Assembly: GCA_002118135.1 (NCBI GenBank)
Contig: BDIU01000407.1
Location: forward strand, 1 to 64,000
From: Trebouxia sp. TZW2008
Taxonomy: Eukaryota; Chlorophyta; Trebouxiophyceae; Trebouxiales; Trebouxiaceae
Direction: 5' to 3'
Length of the DNA: 64,000 bases
Shown: positions 1 through 64,000 of the stretch, piece by piece
How the letters are laid out: the number at the start of each line of letters is the position of its first letter
Numbering within the stretch: position 1 is the first letter of the stretch
Translations under genes and position numbers: made by a program
The notes under the pieces: generated by a model
Seen by the model: only the letters and a program-made list of their open reading frames with translations
What the model was told of the DNA's origin: nothing
Databases searched by the model: none

Positions 1-467
1 CTGGAATGGGTGGATGGTCGTCCAAAACCGCCGGAGTTTTGCAGAGGAGCTGTCTGAAAGTCACATGGGCGCCACCAGAAGCCTCTGCTTGCATGCTATG
101 GGGTGGAGATGAGTTGCGGGCTCAGCGTCCCAAAAATAACGGCTAGACTGACCGTGACCCGCAGCACCCCGCACGTGTCCCGTCTATGTCGTTACATTTA
201 TCATTGCAGGTTGGACAATAAAAAGGGCCAAACACAACAGAGGGGAAGCACAGACACTTTCTGTTCAATATGTATTGTTCTGTACATGCAAGGCAGCCTT
301 GCTTGTAGCACTCACGAACTGCTAGCAGACCAATTTTGCAAGCAATACATGCTGAGAAAGTGCCTGTACAACAGTGCTGCATAGCAAGACTACAATCTCT
401 GTGAACAGTATTGGGAGAGCACTCTGCTGGACACACCGTGGCATACACTGTGACTTGCTATCCTGAC
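1..467. other. Gene-free left edge
   Basis: This stretch lies beyond the stop codon of the TMEM135-like gene, which runs toward it. Both strands hold short open frames of about 100 codons or less, but none shows recognisable protein sequence or codon structure. It probably contains the 3' untranslated region of the TMEM135-like gene. I see no RNA gene here. Confidence 0.5.
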
Positions 468-3400
468 TCAAGACAGGTCTCTTGCAGACAGCATGTCTAT
501 AAACTGCTCAGTGCCTTGTACCAGATCAGCGAAATTGCTGTTGACTACAGTCTCTTGACCATTTTGCGCCGATTGGTCAGGATCTGGTGCGGCCTGCTGG
601 TTTGCATCAGACAAGTTTGCATCTGCTTGCCGGTTGCTTGCTGCCGTACTCAAAGCGTCATTTGTTCTCTCAGCACTTGTTGCTGGGCTGCTCTCATTCT
701 CACTGACTCTGCTGTTGTTATGCTGGCCAAGAGCTACGTCCTGCGTGTCTGTTGCTGTTGGCGTTTCCTGCTGCTTGGCGACGCCCTGAGTACCCGACTG
801 CAAAGACTCCCGTCCAGAAGGGGTTGCCTCCTGCCTTCGATGTGCAGCTGAGGGCAGCTCAGAAGTGCCCTGCCCTGTTTGCTGCAGCGAAGGCTTCACT
901 TCAGGTGCATGCCCATTGCGGGACCTATCTGTTCCTGAAGCTACTCGAGACTCTGTCAAATTGCCCAGACTGCTGCCAGGCACATGGGCTGCTGTTGTGC
1001 TGCTGCCCATTGACGAGGGGTGTGAGGCATAGCCACTGTGCTGGTGCCCTGCTGGCAGCGGTGCACCAGCTTTTGTAGGGCTGCTGCCTAGAGATGAGGG
1101 CTGTGAGGCGTAGGACCCATGCTGCTGGTGCCCTCCTGGGAAATCTCCCTCAGAGAAAGCAAAGGACGCGGGTCTGGAGAGATCAGTTCTGCGGGACTTG
1201 GTTTGGCCAAAGACGATGCGGCCAATGAGGGTGTTCAGCAATGGAGCCATGGTGTCGGGCTCATGCTGCCTGCACCAAGACAGTGGCAAAGGCTGATGAC
1301 AGGGGCGCGAGCAGACACCTGTTCTGCATTGACCTCAATTCATCAAAAGGTTGCAGAAAGTAGTTCTCCCTGGTAATGTGCACAACATGTCATTTAAGTC
1401 ACAAGGACAGATGCACCACTCAGCTTAAGGCTTGGCATGCAGCAGATGCCAAGAGGCAGGGTCAGTGTTCACCCTAAACTGCTGCAGCGTGCTTGACCAG
1501 AACAACACTGACTTACCTGTAGTACATGAGGCCGCCCATGCAGAGGGAGAAGAGGATGACTTCCCCAAACTTGACGGAGGGCACCCAGCGCCGCTTGGTC
1601 AGCGCCAGCACAAAGCTGTCCACCGCCCTGGGCATGACATACAGGGCCAGCTCGCTGCGCCGGCTCTTCTTCTCAATCAAGATGGACCCTGATGCCACCA
1701 GTCCTGGGCAACAGCTTGACATCGTCAATATGGACGTCATGCACCCCATAAAGGTTACAGACTGGTCAGCAAGCATATGCCAAAGGCACTGAAGTTGATA
1801 GCTTTGAGTTTCTTGAGCAGCCTCTGTACCCTGCTTTACAGCTTATGTGTCTCTGCCAATGATGGTTTAGAGACAAGATGACATGACCTCAGACACATGC
1901 ATGCCCGCAACAGCAAGGTATCTTGTGCCGCCTTTCACAGTGCTGACCAACAAAAGCTCACATACTGCTTCTCTTAAAGCAGCACTTCCAGAATGCTCAT
2001 GCAAACACAACGGGGCCCATCATGATGCTTGACAGCCTTGACTTTTGTATGCCTCTTCCATGTATGCCTCTTCAACTCACAAAGACTTGCTTTATGTTGG
2101 CAAATAGCATCAATAGCTCCATCCATTTGTCAGGTTTGTCCCTGATCTTGTCTATTCCTGGGAATATGTTTTGGACATTTGCTTCTTGTTTGAAACTTTG
2201 CCATCCTTCTGTTTGCTTTTGTTTCTCATACTGCTGTCACCTGCCACATAGTAGACAAGCTTATGATCCCCAGAGAAGAGCTTGCGGTGCAGGCTGATGG
2301 TGGAAGAGTACAGCCCCACAAAAGCAGCCAGGAAGCTGGTGCTCCTCACAGCGCTGCCTATGGCATGACCAGCCGTGCCAAAGACATCGCGCAATGCTCG
2401 CTTCAGGTTCAGTACCTGCATGCTCACACCATACGTTGTCATAAGCCAATACAAATTAAAAATTGGATCTTTAATGCAGGCATGAAGATTTATACGACAG
2501 CAATGCCTATGGCGTGTCCAACATATCACGCGATGCTTGCTTCTGGTTCAGCACCTGCAGGCTCACACCAATGGCATCATATGCCATGCTGCAGCATGGC
2601 AGAATAACCTGTTGATCACCCATAGATAGCTTGCAGAGTTGCAATTCAGTTGAGCGTTGCCAGCATGAAATCCTTTTGTTGCAGCTTTCAGCACAATTGT
2701 AAAGTGTGAAGTTCAGCTGCGTGTCTACAAGGATCATGAGCATTTGGTGGATTGTTGTTGCATAGCGTCTGAATGACCAGACAGCAACTGTCGCAAGTTG
2801 AAGTCACAGGGCACACGGTTATCTACGACATGTGCTCACATGGCAATGAGACAATAACATCAACCTTGCAAGCAGAATCTACTGATCTTGGGCACAGTAC
2901 TTGTATCCAAGCAAAAAGCGTTTAGGAACTTTGGACAGAGGGTCGTTGATGCAGCCAAGTTTTGCTAGTCCTAATCAGAGCAAAAATGATCATACAACCA
3001 CTTGCTGTGCGCCAGGGCCTTACCACATAGGGCACCAAGGAGATGGACATGTAGAGGGGAAAGGTCTTGCGGAAGGTGTTGCAGGGCACCTTCACATTGT
3101 GCAGCAGGGCTGAGGCCGTCTGGGGGTGGATCATGGCATCTGTAATCTGCACAAGTTTAAAAAACTTCATTCCACTTAGCATTGATGCCGTCACCAACAA
3201 GTGCGTAAAATGAAAAAATCTTGCTCGTCTCAGCGACATAGAGCAAAATGCAGCTGACTTGTCGGGTAGGCCATGCTCAGGGGCTTGTTTCAACTTGCAC
3301 ACTCAGACAGACAAACCCACATGATGACTGTCATGCATTTTCTAGTCACTCATTCACATAAAATGGTCAAGATGCTGAGGGAGTTCTGCCACATGTTGCA

Positions 3401-5982
3401 GATTGCAACTTTAGCTGTTGCCCATGCTGCACACCAAGGTAGTTGCTGTGTACAAAATTTGTGAGACTGCCAAGCACAATGTTCACACTGGCCTGATGCA
3501 TTGTTCCCTGCAAGCATGAAGATGTGCCAGCACAGATCTGTGCGAGAAGGTGGGTTATCAAAGCTATTGGCCTTGATACTCAGGCCAACTTCTTATCAGA
3601 ATTGGGGCCGTGAACACTAATGGCTGTTTGATTGCTGTTTGGACCAACCTGTTTAGGGTAGGGCGTTCCCAGGAAGGCCCTGCCTCCCCGCCTTCTGATG
3701 AAGGCATTGAAGGCTTGCAAGTCAATAGGAAGCTTCCTGATGCTCCTGCGCACAGCTTCTAAGGCAGGCGCCTCAACAGGTCCAGTCTTGACAATGAACT
3801 TCCAGTAGGACTTCGGCAAGGTCTCTGGTCTCATCACGTATGCATACATCACCTGGCACACATCAAAGAGCATCTTATTACAATCAAAGCAAAGTGAAAG
3901 TTTGGCAGGGTCCTTGGTCTTGTTATGTATGCATGCATTGCTTAGCATGCATCACAAAAGGCTGTTTGTCAAAACACGCAGCTTCAATAAACTCCTCAGC
4001 ATTGCATGCCAGGGGTTGGCAAATGCCAGCCAGCAATATGAGGGTTAGTCTGCGGCAAAACTGTTTGCTGCAGCAGTCTAGGAGATGCCCAGGGTTAGGT
4101 TCCACACTTTGCAAACCAGAAGTCACTCACTCATGATGGCAACTCTTACCTGAGCAGATGACAAGGCAAACAGCAGGGCATCACCATAGCCCCACTTGCT
4201 GCCCCAGAAGTGGAACAGCCCTTGTTGCTTGAGGCTGTTGTAAACACACTGCGCAATGCGTGCCAGCATGTACAGCGCCAATGTGCGCCTACGCTCCTTG
4301 CTCAGAAACAGCAAAGTCAGCCCTGCAAACCAGCCACTTGCTCAGGTGCTTCTTGGGCTGCTTTGCAAGTAACAGTTGCCGTTATACTGCCCAACAGCGT
4401 AGGCGTTTCTTTGATTACTCTAAATGGAGCACATTGCTTGCAAGATGAGCGCAGACAAATGGGAGCAACCCACTATGACTATGTACAGCAGGCAGGCAGA
4501 TGTCTGCCTCACTGGATGCCAATTGCACTCGATCAGCTTTGCAGAAAACCAACAACATGGTGATGGCACATATGCCAGTATGCTGCAGTGAGCCGCCAAG
4601 CTTGTTCAAGGCATGCAGGCAGGCAGAGTCAGGCAGAGAGACGATTTACCCGCTGCAGTGCCAGCAGCCATGCAGTTCTGTGCTGGAGTGAGGTCGCCCT
4701 GCCACCGCTTGAGGGCTCCTGACACCAGATGGTAGCTGCCTGTGAAACCGCCAACAAACAAGCCTAGCCTGACAGCATCCTCCCTGTAGCAGTAGTGACC
4801 CATTTTGTCAATGCAGCTTGGCGCTGACAGAGTAGTCAGGAACATGATGCATGGCTGGCGACACGCAACCCAAGGCAGACAATAAGGCAATAGGGCTGAG
4901 AGTGCAAAAGCCACTGTGAAACACATGCTTGTCTGGCAGCGGTATGTTGCCTGGAACATGACGCTTGAGTACAACTGCTCAAGAGCTGCTTCCGAGATCA
5001 GTGCATTGAACTCCGCAGTAAAGGCAGTCCAGTGGCAGTCAACATACAATCGAGGCATGAAACCCGAGTGTGAAGAAGCGTACAGTACCCAACAACCACA
5101 TTATGCATGCAGACTTAGATGCACATCATCTCAATGTGTGCGAGAGACCCGTCAAAAGGAAATTGCTGGCAGTATGGGTTACACATCTTGCTCAGCCAGT
5201 CATTGCGCAGACAGAGCAGAGTTGATGCGTGCATGCATTTCAGCTTCTGTTTCCAACTAAATTGCTATGCAGACAAAGCAGAATTCAGACAGTGGTCTAT
5301 GATATTGTGAGCCTGTTGATCCGTCCATGATCACTAGTTTGACCGAGACAGGCAAGACAAGGACAGCACCTGTACTGTAGGCCCCGCTCAGACACCAGCC
5401 TCCAGCCACGCATGTCTTGGTACTTGCCTTCCTTGTACAGCGCCAGCGCACGCGTCATGGTGCCTAGCCCAGCGCGTATCCCATAAGCAAGCACAAAGCC
5501 TCTGCGAAAGCCATCCCACGCTGGCCGCCATATGTTGCCCTCTGCAACAGAATTTTGCTGGTACAAACTGGCTCTGCAAAGTGTTGTACAGGCAAACCAC
5601 TGCTGCTGTACGCATGCAGCGGGGCCAAGAAGCTTTACCAGTAAGCATGTCAACGCGTGCCGAGACTGCTGAAGACGTGCCTGCTGATGCTGGCTTGCAA
5701 CAGCATGCGAGGGCTGCAATGCATTGATGTGCTGTCAGATCGACACTGACCTTCAAAAGGATCCCCCTCAAGCCCAGAGAGGCTTTGGTGGGATTGGCTC
5801 TCAGCAAGGGCGCGCTGTCTCAGCTTGTCAATCTCCTCAAGAGCAGATTGCAGCTGCGAGTGGAGGGACTGTATCTGTGATCCTTGTTCCGACAACTCTC
5901 CATTGCCTGATGTCGTTGCTTGCGACGACTGAGGCTCTGCTGCAGAGACTTTGTCCTGAATTTGGGAAGAACTGGACAGCAT
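468..5982 (-). CDS. TMEM135-like multi-pass membrane protein
   Basis: The nine-exon model is 5982-5751, 5541-5370, 4783-4650, 4322-4150, 3852-3649, 3146-3024, 2415-2241, 1703-1517 and 1269-468. All junctions are GT-AG and in phase, giving about 733 residues. Residues 1-77 are polar with a short coiled coil. Residues 78-466 carry the conserved body, with Gly-rich membrane stretches (GLFVGGFTGSYHLVSGALKRW), Arg-rich loops and a C-terminal HEPDTMAPLLN...GRIVFG motif. This resembles the TMEM135 family, which is related to Tim17/Tim22/PMP24 proteins and acts in peroxisomal and mitochondrial membranes. The last 230 residues are Ser/Gln/Ala-rich and look disordered, an addition to the family core. 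A degenerate partial copy of exon 7 sits just upstream of it. The gene is divergent from the TruB gene. Assignment is from memory of family motifs, so the family is likely and the function inferred. Confidence 0.62.
2505..2595 (-). repeat. Partial duplicate of TMEM135-like exon 7 start
   Basis: In gene orientation this stretch repeats the end of intron 6 (a gtgtgagc-tgcag acceptor) and the first 30-40 bases of exon 7 (true start at 2415). The translated copy reads VLNQKQASRDM where the true exon reads VLNLKRALRDVF. It then diverges and has no donor, so it should not be used as an exon. Confidence 0.7.
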
Positions 5983-6609
5983 GCTGCCTTAACTCAGGCA
6001 CAGAAGGTCTCCGAGATTGTTCACAGCTTGCTAATCGCGGGCAAGCGACAACGAGAGAGGCTGAGGCACTGGTGAGCCTACTGCTGCCTACTTCTGCAGT
6101 TCTGCATGGTCAAAAATGCATCGTGTGGAGGGAATATTGAGCATATGTTGGCAGTCACAGCAGATGAAGTATTGAGAATGCTGCAGTCTGCCACCTATAA
6201 ACGTGTTGGCTTAGCACAAATGGTTGACAAACCGCCGGTCAAGCGCTCAGTCGTGCCTGGTCAGCCAAACTTAAGTCAACTCGATTGATTCTGGATTTCT
6301 TGCAGCGCACGTGCAGCTCTCGATCGTCTGCCAGCCGCAAAGCCGGGTGACCTGTGGAAAACTGAGTATTGTCAATTCGACAGCAGATACGACGACTACA
6401 GATCGCAGGCGTCCATATCTGAGACTTGCCGGAGCTCATAGCACTGTCGTGCTTGCTGAAGTCTTTTCCGCTGCACACTGTGCCCACCTGTGGCATCACT
6501 GATACTTGTTGTTCTCATGGTGACCCTGCTTCAGACACTGCTCTGAGGCTGCCTATTGCTCTGGCAGCTCTGCTCAACAAACCAGCCATGACCTGCTCGA
6601 TATAACATC
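5983..6609. promoter_or_regulatory. Divergent intergenic region, TMEM135-like and TruB
   Basis: The 627 bases between two divergent start codons must hold both promoters and 5' untranslated regions. CpG is more frequent around 6010-6060 and 6225-6360 than in the neighbouring introns. No convincing open frame or RNA gene is visible. Confidence 0.45.
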
Positions 6610-8982
6610 ATGCAGACGATTGTTCGCCCCAGGTGGACAGGCTTTGTGAGTACTGCATACAGGCAGCTTCACAGCTGCAATAGCTCACGTACTGTCAGAT
6701 TGCCACCCCTGAGAGCCAGAAAATCTAGTTTGCCTGCACCCTCAAGGCAACTAATGGAAACTATTCCAGCACAGAAACGACAGCGATTGTCAGCTGCTGC
6801 TATAGACGTCCAGGCTGACACAGCGGAAGTGCTCTCTGGAGCATCACAGGACAGTCGTGTCAGCACAGGGCACATCATTCAGCCAGCAGACGTTCCCAGC
6901 CCTCAGTCAAAGCCAAGGCAAGCGTCAAAAGCTGTGTTCAAGTTGTCCTGTGGCGATGCTTGGCTGAGCATCATCTTCATCATTTATATGCTTGCTTGTG
7001 AGATTCTGTAATTCTGCCAGCTGCATTCAGCAGCATGGATGCGCCTCTAAGCGATCTTTTCTATTATAGTCAGCAGTGCAACCTGTCTCTCAACTCACTC
7101 AAACCCCTGCACGGCACTGTGTCCCTCTGGTGGCCCACATCATCAGGCCATGAAGTCAATCATATCCTGCAGAAAGGCCAAGGCATTGCCTGTGCCGCAG
7201 CTGGTGAAGCCAGGAAGTGCGCATGAACGTGACGTATGGGACTGTGCTGTTTTGTTGGTGGACAAGCCTCAGACATGGACTTCATTTGATGTCTGTGGCA
7301 AGCTCAAATATGTGCTGAAGGTCAAGAAGGTGAGCGCACCTGGGCAGCATCTTGACTGCAATTTCAGGTTCTGTTTCGACTTTTTGCATGAAAGCCAATG
7401 CTCAGCATCCGCCCAGATGCAGATTTTCAACATGCAATATGTGGCAGCTCCCGTAAGTTGTAAGGCAATGCATCACAGTGTTGTTCTCCTCACACATGTG
7501 GTTATGCAAGATTCATGACTTACCTTACTGTGCAGATAGGGCATGCTGGAACTCTGGACCCCATGGCCACTGGACTGCTCATCATCTGCACCGGCAAGGG
7601 CACCAAAAGCATTGACAGCTTCCAGGCCATGCACAAGGAATACTCAGGTGCTATGCTGTGCTGTGCTGTGCTGTGCTGTGCTGTGCTGTGCTGTGCTGTG
7701 CTGTGCTGTGCTGTGCTGTGCTGTGCTGGTTGACAACATCTTTCCCTGTCACAAACCATAAGGGGTGATCAAGTCACTGCAGCCAAGCATGCTGCCAACA
7801 AAGCTGAGGTTGTGTATACGGCCTGTGAGTCCAGACAGCTTTGAGTTGACGTGTAAGGCAGCCTGACGCTGTTTCACACACCCATCTGGTTCTGTTGAGC
7901 TGCGCATGTAAAGCCATCAATGCAGATAAAGTCCTACATGCACAGACGCACCAGAGCATTACTTGTGAGCCTTGACGCTCAGCTCTGTGGCAGCCCTCTG
8001 CACTGTAGTTGATAAGCTCAACAGGAGTCATAACTTGTGCAGGCACCATGAAGCTTGGTGAGGCCACAGACTCCTATGATGCTGAAGGTCAAGTTGTTGA
8101 GCAGCGCCCTTGGGACCATCTGACCCTGGAGCAGCTTCAGGAAAAGGCCAGCACAAGTTTTGTGGGAGACCTGCAACAAGTGCCTCCTATGTTTTCAGCT
8201 TTGCACGTCAAGGGCAAGCGCCTGTACGAGCTTGCAAGAGAAGGGAAAGTTGTAGAGCGGGCTGCCCGTCCTGTGAACATCTCACGTTTTGAGCTGACTC
8301 AGGACGAGGCGGATCCCCAGAGAGTGCACTTCTACATTGCCTGCAGCAAAGGGACCTACATACGCTCACTGGCACATGACTTGGCAAGCATCGTGCCAAT
8401 ATCTGCCCAGTACAACTGAAGCTTAAAGATGTAGCATCACTTCTGCATCAAGACTGACTGGAAGCATCATAGCAACTTGTGCACAAAATCTGCGTAGGCA
8501 AAGTGCATTTATTTTCACACCGACGCAGATGCCTGAACCTGCACTTCAGCTTGCATACCTGTTTTGATTGCTAGACAGCTGCTGCATGTGTATGGCTGCA
8601 CTGTTTCAGGAAGGCCGATCACGTCGACTTTGTTGACTGTCTAAGGCAGATGTGGTGCACTAAGCATTTCTACAGCTGCATTGCAGCTGGCTATGGTGCT
8701 GCAATGCCAATTTTGCTGCAGGATTTGAGGCTTGCAACAAGAATGGCTTGTTGGTGCGTGCAGGGTCAAGCTATGGGCAGTGCTGCACATCTGGTAGCTC
8801 TACGCAGGGAAGCCATTGGCCAGTATCATGTGAAGGATGCCTGGACTGTAGATCAGTTGCAAGCTACATTTGGCAAGCGCAAGCAGACTGCACAAGGGCA
8901 GCAGCAGCAGCAGCAGGAAGATACTGAGCAGACGGAAGGAATTCTTCCCGCAGCCACAGAAAATGCAGCAGGTGTCAGCTAA
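6610..8982 (+). CDS. TruB-type tRNA pseudouridine synthase
   Basis: Pseudouridine synthases of the TruB/Pus4 family isomerise uridine 55 in the T loop of tRNA. The model is 6610-6941, 7173-7329, 7536-7647, 8043-8392 and 8764-8982, about 389 residues. The catalytic motif GHAGTLDPMATGLL is in exon 3, with the presumed nucleophile at Asp171. It is followed by KEYSG, TMKLGEATDSYDAEG, QVPPMFSALHVKGKRLYELAR and KGTYIRSLAHDL, in the order expected for the family. The first 110 residues are a basic, Ser/Arg-rich extension that may target an organelle. The C-terminus is Gln-rich and lacks a visible PUA domain. The exon 1 donor (6941) and the exon 4 donor (8392) are weak and uncertain; the other junctions are firm. 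A pentanucleotide microsatellite begins eight bases after the exon 3 donor. Confidence 0.88.
7656..7728. repeat. (CTGTG)n microsatellite in TruB intron 3
   Basis: About 14 perfect copies of CTGTG start eight bases after the 5' splice site at 7648. The same pentamer, on the other strand, forms a longer array in a HAP2 intron at 43161-43245. Confidence 0.97.
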
Positions 8983-9880
8983 CGCAATTCTCTGCGGCAT
9001 GACCAAAGCTACAATGAGGCTTTCCATGAAAGATCTTGTGAGAGCTGTGCTGACAGTCAGGTCTGCATGCTTGCGACCACAGCATTGTCTTGACAAGAAG
9101 TCAGCAATGAACCGGTGTGCTGCAACAGCTTTGCGTGTCAGCAAGTGCAAACACTATAGTTGCGCCAGTTCCATTGTGCCTGTGCGCCTTGTCCTGAAAC
9201 TGCTTTTAACCAGTTACTGATTGCCTGTTGAGTCGTGGTCATGCGGCAACTGTACCACGCTGACTGGCATTAGAGATTTGGCTTGCTAACAATGCGTCCT
9301 AGCTTGCTTTGACTACGTGTGACCATATTCACTGTGCTGCTGCATCATACTTTGAGACTGGCTCTTGTCAACGATTCTGACTATCTACATCTTGACCTAG
9401 GTGATCCAGAGCATATATAAGGCTTCAGCAGCATGTGATCAATCTGTAGGGTTGATATGTTGTCAAAAGTGTGCAGCAAAACACCACCTCACGCATCAAG
9501 ATATTTTGATTCCGACAGTTCATGGCTGCTGCCAGGATGTCTGCTTGCCCAGACGCATACGTGCATTGAGCCCATATGGCATGATCTTTGAATGATGAAG
9601 TGCATGACAGTCCGGAGAAATGCCGAAATCGTCGACCTTGATGCAGCAGACAACTGTGATACCCATGGCATGATATAGAATCTAGAACTTGACTGCAAAC
9701 AAGGCAGCGAGTGACGTTTGAGTCTCAACCCAGGCAGCTTGCTAGAAATTTGGACCTGACAGCTGTCATCACATGCTGTCTGCAAGCGTTAAAGTTTTTG
9801 GTGCATGCGCATGCATCCGCGACATCGCTGGTCGCTTGACGTCTGCCTGCAGGAGCTGATTTCCCAAAGGAAACTGCTCA
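8983..9880. other. Intergenic region, TruB to NECAP
   Basis: About 900 bases separate the TruB stop from the NECAP start. I see no coding exon, although short open frames exist. The part next to NECAP (9600-9880) is somewhat richer in CpG and probably includes its promoter. Confidence 0.5.
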
Positions 9881-12530
9881 ATGGCAAGCGCTTCAGAAGC
9901 CGAGCTTCGATCTGAGTTGACGACATTCCAGTGCAAAGAATGCTACGTTTACAAGGTTCCACCAGCCAGCAGTATAGGACATCGAGCTGAATTCTGGGAT
10001 GTAGACCACTGGCTACAGGTACAACCTAGACTTTTTGGGCTGTCCTGCTGCATCAAGGCAATTTGACGAAAACACACCCAGCAAGCCAGGTCTGCCACAG
10101 GAGATCAGTTTGAAGATCATCACTTGCGATGAAGACTGCACTATCCGTATGTTCGACTTTAAGTCAGGTGGCGTGGCCTTGGTACTGGTGCTTCAGCTGT
10201 TGCATGCATGTCAGCTTGGTGCCAACTGCTTCTGCAAGCACCAGCAAGCTGAACAACTTCGCCCTTGCAGGAGCGTTGTTTGCGGAGTGCACAATACCTC
10301 ACAACCTCCCTTTGACTACGGTGAGACAGAGTGTTACCTTGTTACATTTGCACGGTGTTTACAGAGCAGATGATTGCTGGTCCATAGTTGCAATGATTGG
10401 GTTTTGTTTTCTTCCAGATCATGGCGAAGGCCTTCTCTCTTCTGCTGAATTCTTGCATATGGGATGTGCAGGTTGTTGAGCCTGTGGTGGACAGCTCAAG
10501 GTATTTTGCTTTGAGAATTGAAGACCCTGTCTCCAAACGGCACGCCTTCATCGGCATTGGCTTCAGGTATGAACAACACGCATAACACATGCAAGTCTAA
10601 CTTGTGAGTCATCGTAACAGCTGGGCTGTCAAACACTGCTGTCGTTCCCCCCACTTGGTTGTGGGTGGACCTTGCTGAGTCAGCAGCTGTTCTGAGCATG
10701 CCAGACCTGGCATGCCAAAAGTGGCAATCTCCATGCCAAATCTGTGTAGCCCTTCAGCACTGCTTGATCAGAGCATCGATGATGCACTCAAGTAATGCAT
10801 TGTTACCAAACCACAACCTGCCAGGTGGACTGCTCAGGAAAGGCATGTCGGCTGCAGGGAGCGTACTGAGGCATCTGACTTCAACGCTGCATTGTATGAG
10901 CACACGCAGTACCTGCGTCGCAAGAAGGAAGCCCTTGAGATGCGGGCAGCTTATGAGAGCTCTGCAGAAAGTGCTGAGGGCGCAGCCAGCACAAGTCAGT
11001 CTGATTTCAGTTTGAAGCCTGGAGAGACTATCACACTCAAGCTAGCAAAGGTGTGTTTCTGTTTCAAGCACTTTGTTTGGCACATTCACCCTGCCGGCAT
11101 GGCAAGCTTGACTCTCTGTGCATGAATAATGCCTCATGGTGCAGCTAGCTTCTTGTGCTTTGTTTGCATGGGGCATCTGCTCCTTGAACAGCTTTGTGCT
11201 ACAGCGTCATTATCTCCACATGTGACCTCGCAACAACTGCTCCTGCCAGCTGCCATGCCCGTAAGACAAACTTGCAGGCAGTGCACTTCTGGCTGTGGCA
11301 TATCTTTGCAGCATATCCGGAACAAGGGAGCATCATAGCGCAGCGGTTTGCTCAGCCCTCTACATATGCTGGCGGTTAAATGCAAACTTATCCACTCTCA
11401 TCATCGATTTTGTGTCATACTATGTTTGAGACTCGCCCGTCCATGCATTGGCGTATACCTGATTGTGCATCTAGTGATCATGCATAAACTGTGCAGGGGC
11501 CAAGCTGCATTACCTGATTGGTACTTAACAAAACTTTTTGCAGGCCAAGCTGACATCAACACATGTTAGTACACCAGCACTGCAAAGGATCAACAGCAAC
11601 ACTGCCACTGTGCCTCAATTCCAAAGCACTGCAAGCAGCTCAGGCCAGATTCCGTTGCTGGCTCCACCTCCTGCCAACAGCCCCAGTCAGTTGCCCTTGC
11701 AGCAATCAGAGGAATCAGGCAAGCTGTCTTTTTCTCCGCAAGCGCAGTTTCAAGACAATGTGCATGCGATGGTCAGATCTGTATGCTTTGTGATGACAGC
11801 TTGACATGAGCCCATACTGCTGCAAGTGGTTGAGGAAGCCTGACATGACACACATTCTTGCATACAACAGCTTATATGCGTGCAACTGGGACAAGCCTGT
11901 GCACACAAGCTGTGCGCATAAACAGTGCATGGGGTGTTATGATTTCAAACATGGAACAGGCATATCCAAACACAACAGCACAATAGCAAAGTGTGCTTAC
12001 CAAGGATTGGCATGCATGCTTGCTGGTGCTTTGCTACATGCAAACAGCATTCACCAACCGCACATTGCTGTGTCCTGGTGAAATGCCTTTGTGAACATAC
12101 GATCAAGGGCAGGGCGAACTGCTTGACTTTCGCAACTTGATCACAATTTTTCAGATTCGCTCCACAGCACGAAATCTGCAAGAGGTTGTGGACTTGCAAA
12201 CTGTTTGTGGAGCCTCACAGTTCTTCAATGAGATTTGGAGTCACTCAGGTGTTTGAACATGCCTGTGCAGATGGGTCTGCACCCTTGAGAGGCCCAAATG
12301 ATGGCCAAGCAGGAGCGTCAAGTCCCAGCGGCAATGCAGACGCTCAAGGAACCAATGATCAAGCTTCAGCAGCTGCACAGCAACAATCAACTCAACAGCT
12401 GGATGCATCAGAACAGCAAGATCAGAAAAGCGCCAAGACGCTGTCAGCAGCAGCACCAGCAGCAGCTCAGAAGGGCAAAGACTCTCAAAGCAAATTGCCG
12501 GCAGATGATTGGGGTGATTTTGTGAGCTAG
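9881..12530 (+). CDS. NECAP family adaptin-ear-binding coat protein
   Basis: NECAP proteins bind the AP-2/AP-1 adaptor ears and act in clathrin-mediated vesicle formation. The exon model is 9881-10018, 10101-10167, 10271-10320, 10472-10566, 10858-11050, 11544-11771 and 12249-12530, in phase, about 350 residues. The N-terminal PH-like NECAP domain is clear: [50 protein letters not shown] and [20 protein letters not shown] Pro/Gln/Ser-rich linker follows. The protein ends in DWGDFVS, a WxxF-type ear-binding motif like those at the end of animal and plant NECAPs. Intron 5 (11051-11543) is the least certain, because a short extra exon could be hidden there. NDK follows in the same direction after about 550 bases. 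Confidence 0.88.
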
Positions 12531-13080
12531 ACCAGAATGCCCCACCTACAGCTGACAGCAACGCCACAGCGTTCTCAAATCATCTTCAACAAGCCCGTTC
12601 AGTCTTTCAAAAGCAGTTTTCTGGCATTGACTTGATGCATCAACTAGTACTTGAGTGTAAAAAGACCTAACAGTATGCGTTTATACACAGTATGTTTTGC
12701 AACAGATGCCAGCAGCATCTGCAATCTGAGCTGCTGATAAGTTGAGGCTCAATGCAATGGGCCATCATCAAAGACCTAGACTGGCTGGCTTTAATCACGT
12801 CTCGGTGAATGTGGCCTGCATGACCGCTTAGCTCACTTTCACACCTTCAATCGATATCGTGGTGTTTCAGCGGGTATGTAGCTACAGTGAATTCACAACA
12901 TGCGTGTCTTACTGCCAGCGATGGTTTGATGTCAAGTCCAGATGAAAGCCCATGGCACTGGTCAGATTGTCCAGGCCTGGCTAATGCCCTAACATGCCAT
13001 TTTAAACCCAATCTGCGTCGGCATCGTGTGCAGCATCCTGTACAACATTTGACTTTCAGCAACGGCAAGCTAATTTTGCG
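12531..13080. other. Intergenic region, NECAP to NDK
   Basis: This gap lies between two genes on the plus strand and probably contains the NECAP 3' end and the NDK promoter. No exon or RNA gene was recognised. Confidence 0.5.
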
Positions 13081-13945
13081 ATGATTGCATGTGCGCACAT
13101 TTCGGCAGGGCTTGTGCCTTGCCAAGCTGCAAATGTACGTCAGGCTCCCGTGGCAGCGAGGTTGCAGCGACGACCGCTGCTACCATGCAAGTCAACGCAT
13201 GCCATGTTTGCTGGTCACCAACAAGTTCAGCAAAACAGATGCTTTCGTGGACATCAGGTCGCGCGCAGAAGCCTCAGCGTCTCAGTCAAGGCCGAGCAGT
13301 CGTACATCATGATCAAGCCCGACGGCGTTCAACGAGCGCTCGTTGGCGAAATCATACATCGCTTTGAACGAAAAGGCTTCACACTCAAAGCACTCAAGAT
13401 GTTTGTCCCCAGCAAACAGCTAGCAGAAGAACACTATAAAGACTTGAGCTCCAAGCCTTTCTTCCCAAAGCTAGTTGACTACATCATTTCTGGTCCAGTA
13501 GTTGCTATGGTAAAGTTGAATTATGCACAGCCACAGAATTTCCACAGGAGAGATCACACCCACTTCAGAGCCTCAGACACATTTGTTGTATGTAGGTCTG
13601 GGAAGGCGATGGTGTGGTCAAGTCAGCACGCAAGCTGATAGGTGCTACCAATCCGCTTGAGGCAGAAGCAGGCACAATCCGTGGTGACTTTGCAATCCAG
13701 ACTGGCAGGAACGTAGTGCATGGCAGTGACAGCCCAGAGAATGGTGTACGAGAAGCCAGTAAGTGATCCACTCACACAATGCTTGCAGCTTAGTCAGTTT
13801 GCACCAAATGTTCAGCCGGGCTTGCATTGTCATAGCGCCAAGTTGCACTGACTTATACAATTTGCGCCATGCAGAGCTTTGGTTTGGAGGCGATGATGAC
13901 ACAGTTGACTGGACCCCTTCCTTGCAGCCATGGCTGGTGGAGTGA
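13081..13945 (+). CDS. Nucleoside diphosphate kinase with N-terminal targeting leader
   Basis: The enzyme transfers the gamma phosphate between nucleoside tri- and diphosphates through a phospho-histidine. The exons are 13081-13509, 13596-13758 and 13875-13945, giving 220 residues. The first 75 residues are Arg/Ala/Gln-rich with few acidic residues, which looks like a plastid (or mitochondrial) transit peptide. The catalytic domain then starts at [14 protein letters not shown]. Key motifs are the KPDGV segment, VWEGDGVV, the [17 protein letters not shown] segment and NVVHGSDS with the catalytic His185. The short ending [12 protein letters not shown] also fits. The third-exon junction gives KLWF where IALWF is usual, so the exon 2/3 splice may be shifted by a codon or so. 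Compared with plant enzymes this is closest in layout to plastid NDPK2. Confidence 0.93.
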
Positions 13946-15163
13946 ATTAGCCTCAGAGCAGCTTATCAGGAAGCACTCACTGCAACACTGCAGTGCTTGA
14001 GAATGAATCTTCAGATGGGTCAGCACTCATCCAGGCTTCAATACAAGCAGCCTGCAAGCATTCTTTGATATGGCTATTTGACACCTGACAACTTGGATGC
14101 AATATGGCCTGGGCATAGCAGTGTATCCTTTGACAAGCTTGCCTTGCCCGTGGCAGTGTTGACACTACTTTTGCTGTCTTCACAAAATTCAGCTAATGTT
14201 CTATGCTGGACTCAGAGCTGCAGTTTGTATGCAAACAGCTGCAATTTCTATGCTGACATGTCTTGCAGATAAATACATTTACAACCAAGGTCTTTTGCAT
14301 CAGGTGCAAACCTGTCAGTTTGCATTGTATACATGTTGTGCAGTGCAGCATTTAGAAGTGTGGTAATCAGCCACAATACATGAAAGGGTACAACTGAATC
14401 AGTTCAGCAGAAAAGCAAAATGATGTATACAGTACTGAACAGAAGTCCGCAAGCTGAAAGACATTCTGAGTTGATAGCACGATTTGCAAAAATAATGACG
14501 ACTTTGCCAGGCAACAGGGCTGCACTCAGGTGTCATGCTGTCTACTTGAACACAGCACAAGGTGTATACAGATGCAACTAGGTAGCTGAAGCCAACACGG
14601 CAATTCGAGTGTTTGTGGCCGGAGCAAACGCAATTTCAGACATCAACAAACACAACGAGTACACAACTCAAGCGCAAAACAAGGTTTGTGTTACAGAGCG
14701 CGTATGGGATAAAAGCATTGCTAGCTAGATGGCGAGGTGCTAATTCCTCACACTGCTACATTTCCCCCCACTAAGTACAGAGCCAGCGTAACAACTCTGC
14801 TGCGAATAGCGTCAGGTGCGCCCCACTGCAAAGGCGTCCTCAAGAGTGAAATGCAGCGAAATCCCGTGCCGAAGCGATTCGAACCCACGACCCGTTGCGT
14901 GAGAAGGAGCCGTGCTAGGCTCCGAAACCATTGTTACAGAGTGCGTATAGGATTAAAAGCATTGCTAGCTAGATTGCGAGGTGCTAATTCCTCACACTGC
15001 TACAGTTTGCTCTTCAGGCAGCACAGATAGCAAAGCGGTCACACTGATCGCTGATGATACAAGGTACCATGTACTCTATTTGCTGTCAGCTGAAAACAAG
15101 GAACTGCCTGAACAGTGACATGTAAGGGGCACGACACATGCACACAATACAACAGCATGCAGC
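13946..15163. other. Convergent intergenic region with repeat element
   Basis: The NDK gene (plus) and the helicase gene (minus) run toward each other here. Apart from the tRNA-like repeat at 14689-15005 I see no exon or RNA gene. The sequence 14280-14560 is AT-richer and TGTA-rich, as expected for 3' regions. Confidence 0.55.
14689..15005. repeat. Composite repeat: two 72-bp direct repeats bracketing a tRNA-like segment
   Basis: Nearly identical copies at 14689-14760 and 14932-15005 share a core with aaagcattgctagctag, gcgaggtgctaattcctc and acactgctaca. Between them, on the minus strand around 14855-14925, lie a B-box-like GGTTCGAATC and a D-arm-like palindrome (gagcc-tagcac-ggctc). This suggests a tRNA-derived, SINE-like unit. 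I could not fold a full cloverleaf, so it is not called as a tRNA gene. A third diverged copy of the direct repeat is at 52361-52455. Confidence 0.7.
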
Positions 15164-18100
15164 CTACTGCATGTCAGCTAGATGCAGCTGAGCAAGGCGG
15201 TCATTAGTTTCTTCCACGCATGCTTTCCTATACAATGACTCATCAGATGATCCAGCTTCCATAATCATCAGAATCTGGGAATCGAACATGCGGGTCCGAC
15301 CCCGCCACTGCATAAGCTGCATCCCACATTCTGTAACATTGTAGCATATCACAAAACTGCAGTTTACAATATCCAAGCCTTCCTGTGCCGCAGCTGTGGC
15401 CACCAGAATCTCACGCCCATTTGCATGCTTGAAATCCTGCAGAGCCTGCTGTTGCTGGCTTGTGGCCATTCCAGCATCATGGTGGTCGGCGCCCTCTCTC
15501 ATGAGCTGTGTTTTGGTTCTTGCTGCATGCCCAGTGAATGTGTGGAATTGAACCTTTGCAGCCAGCTGTGGCATGTTTCGTAAGAAATTGGCCACAGCAT
15601 GCACACCCTGACGCTGCCTCACAAAGACAATGCCATGAAACTGGTCTTTCTTGCTGACCATGTCTTGCAGGACACCAGCCAGGGCTTTGAATTTGGGAAA
15701 CTCAACATGTGAGGAATCTCGGATGGCTGAGGTTGTTTGAGACACAGCCTGTATGCCAAATACAGGTCCTGCCAAATCCCACAGCAAAGCTGTCAAAACA
15801 TCTCCTGGCTCTGAGCTGTCATGCTGCCCATCAGGCAAATCTCTTCCTCCTTGATGAATTGACTGTTGGCTGGCTTGCATACATTTCACTGCTAGGTTCT
15901 GTAAACCCACTTCAAAGCCATAGTCGCTCATGAGCAAGACAGCAGTGTTGCAGTCTCTGAGCAGCTGAAGATAAGCAGTCAGGCTGCTGGATAGATTCTT
16001 GGAGGGATCAAGAACGCTCCGGAACCAGGCCTTCAGCTCCGGGGACCATTTGCCAGCGGCCAAATCCAGCTTGGTCTTTTCTTCAGGAGGTTGAATTTCT
16101 GCAAAAGAACAGCTTTTCGCTGGAAAATGATGCCTGCAGAGACTGTTTGTTTGTATTCTGTGCCACGCACAGTGAGCTGCATATGCCAGGAGCAAGGCCA
16201 ATTATCAGCACTGCATGCGATCATGTCCCGTACAGCTTTAGGCAGCAACAGCTGTATGAGCTCGTGGACATGCCTGGTATGCTGAGACAACATTTCTGCC
16301 ATGCATTAGTTTGTCTACACCTGCAGCTGTTCAGCTGACTGTACACACTTACATCACTCGTGGAGTGTCTTATGTGAGCCAATGCATAGCGCCCATAGCG
16401 GCGTCAGAAGGGGACCATACCTGGCATCAGCTGCAGCATAACAGTCACGAGACCCTCAATATGCCTAAGCACCACATGGGCAGTACAAGTGGCAATCATG
16501 CCATCCTGAGGCCGGGGCTCCACCGGAAGTGCCCTGTCAGAAGCTCTTGGCACCAGTCGTGCCACTTCAACATCATTTGGATCAATGCGATGGAACTGGG
16601 CGCACATGTTGGTCTGCAGCTGCCATTGCACTCTGACTGCACCCTCCTGCAGCAAATTTGCTAGAGAATCATTGCCACCAATTTGTTTGTGCTTAGTTTC
16701 CGCGCAATCAGAACGTGCAGCAGCTCAATACTGTGTGGTCTGTGCGAATTGGAGTTGGTCTGAAAGTGACAGTACATTGCTCATTGCTTGCAAGGGTCTT
16801 TACTATGTAGAGCGAAGTGTACACATTCTACACAGCTGCTGCCATGCAAAGGCACCAGTTGACAAAAGCGTGCAAACATCTGACAACACAAAGACATCTG
16901 CAGCCAACACACTACACCAGGAAGATTTCTGATGGGGTGATTGACTCACCACATCAATGTCTCCTCCAGGGGAAGCTGTGAGTCCCAGCACCTGCATAGC
17001 ACATCATCAAGAGTTCTCAGCCACCCCACGACATTTCAGCTGCAATCAGTCAGGTGCCAGTCCATGATGAGTGTGTGCAGTCAAATCAATCACAATGCGC
17101 AACAACGAAGCTGCCAAGTGCTTGACTCACAGACGCTACGGTCTGGAGCAGGCCTGTTCAGCTTGAACACCATAGGAAGGACCAATGACGTTGTGACTCA
17201 CTATGCATGGCGTGACACATTCATGACTTGGATATACATCAACTTTTGCAGCAATGGCATTGATGATGCATATCAGTCATCAGTCATGCCAAGCTGCAGT
17301 CTCGGATGCAAGTGGCAAATACACATTCATTCAACCAGGCGCCAGACAATAACAGATCAGGCAAAGCTCAAACATCAGGTCTGCCATACAGTACAGATCC
17401 AAGATGCAAAACTGGATGAGGCATACCTGGGTATTGGCCTGTTGCTGTGGCATCATTGACTTATACAGCTTCATGATCTGGTTGTATGGAGTTTCCTTCA
17501 GGCAGTGATGGCACTCATCCAGCACCTGCACAGCCAAGCTAGATCTCAAGAGACCCTGCACAGAACCTGAATGATGAGGGCTTGCTGTTGATGCTCTGCA
17601 ACAAGTGTGCCGATTATTGCATTTATAGCTCCTCCTCCTGTGAACATTGATGGTGTTTATGAGCCAGTGTCTGCTTCAACACCCCACCCAATGCTGATAT
17701 GGATGTGGTTTGCAATTGACGGCGCGTAACTGTCGTCAACAGGTACAGAAAGGTGAAGCCTTGCCAGCAGAGCGATCTAGACTCACACTGCTCAAGGATT
17801 GTGACTTCGAGACCTGAGTGTGAGTTACAGGCAGCCAATGATCACATGCTGTCACCGATTCCCAACAGCATCTCACCAGCGGAGCAAAATGCTGGTGTTC
17901 ACAAGCTGTTGAGCCATCACAACCAATCAACCACATTGATCCATGCATTCAAGACCTGTATGTCGCCACTAGTGCCGTAGCTTCAAGACCTCACCAGCAG
18001 AGCAATTTGGCTAAAGTGGGCCGCTCCAGCAGCCATGTTCTTCAAAAGCTGCTGAGCTGTCATGACCAGCACGCTCGCAGCATTGCTACAAGCTTTCAAC

Positions 18101-21100
18101 ATCTGCGTGTTGCCAACATTTGCGTGGGTTCAAAATCTCACCAGCAAAGCAATTTGGCTGAAGTTTGCTACACCAGCAGCTAGGTTGTTCAAAAGCTGCT
18201 GAGCTGTCATGACCAGCACACTGGCGATGTTGATGCTGATACGCCATCGCTTTGGGGTGAGAGTGCTACTCTTGGTGAAGCACTGCACCGTGACACACTG
18301 CTGGACCATGCAAGGTGCCCTCTTGAACAAATCTGCACAGCACCATGATTGTCGTCAAGTGCTGAGACTTGGCACAGGAGATTTGTCAATGTGCTGAAGC
18401 AAACTTGTACTGCACTGCACAAGATGTGTGCACGCTTTTGGTGAGGCAGTGCACCGAGACAGACTGGTGAACCATGCAGGTTTGAACACATCTGCCCAGC
18501 AACGCAGAGGCCGTCAGATGCAGCAGACACAACTCCATTTGGTGCAATGCTGAGTTGAGCATGCAGACAGACTTGTCAAGCTTTTTGATCTGCTGTGTAA
18601 AATTCCTTGCATTGCTCCGCTGCTTAAATCAAGCCGTCACGTCAACAGATGATATAGCGCTTTAATGTTGGGTGGAAGCAAACACTGTCATGCAGGATAT
18701 CCCGTGTCAGACAGCACCAACCCAGTTTATCAGCTGAATGAACAACAGCAGCATATTAAGTCTGGTGACAGTACCTGCTTGTTGCTCTGCCAGAGCTACA
18801 GTGGGTGCAAGGAAGACCACCTTGGCATGCTCATTGCGCTGCAGCGTCACACCTGCCAGCTCAACTGCAATACGTGTCTTCCCGCTGCCTGCACACGTTC
18901 AATCAGATCGGGTATGTTTCTCTGTTGCATATGAACCATGCAGCCTGCACAAGCAGAGAGGCAGCATTATGCAAAGCAGTCAGAGGTAAACAGAGTTTCA
19001 GCATGTCATGCAGTTGAAGAACCCTACCCAGCTTGCAATCGCGCAAGTGCAGATTCAAAGACATCAAGCAATTTATCACAACAGCAAGGGACCCAAAAAG
19101 TAGACAACACTGAAATCATGGCATCGTTACATTGCATTTCGGCAAGATCTGGCTGAAGTGCTGACGTGCCTGTAGGGGCGACCACAATCCAGTTGCCGCC
19201 ATTTCTGATCTTGTCAAGAGCCTGCTGCTGATAGCGGCGCAACACCGTAGCTGCAGGAGGCTCTGCATTGCTGGCCATTGCCTGCCTGCAGACAATAGAC
19301 GCTCGAGTCTATCAATAGTTCTGACAGCATCGATTGCAGCTGAGCTCTGCCAGCTACTCTCTCAAGAGCTCTCTGTATTCTACTGCTGAAGAGCGTAAGC
19401 GGAAACATGGCAGTACACTAGAGTGGAAAACAGCACTTAGAATGTTGTCAGCAGCAACAATGCTGTCATTCCTAGCCAGGACCTTCAGAATGCAAGAGAA
19501 ACTGCTAGTAAGCATATAACATCCAAGGCAGGCGTCTGTTCTGCAATTGTTCTTTTCGGCGTGAGCAGCTATCAAATGCCCAGCATATCAAACACTGTGC
19601 ATGAAACATGCTGGACCCTGATTCTGCAGCCTGGCAGCTGATATGTAGAGCACTGAGGCTGCACAGACTCAGGTCTGTGGTTGTGTTAACATGCTACTGC
19701 GGCACGCAAACAAGTGCAGGTTGTAAAACATAGCTCACAGCCAGAAGCAACAGCACAATCCTCTCACCTTGCAGCTGTTTCTGATGCCATGCTGACATCA
19801 TCTGACATTGCGTCATCTGCATCCTCCTCTCCAACATCAGAAGCTAGCAGTGACATGTGATCAGCCCAAGGGCTGAACCTGGCAGCAGCTTCCGTAGCAG
19901 CTTTTGTAGCAGCTGCTGGCAAAGCTGCTGAAGAAGTTGCTCGCTGACTTGTCAGAGAAGCCGCTGACTCTTTGCCATCCATGCAATCATTCAGAGCATA
20001 GGCTGAAGGCAATGCGTAATTGCTTACTCCAGCAGCTGCCATCTGGCTTCCGTCAAAATGAGTGTCACTCATGTTACTGCCGTTGGCCATGTGTGGCTTC
20101 AACTGCTGAAGCAGCTTGTGTGCCCACAATGCAATCATCAGCAAAGCCAATCCAATCCTTCCTTCTTCTGCTGTGGAGTCAGCCTGATCCATGTGGTTAT
20201 CTTCACTCCTGCTGAACAGAGCTTGCAGCTGAGCGTGCTGAATCTGAACAGCGCCTTGACGGCTGCTAAATACACAGCTTGGCAGGATGTCAGCCAAGTG
20301 CAGTGCAAGGACTGTTGTATGGTGTTGACCAGCTGGTGATGATTGGAGATGGTGCTGCGCTATTGAAAGCTGACCAATGTTTGTATTGGGATCTTGACAC
20401 AGCAGCATGAGGGCATCATGAAGCATGTGTATCACACCACCTGCAGTATGTGTCATTGAGTGAGTAAGCGTTGATTAGAACACATGAACAAAGCAAAAGC
20501 ACTGCGCGCAAGACTGCAGCTTTGAACCAGCGACGGAATGGCTTCAGCATAGTTTGCTCTCAGTCAGAGTGTGGACATGAACAGGCCATCTTTTCAGCTT
20601 CAATCAGCACTGAGTCTGAACTTGACAGCTCACAGTATTCACCTTGCTGCTGCTGGATGCTATACATTGGAAGATCTTTGTCAACAACTCTGTCTTCCCT
20701 GTCACAAGAGACACATTGCATATCCGAGTCCGCAGGTTCTGAGTCTAATGCTGGCGCTCCAATTGCTGCTACTGCTGCTCCACGCATTGCTATTGCTACA
20801 TTCGTCTGGGGCGTGACAGGTGACACAGCTGTCGCCTGAGCAAAAGCTAGGAGCTCCTGTGACAGTACTAGGCCTGTGGAGAATTGTCCTGATGCTGCTG
20901 GCAGCTCTGCTGCTGCTGATGATGATGATGATGTTAGTGACGGCAACAGATGCGCGCATGCTTCTGCTACTGATGCTAGAGATGGGAGTGCATACGCTGG
21001 TGCTGCTGCCGATGCTAGTGAGGGTAGCTCCTGAAGTGGTGTTGCTGCTGGAGGTGATGGTGGGGATGTATGCATTGCTGTCAGTGCTGATGCTGACGCT

Positions 21101-21759
21101 GGTGCTGGTTCTGGGGCTGGTGCTGATGCTGGTAATGGTGTTCCCTGCGTCGGTCTTGCTGATGCTGCTGATGCTGATGCTGGTGGTGAAAGTTCATGGG
21201 CTGGTGTGAGTGCTGGTGATGGTGACACATGTGCTAGTGACAATGGTGATGCTGGTGATTGTGAGTCTTGTGGTAGCTCTGTTGCATCATTTGATTGCCA
21301 TGTCTCATTAGCCATGTCTGCCTGTGCTGAAGTTGGCGGATGCAGTGATGCTGTTGCTTTAGGTTCCACAGGTGTCAAAGGCGCTGCAGCCACTTCCTTG
21401 GCAATGTTCGTAAGGTCTGAAATTGCTATGCCTGATGCACAGGGTACTTGCGAGGCTGCTTGGAGTTCAGCCTCAAGTCTTGCAGGTGCCTTGGCACCGT
21501 CAGAGAGAACATTGGGGTCGCTGTCACAGGACACCTGTGATCTACCGAGCAGTCGAGAGGCCTGTGGCGCTCTCGACAGCGTGCTGCCCATAACGCAGTT
21601 TGAGGGCGAGCCGTTGTAGGCTTCTGTCTCCTCGAAGTCGACAAGGGAGGCGTTCAGAAAGCTGTCAAGAGCGGCTATCTGATCGTCTTCGGGCAGGTCT
21701 GGGTCGTTGAGTACACTTGACAACGTTTGCAAAGCTGTGCTTTGCGAGTGCGAAACCAT
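15164..21759 (-). CDS. RIG-I/MDA5-type DECH-box RNA helicase with long disordered N-terminus
   Basis: The ten-exon model is 21759-20643, 20440-19768, 19285-19166, 18884-18775, 18332-18142, 17525-17427, 16991-16950, 16691-16421, 16295-16167 and 16098-15164. It closes in phase and gives about 1228 residues. Residues 1-597 are Ser/Ala/Pro/Gln-rich with no domain I recognise and no CARD. The helicase core follows in order: RRYQQQALDKI (Q motif), APTGTGKT, FLAPTVALAEQQ (Ia), VLVMTAQQLLNNL, LDECHH (II, near 740), GLTASPG (III), then GIVFVRQRQG (IV), GMATSQQQQALQDFK, ILVATAAAQEGLDI (V) and QWRGRTR (VI). The insert between the two RecA halves and the motifs match RIG-I-like receptors and Dicer helicases. 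It ends about 45 residues after motif VI, without the RIG-I C-terminal zinc domain, PAZ or RNase III. A role in double-stranded RNA sensing is inference. Confidence 0.8.
17860..18495 (-). repeat. Partial tandem copies around helicase exon 5
   Basis: The true exon is 18332-18142. Upstream in the gene (about 18485-18420) is a degenerate copy of its acceptor and first 70 bases. Downstream (about 18090-17985 and 17950-17865) are two copies of its last 100 bases including the donor: SVLVMTAQQLLKNMAAG for the first, and a more decayed VVMAQQLVNT for the second. Confidence 0.8.
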
Positions 21760-22065
21760 CTCCAACGTTGGAGATGCGCGCAACAAATTATACTTCAGGA
21801 TGAGTTGACTCACGTCGAATGCTCGACGTTTTTAGCGTACGAGCCGAGGGTAAGTCTCAAGCTGCTTGAAAGCCAAGTCTTTATGGTCATCGGCCTCTGC
21901 AGCTGCAATCTACAGCTCCTACACAAACTAGCAATGCAACCATTGACGTTCCCGTGTTGCTGACGGTGTCACCTAACATGACCAAGCTCAACATGGCACC
22001 TTGCGAGCGTTGCATGTTAGCATTATTCGAGCGTTAAGATGGTTGCATGGCAATTGAGGGTTCGA

Positions 22066-24938
22066 TCACGATTGCTTTACAGGAGCTTTCGACTCTGCCG
22101 CTAGCACTGTGAGCAAGGCTGAAGGCGCAATCTGGTCAAGAATGATTTGTGTATTAGCAGCATGTTGTACACGGGCATCTTTTAGCTCCACCAGGACAAC
22201 TTCCTGCACCTGCGCAAGCAATACATTCGTTAGTTGTATGCAGCTTCGAAGGAAATTACAGCACAGTCAAAAACGCAGAGGGTTATTTGAAACCCTCAAC
22301 ACTGCAGCATACAATGAGAGGCATCACCCAGCAACGACAGCAGTGAGCAATCAGGTCATATAGGAATTAGCTTGCAATTGCTTGCTGACAGATCTGGCAG
22401 TCTTTCTGATTATTGCATGAGCCCTCTGCAACAAGCAACAGCCAGTCAAGCAGAATATGGGCAGGATCTGCCGTCAGCCATGTAAGCTTTACTGCACATC
22501 ATGCCGTTTGGTCAAACCTTTAGGAAGCTGCTCAATCGCGTAGCACATCGCAAGTCAACATACGAAGCGTTGTCACAGACAGAGCCCTCATTGACACACT
22601 GTGACATTTTATGTTCTATGCAGCAACATGTGTGTCACGGTCAAAAGCAGTCTGACTCACATCATCAAAGTGAGCGTCACCAGCAGATGTGTTGATCAGC
22701 ATTCTCACCTCTGTATAGTAAGCGATACCATCTGTGACTGCGTCAACAATGGCTGCTTGCAAGGGTCCCAAGCTAGGGTTGTACGCCGCACTTTCCAAGT
22801 ATGGGCCGCTGTAAATGTCCCCTCCAGCTGTCACTATGGCCAAGCCTGATGGGCAGTGGCTGTAGGGCGCATAGGAATGGACCGCCTGTTTTAGAGCTGC
22901 CTTCACAGCTTCCAAGAAAGGCACCTCATTCCTAGACGCAACTAGCTCCTGAGTCTCTGCATGGCACTCTCTCAGAATGAGCACGCAGTAAGGCAAGCAG
23001 GCGAAGTGAGCGGGCGTACAGCGATGGACTGCTGCTAAAATGCAGCCTTCACAGATTCCAGTGATGGCACCTCATCCCTAGCGACTACCAGCTCCTGAGT
23101 CTCTGCAACCCAACATACAAACATTTACCCACAGTAAGACATGCAGGCGTCCTGAAAGGCAGTGGCTGTAGGGCGCATAGGAATGGATTGCTTGCTGCAG
23201 CGCTGCCTTCACAGCTTCCATGAAAGGCACTTTGTTCCTGGACGCTACCAGCTCCTGAGTCTCTGCAACACGTTGGGCACTAACCAGCACAGGATATGGC
23301 ATGCAGGCGCACTGAAGGACAATGGCAATAGAGCGCATAAGAATGGAGTACCTGCTGGAGAGCTGCCTTTACAAATTTCAAGAGAGGCACTCACACAACA
23401 TGATCTCTACCTCATACAGAAAGATACAGTCAGCCCTAGCAGCGGTGATCCTAGACTTATTGGGGTCATATAACAGAGCCAGAGAAGAGAAAACCCATCA
23501 AAAGGTGTAATTTCTGTATATTGTAAATACAGTGGTCAATCAAGTTTCACCTGCAGTAAGCTCGAGGTGATGCTCCTGAGGTTGAAGAAGAAGCGGGGTG
23601 TTGGGGTCAGTTAGCAAGTCAGCAGGACCAAAGCGCTGAGGCAGAATGTCTGCCATTCCCCACGACTTTTGCCTGCCTCCAAAGAAGAAGCGTATGCTGC
23701 CCTACGTCAACATCACAATGTATTACAGCAGGTGCAACCCTGTGTCAGCGGAGACGCCACAAGATGTTTCTTGCAGCTGTAGCAAAAAGCTGTGCAGTGA
23801 TACACTGAGATCTACTGAGCTGTCAGCAAAGTGCCTGCGTGCCTCAGGACAACAATGCCAACCAAGCAAGTTGCAGCAGAAGTGCGCATGCTGGATCAGG
23901 TCTGGCTTGTTTGATTGCTCTGAGATGTGCTGCCCAAGCTGCAATGCGCAGAAACAAGAGACACAAGATGTGTTGCAGAGTGAACTGCCACATGTGCATC
24001 CTTCCGTTGTTTGCATAGGATGACAGAAATACAACCTCAGGATTGCTTCAGAGGTATTGCATTGATGAAAGCATTGATGTTGCAAAGATGCTGCAGCCCT
24101 ACTTCCTTAGCATTGCATTGTTATTGCATTGTGATACTTGGCTGGCATGAGCTCACCGCGCAACACAGCTCTGAATAGAATTGCCGGCAGTGACCGCAAG
24201 GCGCTGCAGAGACAGCCATCTTGGTAATTTCTCTTTCTTGATGGTGTAGAGCATTGACCACCAGGAATTGCTCAGCATGGACTGAATTGTTCAAAGGCAG
24301 CCTGGCAAACTCCAGATTCACGCCAACATACAAGCGGCCACTGATGCCTAGCGCCACTGCTCTGCAAGAAGGCAGCATTCAATGACCATGAAGCAAGGTT
24401 GTTGGCCTAGTGAGATCAGATATTGATTCACAGGTAAAATTTGTCTGAACGCCGTGTTGGCACAGGCTGTGTAGAATGGCCAGTGTGGGAGGCTGTGTTG
24501 CAGGTATATGCAGTTTCCCCCCACGTGTGAAGTTGATCAAGAGTCAAGGGCTTACCCAACGTGAAACGAGGAGATTGGAGGCCGAGCCAGAGACGAGGCA
24601 GGTGTGATCAAGTTTTGTAACAACTGATCCTCTGTCAAGTTGTTCTCCTTCAGCAGCGCCTGCACCTCTTCCGCTTCCAGCCAAAACTTCTCCCACTGCA
24701 CCGTGGGGACATTGTTGCTTTGTTGCGTGTCTTGCTCTGCAGCATCGACAATATAGCTGCCCTGTCGGTCGGAGGGGTGAATGCCGGTAACTTGCCCGTG
24801 AGCGCTGCAAAAAACGCAACGGGCGTCGAAATCGTATTTTGTATACGTTTGACGTGCTCCGCAACCTGCAGGAGGAGTTGACTGGATGCACCTGCTCTCG
24901 TGACCGCCGTTTTCTTGTAGCTCTTTCAACCTGTCCAT
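22066..24938 (-). CDS. Plant-type cytidine deaminase
   Basis: Cytidine deaminase hydrolyses cytidine and deoxycytidine to the uridine forms in pyrimidine salvage. The exons are 24938-24556, 24361-24157, 23701-23551, 22956-22709 and 22209-22066, in phase, 376 residues. The first domain carries AVALGISGRLYVGVNLEF, the NSVHAEQ segment with the zinc-binding His and catalytic Glu, and APCGHCRQF with both zinc cysteines. Exon 3 has ILPQRFGPADLL. The C-terminal domain (VPFLEAVKAALKQAV...SGPYLESAAYNPSLGPLQAA) is the degenerate second deaminase fold typical of plant and E. coli dimeric enzymes. The start at 24938 is the first ATG in frame; an upstream open stretch without ATG reaches 25196, so the N-terminus is uncertain. 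Intron 3 holds three decayed copies of the start of exon 4. Confidence 0.87.
22850..23400 (-). repeat. Four tandem copies of cytidine deaminase exon 4 start
   Basis: The true exon begins at 22956. Copies starting near 23104, 23265 and 23395 repeat the gttgcag acceptor, the gagactcaggagctngt start and about 120 bases of exon, followed by a similar 50-60 base spacer starting cgcctgcatg. One copy (about 23268-23150) keeps an open frame (ETQELVASRNKVPFMEAV), one has an in-frame TAG, and the outermost is truncated. Confidence 0.88.
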
Positions 24939-25215
24939 GCTGTCGCTGAAGCGCTGTAGAGATTGGCAATCGACTGCGATGGCGCAATCTGACACATTCA
25001 ACCCCGCAGAGTATGTTGAAAGCTTTTCTGCTGCATGTGACGACGAACGACTATGCTGATGCCAAAAACTGGTCTCTAATCTGAAGTGCAACTGTGAATG
25101 GTTTCGGAGACATTGCGACTCTGCTGCACCGGCTTGGAGTCTTGTGAAGCAGCGTCTTGGCCGTTGGCATGCATTTTGGATCGTAAGTAACGCCACTCAA
25201 AGTAAATGAGCACTG
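24939..25215. promoter_or_regulatory. CpG-rich bidirectional promoter region, CDA and NAA38
   Basis: The 277 bases between the two divergent starts are richer in CpG than the surrounding introns, and the enrichment continues into both first exons (24780-25440). This is the expected position for a shared promoter. No TATA box stands out. Confidence 0.5.
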
Positions 25216-25994
25216 ATGGCTGCTGACGCGACCGACCAGTCTCCAAACGAACCGACAGAACACAAAGCACTGTCAACAGCTAGACAGCTGCTACATAAAC
25301 GCTTCAAGGTCCGAAGCGTACACGGGTTTTGCTTGAAAAGGAATCCGACTGACGACTGTTGGCACACAGGTTGTGGTGAAAGACGGCCGCGTCCTGGTCG
25401 GAGACTTTCTGTGTATAGACAAGCAGGGCAACCTCATTTTGGGCAACACATATCAGCAAGTAGACAGGTGAACATATGCTGTGGCCTATGCAGAAGCTAT
25501 GCATCAGATTTCCATTGCACCCATGCAAGTGTTGCACATTGTCCAACAGACTGTGCTTAGTATCACTGTCTTGCAGTCAACTTGAGCCATATACAGAGAG
25601 ACCCATTGGTCAAGTACTGGTCCCTGCTACTCAGCGCGTCTCATGCCATGTTGAGGTACAAAGCTCTTTGCAGCTCTGCAACTCCATTTCTTGAGAGTTG
25701 GTGAGGACTCTTGTGTGATGGACAGCTGCTTCATATGGAATATATGCACATTGTTCTGCTGCAGCTCACAGCGATTCAGCAGGTTTCACAGACCCTGTTG
25801 CACACCTGCTCGAAATTTGACATGATGAATACGGCATTGACTTATTGAAGCATGCATGTACGTTTGAGAACAGAGCTCTGGGTTGTCAGTTTGCTCCAAT
25901 TTCCATGCTGCTGCTGCAGGTCATGCCAAATGAGGAACAGAGCATGAAAGACCTGTTGGAAGTACGCTGCAGACTGGACAAGCTCTCTGGCTAA
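25216..25994 (+). CDS. NatC auxiliary subunit, LSM domain (NAA38/LSMD1-like)
   Basis: The four exons 25216-25308, 25370-25467, 25577-25655 and 25920-25994 are in phase and give 114 residues, the expected size. An N-terminal helix (ARQLLHKRFK) leads into an Sm fold: VVVKDGRVLVGDFLCIDKQG, then NLILGNTYQQV, which is the Sm1 and Sm2-like signature of NAA38. The IGQVLVPATQRVSCHVEV strand follows. NAA38 is a small subunit of the NatC N-terminal acetyltransferase with NAA30 and NAA35. The last 24 residues (VMPNEEQSMKDLLEVRC) come from an exon with a good acceptor but little conservation. Other LSM proteins are possible alternatives, but the helix plus the DGRVLVG and LGNT pattern favours NAA38. Confidence 0.82.
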
Positions 25995-26676
25995 TGCATG
26001 ACACCCATGAGCAGTAGTCCTTGGGCACTGGTGGGAAACAACAGCCTGACAGCAGCTGTACAAAAAGCCAGAAAAGTGCTCACGGCACATCAGCCACAAC
26101 TGCAACGCTTTGTGCTCACCAGCAATCTTTATTGCTCACTGTCCACTACAGACAAGAGGGATTTAGAGACCACGGCATCATTGCATTTTAAGACTGATTA
26201 CAGACGACAAGGGATTCAGAGTTTGCTGGACCTCATAGCAATCCTGAGCTAAAGGCTTGCTATTCATACTGCCATACAAAATTTGTTTTCAGGATTCACA
26301 AGCTTGATCAAATCCTCAAATTGCGCATCTGCTGCAACTGCAGACTCGCAAGGCAAAGCAATGCAGCCAGACACAGCAGAAGCAGACATACTTCAGCCCT
26401 CCAACTGCTGTAAACATCAATCATAACGCAAACTACCCCGCAGTGCAGCATAAAAAACAAAATTAATGCAAAATGACATCTGCAAATGAGCTCAATGCAA
26501 CTTCAGATCATACGCAATGCCTAATAAACCTACAAAATCACCCCACACTACATCTTGCCATACTCCCGATCTACCTAACCAAAATGTGGACTGACGTGAC
26601 AGTTTCAATTTTGAACTCAAATGCTCTAATGCATGACTGTTCTTGAGTGAATTATTTGCCATAAAGATTTCCCTCC
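25995..26676. other. Convergent intergenic region, NAA38 and SnRK2-like kinase
   Basis: Both genes end here. The region 26400-26660 is AT-rich. I see no exon or RNA gene. Confidence 0.55.
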
Positions 26677-29600
26677 TTACTCCAACCCTGAATTGTTGCC
26701 CAGGCCAGAATTGCCAAAAGACAGCTGCTGTCTCGCTTTCTGCCCCCTGACAGCTCTGTTGGTAATCTCAACAATTTCTTCCTCAGTTTGCTTGCACCCG
26801 CTGCTTTGCAGGGATAGTGGGACTGCCAGCAAGTTGACATTCAGATCAGCCATGCCTGGTGGCAGATCCTTCACAAACCAGGGGTGTTTCAAGATCTGCT
26901 GCACTGTGATGCGCTTGTCTGGGTCAACCTCCAGAAGCCTTGTCAGTAGGTCTGTGCACTCGGGAGTCAAGCCCTGCAACACCACAAGGCAAAACATGTC
27001 AGCTCATTACAGTTGTGAAGGCTGCTTAATGCATTCCCAGTAACTCTGTTGAATCACAACTATTGTCCTGCGACAACAAACAACAGAACTTGCTGTGGGC
27101 AGTCATCCATTGGAATGCACAGTCCTCACACATGATGTTCTAGCCAAACAGCCAAAAGGTGGATGAGCTGATGCTCTTTGTGCACAGGCCCCACCAGATG
27201 CAGTTTGTACACAGGTGGCACCAGGTCACCACCTTCAGCTATCTGTGATGGTCGTCACAACAGTCAATTACGCAAAGCAACAGGTTGCAAAGTGACTCAA
27301 TGCAGAACGGTGAAGTTTACGAGCCCCGTGCCAAGGCGGCTGCTGAATAAGCAAGCACTCCTGCTGCCTGGGCAACGTCACAAAGTCCACACCACTATAA
27401 CAGGCTGTGTCTGTTTGCTTTGCAGCAATTGTTGTTACATGGGATGCAAAAGAACAGTCTGTGAACAGCCGCAGGGCTGGCTGCAGTGGCCGTGTAGGCT
27501 ATGGTCTGAGAGATCAAGGCCTGCAGGGCTGATGCAGCCGCCTGCAGGGCCTTGAGTCTTGCGGACCATTGCTTGGGAGGCTTCTGCTGCCAGCCAAAGG
27601 GCTGATGTTGCTGACATCAATGATCTGACTACCGCTTCAACAGCCACTGCTGCTGACGTCAAGGCTCTGTCTAAAATTGTTTTGAAGAAAAGACTTTGCT
27701 GCTGAGTGCACAGCAAAAGCCCACAGACATCAGCAAGAGCTCGAGTTGCCTACAGCTTTTGGCTACAAGGCGCGAGGCTGACTGCCGAGTTTCACAAAAT
27801 CAAGTGCAGGGCGTTTGCAGCCACTGCAGCCAGCTATGAGGCTTTCAAAGCATTGCTTGGAGGGCTTCTGCTGCCAATCGAAGGGCTGATGCTGCTGACC
27901 TCACGGCTTTGACTACCAGCTCAACAGCTTCTGCTGCTGAGAGCGCAGCTGAAGACCTCGAGAAAGCAACAAATGCCTTTGAGTTGAGCGCAGCTGTGGT
28001 CTGCAAGCCTCAGGGCTGACTTCAGAAGCCTTGTGGGCAATGTCCCAAGGAGCCACAGTCTGCAAGACCTGTGCGTGGTGTCCGTTGGGACATAGTGTTC
28101 AGGGCTTCTGCTGCCAGCTCAAGAACTTCAGCTGAAGTCCTCAAAGCTTTGGCACCCAGTCCCAGAGCTTTTGCTGATGAGAGCGCAGCGGACGCCCCAA
28201 CCGCAGCAGCAAAACCCATTATGATAGGAAGAGCTGTGGTCTGCAAGCCTGAGGGCTGGCTGCAATGCCGCTACAAGCATTGTTTCAGAGCCAAGGCCTG
28301 CACAGGCTTTGGCCCCCCATGCAGCAAGGCCCAGCAGCAAACGTCTGTGCTGGTGTCCGCGAGTTGTTGGGCTGACATTGGCGCTGCAGGCAATGTTCCA
28401 AATAGCCGTGGCCTGCAGGTGATTTTTGCAATCCCATGCAGATGCTGGGCAGTCTGGCGTATTGCATCCAGGGCCTCTGCTGCCAGCTCAAAGCTGACTT
28501 CAAGTATTTGACTACAAGCTTGAGATCTATTGCTGCTGAGAACACAGCAAAAGCTGTCAAGGCAGCAGCAACTGCCTTTGCTCTGAGTTCAGCTGCAACA
28601 AGCCTTAGAGCTGACTGCATCACCCCAAGAAGCAATGTTCCAATGAACCCAAGCCTGCAGGACCTGTGAGGCGACCTGCGGATTTGAGATCGTTGAAACA
28701 TTGCATCAAAGGGCTTCTGCTGCCAGCTCAAGGGCTGATGTTGCTGACCTCAAGGCCTTCACTACTAGCTCAAGAGCTTTGGCTGTTGAGAGCAGGGCGA
28801 AAGCCCTCAAGACAGCAGCAAATGCGCTGGAGTTGGGCACAGCTGTTGTCTGCAAGCCTAAACGGTAGATTGCACTGGCATGGCAGGCAATGTTCCAAAT
28901 GCTTGTAAGGCCTGCATGCAAATACGTGCGGGAGATGGCAAAACACGCTGTTGCATGGAGGGCGTTGGCTGCCAGCTCAAGAGCTTATGCTGTTGTCTGG
29001 AGGACTTGAATAATTTCAAGCTCAAGGTTAACAAGTCTCCATGACACCAGCAAAAGTTCTCAAGACAGCAGCACATGCACTTGATGTCAAGAGCTGATCT
29101 TATTGACTGGCAGGTCCAATAGGCAAGCAAGCATTCACACCACAGACTGGCCGTGAGCAACAAAACCAGAAGAAGAGTGGCTTGTAAAGGCTGTTCATGC
29201 CAGCTCAAAAGTTGTCGCTGCTGAGAGCAAAACAAAGCCCCGCCAAGACAGCAGCAAATGTCCTTGGATTGCATACAGCTGCTGTCTGCAACTTCTTGAG
29301 CCAGCTGAGGCAGCCTGGTCAGCAATGTTCCAAACAACCAAGGCCTGCAGGTGTTGAGTGATGCCTGCAGTCATTCAGCTTTTTAGCACATTGCATGGAG
29401 GGCTTCTGCTGCCAGTCCAAAGCCTTCTCCTGCCCTCCTGAAGGCTTTTGCTGCCAGCTGAAGAGCTGAAAAGCTCACTTGCGGGCTTCTGCTGCTACCC
29501 CTAGAAGTGATGCAGCTGGACAGGGAGGTAACAGGCCTGCCGTCCAGCTGCACCAGATTTCAGGCACCAGGCAGGACAGCAGGAACAATTTAAAAAGCAC

Positions 29601-32600
29601 CAGGACAGCAGCAAAAGATCTGAACGCAGCAGCAGAAGCGCTTTTAATAGCAGCAAAGGCCCTTGGGTTGGGTTGGGAACTGGCCTCAAGGTCTATCAGC
29701 CAGTGATAGCAAAAGAGTGCAGTCACAGCAGCTACTACTGGTTGCGGTGACTATTTTGCTGCCAACTACACTTTGTTCACAGCTTCACACAACCCATACC
29801 ATCATCCAGGTTTGGGTTAAACACGAAGCATCAACACCCAACCTGAGTCATGATTTGGGTATTACTGAATGTGCTGAGCAAATGGCAGAATATAGCACTA
29901 TGCTTATTACAAGCCATCAGATGTGATCAGAAATGCTGCATCAGCAGAAAACTGGACATTGCTGTTTATGCTGCTCACTGCCTCCAAGCAGAGGGGCCTC
30001 CTGAAGCTGATTGGCACGGCATCTCAGCTGGATGCTTGTAAAAGATCAAACACGGCATTTTTCAAACATCCTGTGCAGCTGGTCAGCATCCCTTTTGAAC
30101 ATGATTCAAAAGCACAGCTTCTGCAATTTCTGAGCAGAGCTTGACGGTGCCAGGGCATCAGGACTGGCTGCAGTGGCCCTCCTCACTATGGCCAGAAAGT
30201 TCCAGGCATACCCTGTGGAGACTTGGAACCTCTTGAATACAGTCTGACTGCCTGCTGCTGCCAGCTCAAGGGCTTCTGCTGCTGCACTCAAGGCAACTGC
30301 TGCCTGAAAATGCTATAGCTGCTGCCCTGATGGCTTTGATCATCGTTTCTCATTGCTGCGGCTGCTGTCTTGTGGGCTTCGGCTGCTGATTATAGAGCAT
30401 TTGTGGATCTTCTGAGGGCTTGTCTGCTTTCAGAACATCACCAAAAGCTCTAAAGACAGCTTGAACAGCTCTCAAGACAGCTGGGACAGCCCTTGAGCTG
30501 TGCACAGCTGGGTATTACCGTCAACTGAAACGAGGACAATGACTTAGTCGCATCAGCTGTCAATGTTTGCGATGACTGTTAGTTGGCAGCATCACTTTAC
30601 TTTGCAGCTCTATGAAGCATGCGCCAGCATACAAGCCCATGTCAATGGTCTGGTTGCATCACTTGGGAAGTCTCACAACTTTTGCACGAGTAATGGTGGT
30701 GTGTCGAGCACAGATGACTGTCATGCTGAGTGCATGGCGTCAGGCATGATCACAGTTACCCACCCTGCATAATGTTGCTCATGCTTGACAGCATTGCTAA
30801 TGAAGTGGCTCAGCAGTGCGAAACAGAGAGGAAGACTAACGACCCTCCCAGAGTCGCTAGGGCAGACGCCCAGAATGACGCTACAGGCCATTCAGCAAAT
30901 TTTGTGTTGCTTGGCAGCACCCGCATTGCCAGCAGCACATCAGCTGCCTTTCTTCAGCAGGTCTAAAGCTTTTGCACAGACTGAACCGCTCCAGGCTGAC
31001 TGTAGTGACCCTGAAGGCAAAGGTCAAAGGAGTTGAAGGGCTCCAAGGGCCGTGCAGGATCCTGCCAGCATCAAGCCCTATCACATTGTCTGAAGGGCTG
31101 TTGCTGCCAGCTCAAGAGGATTTGCTGTTGTCCTCAGGACAGTCACTGTCAGCTTAAGAGCTGTTGCTGCTATGTTAAGGGCGTCCACTGCTGATTTTGA
31201 AGGTCTTGACGTCAACTGAAGTGCTGCTGCTGTTAACAGGGCGTTTGTTGCCAGCTCAAAGCTTTTGATGCTGTCTTGAGCCATTTTGCTGCAATTTAAA
31301 GCTCTTTGGGCAGCATGAAAACCCAAGGAAATCCAGAAAGCCGCCAAAACCCTCGCAGGTCAGCAGCAAAAGACTCTGAGCTGGATGGAATAAATGCTGG
31401 TTTTAGTCTATCATCTCGAATATGAGTGAGCCAACAGGTACAGAAGATGTTACTGCCGGCGTCAACTGATGCTATTGGGCTGCTTTGAGCAGCAGATGCT
31501 CTTGTTCATTGCCATCAGAAGCTGCAGTGATACCTGGTGTGATGCTTCACACGGTCCACAACATTGTCTTTGCCTTTCACAAGCAACAGTACTTTGAAAA
31601 ATGGGTATTGCTCAACTCTACAATTGATTGCTGAATGCATCTCAGCAGGCATGAGCAGGCCCATGACTGCTTGACACAGGGCAGAGCAGAGGTCCTTACT
31701 GAGGCCAGAGTGACAAGGCTTCCATACCAAGTGCTTACCAAGACTGTACCAGCCATTCTTACAAGTTCCTGTCCAGCTTATCAGCATCCAAATTCAGACA
31801 CAAGCTACAAGAACGTGCTTGCTTTCATTGTGCAGCACAGTCTGTGAAGCAGCCTAGATGCTGGCTGCAGTAGCCGTACAGAAAGTGCTCAAGTAAATGA
31901 TGTTTGCACAACCAATGCAGGTATCACTTCTCTTGAACACAGTCTAGGAGGCTGCTGCTGCCAATTGCAAGGACTCGTACTGCTGTCCTCAAGTGCTACA
32001 ATGCCAGCACAAGTATGACAATGCCAGCACAAGACCCTTTGCAACTGTTCTGAGTGCTTTTGCTGCCAACTCAGGTTCCTAGGGCAGCATAGAGAACCCC
32101 AGAGCCCTGTGATGGCAGCCCAAGCTCGTCAAAACAGCTGCAAACGCCCTTGAGCTGGGCAGCACTGATCACACATGACCTGTCAGCTCAATTCATGTTT
32201 GCTGTGTAGCCAGACCAGATGTCATTGTGCTCACTGACTGTGTTGGCGAGGAGCTGGGGGGTTGGTGAGAAAGATGCCAGCAACTCCCTTCCGAAACATG
32301 TCTGCCATGCCGCACTTCAGCGATTTGTATCAAGGGTCATTCAAGCATGAAAGGGCAAAGACGAGTCACAACTTGACAGCTGCTGATATGGCGGTGTCTT
32401 GAACGCATGTCATGGTCAGCCAGGAAAAAAATGCTTGGACCCAGCTTGCATGCATGCCTGAATACCAAGATAATTGATGAGAAACTTAGGCATCATCAAG
32501 TACTCTCTTGAAGCACTGCCACGCTACAGACAACAGCATTGGTACTGTAGTTTGTGTAATAGTACAAGTAAGTCTGGAACCATATAACTCTCCTGTGACA

Positions 32601-35136
32601 GTGGAAATGTCAATAGGCTAGTACCAGGAGCCTTGGAGCTTTGCCATCATGACAAACTTAATTATGTGTGGTGACAGTACTGGTACCGTGTGAACTGTAG
32701 TGATGCCCCTTCCAGCATGAGTGATGTAGGTGTATAACTTGCCTGTGGCTTTTGGAAGTCTGCCTTGAGGATGCGAGGCAACATCTTCTGCAGCACAGCT
32801 TGTGTTTCCAGTCCTTCGTCCTCTTTGCGGCGGAAGGGGAAGCAGCCCGTGAGCATGCAGTACAGCAGGATGCCGCAGGACCAGATGTCTGCCATCTTGC
32901 CCGCATACTTGTTGTACAGCAGCACCTCTGGAGCCACATACTCAGGAGTCCCTGCGGGCATGACATCACACTTCAGTTGGTGTGGGCATGCCATCACTCT
33001 AAGCAGAGGTGCAGCAAGTTTTTGAGAACTCTGCGCCACCATTCAAAAATGACTGATATAAGCCTCAGGACTTGCGTGAGCTGAATAATGAGGTTACTAT
33101 CATCTTGCCCGCATGTATAGCACACATCTTGCTGGTATGCCACATTGAGAAGGTGTTTACAAGATGTGCTTTGTTGTCACGTGTGAAGCGCGACTGTCCA
33201 AGCAGCCGGCATGTAATAACTAGATCCTGTGCTGTGTTTAGAAAGCCATGTTGCTGCACAGATCTGACATCAATCCTGTTCAATGCTCTTTCTGAAGATA
33301 AGTGCATGGAGCTACACTTCAGCGTGTGGTCTGCAGGGCCAGCCATCTAGCAGCATATAAAATCCTTTTACAATAGTTGTGCAGGTCAATGTGCAGTCCT
33401 TGTTGTCTGGTTCTGCTCAGCATGAAGCACTGCAGCATTTCTGGCACTTGGGGCTGTCATTGTCTGGTGCAGGGTTCAAATAGTGCATGAGATGCCATGT
33501 GACTGTGTTGTGCTGCTTACCACACATGGTTTTGCTGATAGACGCACACAGCTCATCTTTGCTGTACCCAAAATCACATAGTTTCAGCACTGGTCTCTCT
33601 GACAGATCCATCAGCAGTGTGTTCTCTAGTTTGATGTCTCTGTTGGCAATGCCCATCTGCACAAGCATGCACAATGTACTCGCACCTGAAAGCATGTCAG
33701 TGATTATTGCAATGCATCTGTGTGTGCGGCCACATGCACCCTTGAAGCGTTTGGCCCTGAGTAGCATATTGCTGCTTGCAACTTCATCAGCAAGTTTTGC
33801 AAACACAGCATGGATCATCACTGAAGCATCTGCATATGGGTTTGGTCAGACTGTGTTGTGGAAATAATTGCAAACAGAGAATGCAATGTTGCATGGCACA
33901 GCAAGGAAAAACATACGCACCTGAACTTCAGCAATGGTAGTTTGGAAAAATGCTGAAAAGGTGCTGACAATGCAGAAGCAAAGTGTACAACCTGCATGCA
34001 GAATGAATCAGCAGGCACATGCAATGTCAGATATGTGACTACGCAAACTGTGCATTGTTTGTACCTGATGGCAGAAGTCAACACCAACAAGGAGCTGCTG
34101 GAACAGTTGCCTGGCTTCTGACTCCATCAATGCGCGATCATGCGCTGTGTTGTGCCGCTCAATGAAGTCCACAAGGTCTCCACCAGGTGCGTATTCACTC
34201 ACAATAGCCAGATGGTCAGGAGTAAGGAAAACTTCCTGGAATTGGATGATGTTTGGATGCATGCAGCAGAGCCGCTGGTTCAAGATTTCCCTGCCAGCTG
34301 TCTTTGTACTGCAGCAACAGCAGCGCTCGTGACATTGACTGTATGTGTGAAAGAGCTTGCAGCAGAGAGCAGTACTCAAGCACTGCATGTGTTGCTTGAT
34401 GGTGAGAGCTGGAGCGTGATGCAAGCAGCAGCAATGTATGCTGACAAAGATGCTTTTTGGCTGTAAGATGGGGCAGGCTGTGCTCATGGCTGACACTGGC
34501 CTCTGTTGCTACTGTTGTGCTGTGTCATCACATTGTATTGTCTGCATCACACCTGATGCAGTTGTCCACATGCAAGGACATGTATGCAAGCTGCACAAAG
34601 TCAGCTTCGCAGCATTCAGTCCAAGTGGCTTGTGGGTGTTTGGCACCTGTTTGATGTTCTGTGTATGAACTTGATGGCAACGTCCCGCATCATTTCCCTG
34701 TCCTCTGCCAACAGGACAAATGCTGAAGCACCAACTCCAAGCTCTGCCACCTTTGCATATTTGGGATTGTCTACCAAAGGGTCTGGAGTGTTGGCAGACT
34801 CGAGCACCGAGGTGGGTGTGGTCTCGATGTGACTACCTCCAGTCTCGCTGCAAAGCAATAGATTACTGCTCAGCGCCAAAACAAGCGCAGAAACCTAACT
34901 GGCTTGCATAACGGGTAGAGCGAGTGCCAACTTGCCGTACTGACTCACCCAAAATTGCTGCTGTTGAGCTTGACAAAAGAGTGCGTGGGCGGGGGAGTCG
35001 TAAATTTGTTCGATTGCCTCGGCTGTTGCTGTTGCTGCAGTTGCGCAGGGCGCAACTCGTCTGCTTCGGGCAGGGTGCCAAGGTTCGTGCTATGAGTCCT
35101 GACGCTCTTCGTCCCCGTGCACCACCCAATCACCAT
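26677..35136 (-). CDS. SnRK2-like serine/threonine protein kinase
   Basis: The exons are 35136-34949, 34847-34647, 34308-34065, 33656-33521, 32951-32743 and 26973-26677, in phase, 424 residues. Residues 1-85 are a Gln/Pro-rich leader. The P-loop is [19 protein letters not shown] with AIKF carrying the ATP lysine. [72 protein letters not shown] and [19 protein letters not shown] match plant SnRK2 (ABA and osmotic stress kinases). [22 protein letters not shown] closes the domain. The catalytic loop reads NRD (residues 216-218) where HRD is usual; the Asp is kept. The acidic SnRK2 tail is only weakly represented (TEEEIVEI). Intron 5 is 5769 bases long with a GC donor (CAG|GCAAGT) and is filled by a degenerate repeat array. 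Confidence 0.87.
27440..32200. repeat. Degenerate repeat array in kinase intron 5
   Basis: About eleven units begin with a form of ggcttctgctgccagctcaag, near 27575, 27860, 28105, 28475, 28710, 28960, 29185, 29405, 30250, 31095 and 31950. Spacing is near 250 bases in the denser left half. A second block, gcagcaaatgcnnttgagttg followed by cagctgtngtctgcaagcct, recurs between them (27990, 28225, 28820, 29250, 32135). The two blocks are imperfect inverse complements, so each unit could fold as a hairpin. On the minus strand the units read as runs like ALELAAEAL, but stops interrupt them. Confidence 0.75.
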
Positions 35137-36201
35137 ACTCCGCTACAATATGCCTGTGCGCTGCGCTCTGGAGTGGTCGTGCACTTGCTTAGCTAAGCAG
35201 GCCGGCAGATCAGTCGACAGGGCGGTACACTTGATCCTTGTCGGTCAAGCAACACGATGGCGGCAAAGGGCCTTGCTCTGCACTGCTATCACGAGCCTAT
35301 TACTATAGAACCAAGCGCTATCGGTCCGTCGTGCGTACCAAAGCCATTCGAGCCTCTCCCTCTTTTCGTTGCAGCCTTGGCGCAGGAGGTGTTTTCCTTA
35401 CGCTGTAAAAGCTTAGGGTGCACCGTAACCAAGGCCTACTATTTGCAGATTTACGCTGATTGCATAGCTGATCGCTTACATGCACATAAATCTGTTTGTG
35501 CTTCATTATAGCGCATGCACAACTGCCGCACACGCTGTGCAAGTCGGGCGCAGAAGCCTCCAGTCATCAGCCTGAAAAGCTGCAGCTGACCAGCATGCGC
35601 ATGCAACCAATGGCAAGGGCCTCAGAAAACCTTGTCAGTCCTTGTTAAACAAACTTTGGCTTGAGATGTAACAAAACGACAACACTGTAGCGGTGGGAAA
35701 CATACTCGCAACCATGACTCTTCGAGCAGACTGAATCTGCATGATCATTCTTATAGACTGTCTGTCAGACTCAGAGAAAGCAAGCCTGGCGCTGATCATC
35801 AAAGGTTGCTTGCCATCGAGCACTTACAGCCTGAGTTACAGCAGTGTGTGCTTTGCGACACGTTCAGACAGCAACAACATTACTACTTTCTCGTAAGCAG
35901 TTGACGAAATAAGGCAAGTCAACAGGTCAAAACTAAAGAAGATGCTGTGGCAAACTCGAGTGGCATCTTTTACGATCGTCAGAACTAGCTGCTGTACTCG
36001 ATCAGAGTTGCGCAGATGAGCGCAATGAGACTCAGCATTGAATACGCGTGCTGTGCGGCTGGAAACGGCTGGCCTTGACCGCCCCCAACAGATGTGGCAT
36101 CAAGCAAGAGGCTTCAAGCCCTGCTGCTCAAAACATCTTCACTCTATGATCAGTCGTCACAGTCAGACTCTGCTACTGTCAAGCCTCGCTCAAGCAAATT
36201 C
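35137..36201. promoter_or_regulatory. CpG-rich promoter region of the kinase and downstream gap
   Basis: The first exon of the kinase and the bases up to about 35350 are dense in CpG; by eye I count 23 CG in 34980-35270. Beyond that the gap to the end of the alpha/beta hydrolase gene holds only short unrecognised open frames, including one of 84 codons at 35257 on plus that has no homology I can name. Confidence 0.5.
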
Positions 36202-39200
36202 TCAAATTGTGCTCCGCACTTGCTCAGCCTTAGAGGCCATGGCAAACTCCAGAACACAGTCAGCTAGCTTTTGTGGCTGTTCTAGATGTGCGCAGTGGCC
36301 GCAATCCTCAACCCAGACAAGCTTTGACTTTGGTAAGACCTGACTGAACTGTTCTGCATACTCTGGCTTCAGAATCTTGTCATTGCGGCCCCATACAACC
36401 AGACACTCCTGCTGCACCTCAGCAATGCGCTTACTGATTGAATAGCCACCAGTCTGAATGAAAGCAATATTGGCCTCGGTCCAACCTGCAGCAGCATTTC
36501 AGCTGAGTTGGACAAACAAGCCAGAGCTATAGTTACAAGCAATAGCAGCATTGACATATAGTTTCTGTCATAAAAGCGGCCGTGACATTACCATCAACAC
36601 AACCCACCAATATGTCAAGCAAGACACTGCCAGGCAAACGTTCAACAAGTCATTGCAAGGCATGCAAACACTGTATTTGTGCCCGTTGCATGCAATACAG
36701 ATGAGCTGACTTGTTTTCTCTGTCATGTATCTGGTTGACAACTGATGCTTGTCATGGTAGTGCCAAGCACCTGACAAAGTTGAATGAAACACACTTGTAG
36801 CAACAAGAACAAAACTTCTTACCTGGCAAGAAGGTGTGTAGCCTGCCTATGTTCATGGCATCCTGGGTTGCAAGGGCTTGATCTTTGTACGCCAAAGTAT
36901 TGGCATAGTTACGGATGGCTGTTGACTTCAGAATCTGCAGGGTAAGGCCCCCTTTGGAGTCTAGCTCAAAACTGCTCTCACAGCAGATACTGTGATGACA
37001 TGCATCTGATACAGGCATGCAGATGTATGTACACATAACTGCCTAATCTTAGTAGATGCTGCGTGTCATCAAAAGTCACTTCAGCATGTTAGGCAGACTT
37101 GATGGAAATTTGAATGCATCGTGCATTGCGGCCTTCATGCCATGGTGATTGCATTGCACAAAGACAGCGCGTCATGCATCTTTCTAACAGCTCTGCCTGG
37201 CAAATGCGCCTGGGAACCAGCCTGGACTGCAAAGCCCAGTCTGATGGTCTTGAGCAATTTGCTGAAAGAATACCATTGCAACGCACAACCTCATGAGATA
37301 TATAGATGAAACATTAGCATGCGTCCAGGAAATATGTGGGCATTCAGCCAATTTGCTGCGGTGAGTCAACCACCCACTTGTACAAGCAGGTTGATCAGGA
37401 ATCTGGGAGCAACTCTCCAGGGACCCAGGCCGTCAATGAACCCTTGCGCATCCACAAGCACCAGCTTCTCAACAGCTTCTGGGTACTCTACGGCAAAGTC
37501 CATAGCTATTGCTCCTCCTAGGCTGGTTCCAAGAACGATCATTGGCCGCTTGATCTATGCTGCACAGCAAGTCAGCATGTGACTTGTTTTCCTGACACTT
37601 ATGAGTCAGTGCATTGTTGGAGCAAAGATGACAGCGTTGACTTGTAAGCTCAAACTGCTGTTGTCAAGATGCAGCTTGAACTTGTAAGCCTGTCACGGTG
37701 TGCAACATAGATGTCATCAAGGCAGTTAGATTTGGGAAAGAGAAAGGCTCAAATGAATGCCAAACAGCTGACCATGATGGAATGCTCCACAATGCAGTGT
37801 ATGCTCTTTGCAAGTACAAGCACGTTGTATGCCTGGACGTATCCCAAACAATCCAGCAGTTTTGCCTCATTTGAAGCAAAGAAGGCCTTGCATGATTTCA
37901 GTACATAGTCTTCTCAGCTGCAGACCTTTTGGTGTCCATACATCGTCCAGCACAGCACAAATGGACAATGAAATGCCACCTCAGCATATGCTGATGATCA
38001 ATCCAAAGCATTCAGTCAAAAGCACTGTAAACAGTATGAGACTTGGTTTGCAATACCTTCTCCTTCCAAAAGGCATACAGGTGGTCCCGCTTCTGTTTGG
38101 GTCCTAGCTTCATGTCTTTGTGTCGGGCAGCCCCACTATCGCTGAAACCCCAACCCACCAAATCCACTGCCCAAGTCTCTAGTTTTGCTTCCATGAGAGG
38201 AATCAACCGCCTAAACTCAAGGCTTGAGCTGTCAAATCCGTGCAGCAGCAGAACTGGCGGCTGATCCCCGTGGCTGCTGCCATACTCTGCAACCGTCACA
38301 GGGAATATGATACTGATATCAAATTATGTCTCATGTTTGTCATGAGGAGTACGAACCGCGGCTTGAGCTGTCAAAGCCATGCAACAGCAAGACTGGCAAC
38401 TGATTGCTGTGGCTGCTGCCATAATCTGCAGTTGTCACATGTCGTGTTCACAATATGTAATTGACATCACAAAATGAAAATCCATTGCCTGAATTCCAGG
38501 CTTGAGCTGTCAAAGCCGTGCAGCAGCAGGACTGGCGGCTGCTCCCTGTGCCTGCTGCCATACTCTGCAGGCACCATATGCTTGTGATGTAAAACAAACA
38601 GTCTTGTTACTATCATTAAGATCATTTGTAACTGGACATTCCTTCAGGAGCGGCAAGTGCAGCAGACAACAGCAGTCAAGAGTGCACTTTCGAAAATTCA
38701 AAGTTGCAAACCATGCAGCAGCAAGTTTGGCGGCTGAACTCTGTGACTGCTGCCATATTCTGCAGCCAGACCACATGCCTCAAATACCAACAACACAGTA
38801 TGAACTTTGCTCTGCATCAGCCATAGGAAAGGTGAGAGTAATGATTGTGACTTTGACAAAGCACCCTAGTCAGCACATGTGAGACACTGACTTAATCCAA
38901 GATGAAAGTCACACACAGGCAAACTCGCTTCAGACCTGGCTGTGCACTTTTACTGAGGTGAAATGTTTTGAATTTTTGTTCAAAATTTACCAGCAGGGCC
39001 GAGGTATGCTGTCTCTACAGGACAAGTCAGGGAAGGAGCATTGATTGTACTTCGCTGCATGCGCGCCATCACATCTAGAGCTGCTTGTTCCTTGATCATG
39101 CTTGCTTGCTCTGGAAAGAATTCAGGGTGCTGCATCTTCTGCAGAAGCAGCAGAGTCGTCGACAAGGGTTTCAGGCAGATTCACCGCCATAGTCTCCGTC

Positions 39201-39367
39201 ACTCGACTTACGGTGTGCGCTTTGTTGGATGCTTTGCATGTGAACCCTTGGCGTCTGGCTCGACGACTGTTTGCGGTACGCGTGACATGCCCAGCAAGCA
39301 GCCTTCCCTGTGGAAACTGCTGACAGGCTGATGGACATGGATGGCAGACGGGCAATGTTGTAGTCAT
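36202..39367 (-). CDS. Alpha/beta hydrolase with N-terminal targeting leader
   Basis: The exons are 39367-39185, 39138-38991, 38286-38057, 37554-37378, 36934-36823 and 36485-36202, in phase, 377 residues. The leader (residues 1-60) is Arg/Ser/Thr-rich and suggests plastid import. The fold is complete: PPVLLLHGFDSSSLEFRRL (oxyanion loop), ETWAVDLVGWGFSD, the nucleophile elbow GTSLGG with Ser198, YPEAVEKLVLVDAQGF, LVVWGRNDKILKP with the acid residue, and CGHCAHLEQP with the catalytic His. The substrate is unknown; plant relatives include plastid esterase-like proteins. Intron 1 would be only 46 bases, which is short but gives the right phase. Intron 2 carries three partial copies of exon 3. The gene is divergent from HAP2. 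Confidence 0.84.
38345..38770 (-). repeat. Three partial copies of alpha/beta hydrolase exon 3 start
   Basis: The true exon 3 starts at 38286. Copies with acceptors near 38428, 38566 and 38765 repeat the tgcag acceptor, the nattatggcagcag start and up to about 75 bases (coding HGFDSSS-like sequence), then stop at different points inside the exon. None keeps the exon's donor. Confidence 0.9.
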
Positions 39368-39782
39368 TGCGGGTGGTGATGCCGCCTTTGCTATCACAAT
39401 GCGCCAAAGGATGCACTAGCCAGAATACTGTACAAGCTGCAGTCGTGCGTCAGCTGCAACACCAACAGGCGCGTTGTTTGCACAATACTTGTGTATGATG
39501 GTTGCGCAGCCTGACAACGAATTGGGGCTTGCAATCATACTCTTGAACGTGCGTCAGCCTCGTGTGTTTGCCCAAGAGCCTTCGCTGCATGCGGTCAAAC
39601 AACACGAACGAAGAGATGTCGAGTGTGCCGGTTCGCGAATCAACCGGCACTCGGATGCGTCATTGCGCAACAATCCCCGGCATGACGCCGTTATGGTAGT
39701 ATGCGTGAACATCGGCTGCTGCAATTCACAGATGTTGCTCGCTTGAGCCGCATGCGTTGCTTCTCAGCCCTGCGAAAGCAGC
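39368..39782. promoter_or_regulatory. Bidirectional promoter region, hydrolase and HAP2
   Basis: These 415 bases separate two divergent start codons. CpG is frequent from about 39540 to 39900, continuing into HAP2 exon 1. No coding sequence is recognised. Confidence 0.45.
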
Positions 39783-42700
39783 ATGCCTAACAGGCTTGCG
39801 GGCATGCTCGTTGCATGGGTGCTGTTGTCCGTGACAACAGGTGTGGTGACGCAGACAGTGCTATCTTCGAGCTCTCTCGCGACTTGCGTCAACGATGGCA
39901 CGGTGAGCTACCGTTTATCATCGCATGCTGAAATGACTTGTTGTTTGCCGGCATGCCCTGACTGTCAGATGCGTACCTGACAGGCGGCAGCAACCCAGCT
40001 CTCCTGCTCAAAGAAGCTGGTCGTCAATTTGGTCATTGCTGCTGGGACAAACCTCGTGACCGAGTCTCTCGATTTCACTATTCCTTGTATTGGCAGGTGA
40101 GCAACCTTTGCTGCTACATGCACAATTTCTCCAACCCCTCAAGCTGTTTGCTTGCTTTAGCTGTTGCAGCAAACCTGGCAATGTATCTGCAACTCCACTG
40201 TGCTACCAAGACCTGCTGCTCACAATTTAAGATGGTTCTCTGACATCATGTCGTGCAAGCTCAAGTTCATGAAGTGTCATCCAGCCCATGATGCATTGCT
40301 CATGATGCACTGCACCTCCCAACATCCAAACTTGCCTTTGATCTTTTGGGTCCCAATGCTGCTCTTGAGTCAATGTCACTGATTCCTGAAAGGATGCTTG
40401 CCCGTTTTGCCTGCTGCAGCACTGATGGCGTCTAATCCATGCACATGAGGCTACATCACAAACTCCATCTAGACTTGTACTGCACCGAGCATCCCAACCC
40501 ACCAAAGCATCTTGATCTTTGGTTGCTTGTGAGAACAGGCATCAGTTTGTTGCATATTCTGACTTGCACTGTTTGGCCTGCTGCAGCTCTGATGGGGTCT
40601 GTCCGTGCACATGCGACTACACCACAGATTCCAGCTGTACATGCCGAGACTTGGCTCAGTCCATCAACATCACCATGACTAAGAGCCCTGTCATGGCCAC
40701 GTACCCACTCACGTATATAAAGTCCTTCAACAGCAAGCCATATGAGCAGATCATTATGGTTGGCGGGAATTACCCAATCTCATCATGTGATTCCGGAGGG
40801 AACAGCGCTTCACCCACCTGTGGTTGGGCTACAGATGCCAGTGGCAACAAGATTGTGTAAGCAAACTGACTTGCCTCAGCAACAACATCTGCACAACTTC
40901 TGTCACATTGTGATCAGCCAAACTCCTGGCTGCAAGGATAATTGCATGTCATGTCATGTGACTAGTTTAGTCATAAATGGGCATTTTGGACATCTCCTTT
41001 GCACAAGACTACGTGTTCTTGCATGGTTGCTGTTTCCTGTTCAGACCCATCATCCACCCCAGCTGTCATCATCCAATCAACAGTGAGAGATGTGACTTGC
41101 CAGGTGAGTGTACATGCAGCCACAGTCAAGGCATCTGCTGTGATTGCCCACTGTCAACTGACTATGACACGTTTTTAGGCAGTAGCAGCAGCACCACTAC
41201 ACGTGGCAACCTGATCCTTTCCAGATTTTGAGCGTTTTGCTGCATTGTATCCGCAGGAACAGTCAGGGTTTCTGTTGTGAGTGCTCACTGTCAGCAGTCT
41301 ACGACACAACCCTGGGCGGCAGCAGCAGCACCACCACACGCGGCAACCTCAACTGCAACCTGTTCTCAGCTGGCCTTTTCTTGGACGGTGTGCCAGGGTC
41401 TGCTCACTGCATGAGATATGCAGATCTGTGGTATGCGGTGCGTTTGCATCTTTTGCTAGCATCAAATCTCAATACTCTGGTACCTGCATGAGGCTTGCTC
41501 ACTTTGAATGCATGTGGTGCGTGGGGTGATGCAAGACACTGCTTGCCTGTCAAGACAGTCACGCATTCACGCTGCTGGCTCATGTCTTGACGATACATCC
41601 TCGTGTTAATCAGCCACAAAGTATGACCAAGTGCTTGAGTTTCTGGGCACTTTGACATCGGACCACAAACTCGCAACCTTTGTGCATGCACTGGATCATG
41701 TGTAGCAAATTCTTTAGTGCTTGCACAGCAGCGATTGGCAATCATATGAGTATGCATCAATGTGGAGCACAGTCTATGATGAGTTTAAAGTTTTGCCTAA
41801 CTCGCACAAAGATCCTGTGATGTTGCAGGGATATCAGCTAGGTTCTTCACAGCTGGACTTTGCCATCCAGATTCAGGTGACTAGCACCACAAATGCGTCT
41901 TCTGCTACGACTGTCACGGAAACCCTGCAGCTGGACCCTAGCGACCCATATGTGCTGGATAACGCCAATCTTGTGAGCGCGCAGCTGCTGGGAGACCTGC
42001 TGACTTACACAGCGTTACCAGTGTTTACAGACACTTACTTGATGATTCCAAGCCCTACAGGTGAGTTGCAGCTTCAGCCAGTCGCCAAAACAACACATTA
42101 TGCAAAATTGCTCGTTACAAAGGTTTCTGGCTATCCATTGCATGTGACCAAGCCACTGGACATAGCAACAGCTTTGAAAAAAGTCCAAAAAGGATCTTGA
42201 TGCAGCCTTTGAACAAGTCAGGCAGCCCTCATTGCTCTGTCCAAAGCTGTGAAAGGCATGGGGGCCTGAGTCTGCCTTTGCCTGTGGGCGCATCTACTGA
42301 GTCAGCCCCTGTGCGTCATCTGCTTCCTGCATTCTGACCCGTCATTTCATGCATCATCGGAGGCATGCTTGTTGAGTTGCAACGTTTTCATGCACTTTGC
42401 AAGGATGGGTGCCCAGATAGCCCCGGCCACAAATCTGTACCAATGAATGTTGGTGCCCAACAGTCCCTTTTACTGCAGCTGCCATCAATTTGTCAACCGC
42501 CATTCAAGGCACCACAAATCACTCTGAATCATGACAGTGACACTGCATTGTAGGTGCGGGTGCCCAAATAGCCCTGACCACCAACCTGTCTAGGTGGATG
42601 CTGGTGCCCAGCAGCATGGTGAATCTGGATGGCAGCCAGTGCAACATGGTGGGCACAGGCTACACCGCCTTTGCCACCCAATCGGTCAGTCATCCAACCC

Positions 42701-45700
42701 CAATTTGTCACCCCAAACTCATCTTTCCTTGTTTTGTGACCCTGATTTGGTGTTTTATGTGGTAGCACGCAACCTGCTGTCACTCATTGGCAAGAAAGTG
42801 TTGGCTCAAGCAGAAATGCCTGCACATGGCTACAGCCCAGTGACAAACAGTTGTTTAGCTGTAATTTAGCTGCTAACACCCGTGTCACCTGCAGAGTGGG
42901 TGCAACCAGCTTCCTCAGACCTGCCTGGCCAATCAGCTGAATGACCTCACAGTGGCTGACTTGGCAAGGCAGGCTGCTGGGACCACCCCCCTCTATCTGG
43001 TGGGGCGCTATGGGGGCGGCATCTCAGGGTCCACTCAGGTGCGTGTGTGCGTGCCCAGATCCAACCTTATTGCAAGCTCAACAAATACAAGAACACAAAC
43101 CAAGCCTAATAAGCAACACATGATGAAACAAAGCAGAGCGGGACAGCACAGCAAACCGGGACAGCACAGCACAGCACAGCACAGCACAGCACAGCACAGC
43201 ACAGCACAGCACAGCACAGCACAGCACAGCACAGCACAGCACAGCACACCAGACTTTCCAGCAGAGTAGAGACAGCAATGCAGTGCAATTGCCTTACACC
43301 CAGGAATTGGTGAAACTTTTTGACATGCAGGCTTTCAGGAAGGTAGCAAATGGGCCGCTGTGGTTTGGGCTGCCCATCACCAGCATCTCCAACAGTCAAG
43401 TGGTACTGAATGTGAACGCAGCCTCCCTGCAACTGGTGGTGAATGCCAGCCCAGGCAAAATTATGTTTGGCCAGGTATACACACACAATCGGACAGACAG
43501 CCCCTGTTCAAGTAACTGTCCTGGCAACATTGTTTGTGATTAGGTGGTGCTGAATGTAAAAGCAGCTTTTCTGCACCTGGTAGTCAATGCCATTTCAGGC
43601 AAAATCACGTTTGGCCAGGTACGCGCATGAACAGACAGCTTGCTTGTTTTGTTGCAACAATTGATGTTACAGTCGCATGAGCACTGCTTTTTGTGCTGTT
43701 TATGATTAACGTATTATTGACCCGTGTCCACTGACCAAGTTGCCAATACTTTAAATTATTGCCGTGTTCCGTGTTGCGTATGCGTATTACGTATTACGTA
43801 TGGTGCGACACTGGTGCAGGCCTTGTGGCATCCAAGCATCATGTATATGCAGACACATGCGCTGGTCCAAAACTGCTGGCTGGTTTTGGAACACTCCAAA
43901 GTGCAACTGCATTGACCACAGCATGGTGAAAGTTACAGCTTGCTGCACTCAGGGTATGCTTCTAGGCACATAGCATTCAAATTGGCAAGCAAAGTCACTA
44001 TTGCAAGATTAACTGTCACAATTGTGGACTTGAATGATGATTTGGGGTTTTGCTGCAGGTGTGTCAGTATGGCAACTCCACCTGTGGCAGCTTCCAGGCG
44101 CTGACTCAGCGGGGTTACCTCATCACAGACATTGCCAATACAGGCTACGTCAACGCCTCTTACACTGTCACGGTAAGACCTGACAGTCACAGTTGTAGTC
44201 ACAGTCGTAGTCACAGTCACGGTCACGGTCATGGTCACGGTGACGGTGACGGTCACGGTCCTGGTCATGGGCACACTCACGCTCACACTCACACTCACAC
44301 TTACACTCACACTCACACTCACACTCACACTCACACTCACACTCACACTCACACTCACACTCACACTCACTCACTCACACTCACACACACGCTCACACTC
44401 ACACTCACACTCACACCCACACCCACACCCACACCCACACCCACACCCACACCCACACCCACACCCACACCCACACTCACACTCACAGTAAATGACTGTC
44501 CTGTACAAGAAAAAAGAGAAAATCTACGTCGTTAGGCGTGTTTGAGAGGCCTCGGATAGACCGTGGCTTCCCTTTTTTGCTCTTCAAGAGCAATCAGGAG
44601 CAGAAATGCGCAGCTAATGAGGATCAAACACTTGTGTCTTGCACTTCCTCTGTTTAGTTGTTTTAGAAATCTTGGTGTTTTTGAGCTTTTTTCTCAGTTT
44701 TATGATGGTATGGTGGGTCAACACGGCATGTAAATGTAAATCTTTCAGCAATTTCTTTGCTTTGTCTCTCTCAATGCTTAGTGTGTTCAATGCCATCACA
44801 TTTATGTTGTAGATTGCACCTGTTACACCGAGTACAATAGGCAGGAGTATCACTTCATATCCCTGTTGTTTGAGCAATGTTTGTAGTCTTGCATGTTGCT
44901 GCTCTTTACGGGCGTATTTGTCTGTGTATCGGGTCTCCGTGCAGTATCCACCTTCCACAATCCATATTTTCCTTGGTAAGTTGCCTTCCACTTTGGAGCT
45001 GAACCTCAGCATGGCTTTCCCTGTCATGTACATTTCACGCTCTGTGGCTGTCCATTCTACAAGCATGATGTCCGATCTCATCTGTACAATCTTTTGCATG
45101 CCTATGCAGAGTCATGGAATCTTAACAGCAAATGGTACTATGTGCCTATGCAGGTGTCTAACTGCTCAGCAGGCATCACCAACCCAGTGGCTCAGCAGGG
45201 CAGCATTGCCGCGCAGTCAGTGTCCAGGTTCACCTTTGACATCTACACCACTGATGACATTGCCACTGACAGCAGCTGCACTGTGGGCCTCATCAACTCG
45301 CTGGTGATGCCCTACACACTTGCCGCCTTGTCGTTTTTCTGCTCAATTCTCTGTGCCAGAAAGAAAGACTAGGTGCCGGTGACAGCCATCGCACTATGTG
45401 GGCCTCATTAACTCCCTGGTACTGCCCTGCACACTTGCTTTTTTGGTGGTTTGCCTGCTTCTTTTTCTCTGTCAAAGAGGTAAGAAGGAGCCATAGCAGC
45501 TGCACTCCCTGGTACAATAAACTCTCTTTGTAACGACCGCTTTGCTCACCAAGAAATTTGTCCTGACATTGAATTGTCCTTACTCAGAGAGACCACTGCA
45601 GTCAGAATGCAGTGATTGGTAACCAATGGCGTTGTCCTTGCATTGAGATTGTCCTTACATCGAGTGTCCTTACAAAAAGAGTTTACTGTACCAGCCTGTG

Positions 45701-48700
45701 TAGTGATTTCGCATTGTAGCAATGGCATTGCTTACCAAGAAAAAAGTTCTTACATCAGAACTGTCCTTACTCAGAAGCAGCACTGCAGTCAGAGTGCACA
45801 TGTCAATTGCCAATTGCATCATCCTGATAAGGAGAATGTCTTTATTGAGTGTCCTTACAGTGAAAACCTACTGTACATCATGGTGTACACAGCTGTTGAT
45901 TGTGCAGCAAAACATAGCAAATTAACAACTTAGCATGAACCACAGGCTCCCTGAAAGAGCTCCACCATGGACCATTTGCTAAAGCCCTGCATGCCGTTTA
46001 GTTTATTATTGTGTATAGCCATTTATTCTTGCCGGTGATCAAAGGGGTCTTGGCATCTTCTGCAAGAAGTAAGCTGTGTTCAGAACCTGACCATTGCATT
46101 GCTGTTCAACAATCTGCCACACTGCAGTTCAGCATCAAACTCACTTCTTTGGCTGTCTTGCTCATACATCTACTTCATTTATTACTGTTCTGATTGTGGT
46201 CCCTTTACTGTCCAGCTCGTTTGTGCCGACATCGCTTGATTGGATGTTGCCTGTTTATCCAGGCAAGAAGATCGCTGCATTCAAATCAAATTTTGCTACA
46301 AATGCAACTGCACGTAACATAGCGCCACCACAGTCACATATCTCCATCATCTTTATCTCCTTTAAGTTAATTAGATGATGTCCAACAATGCACTGATCGC
46401 TCAGGGCAAGAAATTGTTGTTAACTTCATCATTGATTGGGGTTTTGCTGCATCTTTCAGGGCAAGAAGATTGCTACACTGAACGTGGGCTTTGCCACAAA
46501 TGCAACTGTGTTTGACACAGCGCCAACACAGTCAGACATCTCTAGTAAGGTGACTGGCGCTGGCAACTCTACTTCTTCTTCCTCGACCACCTGTAAAGAG
46601 GAATGCGCCATCTATCAGCTGAGCTGCGCTTTCAAGCACAGATGCTGGTCCAGAATATTCCTCTTCTTCGGCTACATTTGCATTGGCCTTATTTTCGGTA
46701 AGCATTCTTCCCGTCAAGCATCATTGCTGTTTCAACCATTCCATGCTAGAATACGTAGTCTGCTGACAGCTCCACTTCTTCTTCTTCTTCTTTGACCCCA
46801 TCTGCAAAAACGTGCGCTAAACAGCAGCTGAGCTGCGCTTTCCAGCACAGATGCTGGTCCAGAAGTTTCCTCTTCTTTGGCTACATTTGTATTGGCCTGT
46901 CATAGGTGAGCAGTGATTGCCACACACCAGAAAGACTCACTTGGCTAGGGATTGTGTTCCATCTGCTTGACATTCTGGCAATTGGGACGGTCAATTTTGA
47001 AGCAATCCACATTGGCATTTGCCTTGTCATATTGAGTTCTCTTTCCTTCCTGCCGACATGAGTGCATATACATACCGTCATTGATTTGAGCATCACATAC
47101 GTACCACATTTACAGTATAAGTATGAAGTGTAAGACAGAAATGCATGTCTTGAACCACGCTGGCGCTGCTGTCTTAACACACTAGACCCTGTAGTCTGCG
47201 TGCTTTTGTGCAGCTGCTGCATTTTGCGTTGCGGCTGAAGGCTAGACCTCAGCTTTTTTGCCACTCAGAAAAGAGAAATGCAAAAATCCCTTGGTTGTAT
47301 GTGTACACAGCTGCTCTGTTTTGAGTAAACTTGCATCACGAACAAAATAGTATGATTTCCTTTTTATCAGTCTGTAATTTGATAATTGATCTTGGGTCTT
47401 AGTTGTACATATTTGTTGGTGCAGCTGCTATATTCTGGGTGGGGTTGCGTCGCGGCTGGTGGTTAGATCTCATTTCCTTTGCCCTCAAGCACATCAACAA
47501 GGGCAAAGCCAAGCCCTCCAAGAAGAAGAGCAAGCACAAGGGGAAGAAGAAGAGCGCCTCGGTGCCTGAAGAAGAAGCGGGGCTTGCGGAAGCTGCTGGG
47601 GAAGGCGCTGCGGAAGCTGGCGGGACAGCTGCTGCCAAGGCCTTCTTCAACAGCATGAAGGCGAAGATGCAAGGGGGCAAAGCTGGCACTGATAGCACCT
47701 CTGGACGTGAGTCATGCTGCCATTTCTGCTGCTTGATGCTTTTGCTATCAACCCATTAAGTGGCCTTGGTCAATGTTGCTAGGTTTCTCATTGAGACAAG
47801 ATCTTGCTTGCCTGCACATGACGTCCTCTGAAGACAGTCCCTGTGCTGTTTTGCTGCACCTGTACGCAGGAACATGGTTTGGTGGCATACAGAGTAAGCT
47901 GAAGCTATAGCATCACAACATACAGACAACAACAGCTGTGACGGCGCAGGCCTTTCAGTGTACAAACTCACGTACTGTGTCTGGAAATCCTCATTGCATG
48001 CAGCAAGCAGAAATTGGGTCACTGCTACATGGATCAGTATCTGAGTGAATGTCTGTGATGATACCAACACTCAAGAGTGTGCCCTGATGTGTGGTGCTGC
48101 AGCAAGGGAAAGTATGTTCATGAAGATGTATGCCCAGATGATGCAGCAGATGACTGGCCAGCAGACCCGCACCTCTACTTCTTCAGGAGACCCATCAGTA
48201 GCACCCACACTCAGCGGAACGGGTCCAGAGTTCTCAGCAGGCATAGCAGCTGTCCGACCCACTTCAAATGTAGGATTGGCAGACCCCAGCAACCCCAGCA
48301 AGAAGGGTTTGGGCAGACCACAGCGCATGTCTCAAATGCTGAAGAACAAGCTGATGATGACTAACCCTCTGGCCTTCAACATGTTTAGTCAAGGCAGATT
48401 GCCTGATGAGGCAACTGGTGAAGAAGAGGAACAGTCTGGACCCTTGCAGAGTGGCTCCATGGAAATGACGCCGTACATGACAGGTAACAACAATCTCTTC
48501 GACAGCAACAATGGCTATCCCCGGCCAGATATGCACCAGCAGCAAATGATGGCAGAGTCTTTGCGCCCCATGTATGGGGCAGATGGAGACCCTATCACAA
48601 ACCCTACTTGGCAGAACTCAGGGCAGAAACAGATGCAGCAGGGCAGCTGGAACGCCCACAAGGGCTTGTTGGCATTACCTGCACCTGCTTCAAGCCTAGG

Positions 48701-49339
48701 CACTCAGGCATCTGACATTTCGTTGGAATTTGATCAGCCTGCTAGGGCTGGAATTGGGCAATTTGGCTCAGGAGCTTTTGCTCAGGCCCAAAATGCAGCT
48801 TACCAACAGAAGCTGATGCAGCAGAAGCAGCTCAAGCAGCAGTCAGCAATGAGTAACTCAATGCAGTCAGGCAGTTCAGGGCAGTTTGGCACAGCCCTGA
48901 TGTCCCCGTACCAGCAGCAGCAGCTGCAGCAGCAGCGCTCAGCTCAGCTTAGTCACCCAGTTGAGACTGATGATGCGTCACTCAGCAACGGTCAGCTGTC
49001 AAGCAGCCAGAACATAGCTGGAGGTTTGCAGCAACAGCAATCTGGTCAATTTGGCTCAGCAGCTTTTGCACAGAGTCAAAGCGCTTTGTATCAACAGAAG
49101 CTGCTGTTGCAACGGCAGAAGCAGCAGCAACTGCAGCAGCAGCAGCAGCAGCAAGTGCCCATGACTCAAGGCTCAGCTCAGTTTGCTCAAGGCCAAGCTG
49201 CCATGTCTCAGCAGCCACAGCAGCAGCAACAGCAAATGCAGCAGTCACCATTAGCTCAGGCAGGCTTGACTCAATATGCTCAAAGTCAAGCTGCCATGTA
49301 TCAGCAGAAGCTGCAGCAAGCCAAGCTGCTCAAACAACA

Positions 49340-49383
<44 letters not shown>

Positions 49384-51500
49384 AGCAGTCAGAAATCAGT
49401 CCAGCAAGCTTTGGTCCCAATGGTCTAGGTCAGTCACAGGTTGTCCAGAGGACTGATGCAAGCAGCCCTGGGGCAAGACCTGATGGAAGCAGCCCTGGTG
49501 CAGCAGTTACTCAGCAGGTGGGGAGTGTGCGTTATGCTTTGGCACAGAATGCCAAATACCAACAGATGCTACAGCAGCAGCAAGCACGAAGGCAGCAGCG
49601 CCAGTCACAGCTTGGACTGCAGTTTGGAATGCAGCAAGCACCAGGCCCACAGCAGCAGCAGCAGCAGCAGCAGCAGTTGCCGCAGCAGCCAAGCTTACAA
49701 GTGCCAAAGGCACAAAACAGTGAGGTATGGCATTGAACCCACACATGCAAACAACAAGAAAGTTTGACACGGTCAGACATCACAGTAGCAGTCTTTGTAA
49801 GCGGCATCAGCGCCTGAACTTTGACATACATATACATCGGGCAACCATGTGCTGCATGCTATTATTGCTTTCAACATTCACACAATGTCACTTCAACATG
49901 CAGACTTGGTCTCATCAACTGATGCAACAGTCTGCAGCCACAAGCACAGCTTTCCTCATTCTGAGACATTTGCAAATGTCTATGCACTCAAATCTGTCAC
50001 ATGGGCATAATGCTCAACGTCAAGCATGACAGTTGCATGACTTTCAATGGCGTTACGAATGTCAATTACTGACAGCCTGTGGATATGCAATACTGGCAGT
50101 GATTCAGCAGCTGATGCAGCAGTGTGCCGCCACGAGAACAACATTGCACCAAAGAAATTCAGACACAACAATCATCACAACACATGTGCAGCGTTTGCCT
50201 TTGCCAAATACAAATGCAAGTAGTGGTCACAGCCTGTCAATGTTTGATGCAGGCAGTGATTCAATAGCTGATGCAGCAGTATGCAGCAAGAGGCACAGCC
50301 TTGCTCAGCAGGGCAACTGTGCAAATGTTTATGTACTCATCTTCAGCAAGGGCACGTTACACTCATTCTTACGAATGTGTCATACAGGCTGTGATTCAGC
50401 AGCTGATGCAGCAGTATGCCGCCACGGGAACAGCCTTTCTCAACCTGGCTAAGCTCAAGCAGCCTCCATCGTCATTACTCAATCCAGGTCCAACTCCCAG
50501 CTTGGCTGGGGATCTGCAGACTGTGGAAGATGTATCATATCAGGGACAGGCACAGGTCTACTTTACCTTGAAACCAGGCAGATTGCAGCAGTTGGTGCAG
50601 TTCAACAGCGGGATGGGGCAGTATGAGATGCTGCAACAGCCCTGGTCAGTACTGTTCAACATGCTCAGTAACAAAGCATTAATGCATGCATGCATTCAAT
50701 GGTGCATGTGTTTTGGTCAATGCACAGTCATGATTCAAGATACTGCAACAATTTTGGTCAGTGTTTCCTTACACATGCTCATCAAGCCATTCCTGATACC
50801 TATCACATCAGTCGTAATGTGACATGCTGCCGCAGCCTTAATCAGTATTGCATTGAGCATGCTCCTATGTCAAGCATGATTCAAGATGCTCCAGCAGTCG
50901 CTCAGTCTTGCTTTTGATTTGTCCATGATGTCATGTATGATGCTGTGCATCATGCACAATACAAGATGCTGCAACAGCTCTGGGCAGTATTGCGCTCAAT
51001 ATGCTCGTTGAACCACTCACAACACAAGATGATGCAAGCCCTGGTCGGTGACGCATTTGACACGCTTCGTTCCATCATCAAGCATTCAATGATGCATGCA
51101 TCAAGACATGGCAAAGTCCCTGTGAGCCTGTGTGCTGGATTCTGTTACTGACTTGTTTCACAGACATCCCTCATGATCTCAAGACATGGTTGCAATCAGA
51201 CCAAATTGGCTGATGCACATTGCAGCATGAATCTGCAATTGGGGGCTTGAGAAGCGCCTTACTTGCAAGTCTACATGTCAGCATCACAGCTTGCGCAGCG
51301 TCAATAGCATGACTTGTTCTGACACACCGTTGTCAAGATTGCTTGCCAGAGGTGTAAACAATACTGTCCACAGCTCACCAACATCAGTGATGTATTTGCC
51401 TTGCAGGCGATTGGACAACTCACAGTTTGCATTGCTGCTGACAGCAAAGAATGCGCAGAAGCTTCTGGCGATCCAAGACCCTGGACAGTGCCTCAACTAG
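39783..51500 (+). CDS. HAP2: HAP2/GCS1 gamete fusion protein
   Basis: HAP2/GCS1 is the eukaryotic gamete fusogen, a single-pass membrane protein with a class II fusion fold. The model has fifteen exons: 39783-39902, 39999-40096, 40587-40856, 41257-41437, 41829-42060, 42554-42684, 42895-43038, 43304-43474, 44059-44172, 45154-45303, 46460-46697, 47425-47706, 48103-49724, 50388-50644 and 51407-51500. All are in phase, about 1367 residues. A signal peptide (1-24) precedes the Cys-rich ectodomain: [79 protein letters not shown] membrane span ([18 protein letters not shown], about 603-622) and a Lys-rich stretch follow. The remaining tail is Gln-rich. Exons 1-12 are firm. Exons 13-15 fit by phase but could be a separate gene starting near 48115. 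Confidence 0.87.
40380..40470 (+). repeat. Partial copy of HAP2 exon 3 start
   Basis: The sequence gcctgctgcag followed by cactgatggngtctnnnccatgcacatg repeats the acceptor and the first 50 bases of exon 3 (40587). It lies about 175 bases upstream and has lost the reading frame. Confidence 0.78.
41100..41220 (+). repeat. Partial copy of HAP2 exon 4 start
   Basis: An acceptor (catgcag) and the next 100 bases translate as [11 protein letters not shown]...STTTRGNL, parallel to [11 protein letters not shown]...STTTRGNL in exon 4 (41257-41437). The copy ends before the conserved SAHC segment and has no donor. Confidence 0.85.
42400..42475 (+). repeat. Partial copy of HAP2 exon 6 start
   Basis: The sequence gggtgcccagatagccccggc and the following ggtgcccaacag repeat the start of exon 6 (42554) about 145 bases upstream, with frame-breaking changes. 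Confidence 0.75.
43161..43245. repeat. (ACAGC)n microsatellite in HAP2 intron 7
   Basis: Seventeen perfect ACAGC units lie about 60 bases before the exon 8 acceptor. It is the reverse complement of the pentamer array in the TruB intron. Confidence 0.97.
43541..43625 (+). repeat. Partial copy of HAP2 exon 8 end with donor
   Basis: The bases ggtgctgaatgtaaaagcagc to tttggccaggtacgc repeat the last 80 bases and 5' splice site of exon 8 (ends 43474). The copy lies about 150 bases downstream. Confidence 0.85.
44181..44487. repeat. Hexanucleotide microsatellite in HAP2 intron 9
   Basis: The array runs from CAGTCA/CGGTCA-type units through CACTCA to CACCCA units, then back to CACTCA. It starts nine bases after the exon 9 donor (end 44172). 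Open frames on both strands here (Thr/His, Ser/Val, Glu/Cys repeats) are artefacts of the repeat. Confidence 0.95.
44614..45099 (-). mobile_element. LINE-type retrotransposon remnant inside HAP2 intron 9
   Basis: A 161-codon open frame lies antisense to HAP2 with the order [60 protein letters not shown] and [17 protein letters not shown]. This is the layout of the region after the reverse transcriptase in LINE polyproteins (PD-type motif, then KExxKxxxL, then VIPVVIGALG-like, then ILRKxL). No reverse transcriptase domain is present, so it is a 5'-truncated or eroded copy. The frame is still open, which suggests a recent insertion. Confidence 0.65.
45380..45490 (+). repeat. Partial copy of HAP2 exon 10 end with donor
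   Basis: The bases tgtgggcctcattaactccctgg repeat the end and donor of exon 10 (ends 45303) about 115 bases downstream, together with the first bases of the intron. Confidence 0.82.
45560..45870. repeat. TCCTTAC-rich dispersed repeat, two copies
   Basis: Two adjacent copies (about 45560-45690 and 45740-45870) share an order of short blocks: ttgtccttactcag, ccactgcagtcaga, then tgtccttaca and a final tttactgta-type end. A third copy is in the SGNH gene at 59020-59150. Confidence 0.72.
46255..46350 (+). repeat. Partial copy of HAP2 exon 11 start
   Basis: The sequence aggcaagaagatcgctgcattc and the following 70 bases repeat the first part of exon 11 (46460) about 200 bases upstream. Confidence 0.83.
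46775..46915 (+). repeat. Partial copy of HAP2 exon 11 end with donor
   Basis: The bases cagctgagctgcgctttccag to ggcctgtcataggtgagc repeat the last 110 bases of exon 11 and a donor about 210 bases downstream. A stop breaks the frame. Confidence 0.85.
49905..50335 (+). repeat. Three partial copies of HAP2 exon 14 start
   Basis: Copies near 49912, 50100 and 50260 repeat the gtgattcagcagctgatgcagcag start of exon 14 (50388), followed by the gcagccac/aagcacagc segment. Each is interrupted differently. Confidence 0.82.
50695..51060 (+). repeat. Partial copies of HAP2 exon 14 end
   Basis: The exon end agatgctgcaacagccctgg with its donor (50645) is echoed near 50735, 50880, 50965 and 51030. The spacing is roughly 70-145 bases and decay increases. 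Confidence 0.65.
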
Positions 51501-52682
51501 GTTGTTACATGACCACAGTGCAGATGCGTAGCCTGGTCTGCAAAGTTGAATGGACCAGGCAGACATATGTCTCAATTGCATCTACACTGGGGTCCCATGT
51601 TACAACCACAAGTGCTCCTTTTCCTAAACCTTGGCATTGTCTGTATCATGATCTTGGCTGTTGACTTTCTGACTGATCAGCAAGTGGCTATCAGCCAAAC
51701 TGCTGTGTACAGCATGACGTCAGACTGTGATTCAAGCTGACAACTCAAAATTGGAGTCTATGCTTTGGCACTTGTGTCTACTCTTGCACAAGCATGCTAG
51801 TGCTGCGTGGAGCTTTGGGTTTATAAAGCTGCCATGGGATCATTGCTGCTACTTGCAATTGGCCTATGCAGAAAATGTACAATCGACGCCAAGTGTAAGT
51901 GGTAAGTGACTGAGCGATGATTTGCATGCGGTGTTGTGCTGACTTTATGGCATCTGCAGCTCTTAGGCTGTAAGTGCCGTTCTGCATGCATCACACGCAG
52001 CTGATCAAACAGGCTGCAACACACAACGGAGGAGGGCTCAGCTTATAATCTGAAGTTTGTCATACAACGGTAGGTGATGATACATGTCATGACTCTGACT
52101 GCAATATTCATATCCTTTTGGGAGTCATCCGTTTGCACATAGCATCGTGCCACTCTGCCTAGAAGAGGCATAAGTTTCAAAGCAGCAATTCCGGGCTGCC
52201 TCTTTGGCCAGAGGCTCCCGTTGTGACGCCTAATTATGATGGTGAAGACTTTGCATTTACCTAAGTAGCAACCCTAGTACTGTAGCCAGTCTGACTGTAT
52301 GCCACCTGCTATTGTCACTTACTAATACAGCTGGGCTGCCAACGACTCAACTTTAGTGTAACTGTTCAGAGCTCATATCCCACTAATGTTGGGATGAAAG
52401 GCATTGGTAGCTAGAGGTGCTAGATGGCGAGGTGCTAACTCCTCACACTGCTACAGTGACACGTCTAGAGGGCAGGAAGCTTGCAAGCTCTGTCAAGCAA
52501 ATGGAGCAGGGTGAAGTCTGTCATTGTCATAGCTACCATATACGCAGCTAGACTATGTGGTACACACTTTCTAATGGTGGTCCAAATACCATTATACTCA
52601 CATGACCGGGTTTCAAAAGCTGTCATGGTCTTGCAATTTCTTAGGCTTTGGCAGCAAGTGCTGCATAAGTACATACATGCTA
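51501..52682. other. Convergent intergenic region, HAP2 and coiled-coil ORF
   Basis: No exon or RNA gene is recognised. A diverged copy of the direct repeat from 14689-15005 lies at 52361-52455, just beyond the end of the next ORF. Confidence 0.5.
52361..52455 (+). repeat. Third copy of the ggcgaggtgctaa repeat
   Basis: The blocks aaggcattggtagctag, agatggcgaggtgctaa and ctcctcacactgctacag match the direct repeats at 14689-14760 and 14932-15005 in the same orientation. A short insertion (aggtgctag) looks like a local duplication. No B-box segment is attached. Confidence 0.85.
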
Positions 52683-53285
52683 CTAAACATCTACAGAAAG
52701 CCGGCAGCGCTTGGACACAGGCTGCAAAAGCAGTTCCTCAACTTGAATATCAGGGCAAAGAGGTGTGTTTTTGGAGGAAAACCTGTTTGCTAGTCTGAGA
52801 TACCCTTTCACTGGCAGTAAGACACGCTGCTCAAGATGAGCATCAGCCCAAGCTAGTAGCTCATGCATGGTGGTTGATTCAATTTTTGTCTGGGATGGGT
52901 CAGCCTCGACATGTCTGAACGTCCTAAGGTACTTGTCAATTTCAACAAGAGAACTGATAGCTATGTTTTCTGTCAGCAAAGCTTGCAATGCAATCCAGCG
53001 TTGCTGTTGATCAGCGCTGAATGCCTGCTTTTTATGCCGAGCGCACAATTGCTTGAGTGACAGAGGAATCAGTGAACCTGTGTCTTCTTTCCCAAAAACG
53101 AAGTCTTCTGTGAGTTGTGATAAGGTGTAAGCTGCCTGGCCAAGCAGCCAAAAGTGTTCAGCTCTTCGCGTCTCCTTTTCCAGCCTTATCGAGTCTTGCT
53201 GCAGGTGTCGAATGCGCTGTGAGCGTGCTTCCGAGTTCCGCTCCAGTGTAGCCAGTCTCCTTTCCAGCTGTTCAAGGCGAGACAT
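52683..53285 (-). CDS. Intronless coiled-coil protein of unknown function
   Basis: A single open frame of 200 codons starts at ATG 53285. Residues 1-43 form a clear heptad coiled coil (RLEQLERRLATLERNSEARS and onward). Residues 45-200 are mostly helical, with Leu- and Gln-rich segments (SLKQLCARHKK, WIALQALLTENIAISSL, ELLAWADAHLEQRVLLP). I recognise no family. The lack of introns is unusual beside genes with three to fifteen exons and could mean a retrocopy, a mobile-element protein or simply a small conserved gene. It is divergent from the phosphoesterase, 240 bases away across a CpG-rich stretch. Confidence 0.7.
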   Translation of the reverse strand: MSRLEQLERRLATLERNSEARSQRIRHLQQDSIRLEKETRRAEHFWLLGQAAYTLSQLTEDFVFGKEDTGSLIPLSLKQLCARHKKQAFSADQQQRWIALQALLTENIAISSLVEIDKYLRTFRHVEADPSQTKIESTTMHELLAWADAHLEQRVLLPVKGYLRLANRFSSKNTPLCPDIQVEELLLQPVSKRCRLSVDV

Positions 53286-53525
53286 CGAAAATAAACACTT
53301 GTGGCTGACACGGGCCCTATGTCTAGAACTTCGGTAGTCACTTTTCGCTTGCGCTGAAATTGCAGAGCTGCTTGTCTTGAATATGCATTGACTAAAGCTG
53401 ACTAAACGGAGATCTTTCGATCAGCAGCAGGCTGCACTGCAAAGGCAACGCAAACCTTGCTTGGCGCCTTCAAGATCGCCTCTGCTTTCTCGGAACTATG
53501 TTGCGTTTCTCATGCGCCCAGCAGC
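53286..53525. promoter_or_regulatory. Bidirectional promoter region, coiled-coil ORF and phosphoesterase
   Basis: The 240 bases between two divergent ATGs are moderately rich in CpG, and the enrichment continues to about 53740. It is the expected location of both promoters. No TATA box is clear. Confidence 0.45.
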
Positions 53526-55375
53526 ATGAAAGTGGGTCTGGTGTCTGACACTCACGGCGTGTTTGATCAGGTGCGGTGGCTTCAGCGCGTTGCTGATTTC
53601 GCAGGTGGTCTCAACAGCAAGCGGGTCTTTCGCACGGCGTGACACGTTGCACGCTGCTGTAGGCACTCTGTGTCTCGTTTGCGGGCGTGCAAACGATCTT
53701 GCACGCCGGCGATGTTGGACACAAGGGAAATGACCCGGACGGTGCGCACAGTTGCCTTTGCCTGCCAGCTGCAAAAACAATGCTGTTTTTCCCCCAAACT
53801 CAGATCATCGATCTACTCTCGGTCTTGACAGCGAGCGTCTGATTTTGCTTTACTGCAGACATCTTGTCCGGCTTCGAGGCCATCGCACACACTCTAGCTG
53901 TGAGGTCAGCACGGTCTGATAGTGTTCTCAGCAAAAACCGAGCAACAAGCGGTTTTGGTTGCTGGCTGCTCTGTGTGTCTTGCCCTTTGCTGTCAAAAGC
54001 CTTGTAGCAAGACTGCATTGTTTAGTTTCTGCTGCTGCTTTGGTTTTGTAATTTCTACCGACTGTAAGTTGTCTCTCTCTGCTCTGGTTGCTAAATGAAA
54101 GCTGAGCAATACGCTGCTTGCAGGGGCAATGTTGATGTTGGCGCTTCGCCAGAAAAGTATCCAGAGTTCAGGCTGATACAGCTAGCTGGATGGCGCATCC
54201 TTCTGCTTCACATTGCTGGCATGCCACCCAAGACTTCAGAACCCTGCAAACAGCTCATCACCCTTCACCGGGCTGATGCTGTTGTGTTTGGTCACAGCCA
54301 TGAGCATGTGGTTGCCATGCACAGTGGGGTCTTGTTTGTCAACCCAGGCTCAGCAGGTGTGCTTTTGAATGGTAGTGCTACACATTGGCAAACGCGCCTT
54401 GCCACAAAGCCACATATACGCTGCAGACGCAATGCATGTGCGCATTTGTAACAAATGCGCGCGTCTGCATTTGCATATGCATGTTCATACAACTGTTTAT
54501 CACAGTGGTATGCATATGCAACATCCAACTTGATACTGCCTGGCGTGAGCCCTGCTGATGCAGGAGGTACTCTGAGAATTCTACAGAAGCGTTAGTTGTG
54601 CTTGCTAGCACAGCATAGTGGAGCTGAGAGCCTCAGCTGTGTTGCTGCAGGCCCAGCAAGATTTAAGCTGCCCAGAACTGCAGCCATCCTAGACTTGCCT
54701 GTCAAGGTCAGTTTTAATATGCTATCAGTCAACCAATTTGTTTTACGGTCTCCAACAGGGGGGTAAACAGACAATGTCAAGAATGAATCAATACAAAACA
54801 GACAACTAAACTAGAACAAACGTACACTCAACTGTCTTGGCGTTCGTCATCATGCTATGACATGCTGCTTTGTGCACATGGGTTTTTGTTGACGGAATGT
54901 AATCTGGTGCCTTGCCAGCACCTGTCAAGTGAGTTGTGATGCAAGAGTGGCTCTATCACAGCAGGATTATGCTGCAAATCACATGATGCTCAGTTGCTCA
55001 TTCCTGCAAATTGCTGCTTGCAGGGTCTCTGTTGAATAAAGTATGATTTGATATGATTAGTAATGCAATGTCATCAATGCCCTGTCATTCATGCCGTGAC
55101 TGAAAGCATGTGATGTTGTCAAACTCATCAGCGTGAATTGGCGATGCCTTGGGATGCCATGATGCAATATGCAACGCATGATACTGCCTTCTTTCCTACC
55201 AGGGGTTTTCAAATACATGCTTTTGCAGGCGGATGGTGTCAAACTGTCTACCGAGTGTGTGAAATTCACCATGCTGAGTCCAAAAGCGCCAAGCAGGGCA
55301 AGCGGTAAAAGATTGCCGACAGATTCAGCAAGGAAGCTTCACAGGAAGCGAGCCAAAGTCGCTGCTGATCTTTGA
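53526..55375 (+). CDS. YfcE/MJ0936-like metallophosphoesterase
   Basis: This is a calcineurin-like phosphoesterase of the small YfcE/MJ0936 group. Exon 1 (53526-53570) begins MKVGLVSDTHGVFDQ with the first metal-binding D-x-H. Exon 2 starts at 53663 and has ILHAGDVGHKG. Later exons are 54124-54356 (GNVDV, LLLHIAGMPP, VVFGHSHEHVV, FVNPGSAG), 54651-54706 (ARFKLPRTAAILDLPVK) and 55229-55375, which adds a basic tail (KLHRKRAKVAADL). The end of exon 2 and any exon before GNVD are unresolved, because I found no donor with the right phase near 53735-53845. The metal ligands DxH, GD, GN and GHSH are all visible, so the enzyme should be active. The substrate is unknown; relatives hydrolyse phosphodiesters in vitro. 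Confidence 0.85.
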
Positions 55376-55903
55376 TATGAGTCAAACTTGGACTTTAAGT
55401 TGACGGCCTCAGACCCCAGAGTTGGCCATGGGCGAAAGCTTAATGCACGTGGAAAGGCATCTTGCCTTTTGCAAGCAACAAGCCTAAGAGGACAAGATTG
55501 GGCAATGCTCTATGCCTGACCACAGCCTGACAATCGGTGGTGAACTGCAAGGCATGGTGCACTCTGTTGGGGAAATTCAGGCCGTCACGTCAACTGCACG
55601 TGCTTGATCTTCAGGATCATCGGTGACTGATCACAACGAAACACGAACGACAAAACGGCGAAGGAACTCGGAAGCAATGTCGGCATTTCAAGCGTTTGTT
55701 AGGCCCTCGTTATGCAATGAGCGAAGCTTGTACCCTTGTTACAGCTGTACGCGGTGGTGTTTAACGACGCGAGACGCCACGGCAGGCCACCTCATTCATT
55801 TATGCGCATTTCTCTACGGTGCGGCCTCTGCTAAGCTGACCGATCACACCGCAGAGCCTTGTGGTCGTGGCAGGCAGCAGGGTCATCTTGCGGGCCGTGT
55901 TGC
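55376..55903. other. Intergenic region, phosphoesterase to SGNH hydrolase
   Basis: No exon is recognised. CpG becomes frequent from about 55620 to 56160, marking the likely promoter and first exon of the SGNH gene. Confidence 0.5.
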
Positions 55904-58900
55904 ATGTCTGCATCGCTGCAACGGCATCGACATCGAAGGTCTGCTTTGAATTCGCTATTGCTGCCCTTGTGCTGCGCAATTCTATGTTGCTCGTGTCGTG
56001 CTGCACCCTACAACCCAATAAGTAGCGACGAGATCCCGCACGACTGCGATATACCCACCGAGCAACAAGGCTGGTATAGCTGCAACGTGCACACCCGCCA
56101 AAGAGCGCCGTCGATATCGGTTCAAAATCGGGTACGCCCCGGCGCATCAGCTACGCACAGCAGCACACCGTGTCTGCAGGCCCGCATCAAGCTTGGCGTT
56201 CCTCTTCTGCAGGGATCGCCTCAGAGACGGCAGCTTCTGGAGCGCATCTTTGCGTATGAATTTGCGTTGCCGGAAGATTTGCTGCAGCAAGGTCGAGGTC
56301 CACCCGGAAACACAGACAGACTCAACAAGGTTTTCAGGAAGTTGCTAACAGGTAAACAGCAGAGCACTTGGACCTTGCGGCTCTTAGTGCAATATCAGCG
56401 CTGCAGAGGCCTCCACTTTGCAGCAACAGGAGTCATGGACAGCCCAGACCAGACAGCAAGCTGAAAGGGTTCGCGCACTGCCTGTAACACAGTGTTGCCT
56501 CGCACTGCTCTGTGCACTGCAGTGCAGTGTCCTGCAGCGCACCAAAGTGCCTTCAGTCAAACATGCTGCATTCCTGCTGATAGCAGCAAACTGTGCACAA
56601 GTGCTTGAGCTGACCTGGGCACTACCAGAAAGGAAGACATACCAATCATATGCAGCAATAAAGTCAACTCTCAAGTAGCTCTTCAGTAAACATTCTTGCC
56701 TCTTGAAGCAGAGATTGTAGCAATGTTCCCTCTTACAACAAGTTCACAAGCATTCAGGGCGATACTGGCTGGCACAGCGCTGCGAAGATGCTTCGGGCAG
56801 TCATGCGCGTCATAACAGCAAAATCAGGACATCATTATTGCAATGTCAGCTGTGCAAACAGGTGTTCCTGGTGCTTACAGGGCATCCAGTGAGGTTGAGC
56901 TTCATTGGAGTAGCATAATCATTTGTTTATCTTCTTTTTGGTTCTGTGGTGTCAACCTTTTGTTGTCAGCAGTGCAAACGAGGTGTTATGCTTGCAGGGC
57001 AGCCAGTGAGCTTGAGCTTCATTGGTGGTAGCATCACTGAGGGGGGCGGGGTACCCTACCATGAAAGACCCAACTTGGCCTTTGCAGGGAAGGTCACCAA
57101 CTGGTTCAAGTATGTTCCACCACTATTCTTGCCATTCATGATCATCATTAGCGCTAGCATCGTTTCTCACAGTGCATTCTCACAGTGCATGTTCAGATGA
57201 TTGTTCAGCAAGGCTCTAAAACTGTCTTGCACCATGCAAAAGCATTGATATCTTAACTGCTTGAGATGCAGCACATGCACCGATTGCACGCTGTGACATT
57301 TCATCAGATTGATGTGCTTGCCGCATCCAAACATTTGCATCTTGAGCACTGTGACAAAGCCTTGTGAACAGCACCTCCATTATTGCTCACACCCAACGAC
57401 ATGACTTGCCTAATACACACAGAGGTTGACCCTTCACAGGTCAGCTCTTCCCACACAACATGATCCCAACATTTGGTGCTCACAGCCTTCTGCCTGACCA
57501 CAAAACATGACTATACGTGCAGGGAGACATTCCCAAACAGCACAATCACAGCTCAGAATGCTGATGTTGGCGGCGTGACCAGCACTTACTATGCACAGTG
57601 CGTGGACACATTTGTGTCTGACAAGAATATGGATCTTACACATGTGACACCAATTGCAGGGAGACATTTCCAAACAGCACAATCACAGCTTAGAACGCTG
57701 GAGTCGGCGGCGTGATCAGCACCTACTATGCACAGTGCGTGGGCATGTTTGTTTGTGAAAACAACAAGAACCTTACACATATGACAATTACTGCAGGGAG
57801 ACATTTCCAAACAGCACAATCACAGCTCAGAATGCTGGAGTTGGCGGCGTGACCAGCACCTACTATGCACAGTGCGTGGACATGTTTGTTTCTGACGAGA
57901 ATGTGGACCTGGTGCTTGTGGATTTCACTCTGAACGACAGAGCTAGCGGTGTGGAGGGAAAGTCTCCTGAGCCTGATACTGCTGACAGGTAGCCCTGATT
58001 TAGATGTCGCATGCATGCAGTTTGAATTCCAGTCTATCAGCCAACATCGTGGTGGATCTGCACACCATTGCATCCTCCTGCATACATTTCTTGTTTGATG
58101 CATGTCTCGGCACAGCTGCTTCAGCTTGACCTGAAAGGAAAACTGAATTGCACTGCTATTCAGTTCAGATCTCACGTGGGTCGTGAGCTGCTATCAAGTG
58201 GCTGTGACCAGACATCTAAAGCTGTGCAGATGCAGATTGTGCGCATGCAGACTTGAGCTGGCGCGTTATCACTCTGACAATCAGCTAGCAGAAAATCAAG
58301 AGTCTGCTCAAACTCATTCTAGACAGTGTCTCCTGCATTTGACATCATGCGCAGATGCCTCATAGCTTTGGCAACCTTTCTCGAGCAACAGTGTTGCTTC
58401 AACCAGCCAGTGATGCTCCCCCTGTGTCTCCACGCACTGTAGTGGATCACCAGTGCCATTTCTGAAGCATCTTTGCTGCACCACAGTTGATACTGTTCTT
58501 GGCAAAAATGAGCACATGTCTTGACAAAGGCTGCTTCCCTTGCACTAGATGAAGCACTGCTTTGCTGCTCCTTGTGGTGCAGCAGGATTGCTTCAGTTGG
58601 CCAGTGGTGTTCCCATCTTGCTTTAAGAATTGCAGTGGATCACCATTGGTAGACTGGCGCAACTTTGCTGCCCAGCACTTTACACTACGAGCACATGCCT
58701 TAACAAAGGCTGCTTCCCTTGCACTAGATGAAGCACTGCTTTGGTGTTCTTGGTGAGAACACCAAAGCAGGGTTGCCTTGTTTGGCCAGTGATGTTCCCA
58801 TCGTATCTCCAGAACTTGCAATGGATCACCGTTGCCAGACTGGCGCATCTTTGCTGCACCACAGCTGACACTGCTGCTGGCAAATGTGTGCATGTGTGCG

Positions 58901-61900
58901 GCCTTGTTGTGCAGATGTCTCGTGCGGCCTTATCGTGCGGATGTCTCTGAATGCCCACAAGAGTATGTACATGTACAATAACATCTCTGTCTCACAACTG
59001 CTTCAGTCACAGAGGAACATGTCTTCACATTGAGTTGTCCTCACTCAGCGGAACCGCTGCAGCCAGAATGCAGTGATTGGTTTCCCACTGCGTAGTCCTT
59101 ACAGCGAGAATGTTCTTACAATGAAGGTCCTTACAGAGAGAATTCACTCTGCAGCCATGCCCTGCACTTGTGTTCTTACCTGCTCTCATATTGTGTGTAC
59201 TTGTCCAAGTGTCGAGCTTGGATTGCAGGAGGGGTTATGAAATGCTGGTCAGAAAGCTGTTGGCACACAAACAGCAGCCAGCTGTCATGGCTTTGCACAG
59301 CTGGAGCCCTTTTTTCAACCACCCCAGCTTCTTCAGCACAGTGGAGGACCTAGCACAGACCCTAGTGGCGTATTACGGCTTACAGTCCGTCTCCATGCGT
59401 AATGCGCTGTTCCACCCAACATGGCAACGGCAAGAAAACTTCAAAGGCACCCAGTGGCTTTGTGACAGCATACATCCCAATACTCTGGGCCACCGGTGCG
59501 TCATCCTTCAATCTCCCAAACATCGCAAGCACATGCATCAGCTACAAAGTTGGGTCTTAAACCTACAAAGAAACATCCACCTGTGCTGCCAGACCTTGAG
59601 GCTCAAAGAACAAGTGTGTAAGAACATGTCAGTAAAAGCGGTATCCTTGCTTTGCTGGAATGCTTTTGGGAGCCCTTGCTTGATGATTTGTGCTAGGTCC
59701 TCCTGTTATTGCCTCTTTCCATTGTTATTGCTTTGCTGTACCTGGCTCACGTTTTGCAGTCAGTACATATCGCATTCACAAGCCGCATTTGCTAGTGTCA
59801 AAGACCCAGCCCAGGCATGTGTGGCAAAGCTGTTTGCCTGAGCTGGCACTTTGGCCCTGGCAAACGTAGCTTGTGTATGGCTGATGTACTGTCAAAACGA
59901 TGCCTCGATGCAACACATGCCATGTTGCTCAGAGCCACAGGCAGGGCATGACTTAGATGTGCTGTTGTCTGTCCATGGCCTGCTGTTGAAACTGTGGGGC
60001 TGGTGCTTTCCCGTTGACCTGTTTATGCAGTCTTGATATCATGCCTGCTGCAGGATGTGGCTCTGCCCTGCAACCCGACCAGCCCCTGTCCGTCGTGTAA
60101 TCTGTATCAACCCATTTCTGGTTCAGTCAACCTGCCAATGACTTATGAACAAGGCTTCTGACTCATATCTTTGTGTATGCAGGTATTACGCAGACTTGAT
60201 AGTAGGGCTGTTGCAGGATGTAGCCCTACAGGCTGCCCTGCACCCCTACCAGCCGCCTGAGCCGTCGGGGTTTGACCTCCCGCCTCCCATGTTTGAAAAC
60301 AACCTAGAGAGCCAGTCTCGGTGTCTCAGAGGGGACTTGCTGCAACAGCGAGTCTACCAAGCTGTGGTGAGTCATCCTGCCTTTTCTTCTGTTTCACTGT
60401 CTCATAGTGTAAGTTGCCAGATCAGGTTTGGGTCATCTTGTTGCTACCACGTGACGGTACATGCTGAGACTTCAGTAACCTCAGCATAAGTGATCAGCCT
60501 AATACGCTGGCCAAAAGTTGCAGCATTATCGTTTTCTCACAGCCTCAAAGGTCTGTTCAGCAGGATAGCAATATGAATTACAATGGTACTTTGTACCCAA
60601 CTGTATCAACCTTTGTGTGCCTTTCCCTCAGCTTTCAGCCAAAAGCTCAGTGCACGTCAGCAACCAAAGCGCTCTTGCACCCTTTTGGATCTGGGTTCTC
60701 AACACGGCACAGGATTTGCTTGTGGTACAGTGTTTCTTCAAGTCCTGATCTGGCAATGCGAAAGATGCAGTTTGCTTTGGTGTGGTCTGGTCTGACCCTC
60801 TCATGACATCTTACCAGACTTGGCTGACCATTGTCCCTCCTGTGGGACACTTGCTCAATCTGCAGTGCACCATTGGCAGAATGCCACAACTCCCTGTGAG
60901 CTCTGTCCAAGCTGTGTCCTTGTGTTGAGCCAAGCTGTGTCTGTGTGTGTTCATGTGTTTTCTGGCAGTGTGGCCCCTGGTGGTTGAAGCATGGGTGCAC
61001 CGTATCTAGACTAAGCACGGTGCCAGACTCGGCTCACCGTTGTCCCTGCTGTGGGACACTTGCTCAATCTGCACCACTGGCAAAACAGCCCAACTCCCTG
61101 AGAGCTCTGTCCATCTGTGTCTGTGTGTTGACATGTGCTGTGGCAGTGTTGCTCCTGTTTGTCTGGACAAGAGTGCGCTGTGTCTAGGTCAAGCAGGGTG
61201 CACACTGCTACAGCCCCTGTGGGACACTTGCTCGATCTGCAGTGCACCATTGGCAGAATGCCTCAACTCCCTGTGAGCTCTGTCCATCTGTGTCTTTGTG
61301 TTGACATGTGTTGTGGCTGCGTTGCTCCTGTTTGTCTGGACACGAGTGCGCTGTGTCTAGGCCAAGCAGGGCGCACACTGCCACAGCCCATGTGTACAGA
61401 TTGATGCAACTGAGAAAAGCCCTCAATGAGTTCTCCATTGTGAGCCATGTTTAGAGGCTGCTTCAGCACTCTATGGTACTTGTATGTGCCTGTGCATGTA
61501 ATCGATACTTGACTTGTCTAAAATTGCATCATCATGCGTTTGCCAGGAGCAGTCGGTGCCCAATGCACTAAGCACAGACCAATTCTTGGTTATTGGTCCT
61601 TGATGGTTGGGCTACAGAATTGTAGCCGTCGTAGTAACCCTCAAGGCCTCAATGCGCCTGCACACAAAAGTGCTGGTTGTTAGGCTGTACTTGCCTGTAC
61701 TGGTCAAGCACACTGTGCAACCTGTCTAGCAAGCATCTTTTAGCACGCTCGGCAATCAGACTCGAAACAATCAGCACTTGCCTGAGAAGAAGATTGGTGA
61801 AAAGAACAAGAACAAGACTCTCCCTCACATGGTGTGCAGGGCTGGAACTGGGTGGATGAGGGCAAAGATGGGCGCCACAAGTATGGCTACATGACTGATG

Positions 61901-63489
61901 AGCCAGACCATGACATCACCTTTGTGGTGAGTAAACACCACTGTGCTACTGACGCACTGCAATCTCAAGATTGATGTCCTTGGACAGTCTATGCTTACTG
62001 CGCCTTTGGTCACAGCAGCACTGCATGGTTCAGTCAAGCGTTTGGGCAGCGCTCAAAGCTGCTTGAACAGGCGCAGGCTGATCTGTACTGTCTCCTATCT
62101 GATCCTGGTGCTCTCCTCTTGTCAGGTCAGTACTCAGAGAGCTGCTTTCCTGACGTGCTGTGTGACGGTTGTGAGTTGACTTGAGTGTGTTGCATGAATG
62201 GATCTGCCCTTCCTCCGCTCCACAAGTTTTGGGCCCTACTGTCTCCCTGTGACCCTGCTGCAAAACCCTTGTTTCCCCGGTTCTCCTCATGGTCAATTCT
62301 ATAAAGCTGTTGTGCAAATACAGAGTGTATTGCAAGCAGGCTGCCTGTTGCATGGTGCATCAACCAGAGCTGTCTGTACTCTCCTGTCCACGCCCACCAT
62401 TTGTGTATTCAAGAGCTGCTGTGCTTCAAGGTGTGTCACGTGACCGCAAAGTGTCTATGTGTTGCAACAACAGGAACTTGATGTTGCCCTCCTCTCCGTG
62501 CACAGTTGTTGATCTCTGGAGAGTTGCTGTGCAACTTGGGTGAACTGATGCAGAATTGTAGCAGCCTTTGCATGTTTTTGCGTGAAAGCAGCTGTGACAA
62601 ATTGGGCAACGCGCATCATGCTGACTAGTGTTGCCCCAGCAAGCATGAGATTTGTTGAGCAGCTTAAAAGCTGTGCTGTGGTGTTGAACTCATCGTCCAG
62701 TAGACTGCTTCATGATTCTGCTGTGAGGTGGTGTGACAACACAGCAAAGCCTTTATGCTCTCGGCTTCACGTTTGGTGCTTGTTCTGGCAATGACATTGT
62801 TAGAAGATATGACATGCAGCAGTAGTGTACCCTGGACAAATGGATTGCTGGATGGACGGCGACTGACGACTAGCAGTTCATAAGCGCCTGCCAGCTGTGA
62901 GATTTGTCAATGTTCACGTCCCGTTGCTTGCTGTCAAGCGACTTGTCAGACAAAAGCACATGTAGACCTCCTTCTGAACGCTGCTGCTGCTGCTGCCACT
63001 GCTGCTATCTCCGCTGCTGCTGCCATATTTTGTCATGCTGCACTTTGTTCCAACCCAGCAAGGGTTTGACCAATCAAGACATGCGAATAACAGGGGGGTA
63101 TGTGGGTGCACTTGATTTTATCAACACATGAACATTGAATGGTGCAGGTCAACACAGCAGGCTGCCCAGATCCTTCAGCAGTCATCACTCTCGGCATCGG
63201 TCACCTCAAAAGCTACGAACGCATGGGCCAAGCCCTAGTCAACTGTGTTTCCGGATGTACATGTACACCAACTGTGTTCGACGGTCACAACCCAGCAACC
63301 TTAGCCAGTCAGGAGTTCTGGGCATATGTACCTATCACACAGTCTGAGCAGTGTCAGTTTGAGATTATCAGCTTGACGTCGACAAAAAGCGGGCAGAACA
63401 AAGTGAAGGTCACATCACTGCTATTGACGTGTGTCAGCCCAGATCAAGTTGTTGAAGTGCCCATATTCAAGCCAAAGTCAGAGCAATGA
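55904..63489 (+). CDS. Secreted SGNH/GDSL-type hydrolase
   Basis: The exons are 55904-56351, 56998-57109, 57797-57988, 59229-59495, 60183-60366, 61840-61926 and 63148-63489, in phase, 543 residues. A basic start and hydrophobic run (LNSLLLPLCCAILCCSC) form a signal peptide. Block I is SLSFIGGSITEGGG (Ser161), block II lies in NAGVGGVTSTYYAQC, block III is VDLVLVDFTLNDR, and block V is DSIHPNTLGHR with Asp330 and His333. The C-terminal half has GWNWVDEGKDGRHKYGYM, then IGHLKSYERMGQALVNC, a beta-rich domain often attached to SGNH proteins of plants and algae. This suggests a cell-wall or extracellular esterase, but the substrate is unknown. Introns are large and contain several tandem duplications. 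Short extra exons between 60366 and 63148 cannot be excluded. Confidence 0.84.
56845..56925 (+). repeat. Partial copy of SGNH exon 2 start
   Basis: The order tgtcagctgtgcaaacaggtgtt, cttacag and ggcatccagtgaggttgagcttcattgg repeats the end of intron 1 and the first 40 bases of exon 2 (56998) about 125 bases upstream. Confidence 0.85.
57515..57796 (+). repeat. Two near-complete copies of SGNH exon 3 start
   Basis: Copies with acceptors near 57525 and 57659 precede the true exon 3 (57797). Each repeats the gcagggagacattncc start and about 90 bases of exon, ending in sequence like tgtgtctgacaagaatatgg. The first is open in the exon frame over its length; the second has an in-frame TGA after GGCGGCG. 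Confidence 0.9.
58360..58885. repeat. Three tandem intronic repeats with a hairpin in each
   Basis: Units of about 185 bases start near 58366, 58555 and 58735. They share ggccagtgntgttcccatc, gcagtggatcaccattg and aaggctgcttcccttgcac blocks. The third has a perfect inverted repeat with 15-base arms (58736-58750 and 58756-58770, loop tggtg). The first two have weaker hairpins at the same place. Confidence 0.85.
59020..59150. repeat. TCCTTAC-rich dispersed repeat, third copy
   Basis: The blocks ttgagttgtcctcactcagc, ccgctgcagccagaatgcagtg, tagtccttacagcgag and gtccttacagagagaattcac match the two copies in the HAP2 intron at 45560-45870. Confidence 0.72.
60800..61400. repeat. Three tandem intronic repeats in SGNH intron 5
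   Basis: Units of about 180-210 bases share gtgggacacttgctcaatctg, accattggcagaatgcc, aactccctgtgagctctgtcc and tttgtctggacannagtgcg. They start near 60805, 61018 and 61195. I see no exon in them. Confidence 0.88.
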
Positions 63490-64000
63490 TAACAGAATGC
63501 GTTTCATATGCACAGACCTTGACTTGCACATGACCATAGGTATATAGAAAATGCAGCATTTCGCAATGTCAGCAGGAGTAGCTCTTATCTGCCGTGTGAT
63601 CCAAATTACTGTGTGATCCTATGCCCCAGTGACGCCAACCTATAATATGAACAGGGCTAAGCAAACATTGTGTTTCAGCTGAGCTTGCCATAGATTGTGT
63701 CAACTGTGCAATGTTTCTGCAAAGGTGCTGCAGCGTTCTGACCCAGCAGGTGCCTTTTTGTTTCAAAAAATCATTGTCTGTTTGTACTGAGCATCTTCAA
63801 AGCGGATGTTTCTGCCTCCAGTTGGCAGGATATACAGGATGTACCTTTGTTCTTGCGTAAACAGCTGTAGCAGTGCTTGTAGCGTACATTGGCCTGACAG
63901 TATGTTTTCATCAAGGCAGCACAGCCGACATTACATGCTGAGTTTGTAAGAACACTATGCGCAGTCCCCAGACATTACCAGCAGGACTTGCACAATGTCA
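63490..64000. other. Gene-free right edge
   Basis: This is the 3' flank of the SGNH gene. No further exon or RNA gene is recognised. Confidence 0.5.

Follow-up and report, generated by a model that had tools for sequence, protein, structure and literature searches.

Truncated exon copies and short-range direct duplications in introns of the green alga Trebouxia sp. TZW2008

Introns of Trebouxia sp. TZW2008 contain truncated copies of the exons next to them, and duplication over short distances, of which these exon pieces are one outcome, is general in the sampled sequence. The result resembles a DNA-repair scar of a known type that is unusually common here. The duplications are direct, local and single-locus and share a length scale, while the intronic copies show a polarity, look non-coding and mostly keep an intact orphan splice site. 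We put at about 0.7 the probability that they arise by local repair-type direct duplications (~100-200 bp), of which those straddling a splice site leave truncated copies in introns. Under this explanation, direct duplications would strike the genome frequently and over short distances, typically ~100-200 bp, and the mechanism that we infer is most likely error-prone repair where nicks or staggered breaks lie close together, as in the patch-repair class of rice. Such duplications would land in exons, in introns and between genes. Those internal to exons would survive mainly if the frame is kept, and those straddling a splice site would be tolerated where the intact exon stays available to the gene. 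Since the gene keeps using the intact exon, the intact copy would lie on the exon side while the truncated, one-site copy decays in the intron. The copies would be neutral, and their orphan sites are probably ignored by the spliceosome for want of a partner.

The sample was 294 kb, made up of the window (the whole 64-kb stretch presented above) and 24 stretches of the same 68.5-Mb genome, and was divided into a first set of 244 kb and a held-out set of 50 kb. Genes were predicted with an HMM started from amino-acid composition; it took the place of an earlier finder, which had been trained on long ORFs and under-predicted. Exon labels are approximate because the HMM misses exons and calls some copies exons (23119-23262 and 57523-57711). 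Employing exons alone as queries, we searched the adjacent introns on 576 sides in the 294 kb, dropping exons <30 bp and introns <60 bp; exon plus flank was the second query type (first 244 kb). Exons were tested against their own introns on 539 exon-intron sides of the first 244 kb, with a score of at least 48. For pair counts, 84 simple pairs were kept from 116 clusters in the 294 kb; clusters with more than 3 HSPs, those with a period >300 and an LTR element were left out. This small element, the window repeat at 14689-15007, was removed from later pair analyses.

The window held 9 anchored exon loci with ~16 copies, and 26 clusters in all. The first-pass annotation had counted at least 13 loci and more than 20 copies, which is more than could be anchored here. 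Seven of the 9 loci were classed automatically as concordant, i.e., with 5' pieces upstream and 3' pieces downstream of the exon, and the other two (2374/2513 and 57518-57895) by reading. The features are as follows.

2513..2570, minus strand: upstream intronic copy of an exon 5' part with its acceptor (CTGCAG, read directly); original 2374-2431, period 139, 83% over 58 bp.
22661..22956, minus strand: intact cytidine deaminase exon (HMM model; Pfam PF08211 in the predicted protein).
23012..23390, minus strand: three decaying upstream copies of the cytidine deaminase exon 5' part (~23012-23102, 23151-23267 and 23312-23390, by alignment), the first two beginning TGCAG; periods 147, 306 and 466; 70-86%.
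38079..38286, minus strand: intact alpha/beta-hydrolase exon (gene model; PF00561/PF12697).
38357..38767, minus strand: three upstream copies of the hydrolase exon (~38357-38430, 38487-38569 and 38708-38767), each with a CTGCAG acceptor and ~55-85 bp of the exon 5' part by alignment; 81-87%.
42407..42463, plus strand: weak upstream copy of the 5' part of HAP2-GCS1 exon 42554-42684; 77-79%; acceptor AG decayed to AA.
43544..43621, plus strand: downstream copy of the 3' part and donor of HAP2-GCS1 exon 43331-43474; period 144; 82%.
49919..50307, plus strand: three upstream copies of the 5' part of exon 50388-50620; 79-93%.
56844..56916, plus strand: upstream copy of the acceptor and 5' part of GDSL-lipase-like exon 56998-57109; period 120, spacer 47.
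57518-57654 and 57655-57791, plus strand: two head-to-tail upstream copies of the acceptor and 5' part of the exon that starts at 57797; period 137; 87-88%.
60023..60095, plus strand: upstream copy of the 5' part of exon 60183-60366; acceptor lost; 74-76%.
60814..61394, plus strand: threefold direct duplication inside an intron, with no predicted exon in either block; periods 209 and 173.

The Pfam search covered 12 of the 20 window gene models, as 10 entries, and returned no family for 2 of these 10 (3 models). The gene finder miscalled the first head-to-tail copy (57518-57654) as an exon.

Exon pieces recur in introns far above chance, as had been proposed. A copy of the own exon was found in the flanking intron on 43 of the 539 sides, versus 2 with the intron reverse-complemented, 0 with it reversed and a mean of 1.2 (maximum 2) with introns swapped. 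The pattern also extends beyond the window: HSPs <1 kb apart numbered 305 direct versus 8 inverted in the 294 kb, 49 versus 1 in the window alone and 42 versus 0 in the held-out 50 kb. The 116 clusters amount to roughly one per 2.5 kb, which extrapolates to ~27,000 genome-wide, and the period of the 84 simple pairs (median 149 bp, IQR 117-190) agrees with the first estimate of ~100-200 bases. Counts of shared 11-mers in the first 244 kb were ~30 times higher in direct than in inverted orientation at lags 91-200, and the signal at lags 31-90 was low once the array-rich stretch L021 was set aside. Slippage was rejected because short periods are rare. Dispersed elements were rejected as well, since 10 of 10 tested duplicated segments matched only themselves genome-wide. 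Among 34 copies, 33 differ from their exon by 6-25%, and one 27-bp block is identical; this divergence is too great for assembly artefacts.

The exon-only search yielded 61 exon pieces in adjacent introns. A duplication spanning the exon-intron boundary, as in intron gain by tandem duplication, gives the polarity described in the first-pass annotation, and 32 of the 61 pieces were concordant with it (21 upstream 5' pieces and 11 downstream 3' pieces) versus 5 counter-polar; the remainder comprised 3 whole and 21 middle-only pieces. Counted by exon, 26 were concordant versus 3 counter-polar in the 294 kb, and 8 versus 0 in the held-out 50 kb. With exon-plus-flank queries, 29 of 49 copies were concordant and 6 counter-polar. 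Of the three counter-polar exons, two (L014 8634 and window 28069) sit in multi-copy arrays, and the third (cytidine deaminase, 23119-23262) is itself a pseudo-copy that the gene finder took for an exon, with a stop after it in the gene model. We also read by eye 167 rows of profile matches that are independent of gene models (9 pseudouridine synthase, 134 kinase and 24 ABC). They contained three clear cases of partial repeats lying side by side (C401, C130 and C73), all with the predicted polarity and two with a stop, and a fourth case (C273) was ambiguous; the 24 ABC rows showed no neighbouring partial repeat.

Predicted exons were absent from 26 of the 84 simple pairs, the exon content being approximate with home-made gene models. 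Three such pairs (L014 7512, L020 2516 and L028 494) translate protein-like by eye and may be missed exons. Exon-only duplications had a period that is a multiple of 3 in 9 of 10 cases, and the periods of mostly non-exonic ones were split 17/18/22 across the three frame classes. With spacers included, 47 of 89 regions crossed a splice site (42.7 expected under random placement), 9 clusters were intergenic (18.0 expected) and 10 were exon-only (5.3 expected); the LTR element is still within these placement and frame counts. With blocks only, 43 of the 84 pairs crossed a splice site versus 29.9 +/- 4.2 expected, and 57 contained exon versus 43.3 +/- 4.5. Duplication placement is not fully random. 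Exon content was highest in the youngest pairs (21/28, 18/26 and 18/30, youngest first), so that slower exon decay is insufficient and was rejected as the sole cause of the exon excess; gene-model errors may contribute to it.

The copies had been called tandem and ascribed to simple tandem duplication. Some pairs are indeed head-to-tail, but among 45 simple pairs the spacer is <20 bp in only 10, 41-50 bp in 12 and 56-92 in 12. One of the 45 pairs, with a spacer of 168, is the LTR element. Neutral decay after duplication of the whole unit would leave 86-92% of intron parts recognisable (61% at a divergence 1.5 times the estimate), whereas 14 of 31 were. No similarity to the expected flank was found for 35 of 54 spacers even at p<=0.1, and the other 19 showed a trace of the partner at that level, where ~5 were expected. 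The L009 spacer matched only itself, and no source was found elsewhere. Because so few intron parts are recognisable and most spacers are unmatched, simple tandem duplication is unsupported as stated, and plain tandem duplication does not explain everything; what stands is that a local duplication spanning one exon-intron boundary gives the polarity. It is possible, though in our judgement unlikely, that an exon edge with ~5-30 nt of intron is instead copied into the neighbouring intron ~40-90 bp away, e.g., by template switching in transcription-linked break repair, the spacer never being duplicated. Sharp block ends and the unmatched spacers point to such copying, as do ungapped intron homology that falls to near background ~20-30 bp from the splice site, an intron overhang of the blocks with a median of 27 bp versus 54 bp for random placement (p=0.001), the high exon share of the youngest pairs, and the hydrolase array, where the exon part is common to the exon and its three copies but the spacers, read by eye, have few bases in common. 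However, there are clean head-to-tail units (57518-57895, L024 2219 and L025 986), the residual intron homology is significant in the 14 of 31, the spacer's partner at L026 4296 is present but displaced upstream, and the 26 pairs without a predicted exon, approximate as that label is, also argue against it.

Truncated copies from the exon-only search kept AG intact in 17 of 21 and GT in 11 of 11; retention differs by method: with flank-including alignments over the first 244 kb and every copy class, it was 23/26 for AG and 8/13 for GT. The kept sites are similar in strength to real ones. In agreement with the initial description of copies with a single splice site, no donor followed the 21 truncated upstream copies and no acceptor preceded the 11 truncated downstream copies beyond intron background. 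The missing partner fits the idea that the copies may be tolerated for lack of exon definition. Frameshift indels occur in 23 of the 61 copies, which carry 10 stops versus 13.7 expected at random, and the copies look non-coding. Exon and copy diverge by.122/.098/.238 at the three codon positions, near the 1:1:2 expected if one copy is neutral and the other constrained. In the concordant subset (.106/.089/.263) and between copies (.160/.122/.300), the third-position excess exceeds the simple neutral prediction; of the 109 third-position copy-copy differences, 50 come from two arrays, L014 and L028. This excess between copies and the strength of the kept sites would suit functional alternative or mutually exclusive exons under selection, a reading that we consider improbable and rejected on account of the missing partner sites, the frameshifts, the stops and the frame break that use of the copy acceptor would cause in 17 of 17. 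That break and the mostly intact sites of similar strength would also be compatible with orphan sites driving unproductive splicing and tuning expression via nonsense-mediated decay. Retention of AG plus GT in 28 of 32, however, does not clearly exceed the 0.81 per site (0.9 squared) of a simple neutral guess, and such a role appears very improbable from the sequence.

That such duplication is a main route of intron growth, as initially suggested, is unproven: copies could be detected in 11% of intron bases, and the introns that carry them are longer than the others (median 393 versus 296, p=0.03). Intron growth by duplication nevertheless moves from isolated cases to a countable process, with ~one detectable cluster per 2.5 kb, whose events are roughly datable by codon-position divergence; a comparison of strains would reveal the turnover of intron length. 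Each boundary-spanning event is a natural splicing test, with a site of near-normal strength but no partner beside the real site, and knowing which orphan sites are used would test exon definition directly. The 294 kb contain 28 intact orphan splice sites, or ~6,500 genome-wide by plain extrapolation. If exon edges were copied recurrently at a set distance, with an unduplicated spacer often of 41-50 bp, a prospect that we regard as doubtful, thousands of intact orphan sites would be seeded, from which new exons and introns could continually arise.

Among the literature matches listed (open-licence papers), no paper describes partial exon copies as a genome-wide algal feature. Introners form dispersed families, unlike the 10 of 10 single-locus segments tested here; like introners (PMC9860276), the copies add sequence to introns. 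Tandem or mutually exclusive exons likewise repeat exon sequence within a gene (PMC9013439), but the copies here are truncated and without one splice site. Exonic bases with an adjacent-intron homologue of at least 80% identity amount to 2.9% (2178/75858, home-made gene models); the same paper gives 0.08% for fly, 0.06% for worm and ~2% for human by another method and with the whole gene rather than the adjacent intron as target. In the potato RdRp gene, an intron was gained by tandem duplication across an intron-exon boundary (PMC4974935), and there, as here, the duplicated piece is an intron end plus exon 5' part that inherits the acceptor; the new potato intron is spliced between the copies, whereas in Trebouxia they sit within a pre-existing predicted intron. 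Rice shows an enrichment of tandem duplications at 50-200 bp, which are attributed to the repair of adjacent nicks (PMC7971508). Those described here are similarly direct, local, of about equal length scale and not slippage-like, but the rice events are described as perfect tandem units whereas 35 of 45 simple pairs here have spacers of at least 20 bp, and in Trebouxia old copies are visible at high density in introns.

Employing self-comparison, we found 49 direct and 1 inverted HSPs less than 1 kb apart in the window (47 and 0 at a stricter cut-off). The sampled genome amounts to 68.5 Mb in 527 contigs with a GC content of about 49-50%, and the window makes up the opening 64 kb of one contig. 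Nineteen stretches from other contigs gave 216 direct versus 8 inverted HSPs, and five held-out stretches 42 and 0. Local direct repetition is thus recurrent beyond the window too, with 305 direct versus 8 inverted HSPs, forming 116 clusters, in 294 kb. In the first 244 kb (held-out stretches excluded), direct sharing of 11-mers at lags of 91-200 bp exceeded inverted sharing about 30-fold, and the signal at 31-90 bp was low after the array-rich stretch L021 was set aside. Duplication clusters held 15.9% of these bases, counting an LTR-type element and the spacers (the DNA between repeated blocks). In a whole-genome search, the sole match of each of 10 duplicated segments tested was itself.

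Exons were predicted with a small purpose-written gene finder, and 12 of the 20 window gene models were submitted to Pfam as 10 entries. Families that passed the curated cut-off included TruB, NDK, DUF1681, DEAD helicase, cytidine deaminase, kinase, alpha/beta-hydrolase and HAP2-GCS1; GDSL-lipase was matched below its own cut-off, and no Pfam family was found for 2 of the 10 entries. Other features of the window are as follows.

7648-7728: pentanucleotide array GTGCT x16, within a predicted TruB intron and beginning at the modelled intron start
14689-15007: very small LTR-type element, 319 bp in all
27513-31280: direct repeats that have diverged, built in places of 21-bp units; the predicted protein is Ala/Leu-rich
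41760-44210: gamete fusion gene HAP2-GCS1 (Pfam match, E 8.8e-48)
43143-43248: pentanucleotide array ACAGC x21.6, within a predicted HAP2 intron

The LTR-type element has terminal direct repeats of about 72 bp, starts with TG, ends with CA and is flanked by a 5-bp duplication (GTTTG). It has at least 45 matches in the genome, many covering just the 72-bp end, and resembles a TRIM family. By eye it contains a tRNA-like stretch; ARAGORN found no tRNA in the window. The HAP2-GCS1 gene, which suggests a capacity for sex, bears two exon copies, and its model ends at the start of short-repeat arrays extending to 44487.

Among 539 exon-intron sides from the first 244 kb, 43 carried a copy of the exon concerned, well above chance (the three controls gave 2, 0 and on average 1.2). 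Among 49 copies there, 29 were concordant (the 5' part upstream of the exon or the 3' part downstream) and 6 were counter-polar. With the exon alone as query, the 294 kb yielded 61 copies on 576 sides: upstream, 21 of the 5' part, 13 of the middle, 3 whole and 0 of the 3' part; downstream, 11 of the 3' part, 8 of the middle and 5 of the 5' part. Counted by exon, 26 were concordant versus 3 counter-polar (8 and 0 in the held-out set), so that the polarity claimed by the first-pass annotation holds; the three exceptions are two exons of multi-copy arrays and one pseudo-copy mistaken for an exon by the gene finder. As a check free of gene models, 167 profile matches (9 RluA-type, 134 kinase, 24 ABC) were inspected by eye for same-strand neighbours repeating a stretch of the profile. 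Three partial repeats were clear (contigs C401, C130 and C73); all showed the predicted polarity and two of them carried a stop. Another, on C273, was ambiguous, and none was seen among the 24 ABC matches. This count is a lower bound, because profile scans score just the best candidates.

Truncated copies were also said to lack the partner splice site, and indeed donor-like sequence beyond upstream copies and acceptor-like sequence ahead of downstream copies were at background level. The kept site was intact in most truncated copies (AG in 17/21, GT in 11/11; in another alignment, which took in every copy class across the first 244 kb, 23/26 and 8/13). Where kept, mean acceptor scores were 5.5 in copies versus 6.0 in real sites, and donor scores 4.9 versus 4.8. 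In all 17 copies with an intact acceptor, its use in splicing would disrupt the reading frame. Because the kept sites are mostly intact, the spliceosome would have to either ignore them or make broken transcripts.

Frameshifting indels occurred in 23 of the 61 copies, which held 10 stops versus 13.7 with the same changes randomly placed. Exon-copy divergence at codon positions 1/2/3 was.122/.098/.238, close to the pattern of one neutral and one constrained copy, and.106/.089/.263 in the 32 concordant copies. Copies also differed from one another disproportionately at third positions (.160/.122/.300, 19 comparisons); the arrays at L014 8634 and L028 3147 account for 50 of the 109 such differences.

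L014:8622-9647: multi-copy array, copies differing chiefly at third codon positions
L028:3147-3916: multi-copy array, copies differing chiefly at third codon positions

Unlike most copies, which are decaying, these two arrays are possibly genuine repeated coding exons.

The duplication is mostly a general process rather than an exon-specific one. In 89 clusters, duplication regions including spacers crossed splice sites 47 times versus 42.7 expected from random placement; intergenic clusters were fewer (9 versus 18.0) and exon-only clusters more numerous (10 versus 5.3). For repeated blocks alone, 43 of 84 simple pairs crossed a splice site (29.9 +/- 4.2 expected) and 57 contained exon (43.3 +/- 4.5 expected). 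One of the 26 pairs without a predicted exon scored as coding at p<0.05, and by eye at least 3 of them look like missed exons. The period (offset between copies) was divisible by 3 in 9 of 10 within-exon duplications, as purifying selection on the frame would leave it; part of the effect may come from the gene finder, which favours open frames. Periods of mostly non-exonic duplications fell 17/18/22 into the three classes modulo 3.

The proposed simple tandem duplication leaves part of these data unexplained. Similarity to the expected flank (p<=0.1) was found for 19 of 54 spacers versus about 5 expected, leaving most spacers without a visible partner. Of 45 simple pairs, 10 had spacers below 20 bp; at odds with the proposal, 12 had spacers of 41-50 bp (a pile-up in the 294-kb sample, 2 of them held-out) and 12 of 56-92 bp. 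Ungapped identity on the acceptor side was.85 over 0-5 bp, then.49,.54,.41 and.30 (20-30 bp); on the donor side, moving from the splice site, it was.93,.69,.49,.47 and.35. A gap-tolerant test exceeded the 95% null on 8/23 acceptor and 7/11 donor sides. Intron parts were detectable in 14 of 31 cases, versus 86-92% in simulated full duplication with neutral decay (61% at 1.5-fold divergence), which also counts against the plain form. Intron overhang of blocks was 27 bp versus 54 at random (37 pairs). In the hydrolase gene, what the exon and three intronic copies have in common is the acceptor plus 55-85 bp of exon sequence; by eye, hardly any of the spacer sequence is shared. In stretch L026, the absent partner of a spacer was located, displaced upstream, so part of the spacer mismatch reflects later rearrangement; the remaining missing homology in spacers and introns may be due to fast intron turnover or to a copying process taking the exon edge alone.

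Detectable copies covered 11.2% of intron bases in the 294 kb, and the median intron length was 393 bp with copies (n=91) versus 296 without (n=238; p=0.03). These values support a contribution of duplication to intron length; to call it the main route of intron growth goes beyond the evidence so far.

In rice, insertions arise most often by tandem duplication, with enrichment at 50-200 bp attributed to adjacent-nick repair (PMC7971508); small duplications from staggered breaks in mouse embryonic stem cells need fill-in synthesis and end joining (PMC8355091); and a new intron in potato arose by one duplication spanning an intron-exon boundary (PMC4974935). The geometry of such duplication is therefore already known. 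Here 2.9% of exonic bases have a homologue in an adjacent intron at >=80% identity, whereas the shares reported elsewhere, obtained by another method, are 0.08% (fly), 0.06% (worm) and about 2% (human genes; PMC9013439). As far as the papers listed by literature searches tell, the novelty lies in the density of the copies, not in their geometry.
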